From: Closterium sp. NIES-65
Taxonomy: Eukaryota; Streptophyta; Zygnematophyceae; Desmidiales; Closteriaceae
DNA length: 64,000 nucleotides
NCBI GenBank assembly: GCA_948144175.1
Contig: CANXME010002107.1
Span: 1,438,501 to 1,502,500, forward strand
Reading direction: 5' to 3'
The notes under the pieces are model-generated. The model was not told the origin of the DNA. It searched no databases and was given only the letters and a program-made list of their open reading frames with translations. Numbering within the stretch: position 1 is the first letter of the stretch; each line of letters begins with the position of its first letter. Below are positions 1 through 64,000 of this stretch, one piece after another. Position numbers and translations under genes: made by a program.

Positions 1-2989
1 GATTTTCCACGCGTTGTAATTTTTCTCGATGCCGAGGTGTAGTCCCCACTGTGCCCGTTGTGAAAATCTTCCCGCTCGTGCTTCTGGGGGTCGGTACTGT
101 ACCATGCACCCGAAAACTCGTAACATTTTTGTGCTGCCCTGCTTCCCTGTCCACAGCAGGTGCGGTGATGCGTTGTTCGGGAGTGACGACGACGACAGCA
201 AGTTGTGCAGCATGACAGCATGGTCCATTGCTGCAGGCCACTGGTGGTTGGGTAGCCGCATGCCACGTAGCAGTTTGCGCATGCTGTTCTGCAGAGTCCT
301 GTTCATTGTTTGTGCGACACCTTGCTGCTGATGGGCGTAGGGAAGGGAGAGGAGTTGCTTGATTCCTCTTTCCGCCAGGTACTGCTTGAAGCGCTGAGAG
401 GTGTATTCTCCTCCTCCGTCTGACTGGAAGCTTTTCAGCTGTGCTCCCGACTCTCGTTCTGCTACTGGTAGCCAGGCGGCGAACGCTGCGAGTGCCATGT
501 CGCGGCTTGGTAGGTTTAGATGCCAGACATATCGAGTGGCGGCGTCGATGAAGGTAATCGTATAATTGTAGGTGACTTGTCCTGGTTCGCCATTGTAGAG
601 GATGTCGCTGTACACCTTCTCGAGTGGTGCGTATGTAGGTGCGCTTGGGTTGTGGTGAGAAGAAAACGGTCGATGGGGTAAGTCGGCTTCGGGGCAGATA
701 AGGCAAGTTCCTCGTGCACGTTGAAGTTCTCTGCCGTCGGGTAGTAGTAGCGAGTCCTTGTCTAGAACTCCTGCTCGAATTGTGTTATTTAACACTGTGT
801 TGCTTGGATGTCCTGTGCGTGCGTGCCAGATGTCTTCAGGAGCGCGATGTCCGGGTGAGCGTTGATACGCGTCGGAGTTGGAGTAGAAGCTGGCGACGAA
901 GTGTGCGCTTCTGTGGACTTCTCGTTGAGTCGGGTTCAGCTGCTGTGCGGGTGTTGGTGGTGCTTCGTTGACGGGGGTTGGTGTCGTTGGTCCTGCTGCT
1001 GCCGATGATGTTGCTGCTGCTAATGTTGTTTCTTCTGCTGCCGATGTTGTTGCTGCTGATGATGTTGTTTTTGCTGCTGCCGATGTTGTCTCTGCTGCTG
1101 CCGATTGTTGAATCGTTGCTAATGCGCGTGTTCGTTCTGCTTCAGGTATGGTGTGCGAGTACCAGAAGCCTCCCGGGCTGAAGTCGGGATCGAGATCCGG
1201 GGGATGTGTCCAATCGGCGAAGTTGACGATGGCGTCGCTATCTGCAGTACCCAGGTCGGGGACGAAATCGAGGACGAAGACGTTGTTCTTCAACACCGCC
1301 CTTCCGAGGTAGAGGCCGCCCTTCCCGTGGTACAACTTGAACTCCTGTGTAGTGCTGTCGGCTTCCAAGTGAATACCTTTCGCCATCAACTGGCTGACAC
1401 TCAGTAAGTTATAGCCGAGTCCCTCCGCGATGAGTACCTTTGACATGTGTAATATGACATTTGTCTCTCGTGACTGAAGCTGTACCACTCCTTGTCGTCG
1501 TGTGCGCAGGTTCTGATTGTTGGCGACCGTGATGACTACTTCTCGCTGGAGTCGATGCTCGCGTTGAACGAAGCGCCCGGAGGAGCACATATGTTGTCCG
1601 CAGCAATTGTCCAAGAACCAAGTGTCTTGGCCGGACGGTTCGCTTTGAACAATGGCGGCGTATGTCGGATTCGGTTGGAGTGACTCGCGGCGAGGCGTCT
1701 TGTTATCGAGCTCTTCTTCCGGTGAGTAGTGGGGTGGTGATTCTGTTGTGCAGGAATCGGTTATCTTTACCATGCAATTGACAATATTTCTTGCTCCTTG
1801 TGCAGGTTGTCCAGTTGAAGTCGTTGAAGTTTGGATTGTGGTCGTCGGATTTGCTTGCGTTGAAGCAACTTGGGAACTTGAAGGTCGGAGTTGTCGCTGT
1901 GGTGTCGTCGACTGCTGACGGGACGGGCAGTGTGTGCGAGGATGACCCGAGGTCTTGCAGATGTGACAAAACGGAGGTACCATCTTCACTTGTTGCTGTT
2001 GTCGATTGTTGTTGCCGTTGTATCGTCGCTGAGTGTGAAATGCAAACTCCGGTGCTAATGTTTTCTTCTTGTGTCTTTCTTCTTGCTGGTCCATGTCCTG
2101 CTGCTCGGCGTGGATTTCGGCGCAGAGTGCCGCTTCGGAGATCCTCCCGTGTGCTCGTAATATGGCGCGAGTGGAGCGCCAGTGGAGGCCGAGACCGCCG
2201 ATGACCACCGTGACAAAGGCGTCTTCTGAAATTGACCCTCCGCATCGAAGAAGCTTGTCGCGCAGTTCGCGGCAGCGACTGATATAAGCCATGCCTTTCT
2301 CGCCTGGTTTCATTTCAATCGTTGTCAGCTGCGTCATTAACCTGCTTTGATTTACGCTGTCTGTTGCTTGATCCTGGTTCTTCAGGTGGTTGTACGCGAG
2401 CTCCGCGGAGTTGCCGTAGCCTCGGTAGGTTCTGATGTTCTGTTGCTGGGTCGGGGTGATGTTTCTTAGCAGTATCGTGTACGCCATCATTGATTGATAG
2501 GTGTACTGCTGCTTCTCATATTGTGTCCCGTTTGTTGGATATGGCAGGGACCCGTCGAAGAAGCCGAGAATCTGTGCTCCTTCCATCATCAATTCGAACT
2601 CGAACGACCAGGTGAAGAAGTCTTTGCCGTCGAAAGGCTTTGTCGTTTGCAGCTTTAGGACGTGCGCGAATTGCGACTGAACTTGCAATGCGTCCAATGC
2701 CCTTTCTTGTCCTGGTGCAGATTGGGGTTGCGGCATGAAGCTGACGGAGCCACGCTGGGGCTCGTACGGAGCAAAGGTGGGTTGTTGATGTTGATTCTCG
2801 CGCGCGTAGGATGAGCCATCGAGACTCATAGGCGTCACGTTGTTGTTGTTGTTGCTGTTGTTTGATTGCGCAGGTGCTCCTTGCTGGTGCTGCTCGTAGA
2901 AGGACATGAAGGAGAAAAAATTCTCCATCATGCTTGGATCGAAGCCCGCGCCTTGGTTTGCGGGTGTTTCCGTAGACCCAGCTGCTGGT
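1..2989 (-). mobile_element. Ty1/copia element A, left segment (gag to integrase), runs off the left edge
   Basis: This is the larger visible part of a minus-strand copia retrotransposon, interrupted at 2989/37187 by the B tandem. Read right to left it has a gag domain, a zinc knuckle near 1930-1965 (C-X2-C-X4-H-X4-C, CHICKTSGHPRTHC), a protease-like segment near 1580-1620 (WFLDNCCGQHM) and the start of integrase, which continues beyond position 1. Gag and the window-edge integrase lie in the same frame and I saw no break in the stretches I translated, so the element looks whole apart from the insertion. It is a diverged relative of element B, with the same domain order and similar PBS and LTR ends. 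It is the oldest layer of this nest, because B and everything in B lies inside it. Confidence 0.9.
1..2989 (-). CDS. Copia A gag-pol polyprotein, partial
   Basis: This is the coding part of element A in the left segment. Gag forms the particle core, the CCHC knuckle binds element RNA, the protease cleaves the polyprotein, and integrase inserts the cDNA. The order gag, knuckle, protease, integrase is that of Ty1/copia, in which integrase precedes reverse transcriptase. Reverse transcriptase and RNase H would lie left of position 1 and are not visible. The gag start (MSARKERS) is at 37290, on the far side of the B insertion. The domains are recognised by direct resemblance to the better preserved element B in the same window. 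Confidence 0.85.
2985..2989. repeat. Target-site duplication ctggt, left copy (B tandem in A)
   Basis: The five bases ctggt directly precede the left B LTR at 2990 and recur directly after the right B LTR at 37182-37186. One duplication encloses the whole three-LTR array, so B entered A once. Confidence 0.93.
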
Positions 2990-3528
2990 TGTTGGGCTGA
3001 GGATTTCAGCCTTAGGATCTTTACAGAGAATAGGCTAGTAGGTGTCAGAATATTATTCTTATGTTCTAGCCTGTAGTGGGGTGCTCTATAGCGAGTACAA
3101 CCCTTCTAGGGTTTGCTATTTGTATCCCCATTTCTGCTAGTTCATTCCTCATTCTTTCTTCAAACTTTGTCAGTAGGTGCTACAGTAGCACAGTGGAAGT
3201 CTTTTGAGTGAATGTACTTGTGCTGGTATGTGAGAACAAGTAATTGATTAAAGCAAAGAGCATACAGGAATATATAGGAAAGATAGATTACAGGAAGCGG
3301 TTATGTTTATCGAGACGCGTAACGCTTCGACTATCGAGGTAGTTACTGTTCACTGAAGCGTCGCTTGCTGTTACGTAACCTCCAGGCGGTTACAGCTCGC
3401 AACCTCCAGTTGCGGTTTGATGTGGTACGCGCCTTTTTCCGACTTCATACCCCTTTTGTTGTGCTTCAGTATCGGGTGAGGTTCGATACTACAGAAACGC
3501 ACTAAGTCATGCGTTTATATTCCCAACA
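2990..3528 (-). repeat. Copia B LTR, left (3' LTR of copy 1), interrupted by a solo LTR
   Basis: The LTR bounds are tgttgggctg at 2990 and attcccaaca at 3528. Without the 130-bp insertion and its duplicated gtagg it is 404 bp, the same length as the other two B LTRs. The coding frame of B copy 1 ends about 20 bases inside this LTR. Confidence 0.92.
3043..3172 (+). repeat. Solo LTR of the short-LTR copia family (same as element G)
   Basis: This 130-bp sequence begins tgtcagaata and ends ctttgtca. It closely matches the 130-bp LTRs at 56594-56723 and 57871-58000. It is flanked by gtagg at 3038-3042 and 3173-3177, a clean 5-bp target-site duplication. No internal region is present, so this is a solo LTR left by LTR-LTR recombination. 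It sits in the left B LTR only. Confidence 0.92.
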
Positions 3529-4309
3529 CTCCCCTTCGTTTCTGGAGTGTCGACGTGGTCAGCTTCGGTGACGTGGCCCAATCCAGTGAGCAGCATGCAG
3601 TACTCAAATTTCCCCTTTGGTAGCTTCTTGGTGAGACAATCTGCTGCCATCTCGGTGGTCGGGCAGTAGTCCAGCTGGAGTTTTCCCTTCTCAATTTCGT
3701 CTTTCACGAAGAAGTATCGCAGTGCGATATGCTTGGTTCTGTTGGCGAAGCCATTCTTGTTCGCGATCCGTATCGCGGACTGGTTGTCGCAGAAAAGCGA
3801 GAAGCTGGGTACTTTCGCAATTTTCGCTTCTTCCAGCAGTTCGCGCAGGTACAGACCTTCCTTGGTAGCGGTGCAGAGAGCAATATACTCTGCTTCAGCA
3901 GATGATAGTGCGACGAGTTCCTGCTTACTTGATTGCCAGGAGATAGTTCCGACGGGCTCGAGGCGGTAGATGTAGCCGGTGCGAGAGCGGCGATCGACAC
4001 GATCAGCAGCGTGATCAGCGTCGACGTAGCCGAGTAGTTTTAGGTCGCTCGTCGTGCTCTTGTGATGCGTTAAGCCAACTGTTGGCGTCGAGATGAAGTA
4101 GAGAAGGGCACGGTTGAGTTCCTTGAGGTGACGTTGTTCTGGGCGCTTGAGGTAGGTCGCTAGCTGGCTGGCGCTGTAGGATAAGTCCGGTCGGCACGTA
4201 ACGGCGGCAAAGAGTAGGCAGCCCAGTTTCTGTTGATATTCCTGGATTCCGGCAGACGGCAGTAGGTTGGTTTCTTCAGTTGGGTCGGGCGATAGGTGAC
4301 TGTAGGGTG
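3507..4309 (-). CDS. Copia B copy 1, C-terminal part of pol (reverse transcriptase end and RNase H)
   Basis: This is the downstream part of the B copy 1 polyprotein, cut off from its upstream part by copia C1. It contains the end of the reverse transcriptase region and RNase H, with a YVDADHAAD segment, LSSAEAEYIAL, CDNQSAIRIANK and ADCLTKKL, all typical of Ty1/copia RNase H. It ends about 20 bases inside the 3' LTR. The purine tract used for plus-strand priming lies within the coding end. The frame is open throughout. Confidence 0.9.
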
Positions 4310-4436
4310 TGTCAAACATTCTATATATTGTTGTAGTTGTTTAGGCTACAGTGGGTTAGCCTATAGGGGGTACACACTTCTAGGTTTCCATATTTGTACT
4401 CATTTCATTCTTAGTCATTCCATTCCTTGTTCAACA
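4310..4436 (+). repeat. C1 5' LTR
   Basis: This is a 127-bp LTR from tgtcaaacat to cttgttcaaca, identical as read to the 3' LTR at 11669-11795 and to both C2 LTRs. The initiator-Met-type PBS starts at 4437. Confidence 0.95.
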
Positions 4437-4599
4437 TGGTATAGAGCAGGTCCTTCCTAGGACCGTTTTTCCTAAGGGCCCACCACTACCTACCTGCCTA
4501 TCTGCCTACCTGCCCTAGGGCGCCTCGACGTTCACGCCTCTAGAGGCCCTGTAGGCCCCGCGCTGTTGCACCTAGAGGCCCCGAATCGGCCCCGCGCCT

Positions 4600-5215
4600 A
4601 ACCCTAACGGCCCGCGTCGGCCCCGAGCTCGTCCCCTAGAGGCCCGCGTCGGCCCCGCGCCTACCCTAGAGGCCCGCGTCGGCCCCGAGCCTACCCCTAG
4701 AGGCCCGCGACGGCCCCGTCCTTACCCCTAGAGGCCCGCGACGGCCCCGTCCCTACCCCTAGAGGCCCGCGACGGCCCCGATCCTACCCCTAGAGGCCCG
4801 CGTCGGCCCCCGTCCCTACCCCTAGAGGCCCGCGTCGGCCCCGTCCCTACCCCTAACAGCCCGCGTCGGCCCCGTCCCTACCCCTTACAGCCCGCGTCGG
4901 CCCCGTCCCTACCCCTTTCGGACCGCGTCGGCCCCGATCCTACCCCTTTCGGCCCGCGTCGGCCCCGTCCCCAACCCCACCCGCTCCCCGCGCTCCCCTT
5001 AGCCGCCTCGAACGGCCCCACCTAGACCGCACCGCCCGCACCGAACAGCCCGGCCCTAACGGAACCGAGCCGCCCGAACCGAGCCGCCCGACCCGAGCCG
5101 CGCCGCCCGACCCGAGTCGCCCGAACCGAGCCGCGCCGCCCGACCCGAGCCGCGCCGCCCTACCTATACCGAGCCGCGCCGCCCTACCTGTACCGAGCCG
5201 CGCCGCCCTACCTAC
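4600..5215 (+). repeat. GC-rich minisatellites in the C1 leader
   Basis: Two tandem blocks fill the untranslated leader. From about 4600 to 4970 a unit of roughly 34 bp repeats about ten times (core agaggcccgcgtcggcccc, then cctacccc). From about 5040 to 5215 a shorter unit based on gagccgcgccgcccgaccc repeats. The same blocks recur in the C2 leader at about 25140-25725. They carry no coding signal. Confidence 0.8.
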
Positions 5216-8200
5216 CTACTGCTCCTACTGCTTTTACTACTGCTGCTACCATGGCTAGCCCTCCAGTGCTAGCCTTCGATGCTGAGGGGCGCCCAGTGAA
5301 GTTCGACACCTGGCTTGATGACCTACACCTCTTCCTACAGCTCACTGCCAAGGAAGACATCTCGCTGTACGATCACGCCCTAGGCCACGCTACTGCTCCT
5401 GCTGCTACTGCCAACAGCACTGCTCACTCACAGTGGCAGACTCGTGACGCCCATGCTCGCTTCGCTATCCGCAACTCTCTGCCGATAGATGAGCGCGAGC
5501 ACTTTGGGCAGCACAAGACTGCACAGGCACTGTACACTGCTGTCGTTGCCCGCTACTCCTCACCGGCCTCTGCTGCTCTAGGCCGTCTCTCTCTTCCCTA
5601 CCTGTTCCCCGACTTAGCTTCCTTTCACACTGTCGCTGACCTCATTACCCACCTCCGCACTAGTGAGGCTCGCTTCCGCGCCGCTATGCCTGATGAGTTC
5701 CTCGCCACGAACCCACCCCCGCTCTGGATCACTCTCTACCACCTAGTCACGCGCCTCCCTGACTCGCTGCGCTCAGTCAGGGACCACTTCCTCGCTCGCT
5801 GCCCCACCGAGCTCACCATTGCCCTCCTCGAGAAGGAACTCCTTGCAGCCGAGACTAGCATAGTCGCTGTAGGTGCCTCTCGCGGTGACCCCCGCACCCC
5901 GTTCTTTGAGGGGTGTTCTCCCTCCCCCCTTCTTCCCTCTGTCGCCTCTGCTGCTGCTGTCGACCTCCTTGGTGCTGAGAAGGTCGGGACTGCGTCTGCT
6001 TCGGGCGGACGCCGCAGCGGCAAGGGCAAGGGGGGCAAGGGCGGTGGTGGTGACAGCGGGGGTGGCGGTGGTGGGGGAGGTGGTGGCGGGGGGAGTGGCG
6101 CGGGTGGGGGAGGTGGCAGCGGTGGTGGGGGTGGCGGCAGCGGCGGGGGAGGTGGCCGGGGCGGAGGAGGTAGTGGGGGTGGCGGTGGACGAGGCGGCGG
6201 CAGGGGTTGGGGTGGTCGAGGAGGTGGTGGCGGGAGTGGTGGGCGTGGCGGCACTGGCGGTGGCCAGGGACAGCAGCACACTCCCTCGCCCCAGGAGGTC
6301 CGTGAGTGGTACTCTCAGCACGGGGGGGGGGGGGGGGGGTGGCCTTAGCTGCACGTACGTCATTCGCACTGGTGACGGCACTGGCCAGCCGTGTGGGGGA
6401 CCGCACGCCACACAGCGTTGCTTCGCTCGTCTGAGCGACGCTTGGCGTGTTCAGTTCCCTCAGGCCACTGAGCTGCCCCGCTGGCTTGATCTCCTGAAGA
6501 AGGGGATTGATATCTATGCTCTAGATTTTGATGCTATTCTCTCTGCCATGTATGTGATGTCTACTAGTGGAGAGGGTTCTGAGTACCTGAGTGTCCCGCC
6601 CGACCCGGGCATTAGGACGAGTGCGTCTGCTGCTCCAGGTACCCACGTGTCTGCTACCCCAGGTGCTGGTGAGGCTGCTGCTCTAGGTGCGTGCGTGTCT
6701 GCCCCCCCTGGTACTGTGTCGACTGCAGCACTGCACACCTTCACGCTGGATTCAGGTGCCTCTCGCTGTTTCTTTCGTGACCGCACTGCCCATGAGCCCC
6801 TTGCTCGGCCAGTTGCTGTCTCCCTTGCTGACCCCTCTGGGGGTCCGGTCATTGCGACCTCCTCCACTGTCCTTCCCTGTCCTGCGGTCCCGTCGGGCAC
6901 ACTGTCAGGTCTCCACCTCCCCTCGTTCTCCACGAACTTGGTGGCAGGTTCTGCTCTCCAAGACGGGGGTGTTCACCAGTTCATCCCTGCCTACGAGCAT
7001 GTGACACACTGCATGTGTGCTCGTACGGGCCGCCACTTGGCTACCTTCACCCGGCAGCCGGGGTCGGACCTGTACACACTGACTACTGCCTCCCCTCAGG
7101 TCGCTGCGTCTGCGTCTGCGTTTGCGTCCGCGTCAGGTCAGCTGTCTGCCCCCTGCTCGTGTCGCTCTCTAGCGCACGAGACTGTCCTCTGGCACCACCG
7201 ACTTGGCCACCCGTCTATGCAGCGCCTTCGTGCCATGCACTCCCGGTACCTTGTCTCTGGTCTTCCCAGGGTTCTCCCTCCTCTCCCACCCTCGCCTGCT
7301 CCTCCCTGCCTTCCCTGTGTCGAGGGGCGGCAGCGCGCCGCTCCTCACTCCTCCTCGTTTCCCCCGACGACTGCTCCTTTGCAGACGCTCCACATGGACG
7401 TGTGGGGCCCAGCCCGCGTCCGTGGTCAGGGTCAGGAGAGGTACTTCCTGATCGTTGTTGACGACTACTCGCGCTACACCACGGTCTTCCCCTTGCGCAC
7501 CAAGGGTGAGGTCCCTGATGTTTTGATCCCTTGGATCCGCAGAGCTCGTCTCCAGCTCAGCGAGCGTTTCTGCTCGGACTTTCCTGTCCTGCGCTTGCAC
7601 TCTGACAGAGGTGGTGAGTTCTCCTCCGACCTCTTGGCAGCCTACTGTGCTGAGCACGGCATTGAGCAGTCGTTCACGCTTCCGGCCTCTCCACAACAGA
7701 ATGGGGTTGCGGAGCGCCGCATTGGCCTGGTCATGGAGGTCGCTCGTACCTCCTTGATCCATGCGGCTGCCCCCCATTTTCTGTGGCCGTTTGCGGTCCG
7801 GTACGCTGCGCATCAGCTCAACCTCTGGCCCCGTGTCTCCTTGCCGGAGACCTCGCCCACACTGCTGTGGACGGGGGAGGTTGGCGATGCGTCGCGTTTC
7901 CGGGTCTGGGGATCTCGAGCTTTTGTTCGCGATTCGTCTGCGGACAAGCTCTCCTCTCGTGCTGTTCCCTGCGTCTTCCTCGGCTTTGTTCCGGACGCGC
8001 CTGGTTGGCAGTTTTACCACGCCACCTCGCGCCGGGTCTTGCCCTCTCAGGACGTCACTTTTGACGAGTCTGTCCCCTACTACCGCCTCTTCCCCTACCG
8101 CACTGCCCCGCTCCCACCCCCGCCTCTCTTCCTCGCGCCAGGTGCTGCTGTCGTAGACCCCCTCCCCCCTCAGGGTGCCGCTCCCTCAGGTGTGTCTCAG

Positions 8201-8249
8201 GTAGACCCGGTCGAGCCTGTTGAGGTTGCTGTCGACTCTCGTCCTGCTG

Positions 8250-8500
8250 GGGGTGCTGAGCCTGGGGGTGCGGACGCTGGGGGTGCTGAGCCTAGGGGTG
8301 CGGACACTGGGGGTGCTGGGCCTGGGGGTGCGGACTCTGAGGGTGCTGAGCCTGGGGGTGCGGACTCTGGGGGTGCTGAGCCTGGGGGTGCGGACACTAG
8401 GGGTGCTGAGCCTGGGGGTGCTGTGCCTGGGGGTGCTGAGCCTGGGGGTCCGGTGACTGGGGGTGGTGAGCCTGGCGGTGCTGCGCCAGGGGGTCCTACG
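8250..8500 (+). repeat. 30-bp coding minisatellite in C1 (Gly-Gly-Ala-Glu-Pro type)
   Basis: A 10-residue unit of the type GGAEPGGADS repeats between integrase and reverse transcriptase. C1 has one more 30-bp unit here than C2 (about 28765-28980). That unit and a two-base microsatellite difference account for the whole length difference between the two C copies. Confidence 0.85.
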
Positions 8501-8707
8501 CCTGGACGAGATCTCTCCTCGGAGCAGTTGCGTGAGTGGTACTTACAGTACTGCAGCCTCCGGAGAGGTACCTCTGGGACCGGGCGCGCTACGGAGACTG
8601 GTGCTGGCACTTCTCCTTCTAGTCGGGAGCTCCCCTCTTGTGAGCGGATCCGTGAGTGGTACGAGCGCCGTTGCACACTTCGTAGTGGCGCGCCTCGTCT
8701 CACGGAC

Positions 8708-9175
8708 CCTGCTGCTGCTGGTGCTGCGGACCCGGGCGTTGGAGCTGCTGCTGGTGCTGCGGACCCGGGCGTTGGAGCTGCTGCTGGTGCTGCGAACCCG
8801 GGCGTTGGAGCTGCTGCTGGTGCTGAGGACCCGGGCGTTGGAGCTGCTGCTGGTACTGCGGACCCGGGCGTTGGAGCTGCTGCTGGTGCTGCGGACCCGG
8901 GCGTTGGAGCTGCTGCTGGTGCTGAGGACCCGGGCGTTGGAGCTGCTACTGGTACTGCGGACCCGGGCGTTGGAGCTGCTGCTGGTGCTGAGGACCCGGG
9001 CGTTGGAGCTGCTGCTGGTGCTGAGGACCCGGGCGGTGGAGCTGCTGCTGGTACTGCGGACCCGGGCGTTGGAGCTGCTGCTGGTGCTGAGGACCCGGGC
9101 GTTGGAGCTTTGACTGGTGCTGAGGACCCTGGTGTTGGAGTCCCTGCTGGTGCTGCGGACTCGGGAGTTGGTACT
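8708..9175 (+). repeat. 33-bp coding minisatellite in C1 (AAAGAADPGVG type)
   Basis: About fourteen copies of an 11-residue unit (AAAGAADPGVG with variants) lie just before reverse transcriptase. The same block occurs in C2 at about 29190-29655. Long open frames on other strands across this block are artefacts of the 33-bp period. Confidence 0.88.
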
Positions 9176-11668
9176 GCCGCTGGGGGCACTGGTGCTGTCC
9201 CTGCTGTGTCTGGAGTCGCCGCGCGCCCTCAGCCGTACTTCGTTCCGCTCCTTCAGCAGGTTCTTGGTCTCTCGCCTCCTCATGGTCCTCCCCCTCCTTT
9301 AGTGTGTCCGCAGCCTGTTCAGTCACTGCCTGCTCCTTCTCCTTACTCTAGTCCTACTGACGGTCTTACTGAGCGTCGTGAGCCTGCGTCTCGCCCTGCG
9401 TCGCCTGTCCGTCCTGCTAGCACTAGTGCTCGTAGTTCGCGTCCACGTCCTCCTCCTGCCCCTGGCACGCACCGGATGTCTCTGCGTCCTTCCACTGCTC
9501 CTCTGCGTGCCCCTTTGCCTTCTCCTCCTGCTTCCTCTCTTCCTGCTCTTGTCGACCCTACGTCGGACTCTCTTCGTGCTGCCAGTCCTACTGTCACGCG
9601 TCTCCTTGCTACTGCCGTCACTGACCCTTCCTTCGAGTCTTCTGCTGCGTCTGCCCTAGTTGTTGAGCTCGTCGACTTTGCTGCTCGCTATCGTCTAGAC
9701 TACGCTGCTCGTCTTGTCGCTGAGTCTGAGTCTGTCTGTCCTCCGTCCGTCGGGGGTGCGTGTGCCCTTGGCACGGACGTCCTTGAGGACAGGCAGGAGG
9801 AGTTTCAGTGCTTGGCTGCCGCTTCACCTCATCTCGCGTCTGTACTGCTAGCCCCTGAGGGAGACCCGGATGCACTAGACATCCCGACTCCGCGCTCTTA
9901 CGCGGAGGCGATAGAGGGTCCCTACTCCTCTCAGTGGCAGGCAGCTATGGATGCAGAGATGGCTTCCTGGAAGTCCACAGGCACCTACGTTGACGCTGTC
10001 CCCCCTCCTGGGGCGAACATCGTCAGTGGCATGTGGATCTTCAGGGTGAAGCGGCCGCCGGGTTCTCCGCCTGTCTTCAAGGCGCGTTACGTGGCTCGTG
10101 GCTGCAGTCAGCGGCAGGGAGTTGACTACTTTCAGACCTTCTCCCCCACCCCGAAGATGACCACCCTTCGGGTACTCCTGCACGTTGCTGCTCACCGGGA
10201 CTACGAGCTTCACTCTCTCGACTTCAGCACTGCTTTCTTGCAGGGCAGCCTGCACGAGGAGATCTGGCTGCGTCGCCCACCTGGCTTCACTGGGTCTTTC
10301 CCTCCTGGTACCCAGTGGAGTCTCCGGCGTCCAGTCTACGGTCTCCGCCAGGCGCCACGTGAGTGGCACGACACACTGAGGACTACGCTGGCGGCACTTG
10401 GGTTTGCTCCTTCTACTGCCAACCCGTCGCTGTTTCTGCGCACCGACACCTCTCTTCCGCCGTTCTACATCCTCGTGTACGTCGACGACTTGGTCTTTGC
10501 CACTGCTGACACTGCTGGACTCGCCTACGTGAAGTCCGAGCTGCAGAAGAGACACACGTGCACTGACCTGGGTGAACTGCGCAGCTACCTTGGCTTGCAG
10601 ATCACCCGGGACAGAGCACGCCGCACCATTACCCTGACTCAGTCACACATGGTGCAGCAGGTCCTTCAGCGCTTCGGCTTCACGTACTCCTCGCCTCAGG
10701 CCAGTCCTCTGTCTACTCGCCACTCGCTCTCAGCTCTGCCTTCGGATGAGTCCGTAGAGTCGAGTGGCCCGTACCCAGAGCTTGTTGGCTGTCTCATGTA
10801 CCTGATGACCTGCACACGACCTGACCTTGCATACCCTCTTAGCATTCTTGCGCGCTATGTTGCTCCTGGGAGACACCGACCAGAGCACATGGCTGCAGCG
10901 AAGAGGGTGTTGCGCTACTTGTGCAGTACGTCGGGCATGGGACTAGTGCTTGGATGGCGGAGTCCCGTGGTCCTCACTGGTCACGCGGACGCTTCTTGGG
11001 CTGACGACCAGGCTACGCAGCGGTCGTCACAGGGTTACACCTTCAGCCTTGGTTCCGGCTCTGTTTCGTGGCGGGCTACTCGCTCGTCTTCTGTTCTCGG
11101 CTCCAGTTGTGAGGCTGAGATCTACGCAGGGGCCATGGCTGCTCAGGAGCTTCGCTGGCTCACCTACCTACTGACCGACCTTGGAGAGCCGCCTCGTTCT
11201 CCTCCAGTCCTGTACGTTGACAACAAGGCCATGCTGGCCTTGTGTCGAGAGCAGAGACTGGAGCACAGAACAAAGCACATTGCTCTCCGCTACTTCCTTG
11301 CTCGTGAGCTACAGCAGCGTGGTCAGTTGCGACTTGCGTACGTGGCCTCTGAGGCCAACACTGCTGATGTTTTCACCAAGGCACTTGCGCCTTGTGATCA
11401 TCAGCGCTGCTGTACCCAGCTGTGTCTTGTGTCTGTCTTGCCTCACTTGCTCTCCTCTTGACCCTCTTTGTACTGTTACATATATATATCACTGCTCTTG
11501 CTTGTTTAGTCTTATATATATATATGTACTCCTGCATGTGAACTGGCCTTGTGGCCTTGAACTTGTGCTCGGATTGTGTGGTGACATTGTGATCCACCCT
11601 GAGCTTGCTTTGCTTTACTTGACTGGTCTTGTGACCCCTAGTTCTCCCCCACTTCGCCTATGGGGGTG

Positions 11669-11795
11669 TGTCAAACATTCTATATATTGTTGTAGTTGTT
11701 TAGGCTACAGTGGGTTAGCCTATAGGGGGTACACACTTCTAGGTTTCCATATTTGTACTCATTTCATTCTTAGTCATTCCATTCCTTGTTCAACA
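11669..11795 (+). repeat. C1 3' LTR
   Basis: This 127-bp LTR is identical as read to the 5' copy. The purine tract ctatgggggtg directly precedes it, and the target-site duplication gggtg directly follows it at 11796-11800. Confidence 0.95.
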
Positions 11796-14700
11796 GGGTG
11801 TTGGGACGTGCGTCGGTGTGATGCAGAAGCGTTCGGCGATAGTGCTTGCGTATTTTGAGGCGCTGAGACGAATGGCGTTGTCTTCGTCGAGGATGTTGAG
11901 CCCTAGGTACTGCGTGACGTTGGGTGAGACTGTGAGGGAGAGATCTGTCTGAAGCTCCCTTTCGAACCAGGTGACGATGGTGGTAGTTGACCCGATGTAG
12001 AGTAAATCGTCGACGTAGACGATTAGTAGGACGTAGTCGTTGTCGTAAGTGAGGCGATACATGCCCTGGTCATGGGGCAGTTGGTTGAATCCGATGCGTT
12101 TAAGTCGTGCGTGCAGGTACTGCTGCCAGAGCCGCGGTGCCTGCTTAATTCCGTATAGTGATTTAAGTAGTTGGCAGACGAGGGAAGGGTCGTCGACGAA
12201 CCCGTGGGGCTGTTCGACGAAGATTTCAGCGTCGACTGGGGCGTACAGAAAAGCGTTGGCGACGTCGATTTGTCGGAGTGGGCGGCGACGTGAGGCGGCG
12301 ATGGCGAGGAGTATACGCAGGGAAGTATGTCGACTGACTGGTGCAAAAGTTTCAGTGAAGTCGCGACCATACTCTTGGTCGAATCCGCGGTCGACCCATC
12401 GAGCTTTAAATCGTTCGATGGTTCCGTCGGAGTTGGTTTTGATCCGGAATACCCATTTTCCGGAGAGAATGGGTCTGTCTTGTGCGAGTGATGCAGGGAC
12501 GATCTTCCAGGTGTTGCGGTCTGAGAGCGCTTTTAACTCCTTTTCCATGGCTTCGCGCCATTTTTCTTTGTGTTCCCCCCCCAGAGCCTGCTTGACAGAG
12601 CGAGCCTCTTCAGGTGGCGACGAAGGCCCGTGCACTGCAGCGATGAGTCCCAGGACTTGGAGTCCGCTGGGAGTGTGACGGTTCAGCAAGGGATCCTCGA
12701 GATAGACTGCTTCGTCTCCCGCTTCAGGATCAGGTGCGAATCCGGGGCCGTATCGTTCAGAGATGTCGGTGTTGACGGGTTGGGGTGTTACGTAACCAGT
12801 GTCGACGAAATGGTAGTAGACGTCGGCATTGTTGCTGTCGCGAGGATTTTCCTCGTCCATGGGGATTGGGACGGAGCAGTAGGGAAGGGGTCCAGCAGCT
12901 TCGGAGGCGCCGTCGACGTTTTCTTCTTCCCAGTCAGCAGCGTCGGAGGGTGAAGCGAAGGCTCGGGAACCAGGAAATCCGCCGGTGGGGTCGACGTGGC
13001 GTGCGATGTTGTCCAGGTAATGGTTGAGGGTGAGTCGCTCGTAGAAGATAACGTCACGTGCTGCTACTGTTTCCTTTGTGTGGACGTCGAAGATTCGCCA
13101 GGCTTCGTAATGTTTTGCCAGCCCGAGGTGTAGACCCCACTGTGCACGTTGTGAAAATCTCCCTGCGCGTGCAGTGTGTGGGCGGTACTGTACCATACAC
13201 CCAAAAACTCGTAACATTTTTGTGTTGCCCAGCTTCCCAGTCCACAACAGGTGCGGAGATGCGTTGTTGGGCAGTGAAGACGAGGACAGCAAGTTGTGCA
13301 GGAGGACAGCGTGGTCCATCGCTGCTGGCCATTCTGAGTTGGGCAGTCGAGTTCCACGTAGCAGCTTTCGCATGGTTGTCTGCAGGGTCCTGTTCATCCT
13401 TTCTGCCACACCCTGCTGTTGGTGAGCGTAAGGAAGAGAGATGAGGCGTTTGATGCCTCTTTCTGCCAAGAACTGTTTGAAGCGATGTGACTGGTATTCC
13501 ATCGCGCCATCTGACTGAAAACTCTTCAGTTTTACTCCCGATTCTCTTTCAGCGACAGGTAGCCAGGCTGTGAAGGCTTCTAGAGCCATGTCTCGTGACG
13601 GTAAGTTGACGTGCCAGACATATCGCGTTGCGGCGTCGATGAAGGTGATGACGTAGTTCAGATCTTCACGTCCTTCAATTCGAGGTATGTATAGTATGTC
13701 GCTGTAGACTTTCTCGAGTGGTTGATAAACGGGGGCGCTCGGATTGTGGTGTGACGGGAACGGTTGGTGAGGCAGATCTGCTTCCGGGCAGATGAAGCAG
13801 GTGCCGCGTGGTCGTTCGAGTTCACGTCCGTTGGGAAGAAGTAGGGCGTTCTTGTCTAACACTCCGGCTCGTATTGTGTTGTAAAGTGTTTTGTTTCCAG
13901 GATGTCCAAGACGTTGATGCCAGATCTCTTCGGAGGCGCTGTGACCGACGGAGCGTTGATAGAAGTTTGCGTTAGCAAAAAAGGCGGCGTGTGTTGCTGC
14001 ACTTCGATGAACGGCGTGTGGTGCTGGCGTTAACTTTTGGGCGGCTGTCGGTGGCGTGTCGATGATGAGAGGTGGTGGTGCGACGGAGGGACCGGGCTGT
14101 GGAGTTTCGGAAGGTTGTTCCGTGACGACGGTTGGTTCTTCAACTGCAGGTTCGGTGGTTGTTGGTGCTGTGACGGGTGCAGTTGTTGTTTCGATGACGG
14201 GTGCTGACTCAGGTGTTGTTGCTTGTGTTTGCAGGACGGCAAGCGCGTTGGTGCGTTCAGCTTCGGGAATGGTACGAGAGTACCAGAAGCCTTTAGGACT
14301 GAAGTTCGGGTCGAGGTCTGGCGGATGCGTCCAAGGTGCGAGAGCGACTATGCCGTCGCTGTCTGCGGTGCCTTTGTCGGGGACGAAATCGAGGACGAAC
14401 ACGTCATCTTGTTGGATTGCGCGGCCGATGAAGACCCCCCCTTTTCCGTGGTAAAGACGGATTTCCCGGGCGTCGGAGTCACACTCCAGGTGAATGCCTT
14501 TCGACATGAGTTGGCTGACGCTCAGTAAGTTGAAGCCGAGGTTGTCGACGACGAGTACTTTGTTTAGTTGAAGGATAACGTTTGTTTCGTTTGACTGAAG
14601 CTCCACGACTCCTTGTTTGTTGGTGCGCAGGTTTTCGTTGTTGGCGACGGTGATGATGACGTCTCGCGGAAGACGTCGTTCGCGCTGAAGAAATCGTGAT

Positions 14701-16187
14701 GAAGAGCACATGTGATGACCGCAACAGCTGTCGAAGAACCATGTGTCTTGTCCGGTGGGTGCACTGTTCGCGATGGCGGCGTACGTTGGATTCACGTTAA
14801 GGGACGACGGTGGTGGTGACGGTTGCTCATCAGGACTGTAAGTCGGTGGAGAGCCGGTAATACACGAGTCGATGTTTGACTCTGTTGTTCGTGCCATGGC
14901 GACGATTCTTGATGTCTGTGCAGGTCCCGAAGTGGAAGTTGACGGTCGCGTTGAAGTAGTCGTTGAGGCGGTAGCGGGTCGTTGTTGAGTTGACGCGATG
15001 TGGGGAGGCGCGGGTCGCAGAGGACGAGAGAATGGTGCTGGTTGTCGTTGTTGCTGAGGGCAGTTGAAGTGTGTGTGTCCTGAAGTCCGACACAGATGAC
15101 AATAAGGAGGTACGTGTCCTCGATTTTGGTAACGTGGCTGTCGTCGATTGGTGTAAAGAACGACCGGTTGATGATGCCTTTTGTTGTTGCGTTCTTCGAA
15201 CAGGTCCATTTCCTGCTGCTCGGCGTGAAGTTCGGCGCAGAGATGCATTTCGGAGAGTCGACCGTGAGCGCGAAGAAGTGAACGGGTGGTGCGCCATTGA
15301 GGTCCAAGGCCAGCAAGAACGACGGTTACGAAAGCTTCTTCAGATAAGTTTCCTCCGCAGCGAATAAGTCTGTCGCGTAGTCCTTGACAGCGACTGATGT
15401 AAGGCATGGCCTTTTCTCCAGGTTGCATTTGAACTGTTGTCAGTTGTGCCATGAGTCGGCTTTGTGTAACGCTGTCGGATGCTTGATGAATGCTTCGCAG
15501 ATGTTGATAGGCGAGTTCCGCGGAGTTTGCGTAGTTCCGGTAGGCGCGGATGCTTTGTTGTTCGTTCGGCGACAGGTTTCGGAGAAGAACGGTGTAAGCC
15601 ATCAGGGAGTGATACGTATAATTTTCTTTGTCTTTGTCTTCGCCGTTGTGTGGATATGGCCAGGTACCGTTGAAGAATCCAAGAAGATTCGCGCCTTCCA
15701 TCAGGAGTTCAAACTCGAAGCTCCAAGAGTAGAAGTCATTCCCGTTGAATGGTGTGGATGTGTGCAGTCGCAGGATGTTGTTGAACTGTGCTTGTACTTG
15801 CAGGACTTCTTCGGTGTCTCGTTTGATGGCGGGAAGAGGGGTCGCTGGATGGCGAGGCGGCATGAACGTGAAGGAACCAGGTGAGACCGAATTTGGTGTT
15901 TGTTGATTATATCGTCCGAACGATGAGTTGTCAATACTCATTGGTGCCGCTCCGTTGTTTACGCTGTTGCTGTTTGCAGGTTGCGAGGACTGCTGCTGCG
16001 ACATGAAGTTGAAGAACTCCTCCATTAAGCTTGGGTTGAAGATTGTTGGCGGCGCTACTGGCGCTTGAGTAGAACGTTCCGTCGCTTCCGGCGTTAATCC
16101 GGGCGTTGTTCCTCCTTCGGTCTGCAACTCGGAGACCGGGGGTAGAGTAGATCCCGTAGATGATCTTCTTTCTTTGCCACTTGCCAT
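11796..16187 (-). CDS. Copia B copy 1, gag to reverse transcriptase
   Basis: This is the upstream part of B copy 1. I take the start at MASGKERR (16187) because element A has the matching MSARKERS; an upstream in-frame ATG at 16214 is possible. In order it shows gag, the zinc knuckle CHLCRTSGHTHFNC, a protease-like WFFDSCCGHHM, integrase (WHQRLGHPGNKT, YSDILYIPRI, FQSDGAMEYQ, HQQQGVAERMNRTL), and reverse transcriptase (KARWVDRGFDQEYG, YGIKQAPRLWQQYL, LLIVYVDDLLYIG). The frame is open to the C1 junction and resumes at 4309. Apart from that insertion the copy looks whole. Confidence 0.92.
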
Positions 16188-16294
16188 GTCTTGCCTTTCT
16201 TGAATGAAGATCAAACTTCTTGGTTGCTTGCAGATCGGTAGCCTGGAAGAGGCTTAGTGACGAGAGCCTTTGTTCTCTGACTGCTCTCATACCA

Positions 16295-16698
16295 TGTTGG
16301 GCTGAGGATTTCAGCCTTAGGATCTTTACAGAGAATAGGCTAGTAGGTGCTAGAGTAGCACAGCGGAAGTCTTTTGAGTGAATGTACTTGTGCTGGTATG
16401 TGAGAACAAGTAATTGATTAAAGCAAAGAGCATACAGGAATATATAGGAAAGATAGATTACAGGAAGCGGTTATGTTTATCGAGACGCGTAACGCTTCGA
16501 CTATCGAGGTAGTTACTGTTCACTGAAGCGTCGCTTGCTGTTACGTAACCTCCAGGCGGTTACAGCTCGCAACCTCCAGTTGCGGTTTGATGTGGTACGC
16601 GCCTTTTTCCGACTTCATACCCCTTTTGTTGTGCTTCAGTATCGGGTGAGGTTCGATACTATAGAAACGCACTAAGTCATGCGTTTATATTCCCAACA
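16295..16698 (-). repeat. Copia B LTR, middle: 5' LTR of copy 1 and 3' LTR of copy 2
   Basis: This 404-bp LTR is shared by the two B copies. The PBS of copy 1 abuts its left side (minus-strand tggtatgagagcagtc), and the purine tract of copy 2 abuts its right side. At offsets 59 and 70 it matches the right LTR. At offset 276 it matches the left LTR instead. It has one private difference at offset 368. This is the mosaic expected of an LTR formed by crossover. Confidence 0.93.
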
Positions 16699-17479
16699 CT
16701 CCCCTTCGTTTCTGGAGTGTCGACGTGGTCAGCTTCGGTGACGTGGCCCAATCCAGTGAGCAGCATGCAGTACTCGAATTTCCCCTTTGGTAGCTTCTTG
16801 GTGAGACAATCTGCTGCCATCTCGGTGGTCGGGCAGTAGTCCAGCTGGAGTTTTCCCTTCTCAATTTCGTCTTTCACGAAGAAGTATCGCAGTGCGATAT
16901 GCTTGGTTCTGTTGGCGAAGCCATTCTTGTTCGCGATCCGTATCGCGGACTGGTTGTCGCAGAAAAGCGAGAAGTTGGGTACTTTCGCAATTTTCGCTTC
17001 TTCCAGCAGTTCGCGCAGGTACAGACCTTCCTTGGTAGCGGTGCAGAGAGCAATATACTCTGCTTCAGCAGATGATAGTGCGACGAGTTCCTGCTTACTT
17101 GATTGCCACGAGATAGTTCCGACGGGCTTGAGGCGGTAGATGTAGCCGGTGCGAGAGCGGCGATCGACACGATCAGCAGCGTGATCAGCGTCGACGTAGC
17201 CGAGTAGTTTTAGGTCGGTCGTCGTGCTCTTGTGATACGTTAAGCCAACTGTTAGCGTCGAGATGAAGTAGAGAAGGGCACGGTTGAGTTCCTTGAGGTG
17301 ACGTTGTTCTGGGCGCTTGAGGTAGGTCGCTAGCTGGCTGGCGCTGTAGGATAAGTCCGGTCGGCACGTAATGGCGGCAAAGAGTAGGCAGCCCAGTTTC
17401 TGTTGATATTCCTGGATTCCGGCAGACGGCAGTAGGTTGGTTTCTTCAGTTGGGTCGGGCGATAGGTGACTGTAGGGTG
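16677..17479 (-). CDS. Copia B copy 2, C-terminal part of pol (reverse transcriptase end and RNase H)
   Basis: This is the second copy of the B pol end, almost the same as 3507-4309 with only a few residue differences. It has the same RNase H motifs (LSSAEAEYIAL, CDNQSAIRIANK, ADCLTKKL) and likewise ends about 20 bases inside the LTR. It is separated from its upstream part by the C2 and E insertions. The frame is open. Confidence 0.9.
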
Positions 17480-17606
17480 TGTCAAACATTCTATATATTG
17501 TTGTAGTTGTTTAGGCTACAGTGGGTTAGCCTATAGGGGGTACACACTTCTAGGTTTCCATATTTGTACTCATTTCATTCTTAGTCATTCCATTCCTTGT
17601 TCAACA
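17480..17606 (+). repeat. C2 5' LTR
   Basis: This is a 127-bp LTR identical as read to the C1 LTRs. The PBS tggtatagagcagg starts at 17607. Element E begins 32 bases further on. Confidence 0.94.
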
Positions 17607-17638
17607 TGGTATAGAGCAGGTCCTTCCTAGGACCGTTT

Positions 17639-17770
17639 TCAGAAGAAGTGAACGAGAATGAATGAACTATGAATGAAGTGAGTACAAATATGAAACCCTA
17701 ATTGGGTTGTACCCCCTATAGTATACCCCACTATAGCCTACACAAATAAGTAAGCTATAATGTTCTGACA
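17639..17770 (-). repeat. Element E 3' LTR
   Basis: This 132-bp LTR differs from the 5' copy at two positions, one of them in its terminal dinucleotide. It is preceded by the target-site copy cgttt at 17634-17638. Confidence 0.92.
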
Positions 17771-17982
17771 CACCCCCATAGGCAAAGTGGGGGAGAACAA
17801 GGGGTCACAAGACCAGTCAAGCAAAGCAAAGCAAAGCTCAGGGTGGATCACAAAGTCACCACACATTCCGAGCACAAGTTCAAGGGCCACAAGGCCAGTT
17901 CACATGCAAGATCATATATAGAGATATACAAGAGTCAAGCAAGCAAGAGCAAGAGTATATATAGGTCAAGGTACAAGCAAGG

Positions 17983-20900
17983 TCAAGAAGTGAGCAAGTG
18001 AGGCAAGACAGGCACAAGACCTAGCTGCGTGCAGCAACGCTGATGATCACAAGTCGCAAGTGCCTTGGTGAAGACATCAGCAGTGTTGGCCTCAGAGGCC
18101 ACGTACCCAAGTCGCAACTGTCCACGCTGCTGTAGCTCACGAGCAAGAAAGTAGCGGAGAGCAATGTGCTTTGTCCTGTGCTCCAGTCGCTGCTCTCGAC
18201 ACAAGGCCAGCATGGCCTTGTTGTCTACGTACAGCACTGGAGGAGAACGAGGCGGCTCTCCAAGGTCGGTCAGCAGGTAGGTGAGCCAGCGAAGCTCCTG
18301 AGCAGCCATAGCCCCGGCGTAGATCTCAGCCTCACAACTGGAGCCGAGAACAGAAGACGAGCGAGTAGCCCGCCACGAAACAGAGCCGGAACCAAGGCCG
18401 AAGGTGTAACCCTGTGACGACCGCTGCGTAGCCTGGTCGTCAGCCCAAGAAGCGTCCGCGTGCCTAGTGAGGACCACTGGACTGCGCCCTCCAAGCACTA
18501 GCCCCATGCCCGACGTACTGCACAAGTAGCGCAACACCCTCTTCGCTGCAGCCATGTGCTCTGGTCGGTGTCTCCCAGGAGCAACATAGCGTGCGAGAAT
18601 GCTGAGAGGGTATGCAAGGTCAGGTCGTGTGCAGGTCATCAGGTACATGAGGCAGCCAACAAGCTCTGCATACGGGCCACTCGACTCTACGGACTCATCC
18701 GAAGGCAGAGCTGAGAGGGAGTGGCGAGTAGGCAGAGGAGTGGCCTGAGGCAAGGAGTACGTGAAGCCGAAGCGCTGAAGGACCTGCTGCACCATGTGTG
18801 ACTGAGTCAGGGTAATGGTGCGGCGTGCTCTGTCCCGGGTGATCTGCAAGCCAAGGTAGCTGCGCAGTTCACCCAGGTCAGTGCACGTGTGTCTCTTCTG
18901 CAGCTCGGAATTCACGTAGGCGAGTCCAGCAGTGTCAGCTGTGGCAAAGACCAAGTCGTCGACGTACACGAGGATGTAGAACGGCGGCAGAGAGGTGTCG
19001 GTGCGACGGGTCGGCAGTAGAAGGAGCAAACCCAAGTGTCGCAAGCGTAGTCCTCAGTGTGTCGTGCCACTCACGTGGCGCCTGGCGGAGACCGTAAACT
19101 GGACGCCGGAGACTCCACTGGGTACCAGGAGGGAAAGACCCAGAGAAGCCAGGTGGGCGACGCAGCCAGATCTCCTCGTGCAGGCTGCCCTGCAAGAAAG
19201 CAGTGCTGAAGTCGAGAGAGTGAAGCTCGTAGTCACGGTGAGCAGCAACGTGCAGCAGTACCCGAAGAGTGGTCATCTTCGGGGTGGGGGAGAAGGTCTG
19301 AAAGTAGTCAACTCCCTGCCGCTGACTGAAGCCACGAGCCACGTAACGCGCCTTGAAGACAGGCGGAGAACCCGGCGGCCGCTTCACCCTGAAGATCCAC
19401 ATGCCACTGACGATGTTCGCCCCAGGAGGGGGAACAGCGTCAACGTAGGTGCCTGTGGACTTCCAGGAAGCCATCTCTGCATCCATAGCTGCCTGCCACT
19501 GAGAGGAGTAGGGACCCTCTATCGCCTCCGCGTTAGAGCGCGGAGTCGGGATGTCTAGTGCATCCGGGTCTCCCTCAGGGGCGAGCAGTACAGACGCGAG
19601 ATGAGGTGAAGCGGCGGCCAGACACTGGAACTCCTCCTGCCTGTCCTCAAGGACGTCTATGCCTAGGGCACACTCACCCCCGACGGACGGAGGACAGGTA
19701 GACTCAGACTCAGCGAGAAGACTAGCAGCGTAGTCCAGACGACAGCGCGCAGCAAAGTCGACAAGCTCAGTGACAAGGGCAGACGCAGCAGAAGACTCGA
19801 AGGAAGGGTCAGTGACGGCAGTAGCAAGGAGACGCGTGACAGTGGGACTGGCAGCACGAAGAGAGTCCGACTCCGGGTTGGCAAGAGCAGGAAGAGAGGA
19901 CTCAGGAGGAGAAGGCAAAGGGGCACGCAGAGGAGCAGTGGACGGACGCAGAGACATCCGGTGCGTGCCAGGGACAGGAGGAGGACGCTGACGCGAACCG
20001 CGACCACTAGTGCGTGCAGGACGAACAGGCGACGCAGGACGAGACGCAGGCTCACGACGCTCAGTAAGACCTCCAGTCGGACCAGCGTAGGGAGAAGGAG
20101 CAGGCAAAGGGGAGGCAGGCTGTAGCTGTGACTGGGACTGGACAGGCTGTGGACCCCCGAAGGGAGGCGGAGGAGGACCAGGAGAAGGTGTAAGACCAAG
20201 AACCTGCTGCAGGAGCGGAACGAAGTACGGTCGGGGCCGCGTGGCGACGCCTGAAACAGCAGGGACAGCACCAGTACCTCCAGCAGGAGTACCCGCTCCA
20301 GCAGCACCTCCAGCAGCACCTCCAGCGCCAACACCCTCAGCAGCACCAGCTCCAGGAGAACCCTCAGGCCCTGCAGCTCCAGCACCCACAGCACGAGCAC
20401 CTCCGGGACGCGCGGCAGCAGCACCCTCTGCAGCCGAAGAACCTCCAGCACCAGCAGCACGCCTCCAGCGCCGGGCAAACCACTCACGCAGCTCCTGCGG
20501 GGAGAGTGGCTCTCGGCGAGACGAAGCACCTCCAGGCGGAGAACCACCAGGCGAAGAACCTCCAGGCTCAGCACCCTCAGGCAAAGCACCTCCAGGCGGA
20601 GCACCCCCAGTCTCAGCACCCCCAGGCTCAGCACCCCCAGGCTCAGCACCCCCAGACTCAGCACCTCTAGGCTCAGCACCCCCAGACTCAGTACCCCCAG
20701 GCTCAGCACCCCTAGGCTCAGCACCCCCAGGCTCAGCACCTCCAGGCCCAGCACCCCCAGACTCCGCACCCCCAGGCTCAGCACCCCCAGGCTCAGCTCC
20801 CGCAGCAGCACCAGAGTCACCAGTGACCTCGACAGGCTCGACCGCGTCTACCTGGGACACACCTGAAGGGGCAGGACCCTGAGGGGGGAGGGGGTCTACC

Positions 20901-23881
20901 GGGGGGGGGACCTGGTACCAAGAAGAGCGGGGGTGGGGGGAGGGACGGAGTGCGGTAGGGGAAGAGGCGGTAGTAGGGTACCGACACGTCGAACGTGACG
21001 TCCTGGGAGGACAGAACACGTCGAGAGGTGGGGTGGTAAAACTGCCACCCAGGGGCGTCGGGGGGGAACCCCAGGAAGACGCAGGGAGCAGCGCGAGGGG
21101 ACAGTTTGTCCGCAGACAAGTCGCGGACAAACGCCCGAGATCCCCAGACCCGGAACGCCGACGCATCGCCAACCTTCCCCGTCCACAGTAGAGCTGGGGA
21201 GGTCTCCGGCCTGGAGACCCTGGGGTGGAGGTTGATCTGATGCGCCGCGTACCTGACCGCAAACGGCCACAGAAAATGGGGGGCAGCCGCATGCATCATA
21301 GACGTACGAGCGACGTCCATGACCATGCCAATGCGGCGCTCTGCAATCCCATTTTGCTGCGGTGAGTCCGGAAGCGTGAAGGTCTGGCGGATGCCTCGCG
21401 CACGACAGAAGGCACGCAGAAGGCCAGAGGAGAACTCTCCGCCTCTGTCCGAGTGCAGACGCAACACAGGAAAGTCCGAGCCAAAGCTCTGCCTGAGCTG
21501 GAGACGAGCTGCGCGGATCCAGTCGATCAGCACCTCAGTGACATCACCCTTGCTGCGCAAGGGGAAGACTGTGGTGTAACGCGAGTAGTCATCAACCACC
21601 AACAGGAAGTAGCGCTCGTGACCGAGTCCACGGACGCGGGCAGGGCCCCACACGTCCATGTGAAGTGTCTGCAACGGAGCCTCTGTCGGAGGAAACTGGG
21701 AGGAGTGAGGGGCAGCACGCAGGCGCCCCTCGACACAGGGGACACAGGCAGGGCCAGGGCCCTGAGGAAGGGGAGGGAGGGACCGGGGGAGACCAGACAC
21801 AAGAAGACGGGAGGCCATGCCTCTGAGCCGAAGCAGAGAGGGGTGGCCAAGGCGGTGGTGCCAGAGGAGAGTCTCGTGAGACAGACGGCGACACGAACAG
21901 GGGGCAGACTCAGGACCAGACCTGGACGCTGCAGCAAACACCTGACCAGACGAAGGGACTCTACCAGACTCAGCACCGGGAGGAGAAGCAGTGGTCAGTG
22001 TGTACAGGCTCGACCCTGGCTGACGTGTAAACGTAGCCAGGTGGCGACCTGTGCTAGCCTCTGTGAAGTGTGTCACCCGCTGACGAGCTGGAGTGAACTG
22101 GTGGACACCCACATCCTGTAGGTCAGCACCACTCACCGGGTTCGTAGAGAACGAGGGGAGGTAAAGACCAGTCAGGGTGCCAGAGGGAGCCGCCGGACAC
22201 GGGAGGACTGTGGAGAAACGAGATAGGACAGGACCCCCAGAGGGGTCAGCCAGGGACACCGCAACAGGCCGACTAAGCGGCGTGAGAGTGGTGCGGTCCC
22301 GAAAGAAGGAGCGAGACGCCCCAGAGTCAAGGGTGAAGGTGTGAGAGGCAGAAGCCGACACAGTACCTGAGAGGGCAGACTCACCAGTACCTGAGAGCAC
22401 AGACGCACTGGCACCTAGAGCAGCAGCCTCACTGGCACCTGACTCAGCAGTACCAATGCCCGGGTCGGGCGGGAAACACCGGTAACAGTCACCATCATCA
22501 CTAACAGTCACAGCATACATGGCAGCAAGGATAGCATCAAAGTCAAGATCAAAAACAGCTACACCAGCCCTAGACAGCTCTCCCCAGCGGGGGATCTCAG
22601 AGGCCTCCGGAAACTGCTGGCGCCAAGCGTCGGTCAGGCGGGCAAAGCAGCGACGAGCGGTGTGGGTGCCCCCACACTGCTCACCCGCGCGGTCGCCGGT
22701 GCGAAGGACGTAGGTGCAGGGACCGAACGCCCCACCACGCTGACGCTGCGAGTACCACTCACGGAGCTGCTGAGGGGCGGGGACGTCGCGAGAGCGCTGA
22801 TGCTGCTGCTGCTGCTGCTGCTGGCGCTGACCACCCCCAGTGCTGCCCCGCTGTGACGAGCCACTCCGACCACCTCCACCACCGCCACCTCCGCCTCCGC
22901 CGCCACCGCCGCCACCGCTACCCTCGCCCCCGCCGCTCCCACTGCCACCTCCGCCACCACCTCCGCTGCCACCTCCGCCTCCACTGCCGCCACCAGTACC
23001 TCCACTCCCGGCTCCACCCCCACCGCCACCCCCACTCCCCCCGCCGCCCCCACCTCCTCCGCCACCGACCCCGCTAGCTCCACCCGCTCCCTTGCCCCCC
23101 TTGCTCCTGCCAGAGCGGCGTCTACCGCTGGGGGCAGACGCCGCACCGACCGACTCTAAACCAACGAGGTCGGCCGCAGCAGCAGAGGCGACAGAGGGTA
23201 ACAGGGGGGAAGGAGAACACCCCTCAAAGATGGGGGTGCGCGGGTCACCACGAGAGGCCCCTACAGCGACTATGCTCTTCTCGGCCGCTAGCAGGGACTT
23301 CTCGAGGAGGTCGACAGTGAGGGTGGTGGGACAGACAGAGAGAAACTGGTCCCTAACAGCACGAAGGGACTCAGGGAGACGGGTGACTAGAAAGTAGAGG
23401 GTGATGTACATGGGAGGGGGGTTTTCAGAGAGGAAGGCAGCAGGAAGCGCAGCTCGGTAGCGAGTGTCACTAGCGCGAAGGTGGGTAAAGAGGTCAGCGA
23501 CTGTGGGAAAGGCAGCAAGGTCAGGGAAGAGGTACGGTAGCATGAGGCGGCTCGGAGTAGCAGTGGAAGGGGAGGAGTAGCGCGCAACTACAGCGTCGTA
23601 CAAGGCCTGAGCGGTCTTGCACTGACTAAAGTGTGCACGCTCGGAGGAAGGGAGGTGGCGACGCACAGCAAGACGTGCAGCAGCATCGCGTGTGGCCCAC
23701 TTGGAGCGAACAGTGGGGTCAGCATCAGCAGGAGGGGTAGGGACAGCGCCAGAGACAAAGTCAAAGAGAGAAACCTCATCGATCGCATCGCACAGTAAGT
23801 ATAGCTGCAGGTCCTCAATCCAGACTGCAAAGTCAATGGCGCGACCCTCAGTGTCAAAAGTAAGGACACTGGGGGTGGCCA
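17983..23881 (-). pseudogene. Element E gag-pol region (Ty1/copia, fossil)
   Basis: Reading leftward from about 23881 the region encodes a gag domain (MATPSVLTFDTEGRAIDF), a glycine-rich tract, protease (FTLDSGASRSFFRD), integrase (WHHRLGHPSLLRL, HMDVWGPARVRG, LHSDRGGEFSS, PQQNGIAERR), a proline-, glycine- and glutamate-rich repeat hinge, reverse transcriptase (YGLRQAPREWHDTL, ILVYVDDLVFA) and RNase H (HRTKHIALRYFLARE). It is closely related to C in every domain, but its gag-to-protease junction and its LTR are distinct. About two breaks interrupt it, so it is treated as a fossil. Confidence 0.88.
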
Positions 23882-23984
23882 TTGTAGCAGCTGACAGTCT
23901 CACCGGGCAGGAAGAGTCGGGTAGCACAGCGGCACAGCAACACGGCAGTACAGCAGCTGCGCCGGCCTAGGAGCAGTGGGAGCC

Positions 23985-24780
23985 CCACAGGAGCAGAAGA
24001 TCGGCTCCTCGGGCGGCTCGGGCGGCTCGGGCGGCTCGGGCGGCTCGGGCGGCGTGGGCGGCTCGGGCGGCTCGGGCGGCGTGGGCGGCTCGGGCGGCTC
24101 GGGCGGCTCGGGCGGCTCGGGCGGCTCGGGCGGCGTGGGCAGCTCGGGCGGCTCGGGCGGCGTGGGCGGCTCGGGCGGCTCGGGCGGCGTGGGCGTCTCG
24201 CGGGCGGCTCGCGGGCGGCTCGCGGGCGGCTCACAGGCGGTTCACGGGCAGCTGCACTGGCGGCCGCACGGGTAGGTGCACGGGCGGGTGCACGGGCGGG
24301 TGCACGGGCGGCCGCACGGGTAGGTGTACGGGCAGGTGCACGGGCGGGTACACGGGCGGGTGCACGGGCGGGCACACGGGCGGCTGCACGGGCTGCTCGT
24401 CGGGCGGCGCTAGGGCGGCGCGTGGGCGGCGCGTTGGGCAGCGCGACGGGCGGCGTTAGGGCGGGCAGCGGGCAGCGCTACGGGCGGCGCGTTGGGCAGC
24501 GCGACGGGCGGCACTAGGGCGGCTGCACGGGCAGCGCGACGGGCTGCGCTAGGGCGGCGCGTTGGGTGGCGCTAGGGCGGCGCGTCGGGCAGCGCGTCGG
24601 GCGGCGCTAGGCTGGCGCGTCGAGCGGCGCTAGGGCGGCGCTAAGGCAGCGCGTCGGGCAGCGCTGTGGGCGGCGCGTCGGGCGTCTAGCGCTAGAGCAG
24701 GCAGCGGACGGGCGCTAGGGCGCTAGGGGCGGCGCTCACGTTCGAGGGCGGGCGGTGCGCTAGCGGCTAGGGCAGAAAAA
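23985..24780 (-). repeat. GC-rich simple and minisatellite repeats in the E leader
   Basis: On the plus strand a 9-bp unit (ggcggctcg or ggcggcgtg) repeats from about 24005 to 24235, followed by longer units based on gggcggcgcg and gggcagcgcg to about 24740. This is the untranslated leader of E between PBS and gag, equivalent to the repetitive leader in C but of different sequence. Apparent glycine/serine and arginine/alanine open frames here are repeat artefacts. Confidence 0.8.
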
Positions 24781-24842
24781 AAAGACGTTTCGAGGTGGTG
24801 GGCCCTAAGCAGAGGTCCCACAGGGGAACCTGCTCGATACCA

Positions 24843-24974
24843 TGAGAAGAAGTGAACGAGAATGAATGAACTATGAATGAAGTGAGTACAAATATGAAAC
24901 CCTAATTGGGTTGTACCCCCTATGGTATACCCCACTATAGCCTACACAAATAAGTAAGCTATAATGTTCTGACA
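24843..24974 (-). repeat. Element E 5' LTR
   Basis: This is a 132-bp LTR, tgagaagaag to gttctgaca on the plus strand. It is followed by the target-site copy cgttt (24975-24979) and by resumption of the C2 leader. Confidence 0.93.
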
Positions 24975-24979
24975 CGTTT

Positions 24980-25761
24980 TTCCTAAGGGCCCACCACTAC
25001 CTACCTGCCTATCTGCCTACCTGCCCTAGGGCGCCTCGACGTTCACGCCTCTAGAGGCCCTGTAGGCCCCGCGCTGTTGCACCTAGAGGCCCCGAATCGG
25101 CCCCGCGCCTAACCCTAACGGCCCGCGTCGGCCCCGAGCTCGTCCCCTAGAGGCCCGCGTCGGCCCCGCGCCTACCCTAGAGGCCCGCGTCGGCCCCGAG
25201 CCTACCCCTAGAGGCCCGCGACGGCCCCGTCCTTACCCCTAGAGGCCCGCGACGGCCCCGTCCCTACCCCTAGAGGCCCGCGACGGCCCCGATCCTACCC
25301 CTAGAGGCCCGCGTCGGCCCCCGTCCCTACCCCTAGAGGCCCGCGTCGGCCCCGTCCCTACCCCTAACAGCCCGCGTCGGCCCCGTCCCTACCCCTTACA
25401 GCCCGCGTCGGCCCCGTCCCTACCCCTTTTGGACCGCGTCGGCCCCGATCCTACCCCTTTCGGCCCGCGTCGGCCCCGTCCCCAACCCCACCCGCTCCCC
25501 GCGCTCCCCTTAGCCGTCTCGAACGGCCCCACCTAGACCGCACCGCCCGCACCGAACAGCCCGGCCCTAACGGAACCGAGCCGCCCGAACCGAGCCGCCC
25601 GACCCGAGCCGCGCCGCCCGACCCGAGCCGCCCGAACCGAGCCGCGCCGCCCGACCCGAGCCGCGCCGCCCTACCTATACCGAGCCGCGCCGCCCTACCT
25701 GTACCGAGCCGCGCCGCCCTACCTACCTACTGCTCCTACTGCTTTTACTACTGCTGCTACC
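24980..25761 (+). repeat. C2 leader with GC-rich minisatellites
   Basis: This is the continuation of the C2 leader after E, nearly the same as 4470-5250 in C1. It has the same roughly 34-bp units and the same gagccgcgccgccc block. No gene is visible in it. Confidence 0.85.
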
Positions 25762-28700
25762 ATGGCTAGCCCTCCAGTGCTAGCCTTCGATGCTGAGGGG
25801 CGCCCAGTGAAGTTCGACACCTGGCTTGATGACCTACACCTCTTCCTACAGCTCACTGCCAAGGAAGACATCTCGCTGTACGATCACGCCCTAGGCCACG
25901 CTACTGCTCCTGTTGCTACTGCCGACAGCACTGCTCGCTCACAGTGGCAGACTCGTGACGCCCATGCTCGCTTCGCTATCCGCAACTCTCTGCCGATAGA
26001 TGAGCGCGAGCACTTTGGGCAGCACAAGACTGCACAGGCACTGTACACTGCTGTCGTTGCCCGCTACTCCTCACCGGCCTCTGCTGCTCTAGGCCGTCTC
26101 TCTCTTCCCTACTTGTTCCCCGACTTAGCTTCCTTTCACACTGTCGCTGACCTCATTACCCACCTCCGCACTAGTGAGGCTCGCTTCCGCGCCGCTATGC
26201 CTGATGAGTTCCTCGCCACGAACCCACCCCCGCTCTGGATCACTCTCTACCACCTAGTCACGCGCCTCCCTGACTCGCTGCGCTCAGTCAGGGACCACTT
26301 CCTCGCTCGCTGCCCCACCGAGCTCACCATTGCCCTCCTCGAGAAGGAACTCCTTGCAGCCGAGACTAGCATAGTCGCTGTAGGTGCCTCTCGCGGTGAC
26401 CCCCGCACCCCGTTCTTTGAGGGGTGTTCTCCCTCCCCCCTTCTTCCCTCTGTCGCCTCTGCTGCTGCTGTCGACCTCCTTGGTGCTGAGAAGGTCGGGA
26501 CTGCGTCTGCTTCGGGCGGACGCCGCAGCGGCAAGGGCAAGGGGGGCAAGGGCGGTGGTGGTGACAGCGGGGGTGGCGGTGGTGGGGGAGGTGGTGGCGG
26601 GGGGAGTGGCGCGGGTGGGGGAGGTGGCAGCGGTGGTGGGGGTGGCGGCAGCGGCGGGGGAGGTGGCCGGGGCGGAGGAGGTAGTGGGGGTGGCGGTGGA
26701 CGAGGCGGCGGCAGGGGTTGGGGTGGTCGAGGAGGTGGTGGCGGGAGTGGTGGGCGTGGCGGCACTGGCGGTGGCCAGGGACAGCAGCACACTCCCTCGC
26801 CCCAGGAGGTCCGTGAGTGGTACTCTCAGCACGGGGGGGGGGGGGGGGGGTGGCCTTAGCTGCACGTACGTCATTCGCACTGGTGACGGCACTGGCCAGC
26901 CGTGTGGGGGACCGCACGCCACACAGCGTTGCTTCGCTCGTCTGAGCGACGCTTGGCGTGTTCAGTTCCCTCAGGCCACTGAGCTGCCCCGCTGGCTTGA
27001 TCTCCTGAAGAAGGGGATTGATATCTATGCTCTAGATTTTGATGCTATTCTCTCTGCCATGTATGTGATGTCTACTAGTGGAGAGGGTTCTGAGTACCTG
27101 AGTGTCCCGCCCGACCCGGGCATTAGGACGAGTGCGTCTGCTGCTCCAGGTACCCACGTGTCTGCTACCCCAGGTGCTGGTGAGGCCGCTGCTCTAGGTG
27201 CGTGCGTGTCTGCCCCCCCTGGTACTGTGTCGACTGCAGCACTGCACACCTTCACGCTGGATTCAGGTGCCTCTCGCTGTTTCTTTCGTGACCGCACTGC
27301 CCTTGAGCCCCTTGCTCGGCCAGTTGCTGTCTCCCTTGCTGACCCCTCTGGGGGTCCGGTCATTGCGACCTCCTCCACTGTCCTTCCCTGTCCTGCGGTC
27401 CCGTCGGGCACACTGTCAGGTCTCCACCTCCCCTCGTTCTCCACGAACTTGGTGGCAGGTTCTGCTCTCCAGGACGGCGGTGTTCACCAGTTCACCCCTT
27501 CCTACGAGCATGTGACACACTGCACGTGTGCTCGTACGGGCCGCCACTTGGCTACCTTCACCCGGCAGCCGGGGTCGGACCTGTACACACTGACTACTGC
27601 CTCCCCTCAGGTCGCTGCGTCTGCGTCTGCGTTTGCGTCCGCGTCAGGTCAGCTGTCTGCCCCCTACTCGTGTCGCTCTCTAGCGCACGAGACTGTCCTC
27701 TGGCACCACCGACTTGGCCAGCCGTCTGTGCAGCGCCTTCGTGCCATGCACTCCCGGTACCTTGTCTCTGGTCTTCCCAGGGTTCTCCCTCCTCTCCCAC
27801 CCTCTCCTGCTCCTCCCTGCCTTCCCTGTGTCGAGGGGCGGCAGCGCGCCGCTCCTCACTCCTCCTCGTTTCCCCCGAGGACTGCTCCTTTGCAGACGCT
27901 CCACATGGACGTGTGGGGCCCAGCCCGCGTCCGTGGTCAGGGTCAGGAGAGGTACTTCCTGATCGTTGTTGACGACTACTCGCGCTACACCACGGTCTTC
28001 CCCTTGCGCACCAAGGGTGAGGTCCCTGATGTTTTGATCCCTTGGATCCGCAGAGCTCGTCTCCAGCTCAGCGAGCGTTTCTGCTCGGACTTTCCTGTCC
28101 TGCGCTTGCACTCTGACAGAGGTGGTGAGTTCTCCTCCGACCTCTTGGCAGCCTACTATGCTGAGCACGGCATTGAGCAGTCGTTCACGCTTCCGGTCTC
28201 TCCACAGCAGAATGGGGTTGCGGAGCGCCGCATTGGCCTGGTCATGGAGGTCGCTCGTACCTCCTTGATCCATGCGGCTGCCCCCCATTTTCTGTGGCCG
28301 TTTGCGGTCCGGTACGCTGCGCATCAGCTCAACCTCTGGCCCCGTGTCTCCTTGCCGGAGACCTCGCCCACACTGCTGTGGACGGGGGAGGTTGGCGATG
28401 CGTCGCGTTTCCGGGTCTGGGGATCTCGAGATTTTGTTCGCGATTCGTCTGCGGACAAGCTCTCCTCTCGTACTGTTCCCTGCGTCTTCCTCGGCTTTGT
28501 TCCGGACGTGCCTGGTTGGCAGTTTTACCACGCCACCTCGCGCCGGGTCTTGCCCTCTCAGGACGTCACTTTTGACGAGTCTGTCCCCTACTACCGCCTC
28601 TTCCCCTACCGCACTGCTCCGCTCCCAACCCCGCCTCTCTTCCTCGCGCCAGGTGCTGCTGTCGTAGACCCCCTCCCCCCTCAGGGTGCCGCTCCCTCAG

Positions 28701-31700
28701 GTGTGTCTCAGGTAGACCCGGTCGAGCCTGTTGAGGTTGCTGTCGACTCTCGTCCTGCTGGGGGTGCTGAGCCTGGGGGTGCGGACGCTGGGGGTGCTGA
28801 GCCTGGGGGTGCGGACACTGGGGGTGCTGGGCCTGGGGGTGCGGACTCTGGGGGTGCTGAGCCTGGGGGTGCGGACACTAGGGGTGCTGAGCCTGGGGGT
28901 GCTGTGCCTGGGGGTGCTGAGCCTGGGGGTCCGGTGACTGGGGGTGCTGAGCCTGGCGGTGCTGCGCCAGGGGGTCCTACGCCTGGACGAGATCTCTCCT
29001 CGGAGCAGTTGCGTGAGTGGTAATTACAGTACTGCAGCCTCCGGAGAGGTACCTCTGGGACCAGGCGCGCTACGGAGACTGGTGCTGGCACTTCTCCTTC
29101 TAGTCGGGAGCTCCCCTCTCGTGAGCGGATCCGTGAGTGGTACGAGCGCCGTTGCACACTTCGTAGTGGCGCGCCTCGTCTCACGGACCCTGCTGCTGCT
29201 GGTGCTGCGGACCCGGGCGTTGGAGCTGCCGCTGGTGCTGCGGACCCGGGCGTTGGAGCTGCTGCTGGTGCTGCAAACCCGGGCGTTGGAGCTGCTGCTG
29301 GTGCTGAGGACCCGGGCGTTGGAGCTGCTGCTGGTACTGCGGACCCGGGCGTTGGAGCTGCTGCTGGTGCTGCGGACCCGGGCGTTGGAGCTGCTGCTGG
29401 TGCTGAGGACCCGGGCGTTGGAGCTGCTACTGGTACTGCGGACCCGGGCGTTGGAGCTGCTGCTGGTGCTGAGGACCCGGGCGTTGGAGCTGCTGCTGGT
29501 GCTGAGGACCCAGGCGATGGAGCTGCTGCTGGTACTGCGGACCCGGGCGTTGGAGCTGCTGCTGGTGCTGAGGACCCGGGCGTTGGAGCTCTGACTGGTG
29601 CTGAGGACCCTAGTGTTGGAGTCCCTGCTGGTGCTGCGGACTCGGGAGTTGGTACTGCCGCTGGGGGCACTGGTGCTGTCCCTGCTGTGTCTGGAGTCGC
29701 CGCGCGCCCTCAGCCGTACTTCGTTCCGCTCCTTCAGCAGGTTCTTGGTCTCTCGCCTCCTCCTGGTCCTCCCCCTCCTTTAGTGTGTCCGCAGCCTGTT
29801 CAGTCACTGCCTGCTCCTTCTCCTTACTCTGGTCCTACTGACGGTCTTACTGAGCGTCGTGAGCCTGCGTCTCACCCTGCGTCGCCTGTCCGTCCTGCTA
29901 GCACTAGTGCTCGTAGTTCGCGTCCACGTCCTCCTCCTGCCCCTGGCACGCACCGGATGTCTCTGCGTCCTTCCACTGCTTCTCTGCGTGCCCCTTTGCC
30001 TTCTCCTCTTGCTTCCTCTCTTCCTGCTCTTGTCGACCCTACGTCGGACTCTCTTCGTGCTGCCAGTCCTACTGTCACGCGTCTCCTTGCTACTGCCGTC
30101 ACTGACCCTTCCTTCGAGTCTTCTGCTGCGTCTGCCCTAGTTGCTGAGCTCGTCGACTTTGCTGCTCGCTGTCGTCTAGACTACGCAGCTCGTCTTGTCG
30201 CTGAGTCCGAGTCTGTCTGTCCTCCGTCCGTCGGAGCTGCGTGTGCCCTTGGCACGGACGTCCTTGAGGACAGGCAGGAGGAGTTTCAGTGCTTGGCTGC
30301 CGCTTCACCTCATCTCGCGTCTGTACTGCTAGCCCCTGAGGGAGACCCGGATGCACTAGACATCCCGACTCCGCGCTCTTACGCGGAGGCGATAGAGGGT
30401 CCCTACTCCTCTCAGTGGCAGGCAGCTATGGATGCAGAGATGGCTTCCTGGAAGTCCACAGGCACCTACGTTGACGCTGTCCCCCCTCCTGGGGTGAACA
30501 TCGTCAGTGGCATGTGGATCTTCAGGGTGAAGCGGCCGCCGGGTTCTCCGCCTGTCTTCAAGGCGCGTTACGTGGCTCGTGGCTTCAGTCAGCGGCAGGG
30601 AGTTGACTACTTTCAGACCTTCTCCCCCACCCCGAAGATGACCACTCTTCGGGTACTCCTGCACGTTGCTGCTCACCGGGACTACGAGCTTCACTCTCTC
30701 GACTTCAGCACTGCTTTCTTGCAGGGCAGCCTGCACGAGGAGATCTGGCTGCGTCGCCCACCTGGCTTCACTGGGTCTTTCCCTCCTGGTACCCAGTGGA
30801 GTCTCCGGCGTCCAGTCTACGGTCTCCGCCAGGCGCCACGTGAGTGGCACGACACACTGAGGACTACGCTGGCGGCACTTGGGTTTGCTCCTTCTACTGC
30901 CAACCCGTCGCTGTTTCTGCGCACCGACACCTCTCTTCCGCCGTTCTACATCCTCGTGTACGTCGACGACTTGGTCTTTGCCACTGCTGACACTGCTGGA
31001 CTCGCCTACGTGAAGTCTGAGCTGCAGAAGAGACACACGTGCACTGACCTGGGTGAACTGCGCAGCTACCTTGGCTTGCAGATCACCCGGGACAGAGCAC
31101 GCCGCACCATTACCCTGACTCAGTCACACATGGTGCAGCAGGTCCTTCAGCGCTTCGGCTTCACGTACTCCTCGCCTCAGGCCAGTCCTCTGTCTACTCG
31201 CCACTCGCTCTCAGCTCTGCCTTCGGATGAGTCCGTAGAGTCGAGTGGCCCGTACCCAGAGCTTGTTGGCTGTCTCATGTACCTGATGACCTGCACACGA
31301 CCTGACCTTGCATACCCTCTTAGCATTCTTGCGCGCTATGTTGCTCCTGGGAGACACCGACCAGAGCACATGGCTGCAGCGAAGAGGGTGTTGCGCTACT
31401 TGTGCAGTACGTCGGGCATGGGACTAGTGCTTGGAGGGCGGAGTCCCGTGGTCCTCACTGGTCACGCGGACGCTTCTTGGGCTGACGACCAGGCTACGCA
31501 GCGGTCGTCACAGGGTTACACCTTCAGCCTTGGTTCCGGCTCTGTTTCGTGGCGGGCTACTCGCTCGTCTTCTGTTCTCGGCTCCAGTTGTGAGGCTGAG
31601 ATCTACGCAGGGGCCATGGCTGCTCAGGAGCTTCGCTGGCTCACCTACCTACTGACCGACCTTGGAGAGCCGCCTCGTTCTCCTCCAGTCCTGTACGTTG

Positions 31701-31942
31701 ACAACAAGGCCATGCTGGCCTTGTGTCGAGAGCAGAGACTGGAGCACAGAACAAAGCACATTGCTCTCCGCTACTTCCTTGCTCGTGAGCTACAGCAGCG
31801 TGGTCAGTTGCGACTTGCGTACGTGGCCTCTGAGGCCAACACTGCTGATGTTTTCACCAAGGCACTTGCGCCTTGTGATCATCAGCGCTGCTGTACCCAG
31901 CTGTGTCTTGTGTCTGTCTTGCCTCACTTGCTCTCCTCTTGA
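25762..31942 (+). pseudogene. C2 gag-pol region (Ty1/copia, fossil)
   Basis: The layout is the same as C1: gag (MASPPVLAFDAEGRPVKF), glycine-rich tail, protease (FTLDSGASRCFF), integrase (WHHRLGQPSV, LHSDRGGEFSS, PQQNGVAERR), the 30-bp and 33-bp repeat blocks, reverse transcriptase (YGLRQAPREWHDTL, ILVYVDDLVFA) and RNase H (HRTKHIALRYFLARE). It differs from C1 by scattered substitutions and one repeat unit. About two breaks are visible. C1 and C2 descend from one insertion copied with the B tandem, so their differences date the duplication and not two transposition events. Confidence 0.87.
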
Positions 31943-32151
31943 CCCTCTTTGTACTGTTACATATATATATATCACTGCTCTTGCTTGTTTAGTCTTATAT
32001 ATATATATGTACTCCTGCATGTGAACTGGCCTTGTGGCCTTGAACTTGTGCTCGGATTGTGTGGTGACATTGTGATCCACCCTGAGCTTGCTTTGCTTTA
32101 CTTGACTGGTCTTGTGACCCCTAGTTCTCCCCCACTTCGCCTATGGGGGTG

Positions 32152-32278
32152 TGTCAAACATTCTATATATTGTTGTAGTTGTTTAGGCTACAGTGGGTTA
32201 GCCTATAGGGGGTACACACTTCTAGGTTTCCATATTTGTACTCATTTCATTCTTAGTCATTCCATTCCTTGTTCAACA
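32152..32278 (+). repeat. C2 3' LTR
   Basis: This 127-bp LTR is identical as read to the other C LTRs. It is followed by the target-site copy gggtg at 32279-32283, after which the B copy 2 reading frame resumes. Confidence 0.94.
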
Positions 32279-35200
32279 GGGTGTTGGGACGTGCGTCGGT
32301 GTGATGCAGAAGCGTTCGGCGATAGTGCTTGCGTATTTTGAGGCGCTGAGACGAATGGCGTTGTCTTCGTCGAGGATGTTGAGCCCTAGGTACTGCGTGA
32401 CGTTGGGTGAGACTGTGAGGGAGAGATCTGTCTGAAGCTCCCTTTCGAACCAGGTGACGATGGTGGTAGTTGACCCGATGTAGAGTAAATCGTCGACGTA
32501 GACGATTAGTAGGACGTAGTCGTTGTCGTAAGTGAGGCGATACATGCCCTGGTCATGGGGCAGTTGGTTGAATCCGATGCGTTTAAGTCGTGCGTGCAGG
32601 TACTGCTGCCAGAGCCGCGGTGCCTGCTTAATTCCGTATAGTGATTTAAGTAGTTGGCAGACGAGGGAAGGGTCGTCGACGAACCCGTGGGGCTGTTCGA
32701 CGAAGATTTCAGCGTCGACTGGGGCGTACAGAAAAGCGTTGGCGACGTCGATTTGTCGGAGTGGGCGGCGACGTGAGGCGGCGATGGCGAGGAGTATACG
32801 CAGGGAAGTATGTCGACTGACTGGTGCAAAAGTTTCAGTGAAGTCGCGACCATACTCTTGGTCGAATCCGCGGTCGACCCATCGAGCTTTAAATCGTTCG
32901 ATGGTTCCGTCGGAGTTGGTTTTGATCTGGAATACCCATTTTCCGGAGAGAATGGGTCTGTCTTGTGCGAGTGATGCAGGGACGATCTTCCAGGTGTTGC
33001 GGTCTGAGAGCGCTTTTAACTCCTTTTCCATGGCTTCGCGCCATTTTTCTTTGTGTTCCCCCCCCAGAGCCTGCTTGACAGAGCGAGCCTCTTCAGGTGG
33101 CGACGAAGGCCCGTGCACTGCAGCGATGAGTCCCAGGACTTGGAGTCCGCTGGGAGTGTGACGGTTCAGCAAGGGATCCTCGAGATAGACTGCTTCGTCT
33201 CCCGCTTCAGGATCAGGTGCGAATCCGGGGCCGTATCGTTCAGAGATGTCGGTGTTGACGGGTTGGGGTGTTACGTAACCAGTGTCGACGAAATGGTAGT
33301 AGACGTCGGCATTGTTGCTGTCGCGAGGATTTTCCTCGTCCATGGGGATTGGGACGGAGCAGTAGGGAAGGGGTCCAGCAGCTTCGGAGGCGCCGTCGAC
33401 GTTTTCTTCTTCCCAGTCAGCAGCGTCGGAGGGTGAAGCGAAGGCTCGGGAACCAGGAAATCCGCCGGTGGGGTCGACGTGGCGTGCGATGTTGTCCAGG
33501 TAATGGTTGAGGGTGAGTCGCTCGTAGAAGATAACGTCACGTGCTGCTACTGTTTCCTTTGTGTGGACGTCGAAGATTCGCCAGGCTTCGTAATGTTTTG
33601 CCAGCCCGAGGTGTAGACCCCACTGTGCACGTTGCGAAAATCTCCCTGCGCGTGCAGTGTGTGGGCGGTACTGTACCATACACCCAAAAACTCGTAACAT
33701 TTTTGTGTTGCCCAGCTTCCCAGTCCACAACAGGTGCGGAGATGCGTTGTTGGGCAGTGAAGACGAGGACAGCAAGTTGTGCAGGAGGACAGCGTGGTCC
33801 ATCGCTGCTGGCCATTCTGAGTTGGGCAGTCGAGTTCCACGTAGCAGCTTTCGCATGGTTGTCTGCAGGGTCCTGTTCATCCTTTCTGCCACACCCTGCT
33901 GTTGGTGAGCGTAAGGAAGAGAGATGAGGCGTTTGATGCCTCTTTCTGCCAAGAACTGTTTGAAGCGATGTGACTGGTATTCCATCGCGCCATCTGACTG
34001 AAAACTCTTCAGTTTTACTCCCGATTCTCTTTCAGCGACAGGTAGCCAGGCTGTGAAGGCTTCTAGAGCCATGTCTCGTGACGGTAAGTTGACGTGCCAG
34101 ACATATCGCGTTGCGGCGTCGATGAAGGTGATGACGTAGTTCAGATCTTCACGTCCTTCAATTCGAGGTATGTATAGTATGTCGCTGTAGACTTTCTCGA
34201 GTGGTTGATAAACGGGGGCGCTCGGATTGTGGTGTGACGGGAACGGTTGGTGAGGCAGATCTGCTTTCGGGCAGATGAAGCAGGTGCCGCGTGGTCGTTC
34301 GAGTTCACGTCCGTTGGGAAGAAGTAGGGCGTTCTTGTCTAACACTCCGGCTCGTATTGTGTTGTAAAGTGTTTTGTTTCCAGGATGTCCAAGACGTTGA
34401 TGCCAGATGTCTTCGGAGGCGCTGTGACCGACGGAGCGTTGATAGAAGTTTGCGTTAGCGAAAAAGGCGGCGTGTGTTGCTGCACTTCGATGAACGGCGC
34501 GTGGTGCTGGCGTTAACTGTTGGGCGGCTGTCGGTGGCGTGTCGATGATGAGAGGTGGTGGTGCGACGGAGGGACCGGGCTGTGGAGTTTCGGAAGGTTG
34601 TTCCGTGACGACGGTTGGTTCTTCAACTGCAGGTTCGTTGGTTGTTGGTGCTGTGACGGGTGCAGTTGTTGTTTCGATGACGGGTGCTGACTCAGGTGTT
34701 GTTGCTTGTGTTTGCAGGACGGCAAGCGCGTTGGTGCGTTCAGCTTCGGGAATGGTACGAGAGTACCAAAAGCCTTTAGGACTGAAGTTCGGGTCGAGGT
34801 CTGGCGGATGCGTCCAAGGTGCGAGAGCGACTATGCCGTCGCTGTCTGCGGTGCCTTTGTCGGGGACGAAATCGAGGACGAACACGTCATCTTGTTGGAT
34901 TGCGCGGCCGATGAAGACCCCCCCTTTTCCGTGGTAAAGACGGATTTCCCGGGCGTCGGAGTCACACTCCAGGTGAATGCCTTTCGACATGAGTTGGCTG
35001 ACGCTCAGTAAGTTGAAGCCGAGGTTGTCGACGACGAGTACTTTGTTTAGTTGAAGGATAACGTTTGTTTCGTTTGACTGAAGCTCCACGACTCCTTGTT
35101 TGTTGGTGCGCAGGTTTTCGTTGTTGGCGACGGTGATGATGACGTCTCGCGGAAGACGTCGTTCGCGCTGAAGAAATCGTGATGAAGAGCACATGTGATG

Positions 35201-36670
35201 ACCGCAACAGCTGTCGAGGAACCATGTGTCTGGTCCGGTGGGTGCACTGTTCGCGATGGCGGCGTACGTTGGATTCACGTTAAGGGACGACGGTGGTGGT
35301 GACGGTTGCTCATCAGGACTGTAAGTCGGTGGAGAGCCGGTAATACACGAGTCGATGTTTGACTCTGTTGTTCGTGCCATGGCGACGATTCTTGATGTCT
35401 GTGCAGGTCCCGAAGTGGAAGTTGACGGTCGCGTTGAAGTAGTCGTTGAGGCGGTAGCGGGTCGTTGTTGAGTTGACGCGATGTGGGGAGGCGCGGGTCG
35501 CAGAGGACGAGAGAATGGTGCTGGTTGTCGTTGTTGCTGAGGGCAGTTGAAGCGTGTGTGTCCTGAAGTCCGACACAGATGACAATAAGGAGGTACGTGT
35601 CCTCGATTTTGGTAACGTGGCTGTCGTCGATTGGTGTAAAGAACGACCGGTTGATGATGCCTTTTGTTAATGCGTTCTTCGAACAGGTCCATTTCCTGCT
35701 GCTCGGCATGAAGTTCGGCGCAGAGATGCATTTCGGAGAGTCGACCGTGAGCGCGAAGAAGTGAACGGGTGGTGCGCCATTGAGGTCCAAGGCCAGCAAG
35801 AACGACGGTTACGAAAGCTTCTTCAGATAAGTTTCCTCCGCAGCGAATAAGTCTGTCGCGTAGTCCTTGACAGCGACTGATGTAAGGCATGGCCTTTTCT
35901 CCAGGTTGCATTTGAACTGTTGTCAGTTGTGCCATGAGTCGGCTTTGTGTAACGCTGTCGGATGCTTGATGAATGCTTCGCAGATGTTGATAGGCGAGTT
36001 CCGCGGAGTTTGCGTAGTTCCGGTGGGCGCGGATGCTTTGTTGTTCGTTCGGCGACAGGTTTCGGAGAAGAACGGTGTAAGCCATCAGGGAGTGATACGT
36101 ATAATTTTCTTTGTCTTTGTCTTCGCCGTTGTGTGGATATGGCCAGGTACCGTTGAAGAATCCAAGAAGATTCGCGCCTTCCATCAGGAGTTCAAACTCG
36201 AAGCTCCAAGAGTAGAAGTCATTCCCGTTGAATGGTGTGGATGTGTGCAGTCGCAGGATGTTGTTGAACTGTGCTTGTACTTGCAGGACTTCTTCGGTGT
36301 CTCGTTTGATGGCGGGAAGAGGGGTCGCTGGATGGCGAGGCGGCATGAACGTGAAGGAACCAGGTGAGACCGAATTTGGTGTTTGTTGATTATATCGTCC
36401 GAACGATGAGTTGTCAATACTCATTGGTGCCGCTCCGTTGTTTACGCTGTTGCTGTTTGCAGGTTGCGAGGACTGCTGCTGCGACATGAAGTTGAAGAAC
36501 TCCTCCATTAAGCTTGGGTTGAAGATTGTTGGCGGCGCTACTGGCGCTTGAGTAGAACGTTCCGTCGCTTCCGGCGTTAATCCGGGCGTTGTTCCTCCTT
36601 CGGTCTGCAACTCGGAGACCGGGGGTAGAGTAGATCCCGTAGATGATCTTCTTTCTTTGCCACTTGCCAT
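32279..36670 (-). CDS. Copia B copy 2, gag to reverse transcriptase
   Basis: This is the second copy of the B upstream coding part, starting at MASGKERR (36670). Domain order and motifs are the same as in 11796-16187: knuckle CHLCRTSGHTRFNC, protease-like WFLDSCCGHHM, integrase and reverse transcriptase with LLIVYVDDLLYIG. It differs from copy 1 by scattered substitutions. The frame is open to the C2 junction. Like copy 1 it looks whole apart from the insertion. Confidence 0.92.
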
Positions 36671-36777
36671 GTCTTGCCTTTCTTGAATGAAGATCAAACT
36701 TCTTGGTTGCTTGCAGATCGGTAGCCTGGAAGAGGCTTAGTGACGAGAGCCTTTGTTCTCTGACTGCTCTCATACCA

Positions 36778-37181
36778 TGTTGGGCTGAGGATTTCAGCCT
36801 TAGGATCTTTACAGAGAATAGGCTAGTAGGTGCTAGAGTAGCACAGCGGAAGTCTTTTGAGTGAATGTACTTGTGCTGGTATGTGAGAACAAGTAATTGA
36901 TTAAAGCAAAGAGCATACAGGAATATATAGGAAAGATAGATTACAGGAAGCGGTTATGTTTATCGAGACGCGTAACGCTTCGACTATCGAGGTAGTTACT
37001 GTTCACTGAAGCGTCGCTTGCTGTTACGTAACCTCCAGGCGGTTACAGCTCGTAACCTCCAGTTGCGGTTTGATGTGGTACGCGCCTTTTTCCGACTTCA
37101 TACCCCTTTTGTTGTGCTTCAGTATCGGGTGAGGTTCGATACTACAGAAACGCACTAAGTCATGCGTTTATATTCCCAACA
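36778..37181 (-). repeat. Copia B LTR, right (5' LTR of copy 2)
   Basis: This is a 404-bp LTR from tgttgggctg to attcccaaca. The PBS of copy 2 abuts its left side. The target-site copy ctggt follows at 37182-37186, after which the gag start of element A resumes. Confidence 0.94.
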
Positions 37182-37186
37182 CTGGT
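37182..37186. repeat. Target-site duplication ctggt, right copy
   Basis: This matches 2985-2989 and closes the B tandem insertion in element A. Confidence 0.93.
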
Positions 37187-37785
37187 CTCGTCGTTGTCCC
37201 CTCCTCTGTCAGTAGGCCAGAGGCAGGTGGTGGAGTAGGGGTAGTACCGGGAGAGCCGTTGGAGGAGCTCCTCTCCTTTCTAGCAGACATGTCTTCTTTG
37301 ATGTACTGAGTGTTGAATAATGAATTTTAACTCTAACTGCTCTCATACCATGTTGGGTTGAGGTGCCCTAGGATCTTTGTAGAGTTAAAGTTTGAGTAGG
37401 ATGATGTAATAGCGGAAGCGTTGAATACGAAAGCCTTGAACCACCTTGCGCTGGTATGTGAGGGCAAAGTAAGTTAATTAAAACAGGCAAATACAAAGCT
37501 TTATATAAGAGTACAAGGAATACGAATAGATGTAATTAAACTACCTTGCTGTTGCGATTCGATACAGTGCGACTCGGGCAACTGCTCAATGTCGAGTCAG
37601 TTGTGTGTCCTTGCTGTCGCGCTGTATTGGTCAAGTCAAAGGTCGCTGACCTTTGACCTTCGCGTAACCTCCAGGCGGTTACCCTAACCTCCGAGGGTTG
37701 ACTCGCGATGCTTCGATTTGGACTTCTTCGCTTTGTGTCCTGAGTTTCGACACGACAGGGGCGCTTAACTTATTTGTTCCCAACA
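37187..37785 (-). mobile_element. Ty1/copia element A, right segment: 5' LTR, PBS and gag start
   Basis: Reading leftward, the 435-bp 5' LTR (37351-37785) is followed by the PBS (minus-strand tggtatgagagcag) and a short leader. Gag begins at 37290 (MSARKERSSSNGSPG) and runs open into the B junction. LTR ends are tgttgggttg and gttcccaaca, close to those of B. The base after 37785 would begin the outer target-site duplication (caatt), but the matching copy lies left of the window and cannot be checked. Confidence 0.9.
37351..37785 (-). repeat. Element A 5' LTR
   Basis: This is a 435-bp sequence bounded by tgttgggttg and gttcccaaca. The initiator-Met-type PBS lies at its left edge. It is shorter in similarity to the B LTR than the coding regions are, which fits A being a sister family. 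Confidence 0.88.
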
Positions 37786-37822
37786 CAATTTACGTAAGCT
37801 TTATTTACACCAGAGGCTTCTA

Positions 37823-37849
37823 CCGTCATCACCCGGATATACCCCCAGG
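37823..37849 (+). repeat. pogo-like element, left terminal inverted repeat
   Basis: This is the exact reverse complement of 44397-44423 over 27 bases, with TA just outside at 37821-37822. Confidence 0.93.
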
Positions 37850-38419
37850 TGGGGGTGTAATAAAACTTGGAAAAATGGTGGGTGGGCTTATAATGTGGTA
37901 AATTTTATAACCCCATGGGGTAAATAAATGACATTTATGAAATTTAGTGTAAGGGCCATGAAAATGTACAGAATGCCTTAGCGGTTTCATTAGCGGGGTG
38001 GGCACAGTCGGTCACGTGGTCGAAACTTCGAGAATATGGCAAAATTGGGTGCCAACGCATCCAGTCTGGCCCACGTCTGGCCAATCGAATTTACAGGCGG
38101 CGAATGCTGAGGCCAGCGGGTGCTGGATTGAGGTGTGCGGCGGGTTCAGGTGTCCCTGTTCAGGGAATCTCTGCCAACGAGGCAGGGTTTGTGAAAGGGC
38201 GGTCGAATAGGACGGGAATGCAAGAGATTCCCGTCCTTCCATGCCTCCTTGTTTGACACCTGGTTCCTCTGCGAGGACCAGGTCGATGCCCGGGTGTTAC
38301 CGATGAGGAACCCGTGCCGCCTTTCTCGCAGGGGTCTTGAGGTGGTAGCCAGAATCCTCCTCATTTCATTATTTCAAAGCCTTCATGCTTCCTCCGCCTC
38401 CCGTCCCATAGCCTACGCC

Positions 38420-40576
38420 ATGGCAGGATTACCTGCCTCGGCGTTTCTTTTTAGAAGACCTCCTACACCTGGTGTTTGCCGTGGCCGCCACGCTGACCCA
38501 TGGCAGCGCCCATGTCCTCCTGCTCCTCCTGCTCCCCCAGCGCCGCCAGCCCCGCCAGCGCCACCAGCCCCGCCGGCGCCACCTGCTCCTCCCTCTCCCC
38601 CTTTTCCAGCCGTGTTTATGCAAGGTCAGCCCATACTAACCCTGCTCTCACCAGATGCTGCCCCAGCCCACCACGCGAGCGAGCCAACCGGTGCTGACAA
38701 CACCTCTGAGACTGCTGAGACTGGAGGCTCTGCAGAAAACCAAGAGGTCCCGCACCCGGAGCGTGTATGGAGAGACGACGACGACTGGCCAGAACCTGAA
38801 GAGGGCGACGACGATGGCGTGGAATACTGGTCACGTGACGGTCTCCCTGAACACCTCCCCATCCCCTCGTTTCCCCCTCCTAACCGTAAACGCCCGCATC
38901 CCTCACGTGCAAATCGAGATGCCCGTCCCCCCTCCCCCAGAAGCAAGTTAACCACACGTAAACGGCATTCGTACACCGCCGGCGAGAAGCTGAAGTGGGT
39001 TGAGCGCCTCGGAGCCACCCACAACGTCAGCGAAGTGTCGCGCGAATCCGGAATTTCCAGGCGTTCGATAGCCGAATGGGTCACACAACGCAAAGCGCTG
39101 GAGGCTGCCGCGAGTTGTCGGAGACGTCTTCACGGGCACGGACGATCCTCCTGGTACCCTGACATGGAGACGCAGGTGTATACACGGCTCCTGGCGGCAC
39201 GCGCGAAGGGCGTGGCTGTGTCTGTGGGGAGGCTTCAGCAGTGGTCCCACGAATCCATGAAGGAGCTGCATCCCGACGTCGTGTGGAAGGGGTCAAACCG
39301 GTGGACGAAGCGCTTCCGTCGGCGGTGGAACCTTTCGGTTCGAGCTAAAACGAAAGTCGGGCAGAAACTTTCTGATCGTGAGTACCCTCCGTTGAATGTT
39401 TTCGCCTGCCGATTCCGATTACCGGCACCTGAATTCACCTACTCTCCTTAACGTTGTTCTGTGTTGTGTGCTTCTGCAGAGTGCGAAGTTCAGATTCGAA
39501 ATTTCTGGAGGTTCCTCCGTCACACACGTCGCAACTACGACATCGAACCGCGCTACATAATCAACGCGGATCAGACACCCCTGTGGCTTGAGATGCCTGC
39601 TGAAACAACACTCGAAGAGGTCGGTGCGCGGTCCGTGCCGGTTCGGAGCGCCGGATACCAGAAGGAGAGAGTGACGGTAATGCTAGCGTGCACGGCTTCG
39701 GGGGAGAAATTGAAGCCGTGGGTTTTCTTTAAGAGAAAGCGGCCACCGCGGGGCGACTTCCCACCTGGTAAGTCGTAGCGAGTCTGAACATTAATATGCA
39801 CCCTGTCTTGTGCTTAACTGACCTTTTCTTGTCTGCACTGTCGCTCGGCAGATGTTGTGGTCGCCGCGCAGCCGAAAGGGTGGATGGACGCTGACGGCGT
39901 AGTCAAATGGCTCGACGAGGCGGTGCGTCCATACACCAGGCCGGCCTTCGGACGTCGGGCACGCAGGACGCTTCTCATCCTTGACTCCTATCGCGGACAC
40001 CTGACCGATGCGGTCAGGCAGAAGTACTCTGACCTCGGCATCGTCCCCGCCGTGATCCCTGCTGGCTGCACGTCTGAGGTGCTGCCACTCGACGTGTCTG
40101 TAAACCGCGCGTTCAAGGCCTCCGTGCGACAACAGTACCAGGCGTGGTTCGAAAGCGAGGGCATCGAAACCCGCACGGCCAAAGGTACGTGTCGCGAGGG
40201 CGTGTGTGTCGCGTTGGCCATGTGTCGTTGGGTTTACTTGCTCTGCTAACCATGAATGCTCTGTTTGCGCGCAGGCAACCTTAGGAAGCCCCCACCAGAG
40301 CAGACGCTCAAGTGGATCGCGAAGGCATGGCGAACAGTGCCTGCAGCTCTCATCCAAAAGGCGTTTCTCACGTGTGGCATCAGTAACGCCCTCGATGGCT
40401 CCCAGGACAACCTGTGCATGCAGCACCGCCGGAACGGTGAACCCGTGTCTGTCGACGTCGATGACGAAGTGGCCGCGGACGGCTTCTTTGGAAACAACGT
40501 GGAGGAGCCCGAGTCCGATGGGGAGGATGGTGAGGCGGAGGATTTGGATGACCCCACCGCCGACCGCTACCACTAG
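38420..40576 (+). CDS. pogo/Tigger-like DDE transposase, four exons
   Basis: The proposed exons are 38420-39377, 39480-39767, 39852-40184 and 40275-40576. All three introns are short (84-102 bases), start GT, end AG and are phase 1; together the exons give 626 residues. The N-terminal third is proline- and acid-rich. It is followed by a psq/CENP-B-type helix-turn-helix region (KRHSYTAGEKLKWVERLG, SGISRRSIAEW) and a second DNA-binding helix-turn-helix. The DDE_1 catalytic core has D in IINADQTPLWLEMPA, D in LLILDSYRGHLT and D in EVLPLDVSVNRAFK. The C-terminus is acidic. The start at MAGLPASAF is a choice; an in-frame ATG at 38249 is also open. It cuts and pastes the surrounding element at TA sites. 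Confidence 0.86.
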
Positions 40577-40753
40577 ACGGCTAGGAAAAGGATTAGGGCC
40601 AAGATACCGTAGCTAGGCATCTAAAAATGACTAGGATAGAAATTGTGTAGGTTCTGTTTAGTTATTAATGTAGAGATTACTGCCAAAACGGTCATTTCAG
40701 AGTGTTTTGTGGGGTGGGCTTATCCCAGGCACAAGGGGGTGGGCTTATCCTAA

Positions 40754-40800
40754 GGGTACATTCCGCTGTGGATTTATGTCACAATCGATATGTCTCAATC
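40754..40800 (+). repeat. Harbinger left terminal inverted repeat
   Basis: The first 16 bases match the right end perfectly. Beyond that, blocks such as atgtc.caatcgat.tgtctcaatc match with a few differences. TAA lies just outside. Confidence 0.9.
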
Positions 40801-41143
40801 CACTTTCCGTCGAGCCGCGCCCAATTTTCCCGAATCTGCATGTCCCAATCGATCAATGTATTGCGACTCATCCGTGTGATGCGAAAATTATCAGCGACCC
40901 CTGCTGATTGGTCACCGTCCATCCTGGCCCACATTCCCGCCAAAAGCACAAACACCCCCGAACCCCGTCAACTGGGGGAAACACAAATCCCCTCGGCGCA
41001 CTCCCCGAAGATACACAACATAGCCGCGCTGCCAATAATTGCGACATCTGGTACTATAGTGGTATGCACCAGACATAAGGAGCTAGTATAAACCACAAAC
41101 ACACGTACTGGAATTAACAGCTTGCGCGCACTGTCCACCAGAC

Positions 41144-42439
41144 ATGGCTGAGCCACGAACCATCCCATTCATCCTACGGCTCCTCGTCGCCTGGATAACC
41201 TACTACTACACAATCTTCCACGACAATGTCTCCAAGAGCTTCGTAGGCCTGATAGAGTCTGGCGTCTTCGAGGACGACGAAGAGCAGTCCTCGTCCTGCG
41301 GGAGCGATTACGGCGACAACCGCCGTCATAGAGCGCGGATACGAAAGCGGAAACACGCTCTGTGGGTTGAAGACCTGCAACACATGCGCGAGAACGACTT
41401 TCAGGATCTCTTCAGGATCAACCGTTCAATTCTGGAGCACATTGTGGCAGGGATGCAACACTACCTTGAGCCGATTGTGCAACGATCCATACTCACCATG
41501 TACACTGCAGTGCTGATCCCTATCAAATACCTGGCATCTGGAATATCGTACGTAGACATCTCGTACCTGTTCGGCATCTCCAAAACTCTCTGCCACGAGG
41601 TGGTCGACGTGTTCCTCTCGCACTTCCCCTCCGTCTTCAAGGCCGCCTGGGTGCGGTTCCCCACCCGTGAAGAGCTTCCAGAGATGGCGCGGGAGTTTGC
41701 AGCCGTCAAGGGTGTACCTGCTGTGGTGGGTGCTGTGGACAGCACTCACATACACATGAAGGGGATGGAGGGGCACAGGACAGAATACTGGACAAGGAAA
41801 TCTGCATATGCTGTACAACTCCAGGTCACATGTGACGCACGAGGGAGAATATGGGACTACCTTATCGGGTATCCCGGTAGCGCTCACGACATGCGTGTTT
41901 TCAAGGAGTCTGCATTACTTGAGCGGTTACAGAACGGGGACATAGCCCCATACCAGATCGTTGGCGATGCGGCCTACCCACTACGGGAGTACTGCCTAAC
42001 ACCCCTGCATGCCCCACGAGGAGAGGACCTCATGGACGACTGGGCACAAACTTTCAACTACTGCCAAAGCGCCACACGCATGGCCGTCGAGAGATGCATT
42101 GGCGCGTTCAAGGGGAGATGGCGCATCTTCGGCCAGCGCAACGACTGCAGGCTGTGGCGCTTACTCGCCGGGGCCGCGTGTTGTATCATCCTGCACAACA
42201 TGTGTGAAGACATGCAGGATGTCAGGCGGCGCAACATGGCATGGGCGAACATACCACGCAACCGAGATCCGTGGTGGACGCGGGGTGCTGTCGCGGCATT
42301 CAAATGGGAACCGTGCGATCCCCCTACACAACAAGCACTCAGGGAAAGGCGAAAACGACTAGGGGAGGCGCTGCAGTCATCTTACGCTAATCGTCGGCGC
42401 CGCGAACCCATACTTCCACATCCTCATCCGCCGACATAG
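41144..42439 (+). CDS. PIF/Harbinger transposase (HARBI1-like DDE_4 nuclease), intact
   Basis: This is a single exon of 431 residues. The catalytic core of the DDE_4 family is visible: first D in VVGAVDSTHIHMKG, second D in QIVGDAAYPLREY, and E in AVERCIGAFKGRWRIF. Between them is YLIGYPGSAHDMRVFKESAL, a family hallmark. The N-terminal part has a helical region (FQDLFRINRSILEHIVAGM) and a helix-turn-helix-like ISYVDISYLFGISKTLCHEVVD. Families of this type need a Myb/SANT partner for nuclear import and end binding, and that partner is encoded convergently next door. The last 53 bases overlap the 3' end of that gene on the other strand. The start is the first ATG after the left TIR region with good family coverage. 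Confidence 0.93.
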   Translation: MAEPRTIPFILRLLVAWITYYYTIFHDNVSKSFVGLIESGVFEDDEEQSSSCGSDYGDNRRHRARIRKRKHALWVEDLQHMRENDFQDLFRINRSILEHIVAGMQHYLEPIVQRSILTMYTAVLIPIKYLASGISYVDISYLFGISKTLCHEVVDVFLSHFPSVFKAAWVRFPTREELPEMAREFAAVKGVPAVVGAVDSTHIHMKGMEGHRTEYWTRKSAYAVQLQVTCDARGRIWDYLIGYPGSAHDMRVFKESALLERLQNGDIAPYQIVGDAAYPLREYCLTPLHAPRGEDLMDDWAQTFNYCQSATRMAVERCIGAFKGRWRIFGQRNDCRLWRLLAGAACCIILHNMCEDMQDVRRRNMAWANIPRNRDPWWTRGAVAAFKWEPCDPPTQQALRERRKRLGEALQSSYANRRRREPILPHPHPPT

Positions 42440-43824
42440 CGGTGTCGCCGTCGCCCTCGTCCACACGCGTCCGTGCGGTTTCGGGAGCAGGCGCGGACTC
42501 CCCGCGTGGCGGCGGTGGAGAGAATTCATGGGGCGTGCGGTGCACATCCGGGGGAGCCGACTCTGTCATACGCTCACGGGCAAGTCTGAGATCTTGCGCC
42601 ATCCATTGACGGACGAGGCCTTCGATGCGGTTCATAGCGTCGCCATGGCAGTCCTTGATGGTGGCAGATACGAGCATGGCCGCTTGCATGGTGGCCGTCT
42701 CATGCACCCGGGCACGCCTCGGTGTGGCAGGAGTCGTTGGCGGAGGAGCTGCGACATAGCAGGGACATTCGCATTAGTGTTAGCACATAGAATAACCCGT
42801 TGTCGGTGTGCGTTGCATGCATGTTTTTTTTTTTATTAAAATGTTCAAGAAACAACGTGGACGAGAACCACAACGCGAGCGATAAATCTCCGGACTCACC
42901 AGTGAAACAAGGGGTTGACGTGCCTGGCTGGGACGATTGCGGAACCTCCATGCCTGCCGGGACGTTGACGTTATTCGCGCCACCTCCGTCCACGGCATGA
43001 GGTGCGGCTGCGGCGGTGTCCTGGTTGTGCAGGTCAACGTACGAGTACCAAGGTGGTTTCTCCACGGAGCCGTTGCCCGACCCCTCGTCGGCCTTCTTAT
43101 ACTCACGCCATAGCACTATTAGGTTACGCCACTGTTTCTGGAGCGCGTTGACACCCCGGATCCATCCGGGGTTCGACTCCTTGATATGTGCGAGTAGCCG
43201 CGCCCAGTACTGGGTACCCTGTTTCCCCTTGAGGGGCTCGAGCTCCTCCTTGAGAAACCACTTTGCCGCAGCGAAGATGGTGCTCTCCTTGTCAGACCAT
43301 AAATCGCGCTCGACAGGTGCAGCAGCCCGTTTCTTACGCGGCTCCGGGCGCGCTGCAGGTTGCGCCGCCTTGCCTTTGCCCTTATCAGACGCGGCCTTGC
43401 GTGCGGTTTTCCGTTTCGGCGGCGGGGCTCGCGGCTGTGCTTCCTCGGTGTCGTCGTCCTCGGTGTCATCGGCGTCCTCCTCGTCGTCGTCGTCGCTGGG
43501 CGACATTCCTTGGTCCTCAGGTTCGTCGTCCTCGTCGTCGGAGGCAAAGTCGTCGTCGCCTTCGTCGTCGTCGTCATCTGCTACGTGTTCCTCCACGGCG
43601 GGCCGGTGTGTTGCCGCCGTCCTGGTAGGCTGACGACGCATACGCGACGGCCCAGCCGTAGGCGACGGTGCAGTAGACCCCTGGCCGTCAAGAACGGGTG
43701 GCGCGGACAAGTCCCTGGGGTGACGGCCGTTGGCGATTTGTTGGTTCATCCAACGGATGTACGGGATTTCGTTTAAGTCCTTGGGGCAGTCATTAAGAGC
43801 ATGCCCCTTGCGCTTACGAGCCAT
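42387..43824 (-). CDS. Harbinger Myb/SANT-like DNA-binding partner, two exons
   Basis: Exon 1 runs from 43824 to 42900 and exon 2 from 42748 to 42387. The 149-base intron begins GTGAGT, ends GCAG and is phase 1, giving 428 residues. The N-terminus is basic (MARKRKGH). A long acidic stretch and a Lys/Arg-rich likely nuclear signal follow. Next comes a trihelix/Myb-SANT-like domain (ERDLWSDKESTIFAAAKWFL, YWARLLAHIKESNPGWIRG, LQKQWRNLIVLWREYKK). The tail has a helical stretch. In PIF/Harbinger elements this second protein binds element ends and the transposase. The ends of the two genes overlap by 53 bases in opposite orientation. Confidence 0.87.
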
Positions 43825-44261
43825 GCTTGCGGTGGGCTCGCTTTCAGATCTGGATCTAGAGCTAATCGCGATGGTTGAAGATGATAGAGCACAATTTCAC
43901 ACACGGAGCACAACGTTGACTGGTTTGAGAGAAGGAGTTGTTGCGGAGGTGCACGGGGACGAGGGGAGGGCACATTGGCGGGGCTGTGCGCGTCCCTGTC
44001 AATAATTCTGCGCGGTTCGTTTCCTCCAATGAGGGTGCTCCGAACGCGTTTGGGGGGAAACTGGGTGTCGCAAAATGTGGTCCAGATACATTATGCATGG
44101 GATGACATTTGGGGCCGCGTGCGATTGCTGGGTAGTGTTGCAATTAGCTGGCGACAGTTCCGAGAATCACGCCACCCAATGATAATTACAGTCGGCGACC
44201 TTCACGAGCGCTACGGCATTCCGACACCTGGCAGCTTATGCTGGCCGTACGCGTCCCAATC

Positions 44262-44307
44262 GATTGAGACACATCGATTGGGACATATTCTACAGCGGAA
44301 TGTACCC
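44262..44307 (-). repeat. Harbinger right terminal inverted repeat
   Basis: The reverse complement begins gggtacattccgctgt like the left end, followed by the TAA target site at 44308-44310. Confidence 0.9.
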
Positions 44308-44396
44308 TAAGATGAGACAAAAAAAGGGTGCGGTTATAATCGACACACGCCTATAAGCCCACTAGTCCGATTATAACCGCATGAGTGTAACATAGG

Positions 44397-44423
44397 CCTG
44401 GGGGTATATCCGGGTGATGACGG
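44397..44423 (-). repeat. pogo-like element, right terminal inverted repeat
   Basis: This is a perfect 27-base inverted match to 37823-37849, followed by TA at 44424-44425. The unmarked 151 bases from 44426 to 44576 hold no gene that I can see. Confidence 0.93.
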
Positions 44424-44576
44424 TATTTCCCGAAAGTGGCATAAGGCTTGGACCCCAAACCCGAGACTATTTATTTACCCCCAGTGTTGTTCAGCATAGC
44501 AGTCAGTGGGGGGAAGTAGGCTTGGGGATCTCTTTCACTACACCCCCCACTGTCATCCCTCCGGACTACCCACCTA

Positions 44577-45090
44577 CCGTCTCCCCCCGGATATAAGCGC
44601 CACCCTAGGATAAGCGCCTGGCGCTTCTAATTGGCATATGGCGCTTATATCCCCTCCTCGATTATAAGCGCACCCCTTGAAAAAACTTGTTTTATTATAA
44701 GCGCACGTAAACTTTAAAATTTGAAATGTGTTCAAAAAGCTGTAACGATTTTTACTTTAGCAGGCGGATATGTTGCAGATTCGGTTCCCTTCACATTCGG
44801 ACCCTGCACTGGATGCGGGTCCAGTCAGCAGGACCTATCAGGAGCTGGATGTGAGTCAGATTGGGTGTATCTCCCAGCGCGCGCGAGAATTTCACAGACG
44901 ATCCCATGTAACTTCGACTCGATTGAAAAGGCAAGCACGAGACCTACAGTTTGGTGTTAAAAGATATAAAAAATATGTATGTCATTTTATAAACGCCGGC
45001 GCTTATAAATTTACTCGATTATAAGCCCACCCCCATGAAAAAACCTGTTTTATTATTGCCCCCCATGGGGGTATATCCGGGGGGATACGG
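44577..45090. mobile_element. Non-autonomous pogo-type MITE (514 bp)
   Basis: The left end ccgtctccccccggatata and the right end (reverse complement ccgtatccccccggatata) form inverted repeats with one difference in 19. Both are flanked by TA (44575-44576 and 45091-45092). The ends resemble the nearby pogo-like TIR (ccgtcatcacccggatata). The inner arm near 45000-45070 is also similar, inverted, to 37841-37915 of that element (gtgggcttataat, taataaaac). There is no coding capacity. It was probably mobilised by a transposase of the same family. Confidence 0.87.
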
Positions 45091-45092
45091 TA

Positions 45093-45428
45093 CCGACACC
45101 CAGTACCCCACATCTCTGTTCTCCCCACCTCTGAGTACAGCATCAAACTTGCATACCTTACAAAATTGGGGTGAATTTTTAATCTGTCCTCCCCATCTCC
45201 GTTACTAATCAATCAATTTCTAGACATGTCACTTGGGGTATTGTATGTTGCATACATACCCTATGATCTGGTTAGTCACTAGAATACCAGCGGACATTGG
45301 AACCAACCTGATTTCGTTCGAATGCAATGCTTTTCAGGCGGTGCAGGCCACTCAAAATCCTCATACAACATCCTCCCCTGCTCCACGAGTATTTTTACAG
45401 AAAGCCGCGTGGAGATTTTGTGCGGATT
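45093..45428. other. Intergenic, nothing recognised (3' side of SET gene 1)
   Basis: These 336 bases lie between the MITE and the stop codon of the SET gene. I see no gene or repeat. Part is presumably the 3' untranslated region of the minus-strand SET gene. Confidence 0.5.
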
Positions 45429-46580
45429 TCACACCCAAGCAGCTGAGCCCAGAACCTTCATCTTCGTGGTGAAGGCCAGTTCATCACCTTCGATCGACTC
45501 GCACGACTCATCACTCTCAGACCGCTTCAAGTCCGACTTCTCCGACTCTCTCACGATCAGCCGCTTGATGAACGGCGGGAAGAACGGCCATAGTCGTTGC
45601 CGCAGCTCGGGCAGCCGCCAATCGTCGCACGTGACTACCCCGCGGCAGATCGACGCGCCGCAGTGGCAACTGAAGTTGTCGCTGCTGGTGCGGACGACGC
45701 CTGCGTTGGTGCTCCCGTAGTCGATGCTCAACTCTTCGCCTGGCGCGATGTTCCGCAAGGCCACCACCGTCACCGAGTCTTCCAATCCGCAGTTTGGATC
45801 GCACGAGTGGTTGATGAAATCGGGCGTCTCGGGCCCACGCGTCGGATCCGGCACCTGCCAGAGGTTATCGTTGACTCGCAGCGAGAGCTCCCGAACGCGT
45901 TCGTCGCTTCCCAGCAGGTAGTCGAGGCCGACAAGCTTGCCGGCGAAGACGAGAAGCGGTTCGCCACGTCGGATGCTCGCCAATGCGAACAGCCCCTTGA
46001 AGGCGTCCGCGCCGCGACCCTTGTAACGAGTCACCACGCGCGGGTCGTACCACCCCGACTCGGCCATCTTCCGTTCGATATAAGCCGAGCAGTGGCCGGC
46101 GAACCGTCGCTGCCAGTCGTGCGAGCGCCACTCGGTGAAGTTAAGCGTTCCGCGGCAGCACGCGGCGCCACAGCGGCAGCGCAGGCCGGCGTGCATGCTA
46201 CCCTCCGTCTCCGTGCAGGCGTAGTCGTACGTGACGTGCTCGCCCGGCTGAATGTCGCGCAGGGCGACCATGCAACGTGGGTTAGCGTACCACGTGTTAG
46301 GGTCGCACGAGTGGTTGTAATAAAAGCTCGGGTCATCCTCGGGGTCGGCTGTCGTGTCGTACAAGTCGTCACCGACCATGTACGCATAACGAATCATTGT
46401 CTCGCGCTTCTCCTTATCGGGTTCCGCTGATAAGTCAGATGCGTGGTACCCGCGAATCTCTCCTTCGTCCCAATCGCAAACGACCTCGCCTTGAGCGATA
46501 AAGCTGTGCGCGAACAGCCCGCGGCATTGGAAACCGTAGAGCTCGTGCTCTTGCACGACGATGTGTGAGTGGAGACCCAT
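45429..46580 (-). CDS. Two-SET-domain protein, probable protein lysine methyltransferase
   Basis: This is a single exon of 383 residues, MGLHSHIVVQEHELYGF to GSAAWV. It has two SET-like halves. Half one (about residues 10-170) has GFQCRGLFAHSFIAQGEVV, NHSCDPNTWY, PGEHVTYDYA and a CRCGAACCRG post-SET-like cysteine cluster. Half two (about 195-330) has FKGLFALASIRRGEPLLVF, NHSCDPNCG, PGEELSIDYGS and FSCHCGASICRG. NHSCxPN and the GE..DY motif form the cofactor and substrate pocket in SET methyltransferases, and both are kept in both halves. The start is supported by the matching start of the paralogue at 59934. No signal peptide or membrane segment is visible. The substrate is not predictable from sequence. 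A non-catalytic role is possible but less likely. Confidence 0.82.
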   Translation of the reverse strand: MGLHSHIVVQEHELYGFQCRGLFAHSFIAQGEVVCDWDEGEIRGYHASDLSAEPDKEKRETMIRYAYMVGDDLYDTTADPEDDPSFYYNHSCDPNTWYANPRCMVALRDIQPGEHVTYDYACTETEGSMHAGLRCRCGAACCRGTLNFTEWRSHDWQRRFAGHCSAYIERKMAESGWYDPRVVTRYKGRGADAFKGLFALASIRRGEPLLVFAGKLVGLDYLLGSDERVRELSLRVNDNLWQVPDPTRGPETPDFINHSCDPNCGLEDSVTVVALRNIAPGEELSIDYGSTNAGVVRTSSDNFSCHCGASICRGVVTCDDWRLPELRQRLWPFFPPFIKRLIVRESEKSDLKRSESDESCESIEGDELAFTTKMKVLGSAAWV

Positions 46581-46805
46581 GCTGGTACCTGGGAATGCGG
46601 CGGTGAGGTTTTTCGTCGCTGAGACTATTATAACACCGGTGATACGCTGTGTTATGTGGGGAAATCGAGGGTGTCTTGGAGCAAGGCATCTCGAGCTGAT
46701 AGAATCTACAGTTTTCTCCTGCCGAGTAATTAATTTCGGGTTGTGGATCCGTGAGACAGCTGATGGATTACCAAGGAATTTACCGGAACAGAAAGAGTAT
46801 GGCTC
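46581..46805. other. Intergenic upstream of SET gene 1
   Basis: This is the likely promoter side of the minus-strand SET gene. No clear TATA box or other motif stands out. Confidence 0.4.
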
Positions 46806-46813
46806 CCCCTCAC

Positions 46814-47717
46814 CAGGGCTGACGTTTCAAGGGCAAATGCCCTTAATGCCCTGAACATTAAGGGCTGGGTTCGGCCCAGCTTCCGAATTTTAAGGGTTGG
46901 ATTTGAGGGCGGCCCGTCCCCGTTAAGTGCTGGTTGTGGGCCTAACCCGGATTTCAAGTGCAGATCCCGCGACTAGCCCTTATCGTCCCATACTAATACC
47001 TCCCTCCCTTCCATTCCCTCACCAGTCCACTCGCTTCCTCCCAGCCATTCCCCTACTTTCCCATCCCTGTCAAATCCATCGACATGTTTCGTACCTCAGC
47101 CTATTGCTTAGCTGGCTCTTAGTAGTTTGCCTAAGATAACGGACCCGAAGAGATGTGGGGTTTCCTTAGCGAAAGTGCAAAAAAGTTGGTAGCCCTGATT
47201 TCAAGTGCCAGGTTTGCTCTCAGCCCGTAAATTTCAGGGCAACTTTTGGGGCACCTCAGCCTCTCAAGTTCTGGCTCCAAACAAGGGCTGTCGCTAGGTC
47301 TGGGTCCAACCCGTACAAAGCTAAGTTGCCCCGAAATCAACCCTGAAGGATCCGGAAAGCGGACTTCCATTCAGGGCATTTCTGTTTAGCTTTGAGGATA
47401 CTTGCGTTAAAAAAAAAAGGATAGTCGAGCTAGACACGTTAGGGGAACGGGAGCGACTGGTGTGGTGTTACTGGGAGGAGGGGAGAGGGACCAGTTCGCG
47501 GTCTAAGGTCAGAAAGAAAGGGGGGAGGGGAGGTGGGAGGGGGGGACAGGTACGGGAAATCCGGGGAGGGCCAGAACCTGCCCGTTAGGAGTCCGGGCCT
47601 GGGAAAAACCAGCCCTGAAAATCTCCGAGCTGATCTGAAACGAACCCTGAATTCTCAGGGAAAACGGACAAATGTCCGTGAATCAATAGGCCTGCTCCAA
47701 ACCAATCGACAGCCCTG
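46814..47717. mobile_element. hAT-type non-autonomous DNA transposon (904 bp)
   Basis: The ends cagggctgacg and (reverse complement) cagggctgtcg form an 11-bp inverted repeat with one difference. They are flanked by a perfect 8-bp target-site duplication cccctcac at 46806-46813 and 47718-47725. CAGGG ends and an 8-bp duplication are the hallmark of hAT elements. Inner copies of ccctga and cagggc-type motifs recur in both orientations, as in hAT subterminal regions. No transposase is encoded. Confidence 0.88.
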
Positions 47718-47725
47718 CCCCTCAC

Positions 47726-48334
47726 GTTTGGTTTTCGACTTTCCTGTCCACATGTTTGGTTTTTTGTAGGATGAAAATGATCCGCACGTTGTCCGCCTGC
47801 ACGGAATGACAAATGGAAGGTGCTCCCTACAGTTTCCAGTCTGTACACGTTGGCATCTGTGGTCATCGGCCGCATGGATCCCGCAGATTACTGGTGACAT
47901 GAAAGATATTACAGGTGTGGTCACCTCCACACCACACCTCGCCTCTCTGAGATCAGCGGAAAAAACGGTTACAAAATCCAGGCGTGTTCTCCAGCGGTTC
48001 AGGAGACTCTGTTCGTTGTCATAATCAGAAATCGTGTATGAAGCGAGGTCGTTGACGGAGGTCTAAATAACTGAACCCCTGAACTATCCGGCAGTCTAAC
48101 CCCCGGTTCGTACGTAAAACACCCTCGAAATGGACCTGAGTCTGCTTGCACCAGTGGCTGCTCGTCTCGTGTGTCCCTGAAATTTCCGATGGTCCGATTT
48201 TCCTCGAATGCGATGCGAGTCCGCTTGCTTGCACCAGTGGCTGTGATGTGAGCGTTTTCCGTTTCCACTGAATCCTGCTGACCGTGTCCAGATTCGTTAC
48301 AATACCTGACTTGAAGTTGCCCCACTAGAATATG
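47726..48334. other. Intergenic, nothing recognised
   Basis: These 609 bases lie between the hAT element and a small inverted-repeat element. The open frames are short and without recognisable domains. I see no gene here. Confidence 0.5.
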
Positions 48335-48667
48335 CACCCTATTCGCGATAATCTCTCACCCTATAAATGCGCACCCTGGAGGTACATACCCGGGATACAA
48401 ACTTTCTTGCAGGATAGTTCATTGCGAAATGGAATAGCTGGTGAGCGTTCCGAAACACAATCGCGAATAGACTTAAGCATTAACTTCAGTCACGCCGACC
48501 CAACCCCGCCCTCACTCGGAACACATGGTATAGTTTCAAGAGAAACTGCATCTCGCTGTCGACTGATAGTCCCTGAGTTTCAGGGTGTCCGTCGTATCGA
48601 GCCTAAATGGGTATAGGGCACCTTCAAAAAAACAGGCAGGGGGTGTGCAATTATCGCGAATAGGGTG
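48335..48667. mobile_element. Small inverted-repeat element, MITE-like (333 bp)
   Basis: A perfect 18-bp inverted repeat (caccctattcgcgataat) bounds 333 non-coding bases. TA dinucleotides lie within two bases outside each end, but a clean target-site duplication cannot be fixed, so the superfamily is open. Pogo-like or another TA-targeting family is possible. Confidence 0.6.
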
Positions 48668-49430
48668 TACAGTTGACAGCGCATCGGGGTCCACGGTACA
48701 AATGTTCCGGGTTATAGGCCCTCGCTAAAAGAGTCCCTTTTCCCCCTTGAGTTGAATTTCCCGATATCGCCCGAGGTGTAGACCGACCTCTACAGTCCCT
48801 TATTTGGCGCTAAATTCTGCAGCTTGACTGAATCATTGCACGAATCAGCTCCGCAGCCAATCAGAGGGCCCAGATCGAACTAGCTCAACATTCAAATAAA
48901 ATGGTAAAGAAGGGATCATCGATTCGATATTTAACATGGTAATTAAAATTAATTGATTTAATTAACCGTGCTTACTTCTCAATCCTGTCGCACGGTCCCC
49001 GGCGCGCTAGATGATGGCGACTCGTTTGTCTCGCTTACAGGGTTCAAAAAAAAAACCCTCTATTCATGCCCCAAACATTATCGATTTTGTTTTGTTTTGC
49101 ACGTTGGCCATGCGACATTAATCAACGCGGTCAACTGTGCGTGCGACACAAATCAGCAAGCGCGGTCTGAAGCTACGTAAAATACATAAAACAAAAACTA
49201 GTAGCAAAACAAGTGCTCTGCATGAAATTTTCCTTAAACCGGACTATAAACAAAACAAGGTTTTCGCACATAGTCTGCGCGCGGCGTGTCATTCCGTCAG
49301 ACTCTAAACGAGAACATATGTACAGTGTTTTCATCGCAATTCTGTTGAGCTTTCCAAAAGTTACACCTGGTTCTCCATAGTTTTAACGTCGATAACTGAA
49401 GGCCTGGGTTACCTACCCTTAGTCATGATA
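48668..49430. other. Intergenic, AT-rich, nothing recognised
   Basis: These 763 bases precede copia F. They are richer in A and T than the flanking elements, with runs such as aattaaaattaattgattt. No gene, RNA gene or repeat is recognised. Confidence 0.5.
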
Positions 49431-49435
49431 GTTCA

Positions 49436-49844
49436 TGTTATGATATGAAGTTTTATGAGAAGGCATTCGTATATGCTGCAGGAGCCGACTCTACCGAGTA
49501 CCAAGTCGAGGAGTCAGAAGAGTCGAAGCGAAGCGGCAACCGCCTGACCAAGACCGATGCAGGCAGAAACATTTGAGGTGAAAAGAGCGAGAACGGGTTC
49601 AAAACGGGTTCCCGCGCCGCACGGTTTGAAACTGCTGCAATAAGGGAATGTACCCCTTAGAGTACATGGCTAGCCTAGGTCTTTTCGTATTCCCCTGTAT
49701 TCTTATATAAACCCGATGTATGCATATTTTATCAACTCAGTCATTTACATTCACTCTGACCTGAGATTCAAACTTCCGCTGCAAACACTACTCTGCGATC
49801 AACCCTGAGCGATCCTTCGCTAAGTCCCACTTGGGATTGTAACA
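49436..49844 (+). repeat. Element F 5' LTR with TATA-like promoter
   Basis: This 409-bp LTR runs from tgttatgata to attgtaaca. A TATA-like box (tcttatataaac, about 49701-49712) lies in its 3' half and would suit transcription starting within the LTR. The PBS begins at 49845. Confidence 0.93.
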
Positions 49845-51532
49845 TGGTATGAGAGCTACTCAGGGATTATTCGCAACTTCACTTCCGTGAAATTCGCCGA
49901 TCTTAGATCTCGCGAGCGGCACACGCTCCAAGTCCAAGATGGCCGGAGGATCCGGAGGCCAAGCAAATCCGACGGCTGAAGGACAAACCAACCTGGCTGC
50001 GACAAATGAGGCGACAACCACGATCGGCACTGCCGCTCTCGAGCAACTTTTCGCTCGACTATCAACTATGGAGAAAGAACTCCAAGACCTGCGCAAAGGC
50101 GATGCGGGAACCTCTTCCCAACCAGTACAACCTGGACAATCGGCTGAGAAAAGTCGTGATACCGCCGCGCATACCTTCTCCTCGACACAGACAAATCAAC
50201 AACAACTGCCCCCCGTCCAAGTGATGAAGCTATCAACTCTGCGCAAACACGCTTCCTTAGCGTTTCAAAAATCAAAACTACTGCCGCGTTTGACGGCAAA
50301 GACTTCTACACATGGAGTTTCGAGCTTGAGCTCCTCCTACAAACGACGCAGATCTACCATTACTTCGACGGCTCCTACCCTAAACCGGTTTAAAACACCG
50401 AAGTCGCCAGGGCTCAGTACTACAGCGAGTCCCTCATGGCCTACAGTGTGTTGCTATGCAACATTACGCATGCGGAACAACTCAACATTCGCTCCTACAA
50501 AGAGAGCGACGCTCCAGCCTTGGAAGCTTGGAAGCACATCGTTGAAGTTTACCAGCCGAAGGATTCGGTCACCGCCAGCAGGCTTCTGCAGCAACTTTTG
50601 GAGATAAAGATGGGGCACGGGGAGAAAGCGAATCCGTATATTAACTACTATCGTAACATCCGTGACCAGTTCACGAAGCATGGGAGTACAATCTCGGAAG
50701 AAATTTTCGTCAACATAGTCCTTCAAGGACTCGGGCCAGAGTGGAAGCCCTGTAAAGCGCTACTCCGACAGCGAGGGATCATCTTAGAAGCCGCGCTATG
50801 CGCCGCACTCCTGTCCGAACAGCAGGACATGGATTCGAGCAGAACAAGCTCCGCGCCGCGCTGAGAGCGCCTCGCCTTCTACGCAGACAACCGAGAAGAC
50901 CCCTCCTTCCACAGGCGCTACAAAGCAACCCTGGTGACTCCACGACTGGCGCTACTTCTGCGCAGAAACAACACCGACAACTACAACACCTGGTACCTGG
51001 ACAGTTGCTGCGGACAGCACATGGTGGGATCCACGCGATACGTCTCAAATCTGAGCCGCGCCCCCGCAACCTACGTCACCGTCGCCAACAACGAGCAGTT
51101 ACGCGCCAATGCGCAAGGCATCGTTGTCCTGCAAGCACGAGACAGCAACACACACATCTCATTCAACGACGTGCTCTACGTCCCGAATCTGCGCTTCAAT
51201 CTGCTCTCGGCTGGACAACTCCGCGACTGTGGCATCATAATACACACGGACCTTGCCACTCGCGACCTCATCCTCACGTATGCCCCTCCAGACACAACTC
51301 CCGAGTCATTCAAATACCTCGGTCGAGCCCGTTCAATAAACGGGATATATGTCTTGGACTTCGACGTACCCAATTGCCAGGCCTCATCAGACGAGCTCGT
51401 GGACCTTATTCCCCTCGAGTTCGCCTTCATGAACAAGGAATCATGGGAGCACCTGGACGGACGACCATGGGTTCGCCGCAGCCCTCACCCTCGTGAGATC
51501 AACCTGCACGAGCCCAACATCAACGGTCTCTG

Positions 51533-51674
51533 TGTCAGTAGAGCTACACTGTGAGATCCCCGATCGATCCTAGGGGGGGTTACAAGCGCGTTTGCCTGGG
51601 GGGTTATGGGCGCACTGACCCGCTACTGAAACAAGCCCTTTTATCCCAATGGTCTAGTGGTTGGGATTCTGAGA
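51533..51674 (+). repeat. TRIM 5' LTR (142 bp)
   Basis: This LTR begins tgtcagtaga and ends gattctgaga. A tRNA-like 5' half with an A-box (ggtctagtgg) lies at its 3' end. The second copy is 51768-51909. Confidence 0.9.
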
Positions 51675-51709
51675 TGGTATCAGAGCGGTCTCGGGTTCGA
51701 ATCCCGGTG
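51644..51709 (+). ncRNA. tRNA-like sequence with Pol III A and B boxes across the TRIM LTR/PBS junction
   Basis: The sequence from tcccaat to cccggtg has a tRNA-like layout. A D-arm with an A-box (ggtctagtggttg, 51651-51663) comes first, then an anticodon-like arm (tctga at 51668-51672 pairing with tcaga at 51680-51684 around a 7-base loop). A T-arm with a canonical B-box (ggttcgaatcc, 51694-51704) comes next. The acceptor ends do not pair, so it is not a working tRNA gene. The LTR ends and the PBS begins inside the anticodon-like loop. It could be an internal Pol III promoter, or a remnant of a tRNA-derived ancestor; expression is not shown. Confidence 0.55.
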
Positions 51710-51767
51710 TATGCACATGTTGGCCGTTGCCACTGTGCTTAGTCCTGGGCCTCCCAGTGTGGGGGGG

Positions 51768-51909
51768 TGTCAGTAGAGCTACACTGTGAGATCCCCGATC
51801 GATCCTAGGGGGGGTTACAGGCGCGTTTGCCTGGGGGGTTATGGGCGCACTGACCCGCTACTGAAACAAGCCCTTTTATCCCAATGGCCTAGTGGTTGGG
51901 ATTCTGAGA
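51768..51909 (+). repeat. TRIM 3' LTR (142 bp)
   Basis: This is the second copy of the 142-bp repeat, with two differences from the first by eye. The ctctg target-site copy follows at 51910-51914. Confidence 0.9.
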
Positions 51910-54900
51910 CTCTGCACCACCTGCCACACACCCACTGCGAGCTGCACAGAGCAAGCAGAAAAGGAGTACGCGGCAATTCAGGAAGCTGAGAGCGCTAAAG
52001 CAGAACCCACGGGCACGACTACAGAAGAGCTTGCTGTGACAACTCACCGCATCTTCGGTGAACCCAATGAAACATTTGGGCAACTACGGGTGGATCGACC
52101 AACACCGCGATCAGAGACACTGCGGTTCGTTCTTCGCGCCACCACCGGCACCTTCGACGAAGACGGACAACCGCGTCCATACACCCGCGAAGTCTACCGT
52201 CACGTCATCGATCCAGCTTGGAAGGATCCTGACGCAAAAGGGGAGCTGAGCGTCAAGGAAGAACAAGCCAAGGCCCGGGCGGAGAAGAAACAGAAACTGT
52301 ATGAGGAGCGTGTCGTGGCAGGGTGGGACGAAGAGTCTGCACGACGAGGCGCATGGGGAGATGAGGATTACGAACCAGAAGGAGGCGCAACCCGGGCATC
52401 CGCAACTGGAGGATGGGGAACCAGCGCCAGCGGCACGGTCACGACGGGAGGATGGGGGACAGCCGAACCCGACGAAGAAGAGCTCACTCAAAAGGAATTG
52501 GAGGAAGCTGAACGAGAGATGAAAGCTGAGCGTGGTGAAGTATCACCCCGAGTCGTCATTCCCCTCGAACGACCCCCACGCACTGGTGAACCACCTCGCT
52601 CACCTCCTCGCTGGAATGATCCTTGGTCGGTGCTTGAGGAGGGGAATACACCATCAACTAGTCCGCGGGACTCACTTGGTCCAATCTCTCGCCCAGATCC
52701 GTTCGCTCACTTCATTGAAGGCACCACGACCTCGCTCACCATCATTCCCGACCGCGAATTTCTCGCCCTCTACCTCACAACGGCACATGCAGAAGGGGAG
52801 ACAACGGCAGAAGCAGAAGCAGAGGAGCCGGACAACGAAGCAGAGCCAGGAGAAGAGGAAGAACCCCCACTCCAGATCCCGCAACTCACAGCAGAAGAAG
52901 CAGCAGAACACTACGCTCGTTACAAGCGCACCTCCGGCATCCGTGCCGAAGATGATCTATGGCACCAGCAGATGGGCAACCCCTCGCGCCAGACACTCGC
53001 CAACTGCCTCCGCGCTAAAGTCTTTCCGCCAGGAGCACTGCTGCGCCCCGACGGAACGGAACTACAGAAGAACACCCCACACCCGACCACCTGCATTGTC
53101 TGTCCCACAGCCGCACTCTCTCACACCGCCTACCCCTCTCTGGAGCCAAGCACCAACCACTACAAAAAGCTGGAGAAAGTATACAGTGATTTCATCGTAC
53201 TCACCTGCGACGGCATCAACGGCGAGAAGTATACTCTCACCTTCATCGACGCCTACTCACGTCATGTATGGGTCGCTAACGTCGACGCCCGCTCCAAGGC
53301 TCCATATGTGTTCCGCATCTTCCTCGCGCACGCACAGCGCCAGTTAGGAAGGAAACTGAAGATCTGGCAAAGTGATGGGGCAAAGGAATTTCGTTGCAAT
53401 GAATTGGAGAGAGTTCTCACCAAGAAGGGGATCAAGCATGAGATTTCTCTCCCCTACGCTCACTAGCAGCAATGTGTCGCTGAGAGGGTCGATCGCACTC
53501 TCATGACAAAAGTTCGCGCTATCATGAATCAGTCCGGCCTGCCAAAGAAGTTTTGGCCCTACGCCATAAACCACGCAGTCCGCCTGTACAACCTCCTCTC
53601 CACCACCGCCAACAGGGATAACCGGTCCCCTCACATGAAGTGGACCGGCTCAAGGGGAGACCCCTCCATGCTGAGGGTTTGGGGGTGCATGGTGCAATAT
53701 CGGCCGACTTCGGCCACAATCGGCAAGTTCGTTCATTCTGCGTGCTGGGGAGTTCATCTGGGGCTCAGTCACGAGCACAAAGGATGGCTCATTCTTGACA
53801 TTGACAGTAACGAAATTGTTCCTGCGCGCGACATTCTCTTCTACGAGCGACTCACCCTGAAGCAATGGATCGAGGACGAACGCCGCAATCAGGCACAAGG
53901 CTATGCCAACAGCGGTCGCAGCTTTGCGACTCCAGAAGACGAAGCAGCAGCAGCAGCAGTGTACCGCGACGGCACCGACGAATATCCTAGCATCCCGCCT
54001 CGCGCGCGCGACGACGACGACGATGACAGCGATGATGACCCTGCACCAGGACCATCACAGCGCCAAGCAGAGCTAAGCACCGCAGCACCCGACTATGAAA
54101 GCGGAGACGACGACGTGGTGGAAGTCCCCACCACCACTGATACCACCAATGTGTCAAGTCTTCAACTTTTCGGCCTGCACAAATCCGTCTCCACTCTTGC
54201 ACGGGCCGTGGAGCCAAAGAATACTCGCCAGGCCCTAACCGGCCCTCATGCCAAGGAGTGGCGTACTGCGATGGATGCGGAGCTAAAGGCGTTGGAATCT
54301 CATGACACCTGGGTCCTAGTCGATCGTGCAGCAGTGAAGGGGAGGAGGATACTCAGCGGAAAGTGGGTTTTTTCGCTTGAAAACTAACGCTGACGGCGCT
54401 ATCGAACGCTTCAAGGCACGTTGGGTCGTACGCGGGTACGATCAGCGCCACGACATTGACTTTGATCAGACCTTTGCTCCCGTCAGTCGTCACACCTCGG
54501 TCCGGATTCTACTCGCCATTGCCGCCGCTAAACACCTGCCATTGCGACAAATCGAAGTGAAGAACGCGTTCTTATACGCGTTGGTGGACGCCACCATCTT
54601 TGTGGAGCAGTCGCACACCTACGGAGAAGGTGATCCCAGGGTCTGTCAACTGAAGAAGTCCCTCTACGGGATCAAGCAGGCGCCTCGCCTTTGGCAGCAG
54701 CATCTGCACAAAATCCTCCTCGAAATCGGCTTCAAGCAGCTTCCACCCGGGAATGTATCGTCTTCACTTCAGTGGCGACTACATCCTCCTGACAGTCTAC
54801 GTCGACGACCTGCTGTACACGGGCACCTGCAACAAACTCCTCGATCAGTTTCAGGAGAACCTGGCGCAGCGCGTGGATATCACCATCAACCTCGAAGTGA

Positions 54901-55788
54901 AGTAGTTTTGGGGGTTAAACATCACTTACACGCCTGAAGCAATTCATCTGTCAGCCTCCAAGTACGCAGAGCAGCTAGGGGAACGCTTCAACATCTCTCC
55001 GGCACCACTTTCAACTCCCTACCGCAACCCCAGCACCAACTACAAACCGGACAACAAAGCACTGTCACCCGCAGGGCTCCAACTGTACCAGCAGCAACTA
55101 AGTTGCTTGCTGTTCGCCTCTGTCACCTGCCGACCCGACCTTTCGTACATCGCTAGCCAACTGGTGCAGTATTCTCGCAAGTTAGTAGCTGAGAACCAGT
55201 TGGACCTGGAACGCGCCCTGCAGTACTTCATCTCCACACCTGACATTGGGCTCTCCTACTCCACGCTGATGACGACCTCCTTCAACCTCAACGGCTACGT
55301 GGACGCAGATCATGCAGCTGATCCTGCAAATCGACGGTCCCGAACCGGCTTCGTTTTTCGCCTCGAACCAACTGGGCCAATCTCCTGGAACTCGCAGAAG
55401 CAGGAGCTGGTTGCCCTGTCATCGGCCGAAGCAGAATACATCGCCGCGACAGCAGTAGTTCGCGAAGGCCTGTACCTGCAGGAGCTGCTACAGGAAGTGA
55501 AAATTCCAACCTCGCCTACCTTTCGCCTTCACTGCGACAACCAGAGTTCCATCAAGAACGCGAACAAGCCAGGTTTCGTGAACCGCGCGAAGCACATCGC
55601 ACTGCGGTACTTTTTCGTCAAGGACGAAATTGACCAAGGAAAATTTGACCTCACCTACTGCCCGACTACTGAGATGGCGGCATACTTCCTCACCAAGCGC
55701 CTGCCACGTCAGCAGTACAAGCACTGCTCTGACCTCACCGGAGTAGTCAAGCGAGTCAGCTCCACCCGCGTCCAGGAATGAAGGGGAG

Positions 55789-56198
55789 TGTTACGATATG
55801 AAGTTTTATGAGAAGGCATTCGTGTATGCTGCAGGAGCCGACTCTACCGAGTACCAAGTCGAGGAGTCAGAAGAGTCGAAGCGACGCGACAACCGCCTGA
55901 CCAAGACCGATGCAGGCAGAAACATTTGAGGTGAAAAGAGCGGGAAAAGGTTCCAAACGGGTTCCCGCGCCGCACGGTTTGAAACTGCTGCAATAAGGGA
56001 ATGTACACTTTAGAGTACATAGCTAGCCTAGGTCTTTTCGTATTCCCCTGTATTCTTATATAAACCTGATGTATGCATGCTTTTATCAACTCAGTCATTT
56101 ACATTCAGTCTGACATGAGATTCAAACTTCCGCTGCAAACACTACTCTGCGATCAACCCTGAACGATCCTTCGCTAAGTCCCACTTAAAATTGTAACA
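55789..56198 (+). repeat. Element F 3' LTR
   Basis: This is a 410-bp LTR preceded by the purine tract aaggggag and followed by gttca (56199-56203), matching the left target-site copy. Confidence 0.93.
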
Positions 56199-56203
56199 GT
56201 TCA

Positions 56204-56588
56204 TGAGAGTAGTTCATGTATCTGAACTATAATTGGAGAAAAAATCCCGCATTCCCCTAGCAAGCTGACTGCAAGTATCAACAACTATCATTGTCAAATT
56301 GCCCTCTCAATTGGATTGCTAAGTACGAGTTTCAATACGGTAGTCTATTGCATTCCGGTTCATTCCAATATCCTCGTAATCTCTGGGTATCCGTCTCGTT
56401 ATACAAATGCTTGACATTCTACTGTTTACGGACCAGGCAGGGACTTGTTTAGAGACCAAATGAATGGTACCCTTGTGGTGCTATTTGAACACTATAACGG
56501 GATTACAAACCCCACATCCTGGTCCCAGTCTGTTGTTGGTTCACGTGCTGGTTCTTGAGCTGGTCCTCCAGATCCGAGCCGGACCCAC
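56204..56588. other. Intergenic between F and G, nothing recognised
   Basis: These are 385 bases of ordinary-looking unique sequence. No gene or repeat is visible. Confidence 0.45.
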
Positions 56589-56593
56589 GTGTA

Positions 56594-56723
56594 TGTCAGA
56601 ATGTTATCTTATGCTCTAGCCTGTAGGGGGGTGCTCTATAGCGAGTACAACCCTTCTAGGGTTTCCTATTTGTATCCCCATTCTTGCTAGTGCAGCCCCT
56701 CTTCTCTCTTCTATGATTTCACA
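56594..56723 (+). repeat. Element G 5' LTR
   Basis: This is a 130-bp LTR, tgtcagaatg to gatttcaca, nearly identical to the 3' copy and closely similar to the solo LTR at 3043-3172. Confidence 0.92.
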
Positions 56724-57870
56724 TGCTATCAGAGCAGGTCGATCCCCTTGGATCGATCTGTGGGTAGGCTTACCACCTCCTTGCTTCCGCTGCAACCACT
56801 ACCACTACTCTCTGAGCCGCACGCCCCGTGGCGTGCGGCAGTTTTTTCTTCCCGCCGTGCGCCCCGAGGCGCGCGGCGGTTTTCTGCCCGCCGTGCGCCC
56901 CGAGGCGCGCGGCGGGTTACTGCCCCGTCACGCCGCGCGCCGCTCACGGGAGGCGCTGCGACGGGCGACGGGGACCTCCGCGTCGCCCCCCGTCGCCCGT
57001 CGTGGCCTGCGCGCGGCCCGTACAGCCTGCGCGCGGCACGTACGGGCCGCGCCAGACCCGTCCGCGGCCCGAACAGGCGGCGCCAGGCCCGCGCGCGGCT
57101 CGGGCCGCCTGCGCGCGGCTCGGGCGACTGTACCAGGCCCGTTGTGGGCCCGTTCCTTGCTGCCCCTGCCCTCCCTGCTATCCCCCATGCTTCTACTGGC
57201 GCCCCACCCCTCCTACTCCCCATTCTCCTGCATTAGGGTTTGGGGGTGAGGGGTATGGGGGGGACTTCACTCTGTACCGTTCCCTGCTCCTCCTCCTCCT
57301 CCGTCTCCTTGTGCTGCAGCTGCCGCTGAGGGGGGGTGGACGTGTTGGAGCCGGTGGAGTGGTACTAAGGGGGGGGTGAAGGGGGAGTGGAGCTAGCGGT
57401 GTAGCAGCGGGTGTGCGCCAGGGGGGAGTGGGATAGTTTGGGGAAGCTGAATGGAGGTTGCCGTCGTGTCGCCAGCAGCACTTGTATTCCGGGGACTTCG
57501 TCCGGTAGCCCAGTCGTAGCCAGCTGTGCCAACCGCCCATGGGTCCGTTGCTCGTCTGCCGCTACTTTAGCCGCGGGGCCAGTTACTCCAGTATTCCGGA
57601 GCGTTGTTCCGGTAGCCGCTGTGCCAGTGTGCCTCCTGTTGCCCGTGTGTCTGCAGCTTCATCCGTCGCCTCCTATCTCCTCTCCTCTCACTCTCTCTCC
57701 TCCTCCTCACTTGCCCGTTGTGACTACCACTAGCTTTGCTCATAATTGTTAACTTTAAACTATTGCTTCTTGAACTTGTGCTCAGAATCTGTGGTGACAT
57801 TGTGATCCACCCTGAGCTTGTACTGCTTTGCTTGCTCTGCTGATTACACCCCACTTTGGCTATGGGGGTG

Positions 57871-58000
57871 TGTCAGAATGTTATCTTATGCTCTAGCCTG
57901 TAGTGGGGTGCTCTATAGCGAGTACAACCCTTCTAGGGTTTCCTATTTGTATCCCCATTCTTGCTAGTGCAGCCCCTCTTCTCTCTTCTATGATTTCACA
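57871..58000 (+). repeat. Element G 3' LTR
   Basis: This is a 130-bp LTR preceded by the purine tract tatgggggtg and followed by the target-site copy gtgta at 58001-58005. Confidence 0.92.
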
Positions 58001-58005
58001 GTGTA

Positions 58006-59933
58006 CTCAGGCATTTGAGACACCTTCTTACTGTTTGAAACTCACACAGTGTTTTCAAACGCGCATTTTATGTTGGATCCGCACTTATTCAGTTGTTTCA
58101 CCACAACTTTTTTTTCCACCCGTAGTGTGACGCGCACATCTATCGCACCTTACACTGCGAATTGTGGTCACCATGTGTTTTGACGATCGTATGCAGGAAC
58201 ACTGAAATCTATGTGTGTGGAAATGCACCGCGTCGAGGAGCGGTCTATCAACCACGTTCTAGTGGATGTCGCACCAATGTGATCGAAAGTGGTGCGCTAC
58301 GCAACAGGACGGTCAATGAACATTATAGAATGGTTATGTAAGATATTCAGCGAAAATGAATTGTCGTAATTTATGCTTACAACACCTATCTGTAAGGGAC
58401 GATTAAAAGCAAAATCTCAATACTGCCAAGGAACTGTAGCAATTTTACGCGCTTGAAATCAAAGTTGATGGGTAGGATAACGTCACATCTACGTAAAAAT
58501 TGGTTGTATACATGATACTAAGAAAATGCACGCGAATTTGCTCTACCCATTCACTTTGCTTTCCCATTTGCAATTCAGCACGACCAATTGCACGTGTAAT
58601 ACAAGCCATTTTTTTCTTATTACAGCTGTTAATGAATCGGTTTATCCCGTTGTCATCCGTCTCTTCGTTATTTATTTTTAATTGCTACTAGACCCAATAT
58701 GGTGATGCTCAGCCAATCCCTTGAATTTGCCAGTCCCCAATTGTAAGATATTTCTCGTGCATTCCAACACGGCCAATGGCCCCTCGTCTACAAGAACATT
58801 TTGGCGAAAATGCAAAAAAAAAAAAACATATACAATTGCACAAGTGCCCATACATACCAAGAGATGTCATCTCGAAATCTTAAGATATTTAGAGATTGTA
58901 ACTTTTAGGTTCATTATTGTCCCATTTTTCCCATGGCAAAATCTACGAAAATGTCGAAATGTATTTGCTCGTTTCACTTCACCGCCGCCCCTAAAGGTGG
59001 CATGCGCAACGCTAATTTTTTGGGATGGTTTTTTTTTTTCGAGTAGGGCGGAAAAGCATGTGCGTTTCACACACTTTGATAAGGCGAATGTTGCGTACGT
59101 CTAATGCGCATCAGGTTTAATTGCTGTGATCTGCCATTCATGCCTTGAAAGATTCGGCCTTGATTTAGAGCCCAAATGTCTCACAATTTTACAATGCGCA
59201 CCGTTCTATTTAGAAAAACGACATGAGGCGGAAAAATATGCCATGCTTCTGTCCCCCTAACATCTTTTCAGCAATGTCTCGCTCTCCACTTTTCTTGCAT
59301 CATATGTACACCTAAAACTCGCCAAATTCCCTACCACCAATTTCATACCATTAGGCAATGATTCATGGTTTACCCGAACTAGTGGGTTGTTATAAAGGCA
59401 TTCGATTTCAGAGAGGGTACGTGCAACCCAGTATATATGAGCTTGGAGCTTGGTGCTCAGTATATATTGAGTGGATAGCAATGAAAAAAACGGTCAATGC
59501 GCTGTGGTAGCATGAGGTCGTTTTATGGCATCACGGGAGTTACGGAACCATTCATGCCCTCAAATTCTGGACTTTCATTGCACAAGCCAAAATCTGGTTA
59601 GGAGTGTTTCTCGAAACCAGTTGCAGGACGTGAAATTGGCGAGCGTTAGGTGTACACCCATAGCTGCCGTCTCTCACTTTCACCACCGCACAATCCGCGG
59701 AATTTCTGTTTCCATCACCTCTAGATGAGATGCCTGACTTGTTTCTGTTCCATGGGGTCCTCGAGATTCTTGCACGGCAACATCGTGCCGACCCTCCACA
59801 TGATTTAGCGGCGATACTGTATAATACAGAGCATGTACATTACAGTTCTCAGCAAGGAAAATCAGCTCTCAGAGCATTCCCAGTTATCAAACTGCACGTC
59901 CAGTACTACCCCACTCGCTCCTGATCCTCCAGC
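58006..59933. other. Intergenic, 1.9 kb, no gene recognised
   Basis: This is relatively AT-rich single-copy-like sequence upstream of SET gene 2. The only structure noted is a weak inverted pair (tacacctaaaactcgccaaa near 59307 and its imperfect complement near 59636-59656), about 330 bases apart, without a clear target-site duplication. No convincing coding region, tRNA or other RNA gene is visible. The right end should hold the SET gene 2 promoter. Confidence 0.5.
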
Positions 59934-60848
59934 ATGGGTCTCCACCCGCACATGGTCGTGCAAGAGCACGAGCTCTACGGTTTCCAATGCCGCGGGCTAT
60001 TTTCGAGCAGATTAATCGCACAAGGCGAGATCGTTTGCGATTGGGACCTGGAGGAAGAAGAGCGGCGAGTGTACTACCACGCTCATGACTTATTGGCGGT
60101 ACCCGATAAGGAGAAGCGCGATTTCATGATTCGATATTCGTACATGGTCGAGGACGACGTGTACGACACGACAACCGACCCCGACGAGGACCCGAGCCTC
60201 TATTACAACCACTCGTGCGATCCCAACTCGTGGTACATCAACCCACGTTGCATGGTGGCCCTGCGCGACATTCAACCGGGCGAGCAAGTCACGTACGACT
60301 ACGCCACCACGGAAACAGAGGGTAGCATGCACGCCGGTTTGCTCTGCCGCTGCGGCGCCGCGAGCTGCCGCGGCACGCTCAAATTTTCCGAGTGGCGCTC
60401 GCGCGACTGGCAGCAGCGAAACGCCGGCCACTGCTCGGCCTATATCGAGCGGAAGATGGCCGAGTCGGGGTGGTACGATCCGCGCGTAATTCCGCGCTAC
60501 AAGGGCGGCGCGGACGGCTCCAAGGGGCTGTTTGCATTGGCGAGCATTGGACGCGGGGAACGGGTTCTCGTTTTCGCCGGCAAGGTTGCCGGCGAGGTTG
60601 TCGGCGACGAACGCACGCGACAGCTCTCGCTGCAAATAAACGAATCTGAGTCGTTAAACGGGCAGAAACCAGATCCGACGCGTGGGCCCGAGACGCCCGA
60701 ACTCATCAACCACTCGAGCGACCCAAACTGCGGAATGGAAGAAGACTTGGTGACGGTGGTGGCTTTGCGGGACATCGCGCCAGGCGAAGAGTTGAGCATC
60801 GACTACGGTAGCATTACTAACTCAGGCGCCAACCGCACCGTCCAGTGA
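59934..60848 (+). pseudogene. Two-SET-domain paralogue with disrupted C-terminal end
   Basis: The start (MGLHPHMVVQEHELYGFQCRGLF) and the body match the SET gene at 45429-46580 closely over about 300 residues. Half one keeps NHSCDPNSWY, PGEQVTYDYATTETEG and CRCGAASCRG. In half two the key motif reads NHSSDPNCG, with serine for the usual cysteine, followed by PGEELSIDYGS. The frame then stops at 60846. The expected next stretch (SSDNFRCQCGASAC) is present in another frame, and the tail (QWRMPELQQRLSF to RPDAID, ending 61030) in yet another. A one-base length change near 60840 and a rearranged cysteine cluster explain this. It is either a decaying gene or a truncated protein lacking the last post-SET cluster. 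Confidence 0.75.
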
Positions 60849-61030
60849 CAACTTCCGCTGCCAGTGCGGCGCGTCGGCCTGCGAGTGCGGCGCGTCGGCG
60901 CGTCGGGCTGCCGCATTCGCAGCGCCAGTGGCGGATGCCTGAGCTGCAGCAGAGGCTATCGTTCCCGCCGAAGCGGCTGATTGTGAGGGAGTTGGTGGAG
61001 CAGGTCACGCGACCCGATGCCATAGACTAA

Positions 61031-61786
61031 GCCCTAATTTCGGGAGGTGAAAAAGCAGCCTTGCTTAGCTCAAGCATTGTGGGTAGTGTCATAAAGCGGG
61101 AAGATGAAGGCGTGGTGTGCAAATCGGTTGGTGGGGATGATTCGTCGAAGTACAGGGAACGTGCGATTGTGTTACTGGTATGCCTCCTGCTAATGATCAT
61201 ATTTTTATGTTTCCAGGTGTTTCCAGTGGTATCTAAAGCGGGATACGGGCAGCTCCAGCTGTCAAAACACAAGTATTGGTGTGGTGATTGTTGTAAACAC
61301 TTATTGAAGGTTCAATGTAAAAAGCAGCTCCAAATTGGGTTACTGTATCACTATCTAGTGGTAGCAATGCAGCCAAACGACCAAGCATGGTGAGCTGCAT
61401 CAGAGACAAGTGAAACAAGGCAGCGACAACAAACAGTGGCTCTGCCAGCTCGCCGCACAGTGCCCTCTGATGCTCCTCCCCCCCATGCCTGCCAGCTGGC
61501 TGGCACAGTCTCCGCGCAAAACAAAGACCACAGGTGGACGGCTATCTGCGACCCCCCATGACAGGGTGCGGTGTACTACGAGGAATCCAGGAAGGGATTA
61601 CCACAAGGAGATCAGGTGTGGAATTAAAAGAGGCCCTGGAGTTGGATTTCAGAGAAAAGCAGTGGCGGAGGCAGGGCAGGCAGGCCTTTTTAGCCAGTCC
61701 ACCACCTCTTTCATCACCGCCTTCTTACGTTAGCCTTCCGAGTCGACTCAAAACGAAGTGACTTTTGAGCCGGCTTAAAAGTCATT
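61031..61786. other. Intergenic, includes a partial copy of a gene 3' end at 61646-61740
   Basis: Most of these 756 bases show nothing recognisable. At about 61646-61740 the sequence is a close copy of 61784-61871, the last coding exon end of the minus-strand gene to the right (shared tccaccacctctttca and ccgccttctt). It is therefore a truncated local duplication and not a separate gene. Confidence 0.65.
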
Positions 61787-62562
61787 TCAGAGGAAAGCAG
61801 TGGGGGAGGCAGGGCACACCTTTCTTAGCCGGTCCACCACCTCTTTCAGCACCGCCTTCTTGGCCTTCCGGAATCGCACCGCCACCATCCGCTCATCCGC
61901 CTCAGCCCTCAGCTCCTCACACCCACACCGCACCCCCATCACAGTCATCCTCTTCGCACCCCCGTTACTACCGCCGCCGATGTTCCCATTCTCCGACCCG
62001 CTGCCTTCCTCCTCGCTCTCCCCGCTGGCCTGCTCTCTCTCCCACGCGTCGCAGTCCATCGGCTCCTCTTCCTCGCTCCTGCTCTTGAAATCAGCATCCG
62101 TCCCCTCCTCCTCGTTGTTGTCACTCTCGCTGTTGTCATCATCACTGTAGTCGTCGCTGATCCTCCCCTCGCTAACAGCACGCCGGCGCCGGCGCCGGCT
62201 AAGACGCTTCGCAGAAACTTCCTCCTCCACGCTTGTCAACTTCTCCTTGTGCTGCTGCTTGCTCTGCGCCACCTTCTTCTTTCCTTCCTTGCCCAATTTC
62301 CCACCCTTCACCCCCTCCTTCTCCCTCTCCCCCGCCTTCCCGCCGCTCTTGCACCGCTCCAGCTCCCTCAGGATCGCTTCGTCCTCTTCTATGCTGGTCG
62401 GCATCTGCTGCAGCCGCGCCTGCGCTAGCAGACGAACGGTGTCGGCCGCTGCTTGCAGGGCGGGCAGCACATTGGAGAAGGGAGAGGCCACGTCCCGACA
62501 GCCGCTGTTGCTCACCCCCCAGCCCAGGTACAGCACTGACTTGGCCATGTCCGATGGGGGCT
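61787..62562 (-). CDS. Last exon of the right-edge gene
   Basis: The acceptor CACCAG is followed by agccccca at 62562. The exon encodes EPPSDMAKSVLYLGWG, then a helical stretch (ALQAAADTVRLLAQARLQQM), EEDEAILRELE, a lysine-rich region, an RRRRRR basic patch, a 60-residue acidic run and a final basic helix (FRKAKKAVLKEVVDRL). The stop codon is TGA at 61787-61789. This acidic/basic middle looks like a disordered, possibly nuclear-targeted insert. Confidence 0.65.
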
Positions 62563-64000
62563 CTGGTGGGTGGAAGGGAGAGAACATATAGGAGAAGGAG
62601 TGGAAATGTGTCTGGGCTATCTATCAGCATGTCTGCGTTAACAGCCACTGTTGCTCACTCCACTGTTGCTCACCCCCCAGCCCAGGTACAGCACTGACTT
62701 GGCCATGTCCGATGGGGGCTCTGACGGAGGGAGGGGAGAGAGCAGAGAAAGAGTGAGGGGTGAATGCATGATTTGGCTATCAACATGTGGGTCCCGACAG
62801 CCACTGTTGGACCCTCCCCAGCCCAGATACAGCACTGACTTGGCCATGTCGGCCGGGGGCTCTGGTGGAGGGAGGGGAGATAATGTGAAGGGGAAGGAGT
62901 GGAAACGTGACTTGAGGTAGTACCACGTGCAGCGAACACAGCCAACACGTTTGCACACTCCCTTCAATGTACTATTAGGAATACAATAATTATAAAAGTA
63001 ACACCTTAACACCCAATAATCATCGCTCCATGTAGTCCGCACAGCAGCGAACACGGCCGACAGGTTCGGCTCGGCTCAGCTCGGCTCGGCTCCACACAGG
63101 AATGCCGGAAAGATAGACTCTCAGATTCAAACTCACCGTTCAAAGCTCACCCGGCAGCTCTCACCTGACTGGTGCATGAGATAGTACCACACAGCAGAAA
63201 ACACCGCCATCAGGTTCGGCTCCACGATCCCACCTCTCCACACAGACACGGCGAAACTCGGGTCCTTGTATTTCCCTGTCAGCACCTCCACTCCGCCATT
63301 CACCTCGTCCGCCTCGCTCTCTCCCTCCATAACCCCTGCCGCTACTCCTAACCACACACACACCCCGTTGCTCGCCTCTCTCATCCCTCGTCCTCCCCCC
63401 ATCCCCTCCTCCCCTCATTCAACCAACACTCACATGCGAGTCTCACCGGAATGGTGCTTGAGGTAGTACCACACAGCAGCAAACACCGCCATGAGATTCG
63501 GCTCCACGATCCCTCCTCTCCACACGGACACGCCAAAGCTCGGGTCCTTGTATTTCCCTGCCAGCACCTCCACTCCGCCATCCACCTCACCTGAGTGTAG
63601 CAACCCTCACCTGACTGGTGCTTGAGGTAGTACCACACAGCAGCGAACACAGCTAGCAGGTTGGGCTCCACAATCCCTCCTCGCCACACAGACACGCCAA
63701 AACTGGGGTCCTTGTATTTCCCTGCCAGCACCTCCACTCCGCCATCCACCTCGTCTGCCTCGCTCTCCCTCCTGATCTCCTGCCGAGCCAAGTACTGAGG
63801 CATGGCCCCCACGTGCACGAACTGCTTCTCTGCCTCTGCACGCTCCCTGGCAATTGCTTCTACTGCCTTGGCTGCCACCCGCCAGAGCGCCTGCCGCACT
63901 CGCAGAAGCTTGGCTGTTGGGGAGTCTGACTGCTGCTGCTTCTTGCTCTTCTTCTGCTTCTGCTTTCCATGCCTGCTGCCGCTCTTGCTCTTCCCCTTGC
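61787..64000 (-). CDS. Multi-exon gene, 3' part; possible SET/Rubisco-LSMT-type substrate-binding protein
   Basis: The gene enters from the right edge. The first visible exon (63611 to beyond 64000) encodes a basic stretch (KQKQKKSKKQQQ), then LWRVAAKAVEAIARERAEAE, HVGAMPQYLARQ and SVWRGGIVEPNLLAVFAAV, ending at CAG|GTGAGG. The last exon (62562 to 61787) begins after CACCAG with EPPSDMAKSVLYLGWG and ends at SPTAFL. Both boundaries are phase 1, so they join in frame. The end LQQMPTSIEEDEAILRELER plus MVAVRFRKAKKAVLKEVVDRL resembles the Rubisco-LSMT-type substrate-binding domain of class VI SET proteins, split by a long acidic insert. Only this C-terminal part is visible, so the assignment is tentative. 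Between the two exons lie tandem copies of both. Confidence 0.6.
62655..62722 (-). repeat. Duplicated copy of the start of the last exon (copy 2)
   Basis: This nearly repeats the 5' end of the last exon (EPPSDMAKSVLYLGWGVSNSG) together with a CAG acceptor-like boundary. A third copy (EPPADMAKSVLYLGWGGSNSGC) lies at about 62800-62862. Spacing is roughly 130-160 bases. They could act as alternative acceptors or be inert duplications. Confidence 0.75.
63165..63322 (-). repeat. Duplicated exon copy (VWRGGIVEPNL exon, copy 3)
   Basis: This exon-like copy encodes EADEVNGGVEVLTGKYKDPSFAVS then VWRGGIVEPNLMAVFSAVWYYL and ends CAG|GTGAGA in the same phase. A close relative at 63447-63590 (copy 2, ending CCG|GTGAGA) and the edge exon (ending 63611) make three good copies. 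A degraded fourth lies at about 63043-63101. Confidence 0.75.
63447..63590 (-). repeat. Duplicated exon copy (VWRGGIVEPNL exon, copy 2)
   Basis: This copy covers VDGGVEVLAGKYKDPSFGVS, VWRGGIVEPNLMAVFAAVWYYLKHHSG and a GTGAGA donor. It begins 20 bases after the donor of the edge exon, so the duplication unit includes the donor and a few intron bases. Confidence 0.75.

Follow-up and report, generated by a model that had tools for sequence, protein, structure and literature searches.

The window, meaning the whole 64,000-nucleotide stretch of Closterium sp. NIES-65 DNA that was analysed, contains a copia element, B, arranged on the minus strand as LTR-internal-LTR-internal-LTR, and the best account of this array, judged from its sequence, is that an unequal LTR-LTR exchange probably doubled B after a second element, C, had inserted into it. 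The layout is real in the assembled sequence, as seen by self-comparison, by the motifs at the element ends and by alignment of the LTRs and segments, and our statements about the chromosome are based on that one assembled sequence. Also observed there are the nesting of elements A, B, C and D, all the target-site duplications (TSDs) described below and both copies of C at one site.

The middle LTR (16295-16698) and the right LTR (36778-37181) of B are each 404 bp long and lie, like the interrupted left LTR (2990-3528), on the minus strand, with TGTTGGG...CCCAACA termini on all three. The left LTR is 539 bp rather than 404 bp long because an E-family solo LTR of 130 bp (3043-3172, plus strand; 86-87% identical to the LTRs of element E) sits inside it together with its own GTAGG duplication (3038-3042 and 3173-3177). 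One CTGGT pair, at 2985-2989 and 37182-37186, bounds the array, whereas target duplications are absent from the flanks of the middle LTR; on its left stands the primer-site side, TACCA, as at the right LTR, and on its right CTCCC, as at the left LTR. The repeat unit of B starts and stops at LTR edges. Three same-strand LTRs, two internal regions, a single TSD pair and a middle LTR lacking a TSD are the features of a three-LTR tandem and are all present, as are the layout and lone CTGGT pair described by the initial annotation. Internal region 1 (3529-16294, minus strand) is 12,766 bp long and holds a nested C; internal region 2 (16699-36777, minus strand) is longer, at 20,079 bp, because its copy of C carries an extra element, D.

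The gag-pol open reading frame (ORF) of B (11790-16214, minus strand) encodes 1474 aa, its 3' end being truncated by C, with gag at residues 175-335, the integrase core at 831-929 and RVT_2 at 1234-1468. Integrase upstream of reverse transcriptase within one ORF, a copia gag, TG...CA LTRs and the 5-bp target duplication CTGGT are all as expected for Ty1/copia. When relatives of one 406-aa piece of the B reverse transcriptase were sought, 15 stretches in genome_contigs matched the pattern and none was confirmed, and none was found in viral_contigs.

The host into which B inserted is element A, also on the minus strand. Its left part (1-2989) is truncated by the window start, and its remainder (37187-37785) comprises leader, primer-site sequence (37339-37350) and the LTR of A (37351-37785). 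Element A is a copia related to B, with 70-71% identity within the BLAST-aligned parts (1-1672 against 13092-14793, and 2066-2637 against 15181-15752), and B was inserted in its leader. When the flanks of A were joined and aligned to the leader of B itself, the two sequences stayed in register across the joint, with 524 of 821 sites equal, in an alignment that is loose and has gaps near the joint; the right flank of A gave 80 matches to the B leader, compared with a mean of 57 and a maximum of 71 in 100 shuffles.

Both internal regions of B hold copia C on the plus strand. Copy 1 (C1; 4310-11795, with LTRs at 4310-4436 and 11669-11795) lies in internal region 1, is flanked by the TSD GGGTG (4305-4309 and 11796-11800) and has an open ORF at 5873-11461. 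Copy 2 (C2; 17480-32278) lies in internal region 2, is split by D and has its ORF broken by a premature stop. The four C LTRs, of 127 bp each, are identical. Minisatellites occur inside the C coding frame, at 8247-8505 and 8711-9183 and at their counterparts in C2, with 15/30-bp and 33-bp units, and C1 and C2 differ in length by 30 bp within the first of these (8247-8505). Element D, a copia related to C (17639-24974, minus strand), is present in C2 only, within the TSD CGTTT (17634-17638 and 24975-24979), and C1 carries the undivided D target site. Read on its own strand, D starts with TG and has GA rather than CA at its 3' end, despite the perfect CGTTT duplication.

The insertions of C1 and C2 are at the identical base and on the same strand, with the same GGGTG duplication, within both B internals, which suggests that the B that was doubled already held C; the earlier dating of the doubling to after the C insertion is thus most likely right. 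Taken together, the one TSD pair, the LTR-sized overlap and the same-site C make LTR-LTR exchange after the C insertion the best account. Element C, with its site and TSD, is common to both internals, as an exchange predicts for changes that preceded it, and some of the rival explanations considered below expect likewise. The E-family solo LTR points independently to recombination between LTRs in this part of the sequence.

Under the proposed mechanism, B would have entered the leader of A once, giving the CTGGT pair, and C would then have entered B, giving the GGGTG pair. The right LTR on one chromatid would have paired with the left LTR on a sister or homologue, and a crossover within the 404-bp LTR would have yielded one product carrying B(C) twice, with three LTRs. 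Subsequently D would have entered C2, unless one of the homologues carried it already, and both copies would have decayed. The left LTR would also have received an E-family element, whose reduction to a solo LTR may be earlier or later than the doubling. The exchange itself, its position within the LTR and the sister or homologue partner are what we infer from the array. The probable order of events is A, B, C and then doubling. Element D is later than C and, unless it was allelic, later than the doubling as well; the solo LTR is datable only as later than B.

Of the 12,736 aligned sites of the two internals, 12,658 were identical, which is beyond chance, with 78 differing (0.61%). Differences numbered 54 in 7,465 sites between C1 and C2 and 24 in 5,271 sites between the two B parts (Fisher p = 0.065, C higher), and, as the C copies are not less divergent than the B parts, this speaks against a subsequent transfer of C from one unit to the other. 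Using D or A as outgroup, 50 of the 78 differing sites could be polarised; an outgroup base was lacking at 21 and agreed with neither copy at 7. Derived states fell in copy 1 at 19 of the polarised sites and in copy 2 at 31 (p = 0.12), so that both copies have aged, although single polarities are unsure, both outgroups being distant (local identity 0.48 to 1.0 near the sites). The differences were spread roughly evenly over codon positions (12/19/16 in the C ORF and 4/6/6 in the B ORF), and the decay thus looks neutral.

The differences were patchy along the internals, with a variance/mean of 3.15 in 1-kb windows that none of 5,000 permutations matched, and this persisted when five minisatellite stretches were removed (68 sites, variance/mean 3.07, p = 0.001) and when the right B part was taken by itself (p = 0.025). 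The three segments also differed in rate (p = 0.013). Within stretches chosen post hoc, divergence was 0.00% at 5603-6675 and 15543-16294, 0.10% at 10166-13151 and 1.29% at 6676-10165. The longest substitution-free run (10956-12444 against 31437-32927, p = 0.005; it holds one 2-base indel) is possibly a gene conversion tract or a haplotype structure. Such patchiness is not what one clean duplication with even decay afterwards would predict. The pattern suggests that a further process was at work, for which gene conversion from one tandem copy to the other, a pair of parental haplotypes or an uneven mutation rate would each suffice. Potential conversion was predicted for 25% of LTR pairs across fifteen plant species in the accessible text of one survey (PMC7251063). 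A form of the exchange that we regard as unlikely is that it joined homologous chromosomes and not sisters, making the two internals former alleles now on one chromosome. Were this true, the patchy divergence would preserve a former haplotype structure, and D might have been an allele-specific insertion that preceded the exchange.

Patchy divergence is also what alleles of unequal coalescence depth would produce, and it keeps alive the explanation that the array is an assembly join, through the shared LTR, of two haplotypes, one with B(C) and one with B(C with D), in a diploid or dikaryotic organism. Such a join would yield the identical layout of three LTRs and one TSD, and the copies differ by 0.61% plus D, as alleles might. 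However, outside the array and the nested elements the longest self-match of at least 98% in the window is 143 bp, so that false duplication is not general in the window, and the resolution within the contig of a 12-kb repeat at 99% identity would suggest that long reads were used. We hold a haplotype join to be quite improbable as the source of the array.

Very unlikely, in our estimate, is an origin from retrotransposition or excision DNA, either as a tandem cDNA that entered in a single event or as a one-LTR B(C) circle recombined into a resident LTR. The four LTR point differences described below can all be later private changes, as expected from a single tandem insertion, and the available text of PMC11899658 leaves both recombination and complex insertion open for rice tandems and mentions integrase-independent tandem formation in yeast. 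Against this, the shared nested C argues that B did not arrive as a ready-made tandem: a B bearing the 7.5-kb antisense C would presumably have had to be transcribed and copied whole, and a ready-made tandem with later copying of C predicts that C1 and C2 should be closer to each other than the two B parts, which was not seen. The re-entry of a circle through homologous recombination is compatible with these observations. Three further candidates were rejected, namely two independent B insertions (the middle LTR has no TSD), entry of C into one site twice (same base, strand and TSD) and, as unlikely, post-doubling conversion of C across the copies (C is no less divergent than the B parts).

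With an LTR-LTR exchange after the C insertion as the preferred reading, we considered whether the crossover can be placed within the LTR, as had been claimed from a mosaic middle LTR. Counts of LTR differences were made with the insertion in the left LTR placed by its GTAGG duplication and the stretch after the insertion compared separately; the left LTR ahead of the solo-LTR insertion has zero differences from the other B LTRs. Four point differences were found among the three LTRs, at offsets 59, 70, 276 and 368, the odd LTR being the left at 59 and 70, the right at 276 and the middle at 368. The bases listed by the initial annotation at offsets 59 and 70 (middle equal to right) and 276 (middle equal to left) are thus seen in the base-level alignment, but its list was incomplete, offset 368 having been overlooked. 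Its proposal of an unequal crossover between a right and a left LTR is still the favoured account of the structure, but the mosaic pattern used to place the exchange at 70-276 carries little weight. Three sequences alone are unable to show a mosaic, because each site with two states sets a single sequence apart from the other two, and what counts is new states held in common. The mosaic order lies within chance: with two left-private sites and one right-private site the favourable order arises one third of the time, which is arithmetic and not a test.

The divergence of the internals predicts 3.7 private changes among the three LTRs after the doubling, and 4 were observed; between the left and right LTRs 2.5 differences are expected under zero earlier divergence and 3 were observed. 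At the mean rate, a mosaic model, with earlier LTR divergence and one crossover, raised the likelihood by no more than 1.7-fold, or 2.9-fold counting the solo LTR. With copy divergence raised from 0.36 to 1.0%, the gain fell from 4.4 to 1.0 (11.9 to 1.2 counting the solo LTR), and, 0.36% being the divergence of the right B part, the ratios of 4.4 and 11.9 presuppose an equally low post-duplication rate near the LTRs. The LTR of A was used as a guide to polarity. It has the base of the middle and right LTRs at offset 70, so that the left base is derived and the other two share an old state only; at offset 368 the middle base is a new private state relative to it, and at offset 59 it gives no readable polarity. 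At offset 276 the LTR of A bears the base of the right LTR, and the base of the left and middle LTRs could be a shared new state, a weak polarity given that this LTR is too diverged to decide a single site. A mosaic middle LTR is therefore allowed by the sequences and not demonstrated, and we consider it doubtful that it is a true mosaic with the crossover fixed between offsets 70 and 276. No paper was found in a literature search for tandem elements with a mosaic middle LTR.

Further features were recorded in the rest of the window. Another copia-like element lies at 49436-56209, with terminal direct repeats of ~421 bp that are 94% identical; its interior encodes integrase and SH3-like domains, distributed over two distinct frames. 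Element E (56594-58000) is 1.4 kb long, with 130-bp LTRs ~98% identical to each other and related to the LTRs of C and D, the TSD GTGTA and a longest listed ORF of 183 aa in the region; it looks like a short, non-autonomous LTR element. Two ORFs with SET domains, at 45429-46580 (minus strand) and 59934-60848 (plus strand), are in opposite orientation and ~83% identical in DNA, and a comparison of one of them with solved structures matched 53 sequences. An ORF at 41144-42439 encodes a transposase with DDE_Tnp_4 / Plant_tran domains, which we take to be as in Harbinger-type DNA transposons. The window gave 0 tRNA genes with ARAGORN and 0 Rfam matches at the gathering threshold.

Three-LTR arrays are already documented in rice, Arabidopsis and human, and the kind is thus known. 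In yeast, the Ty1 multimers are recombination-formed tandems that share LTRs, as the B array does, and they arise by cDNA entering resident elements without integrase. The Arabidopsis cases (PMC5379124, as far as its accessible text goes) are 10 elements with three LTRs and two internals, like the B array, found alongside 883 solo LTRs; 3 of the 10 carry nested insertions, described as younger, and that text makes no mention of an element at the same site in both internals. Rice TLI1 likewise consists of two elements sharing an internal LTR within one target duplication, but its LTRs are 85-89% identical and four long reads span it, as given in the available text of PMC11899658, whereas the B LTRs are ~99% identical and were read from the assembly. 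Human HERV-K108 also has three LTRs, two internals and the original TSD, a layout explained by recombination between two LTRs; it is an endogenous retrovirus, unlike the copia B, and a nested element is unmentioned for it in the available text (PMC3625200). The suggestion that such a product is rarer than the solo LTR fits Arabidopsis, with 10 against 883, but overstates the rarity, as 266 tandems were reported, with their mechanism left open, from a rice pangenome of 76 accessions (PMC11899658, available text).

The same source (PMC11899658, available text) states as open the question of whether in-place recombination or the insertion of ready-made tandems gives rise to tandem LTR retrotransposons. 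The B array comes with a warning, that a few differences among three LTRs are unable to prove a mosaic by themselves. It also offers a natural test, because where a third element lies at the same base in both internals the doubling should postdate that insertion, and the same check is applicable to tandems already catalogued.
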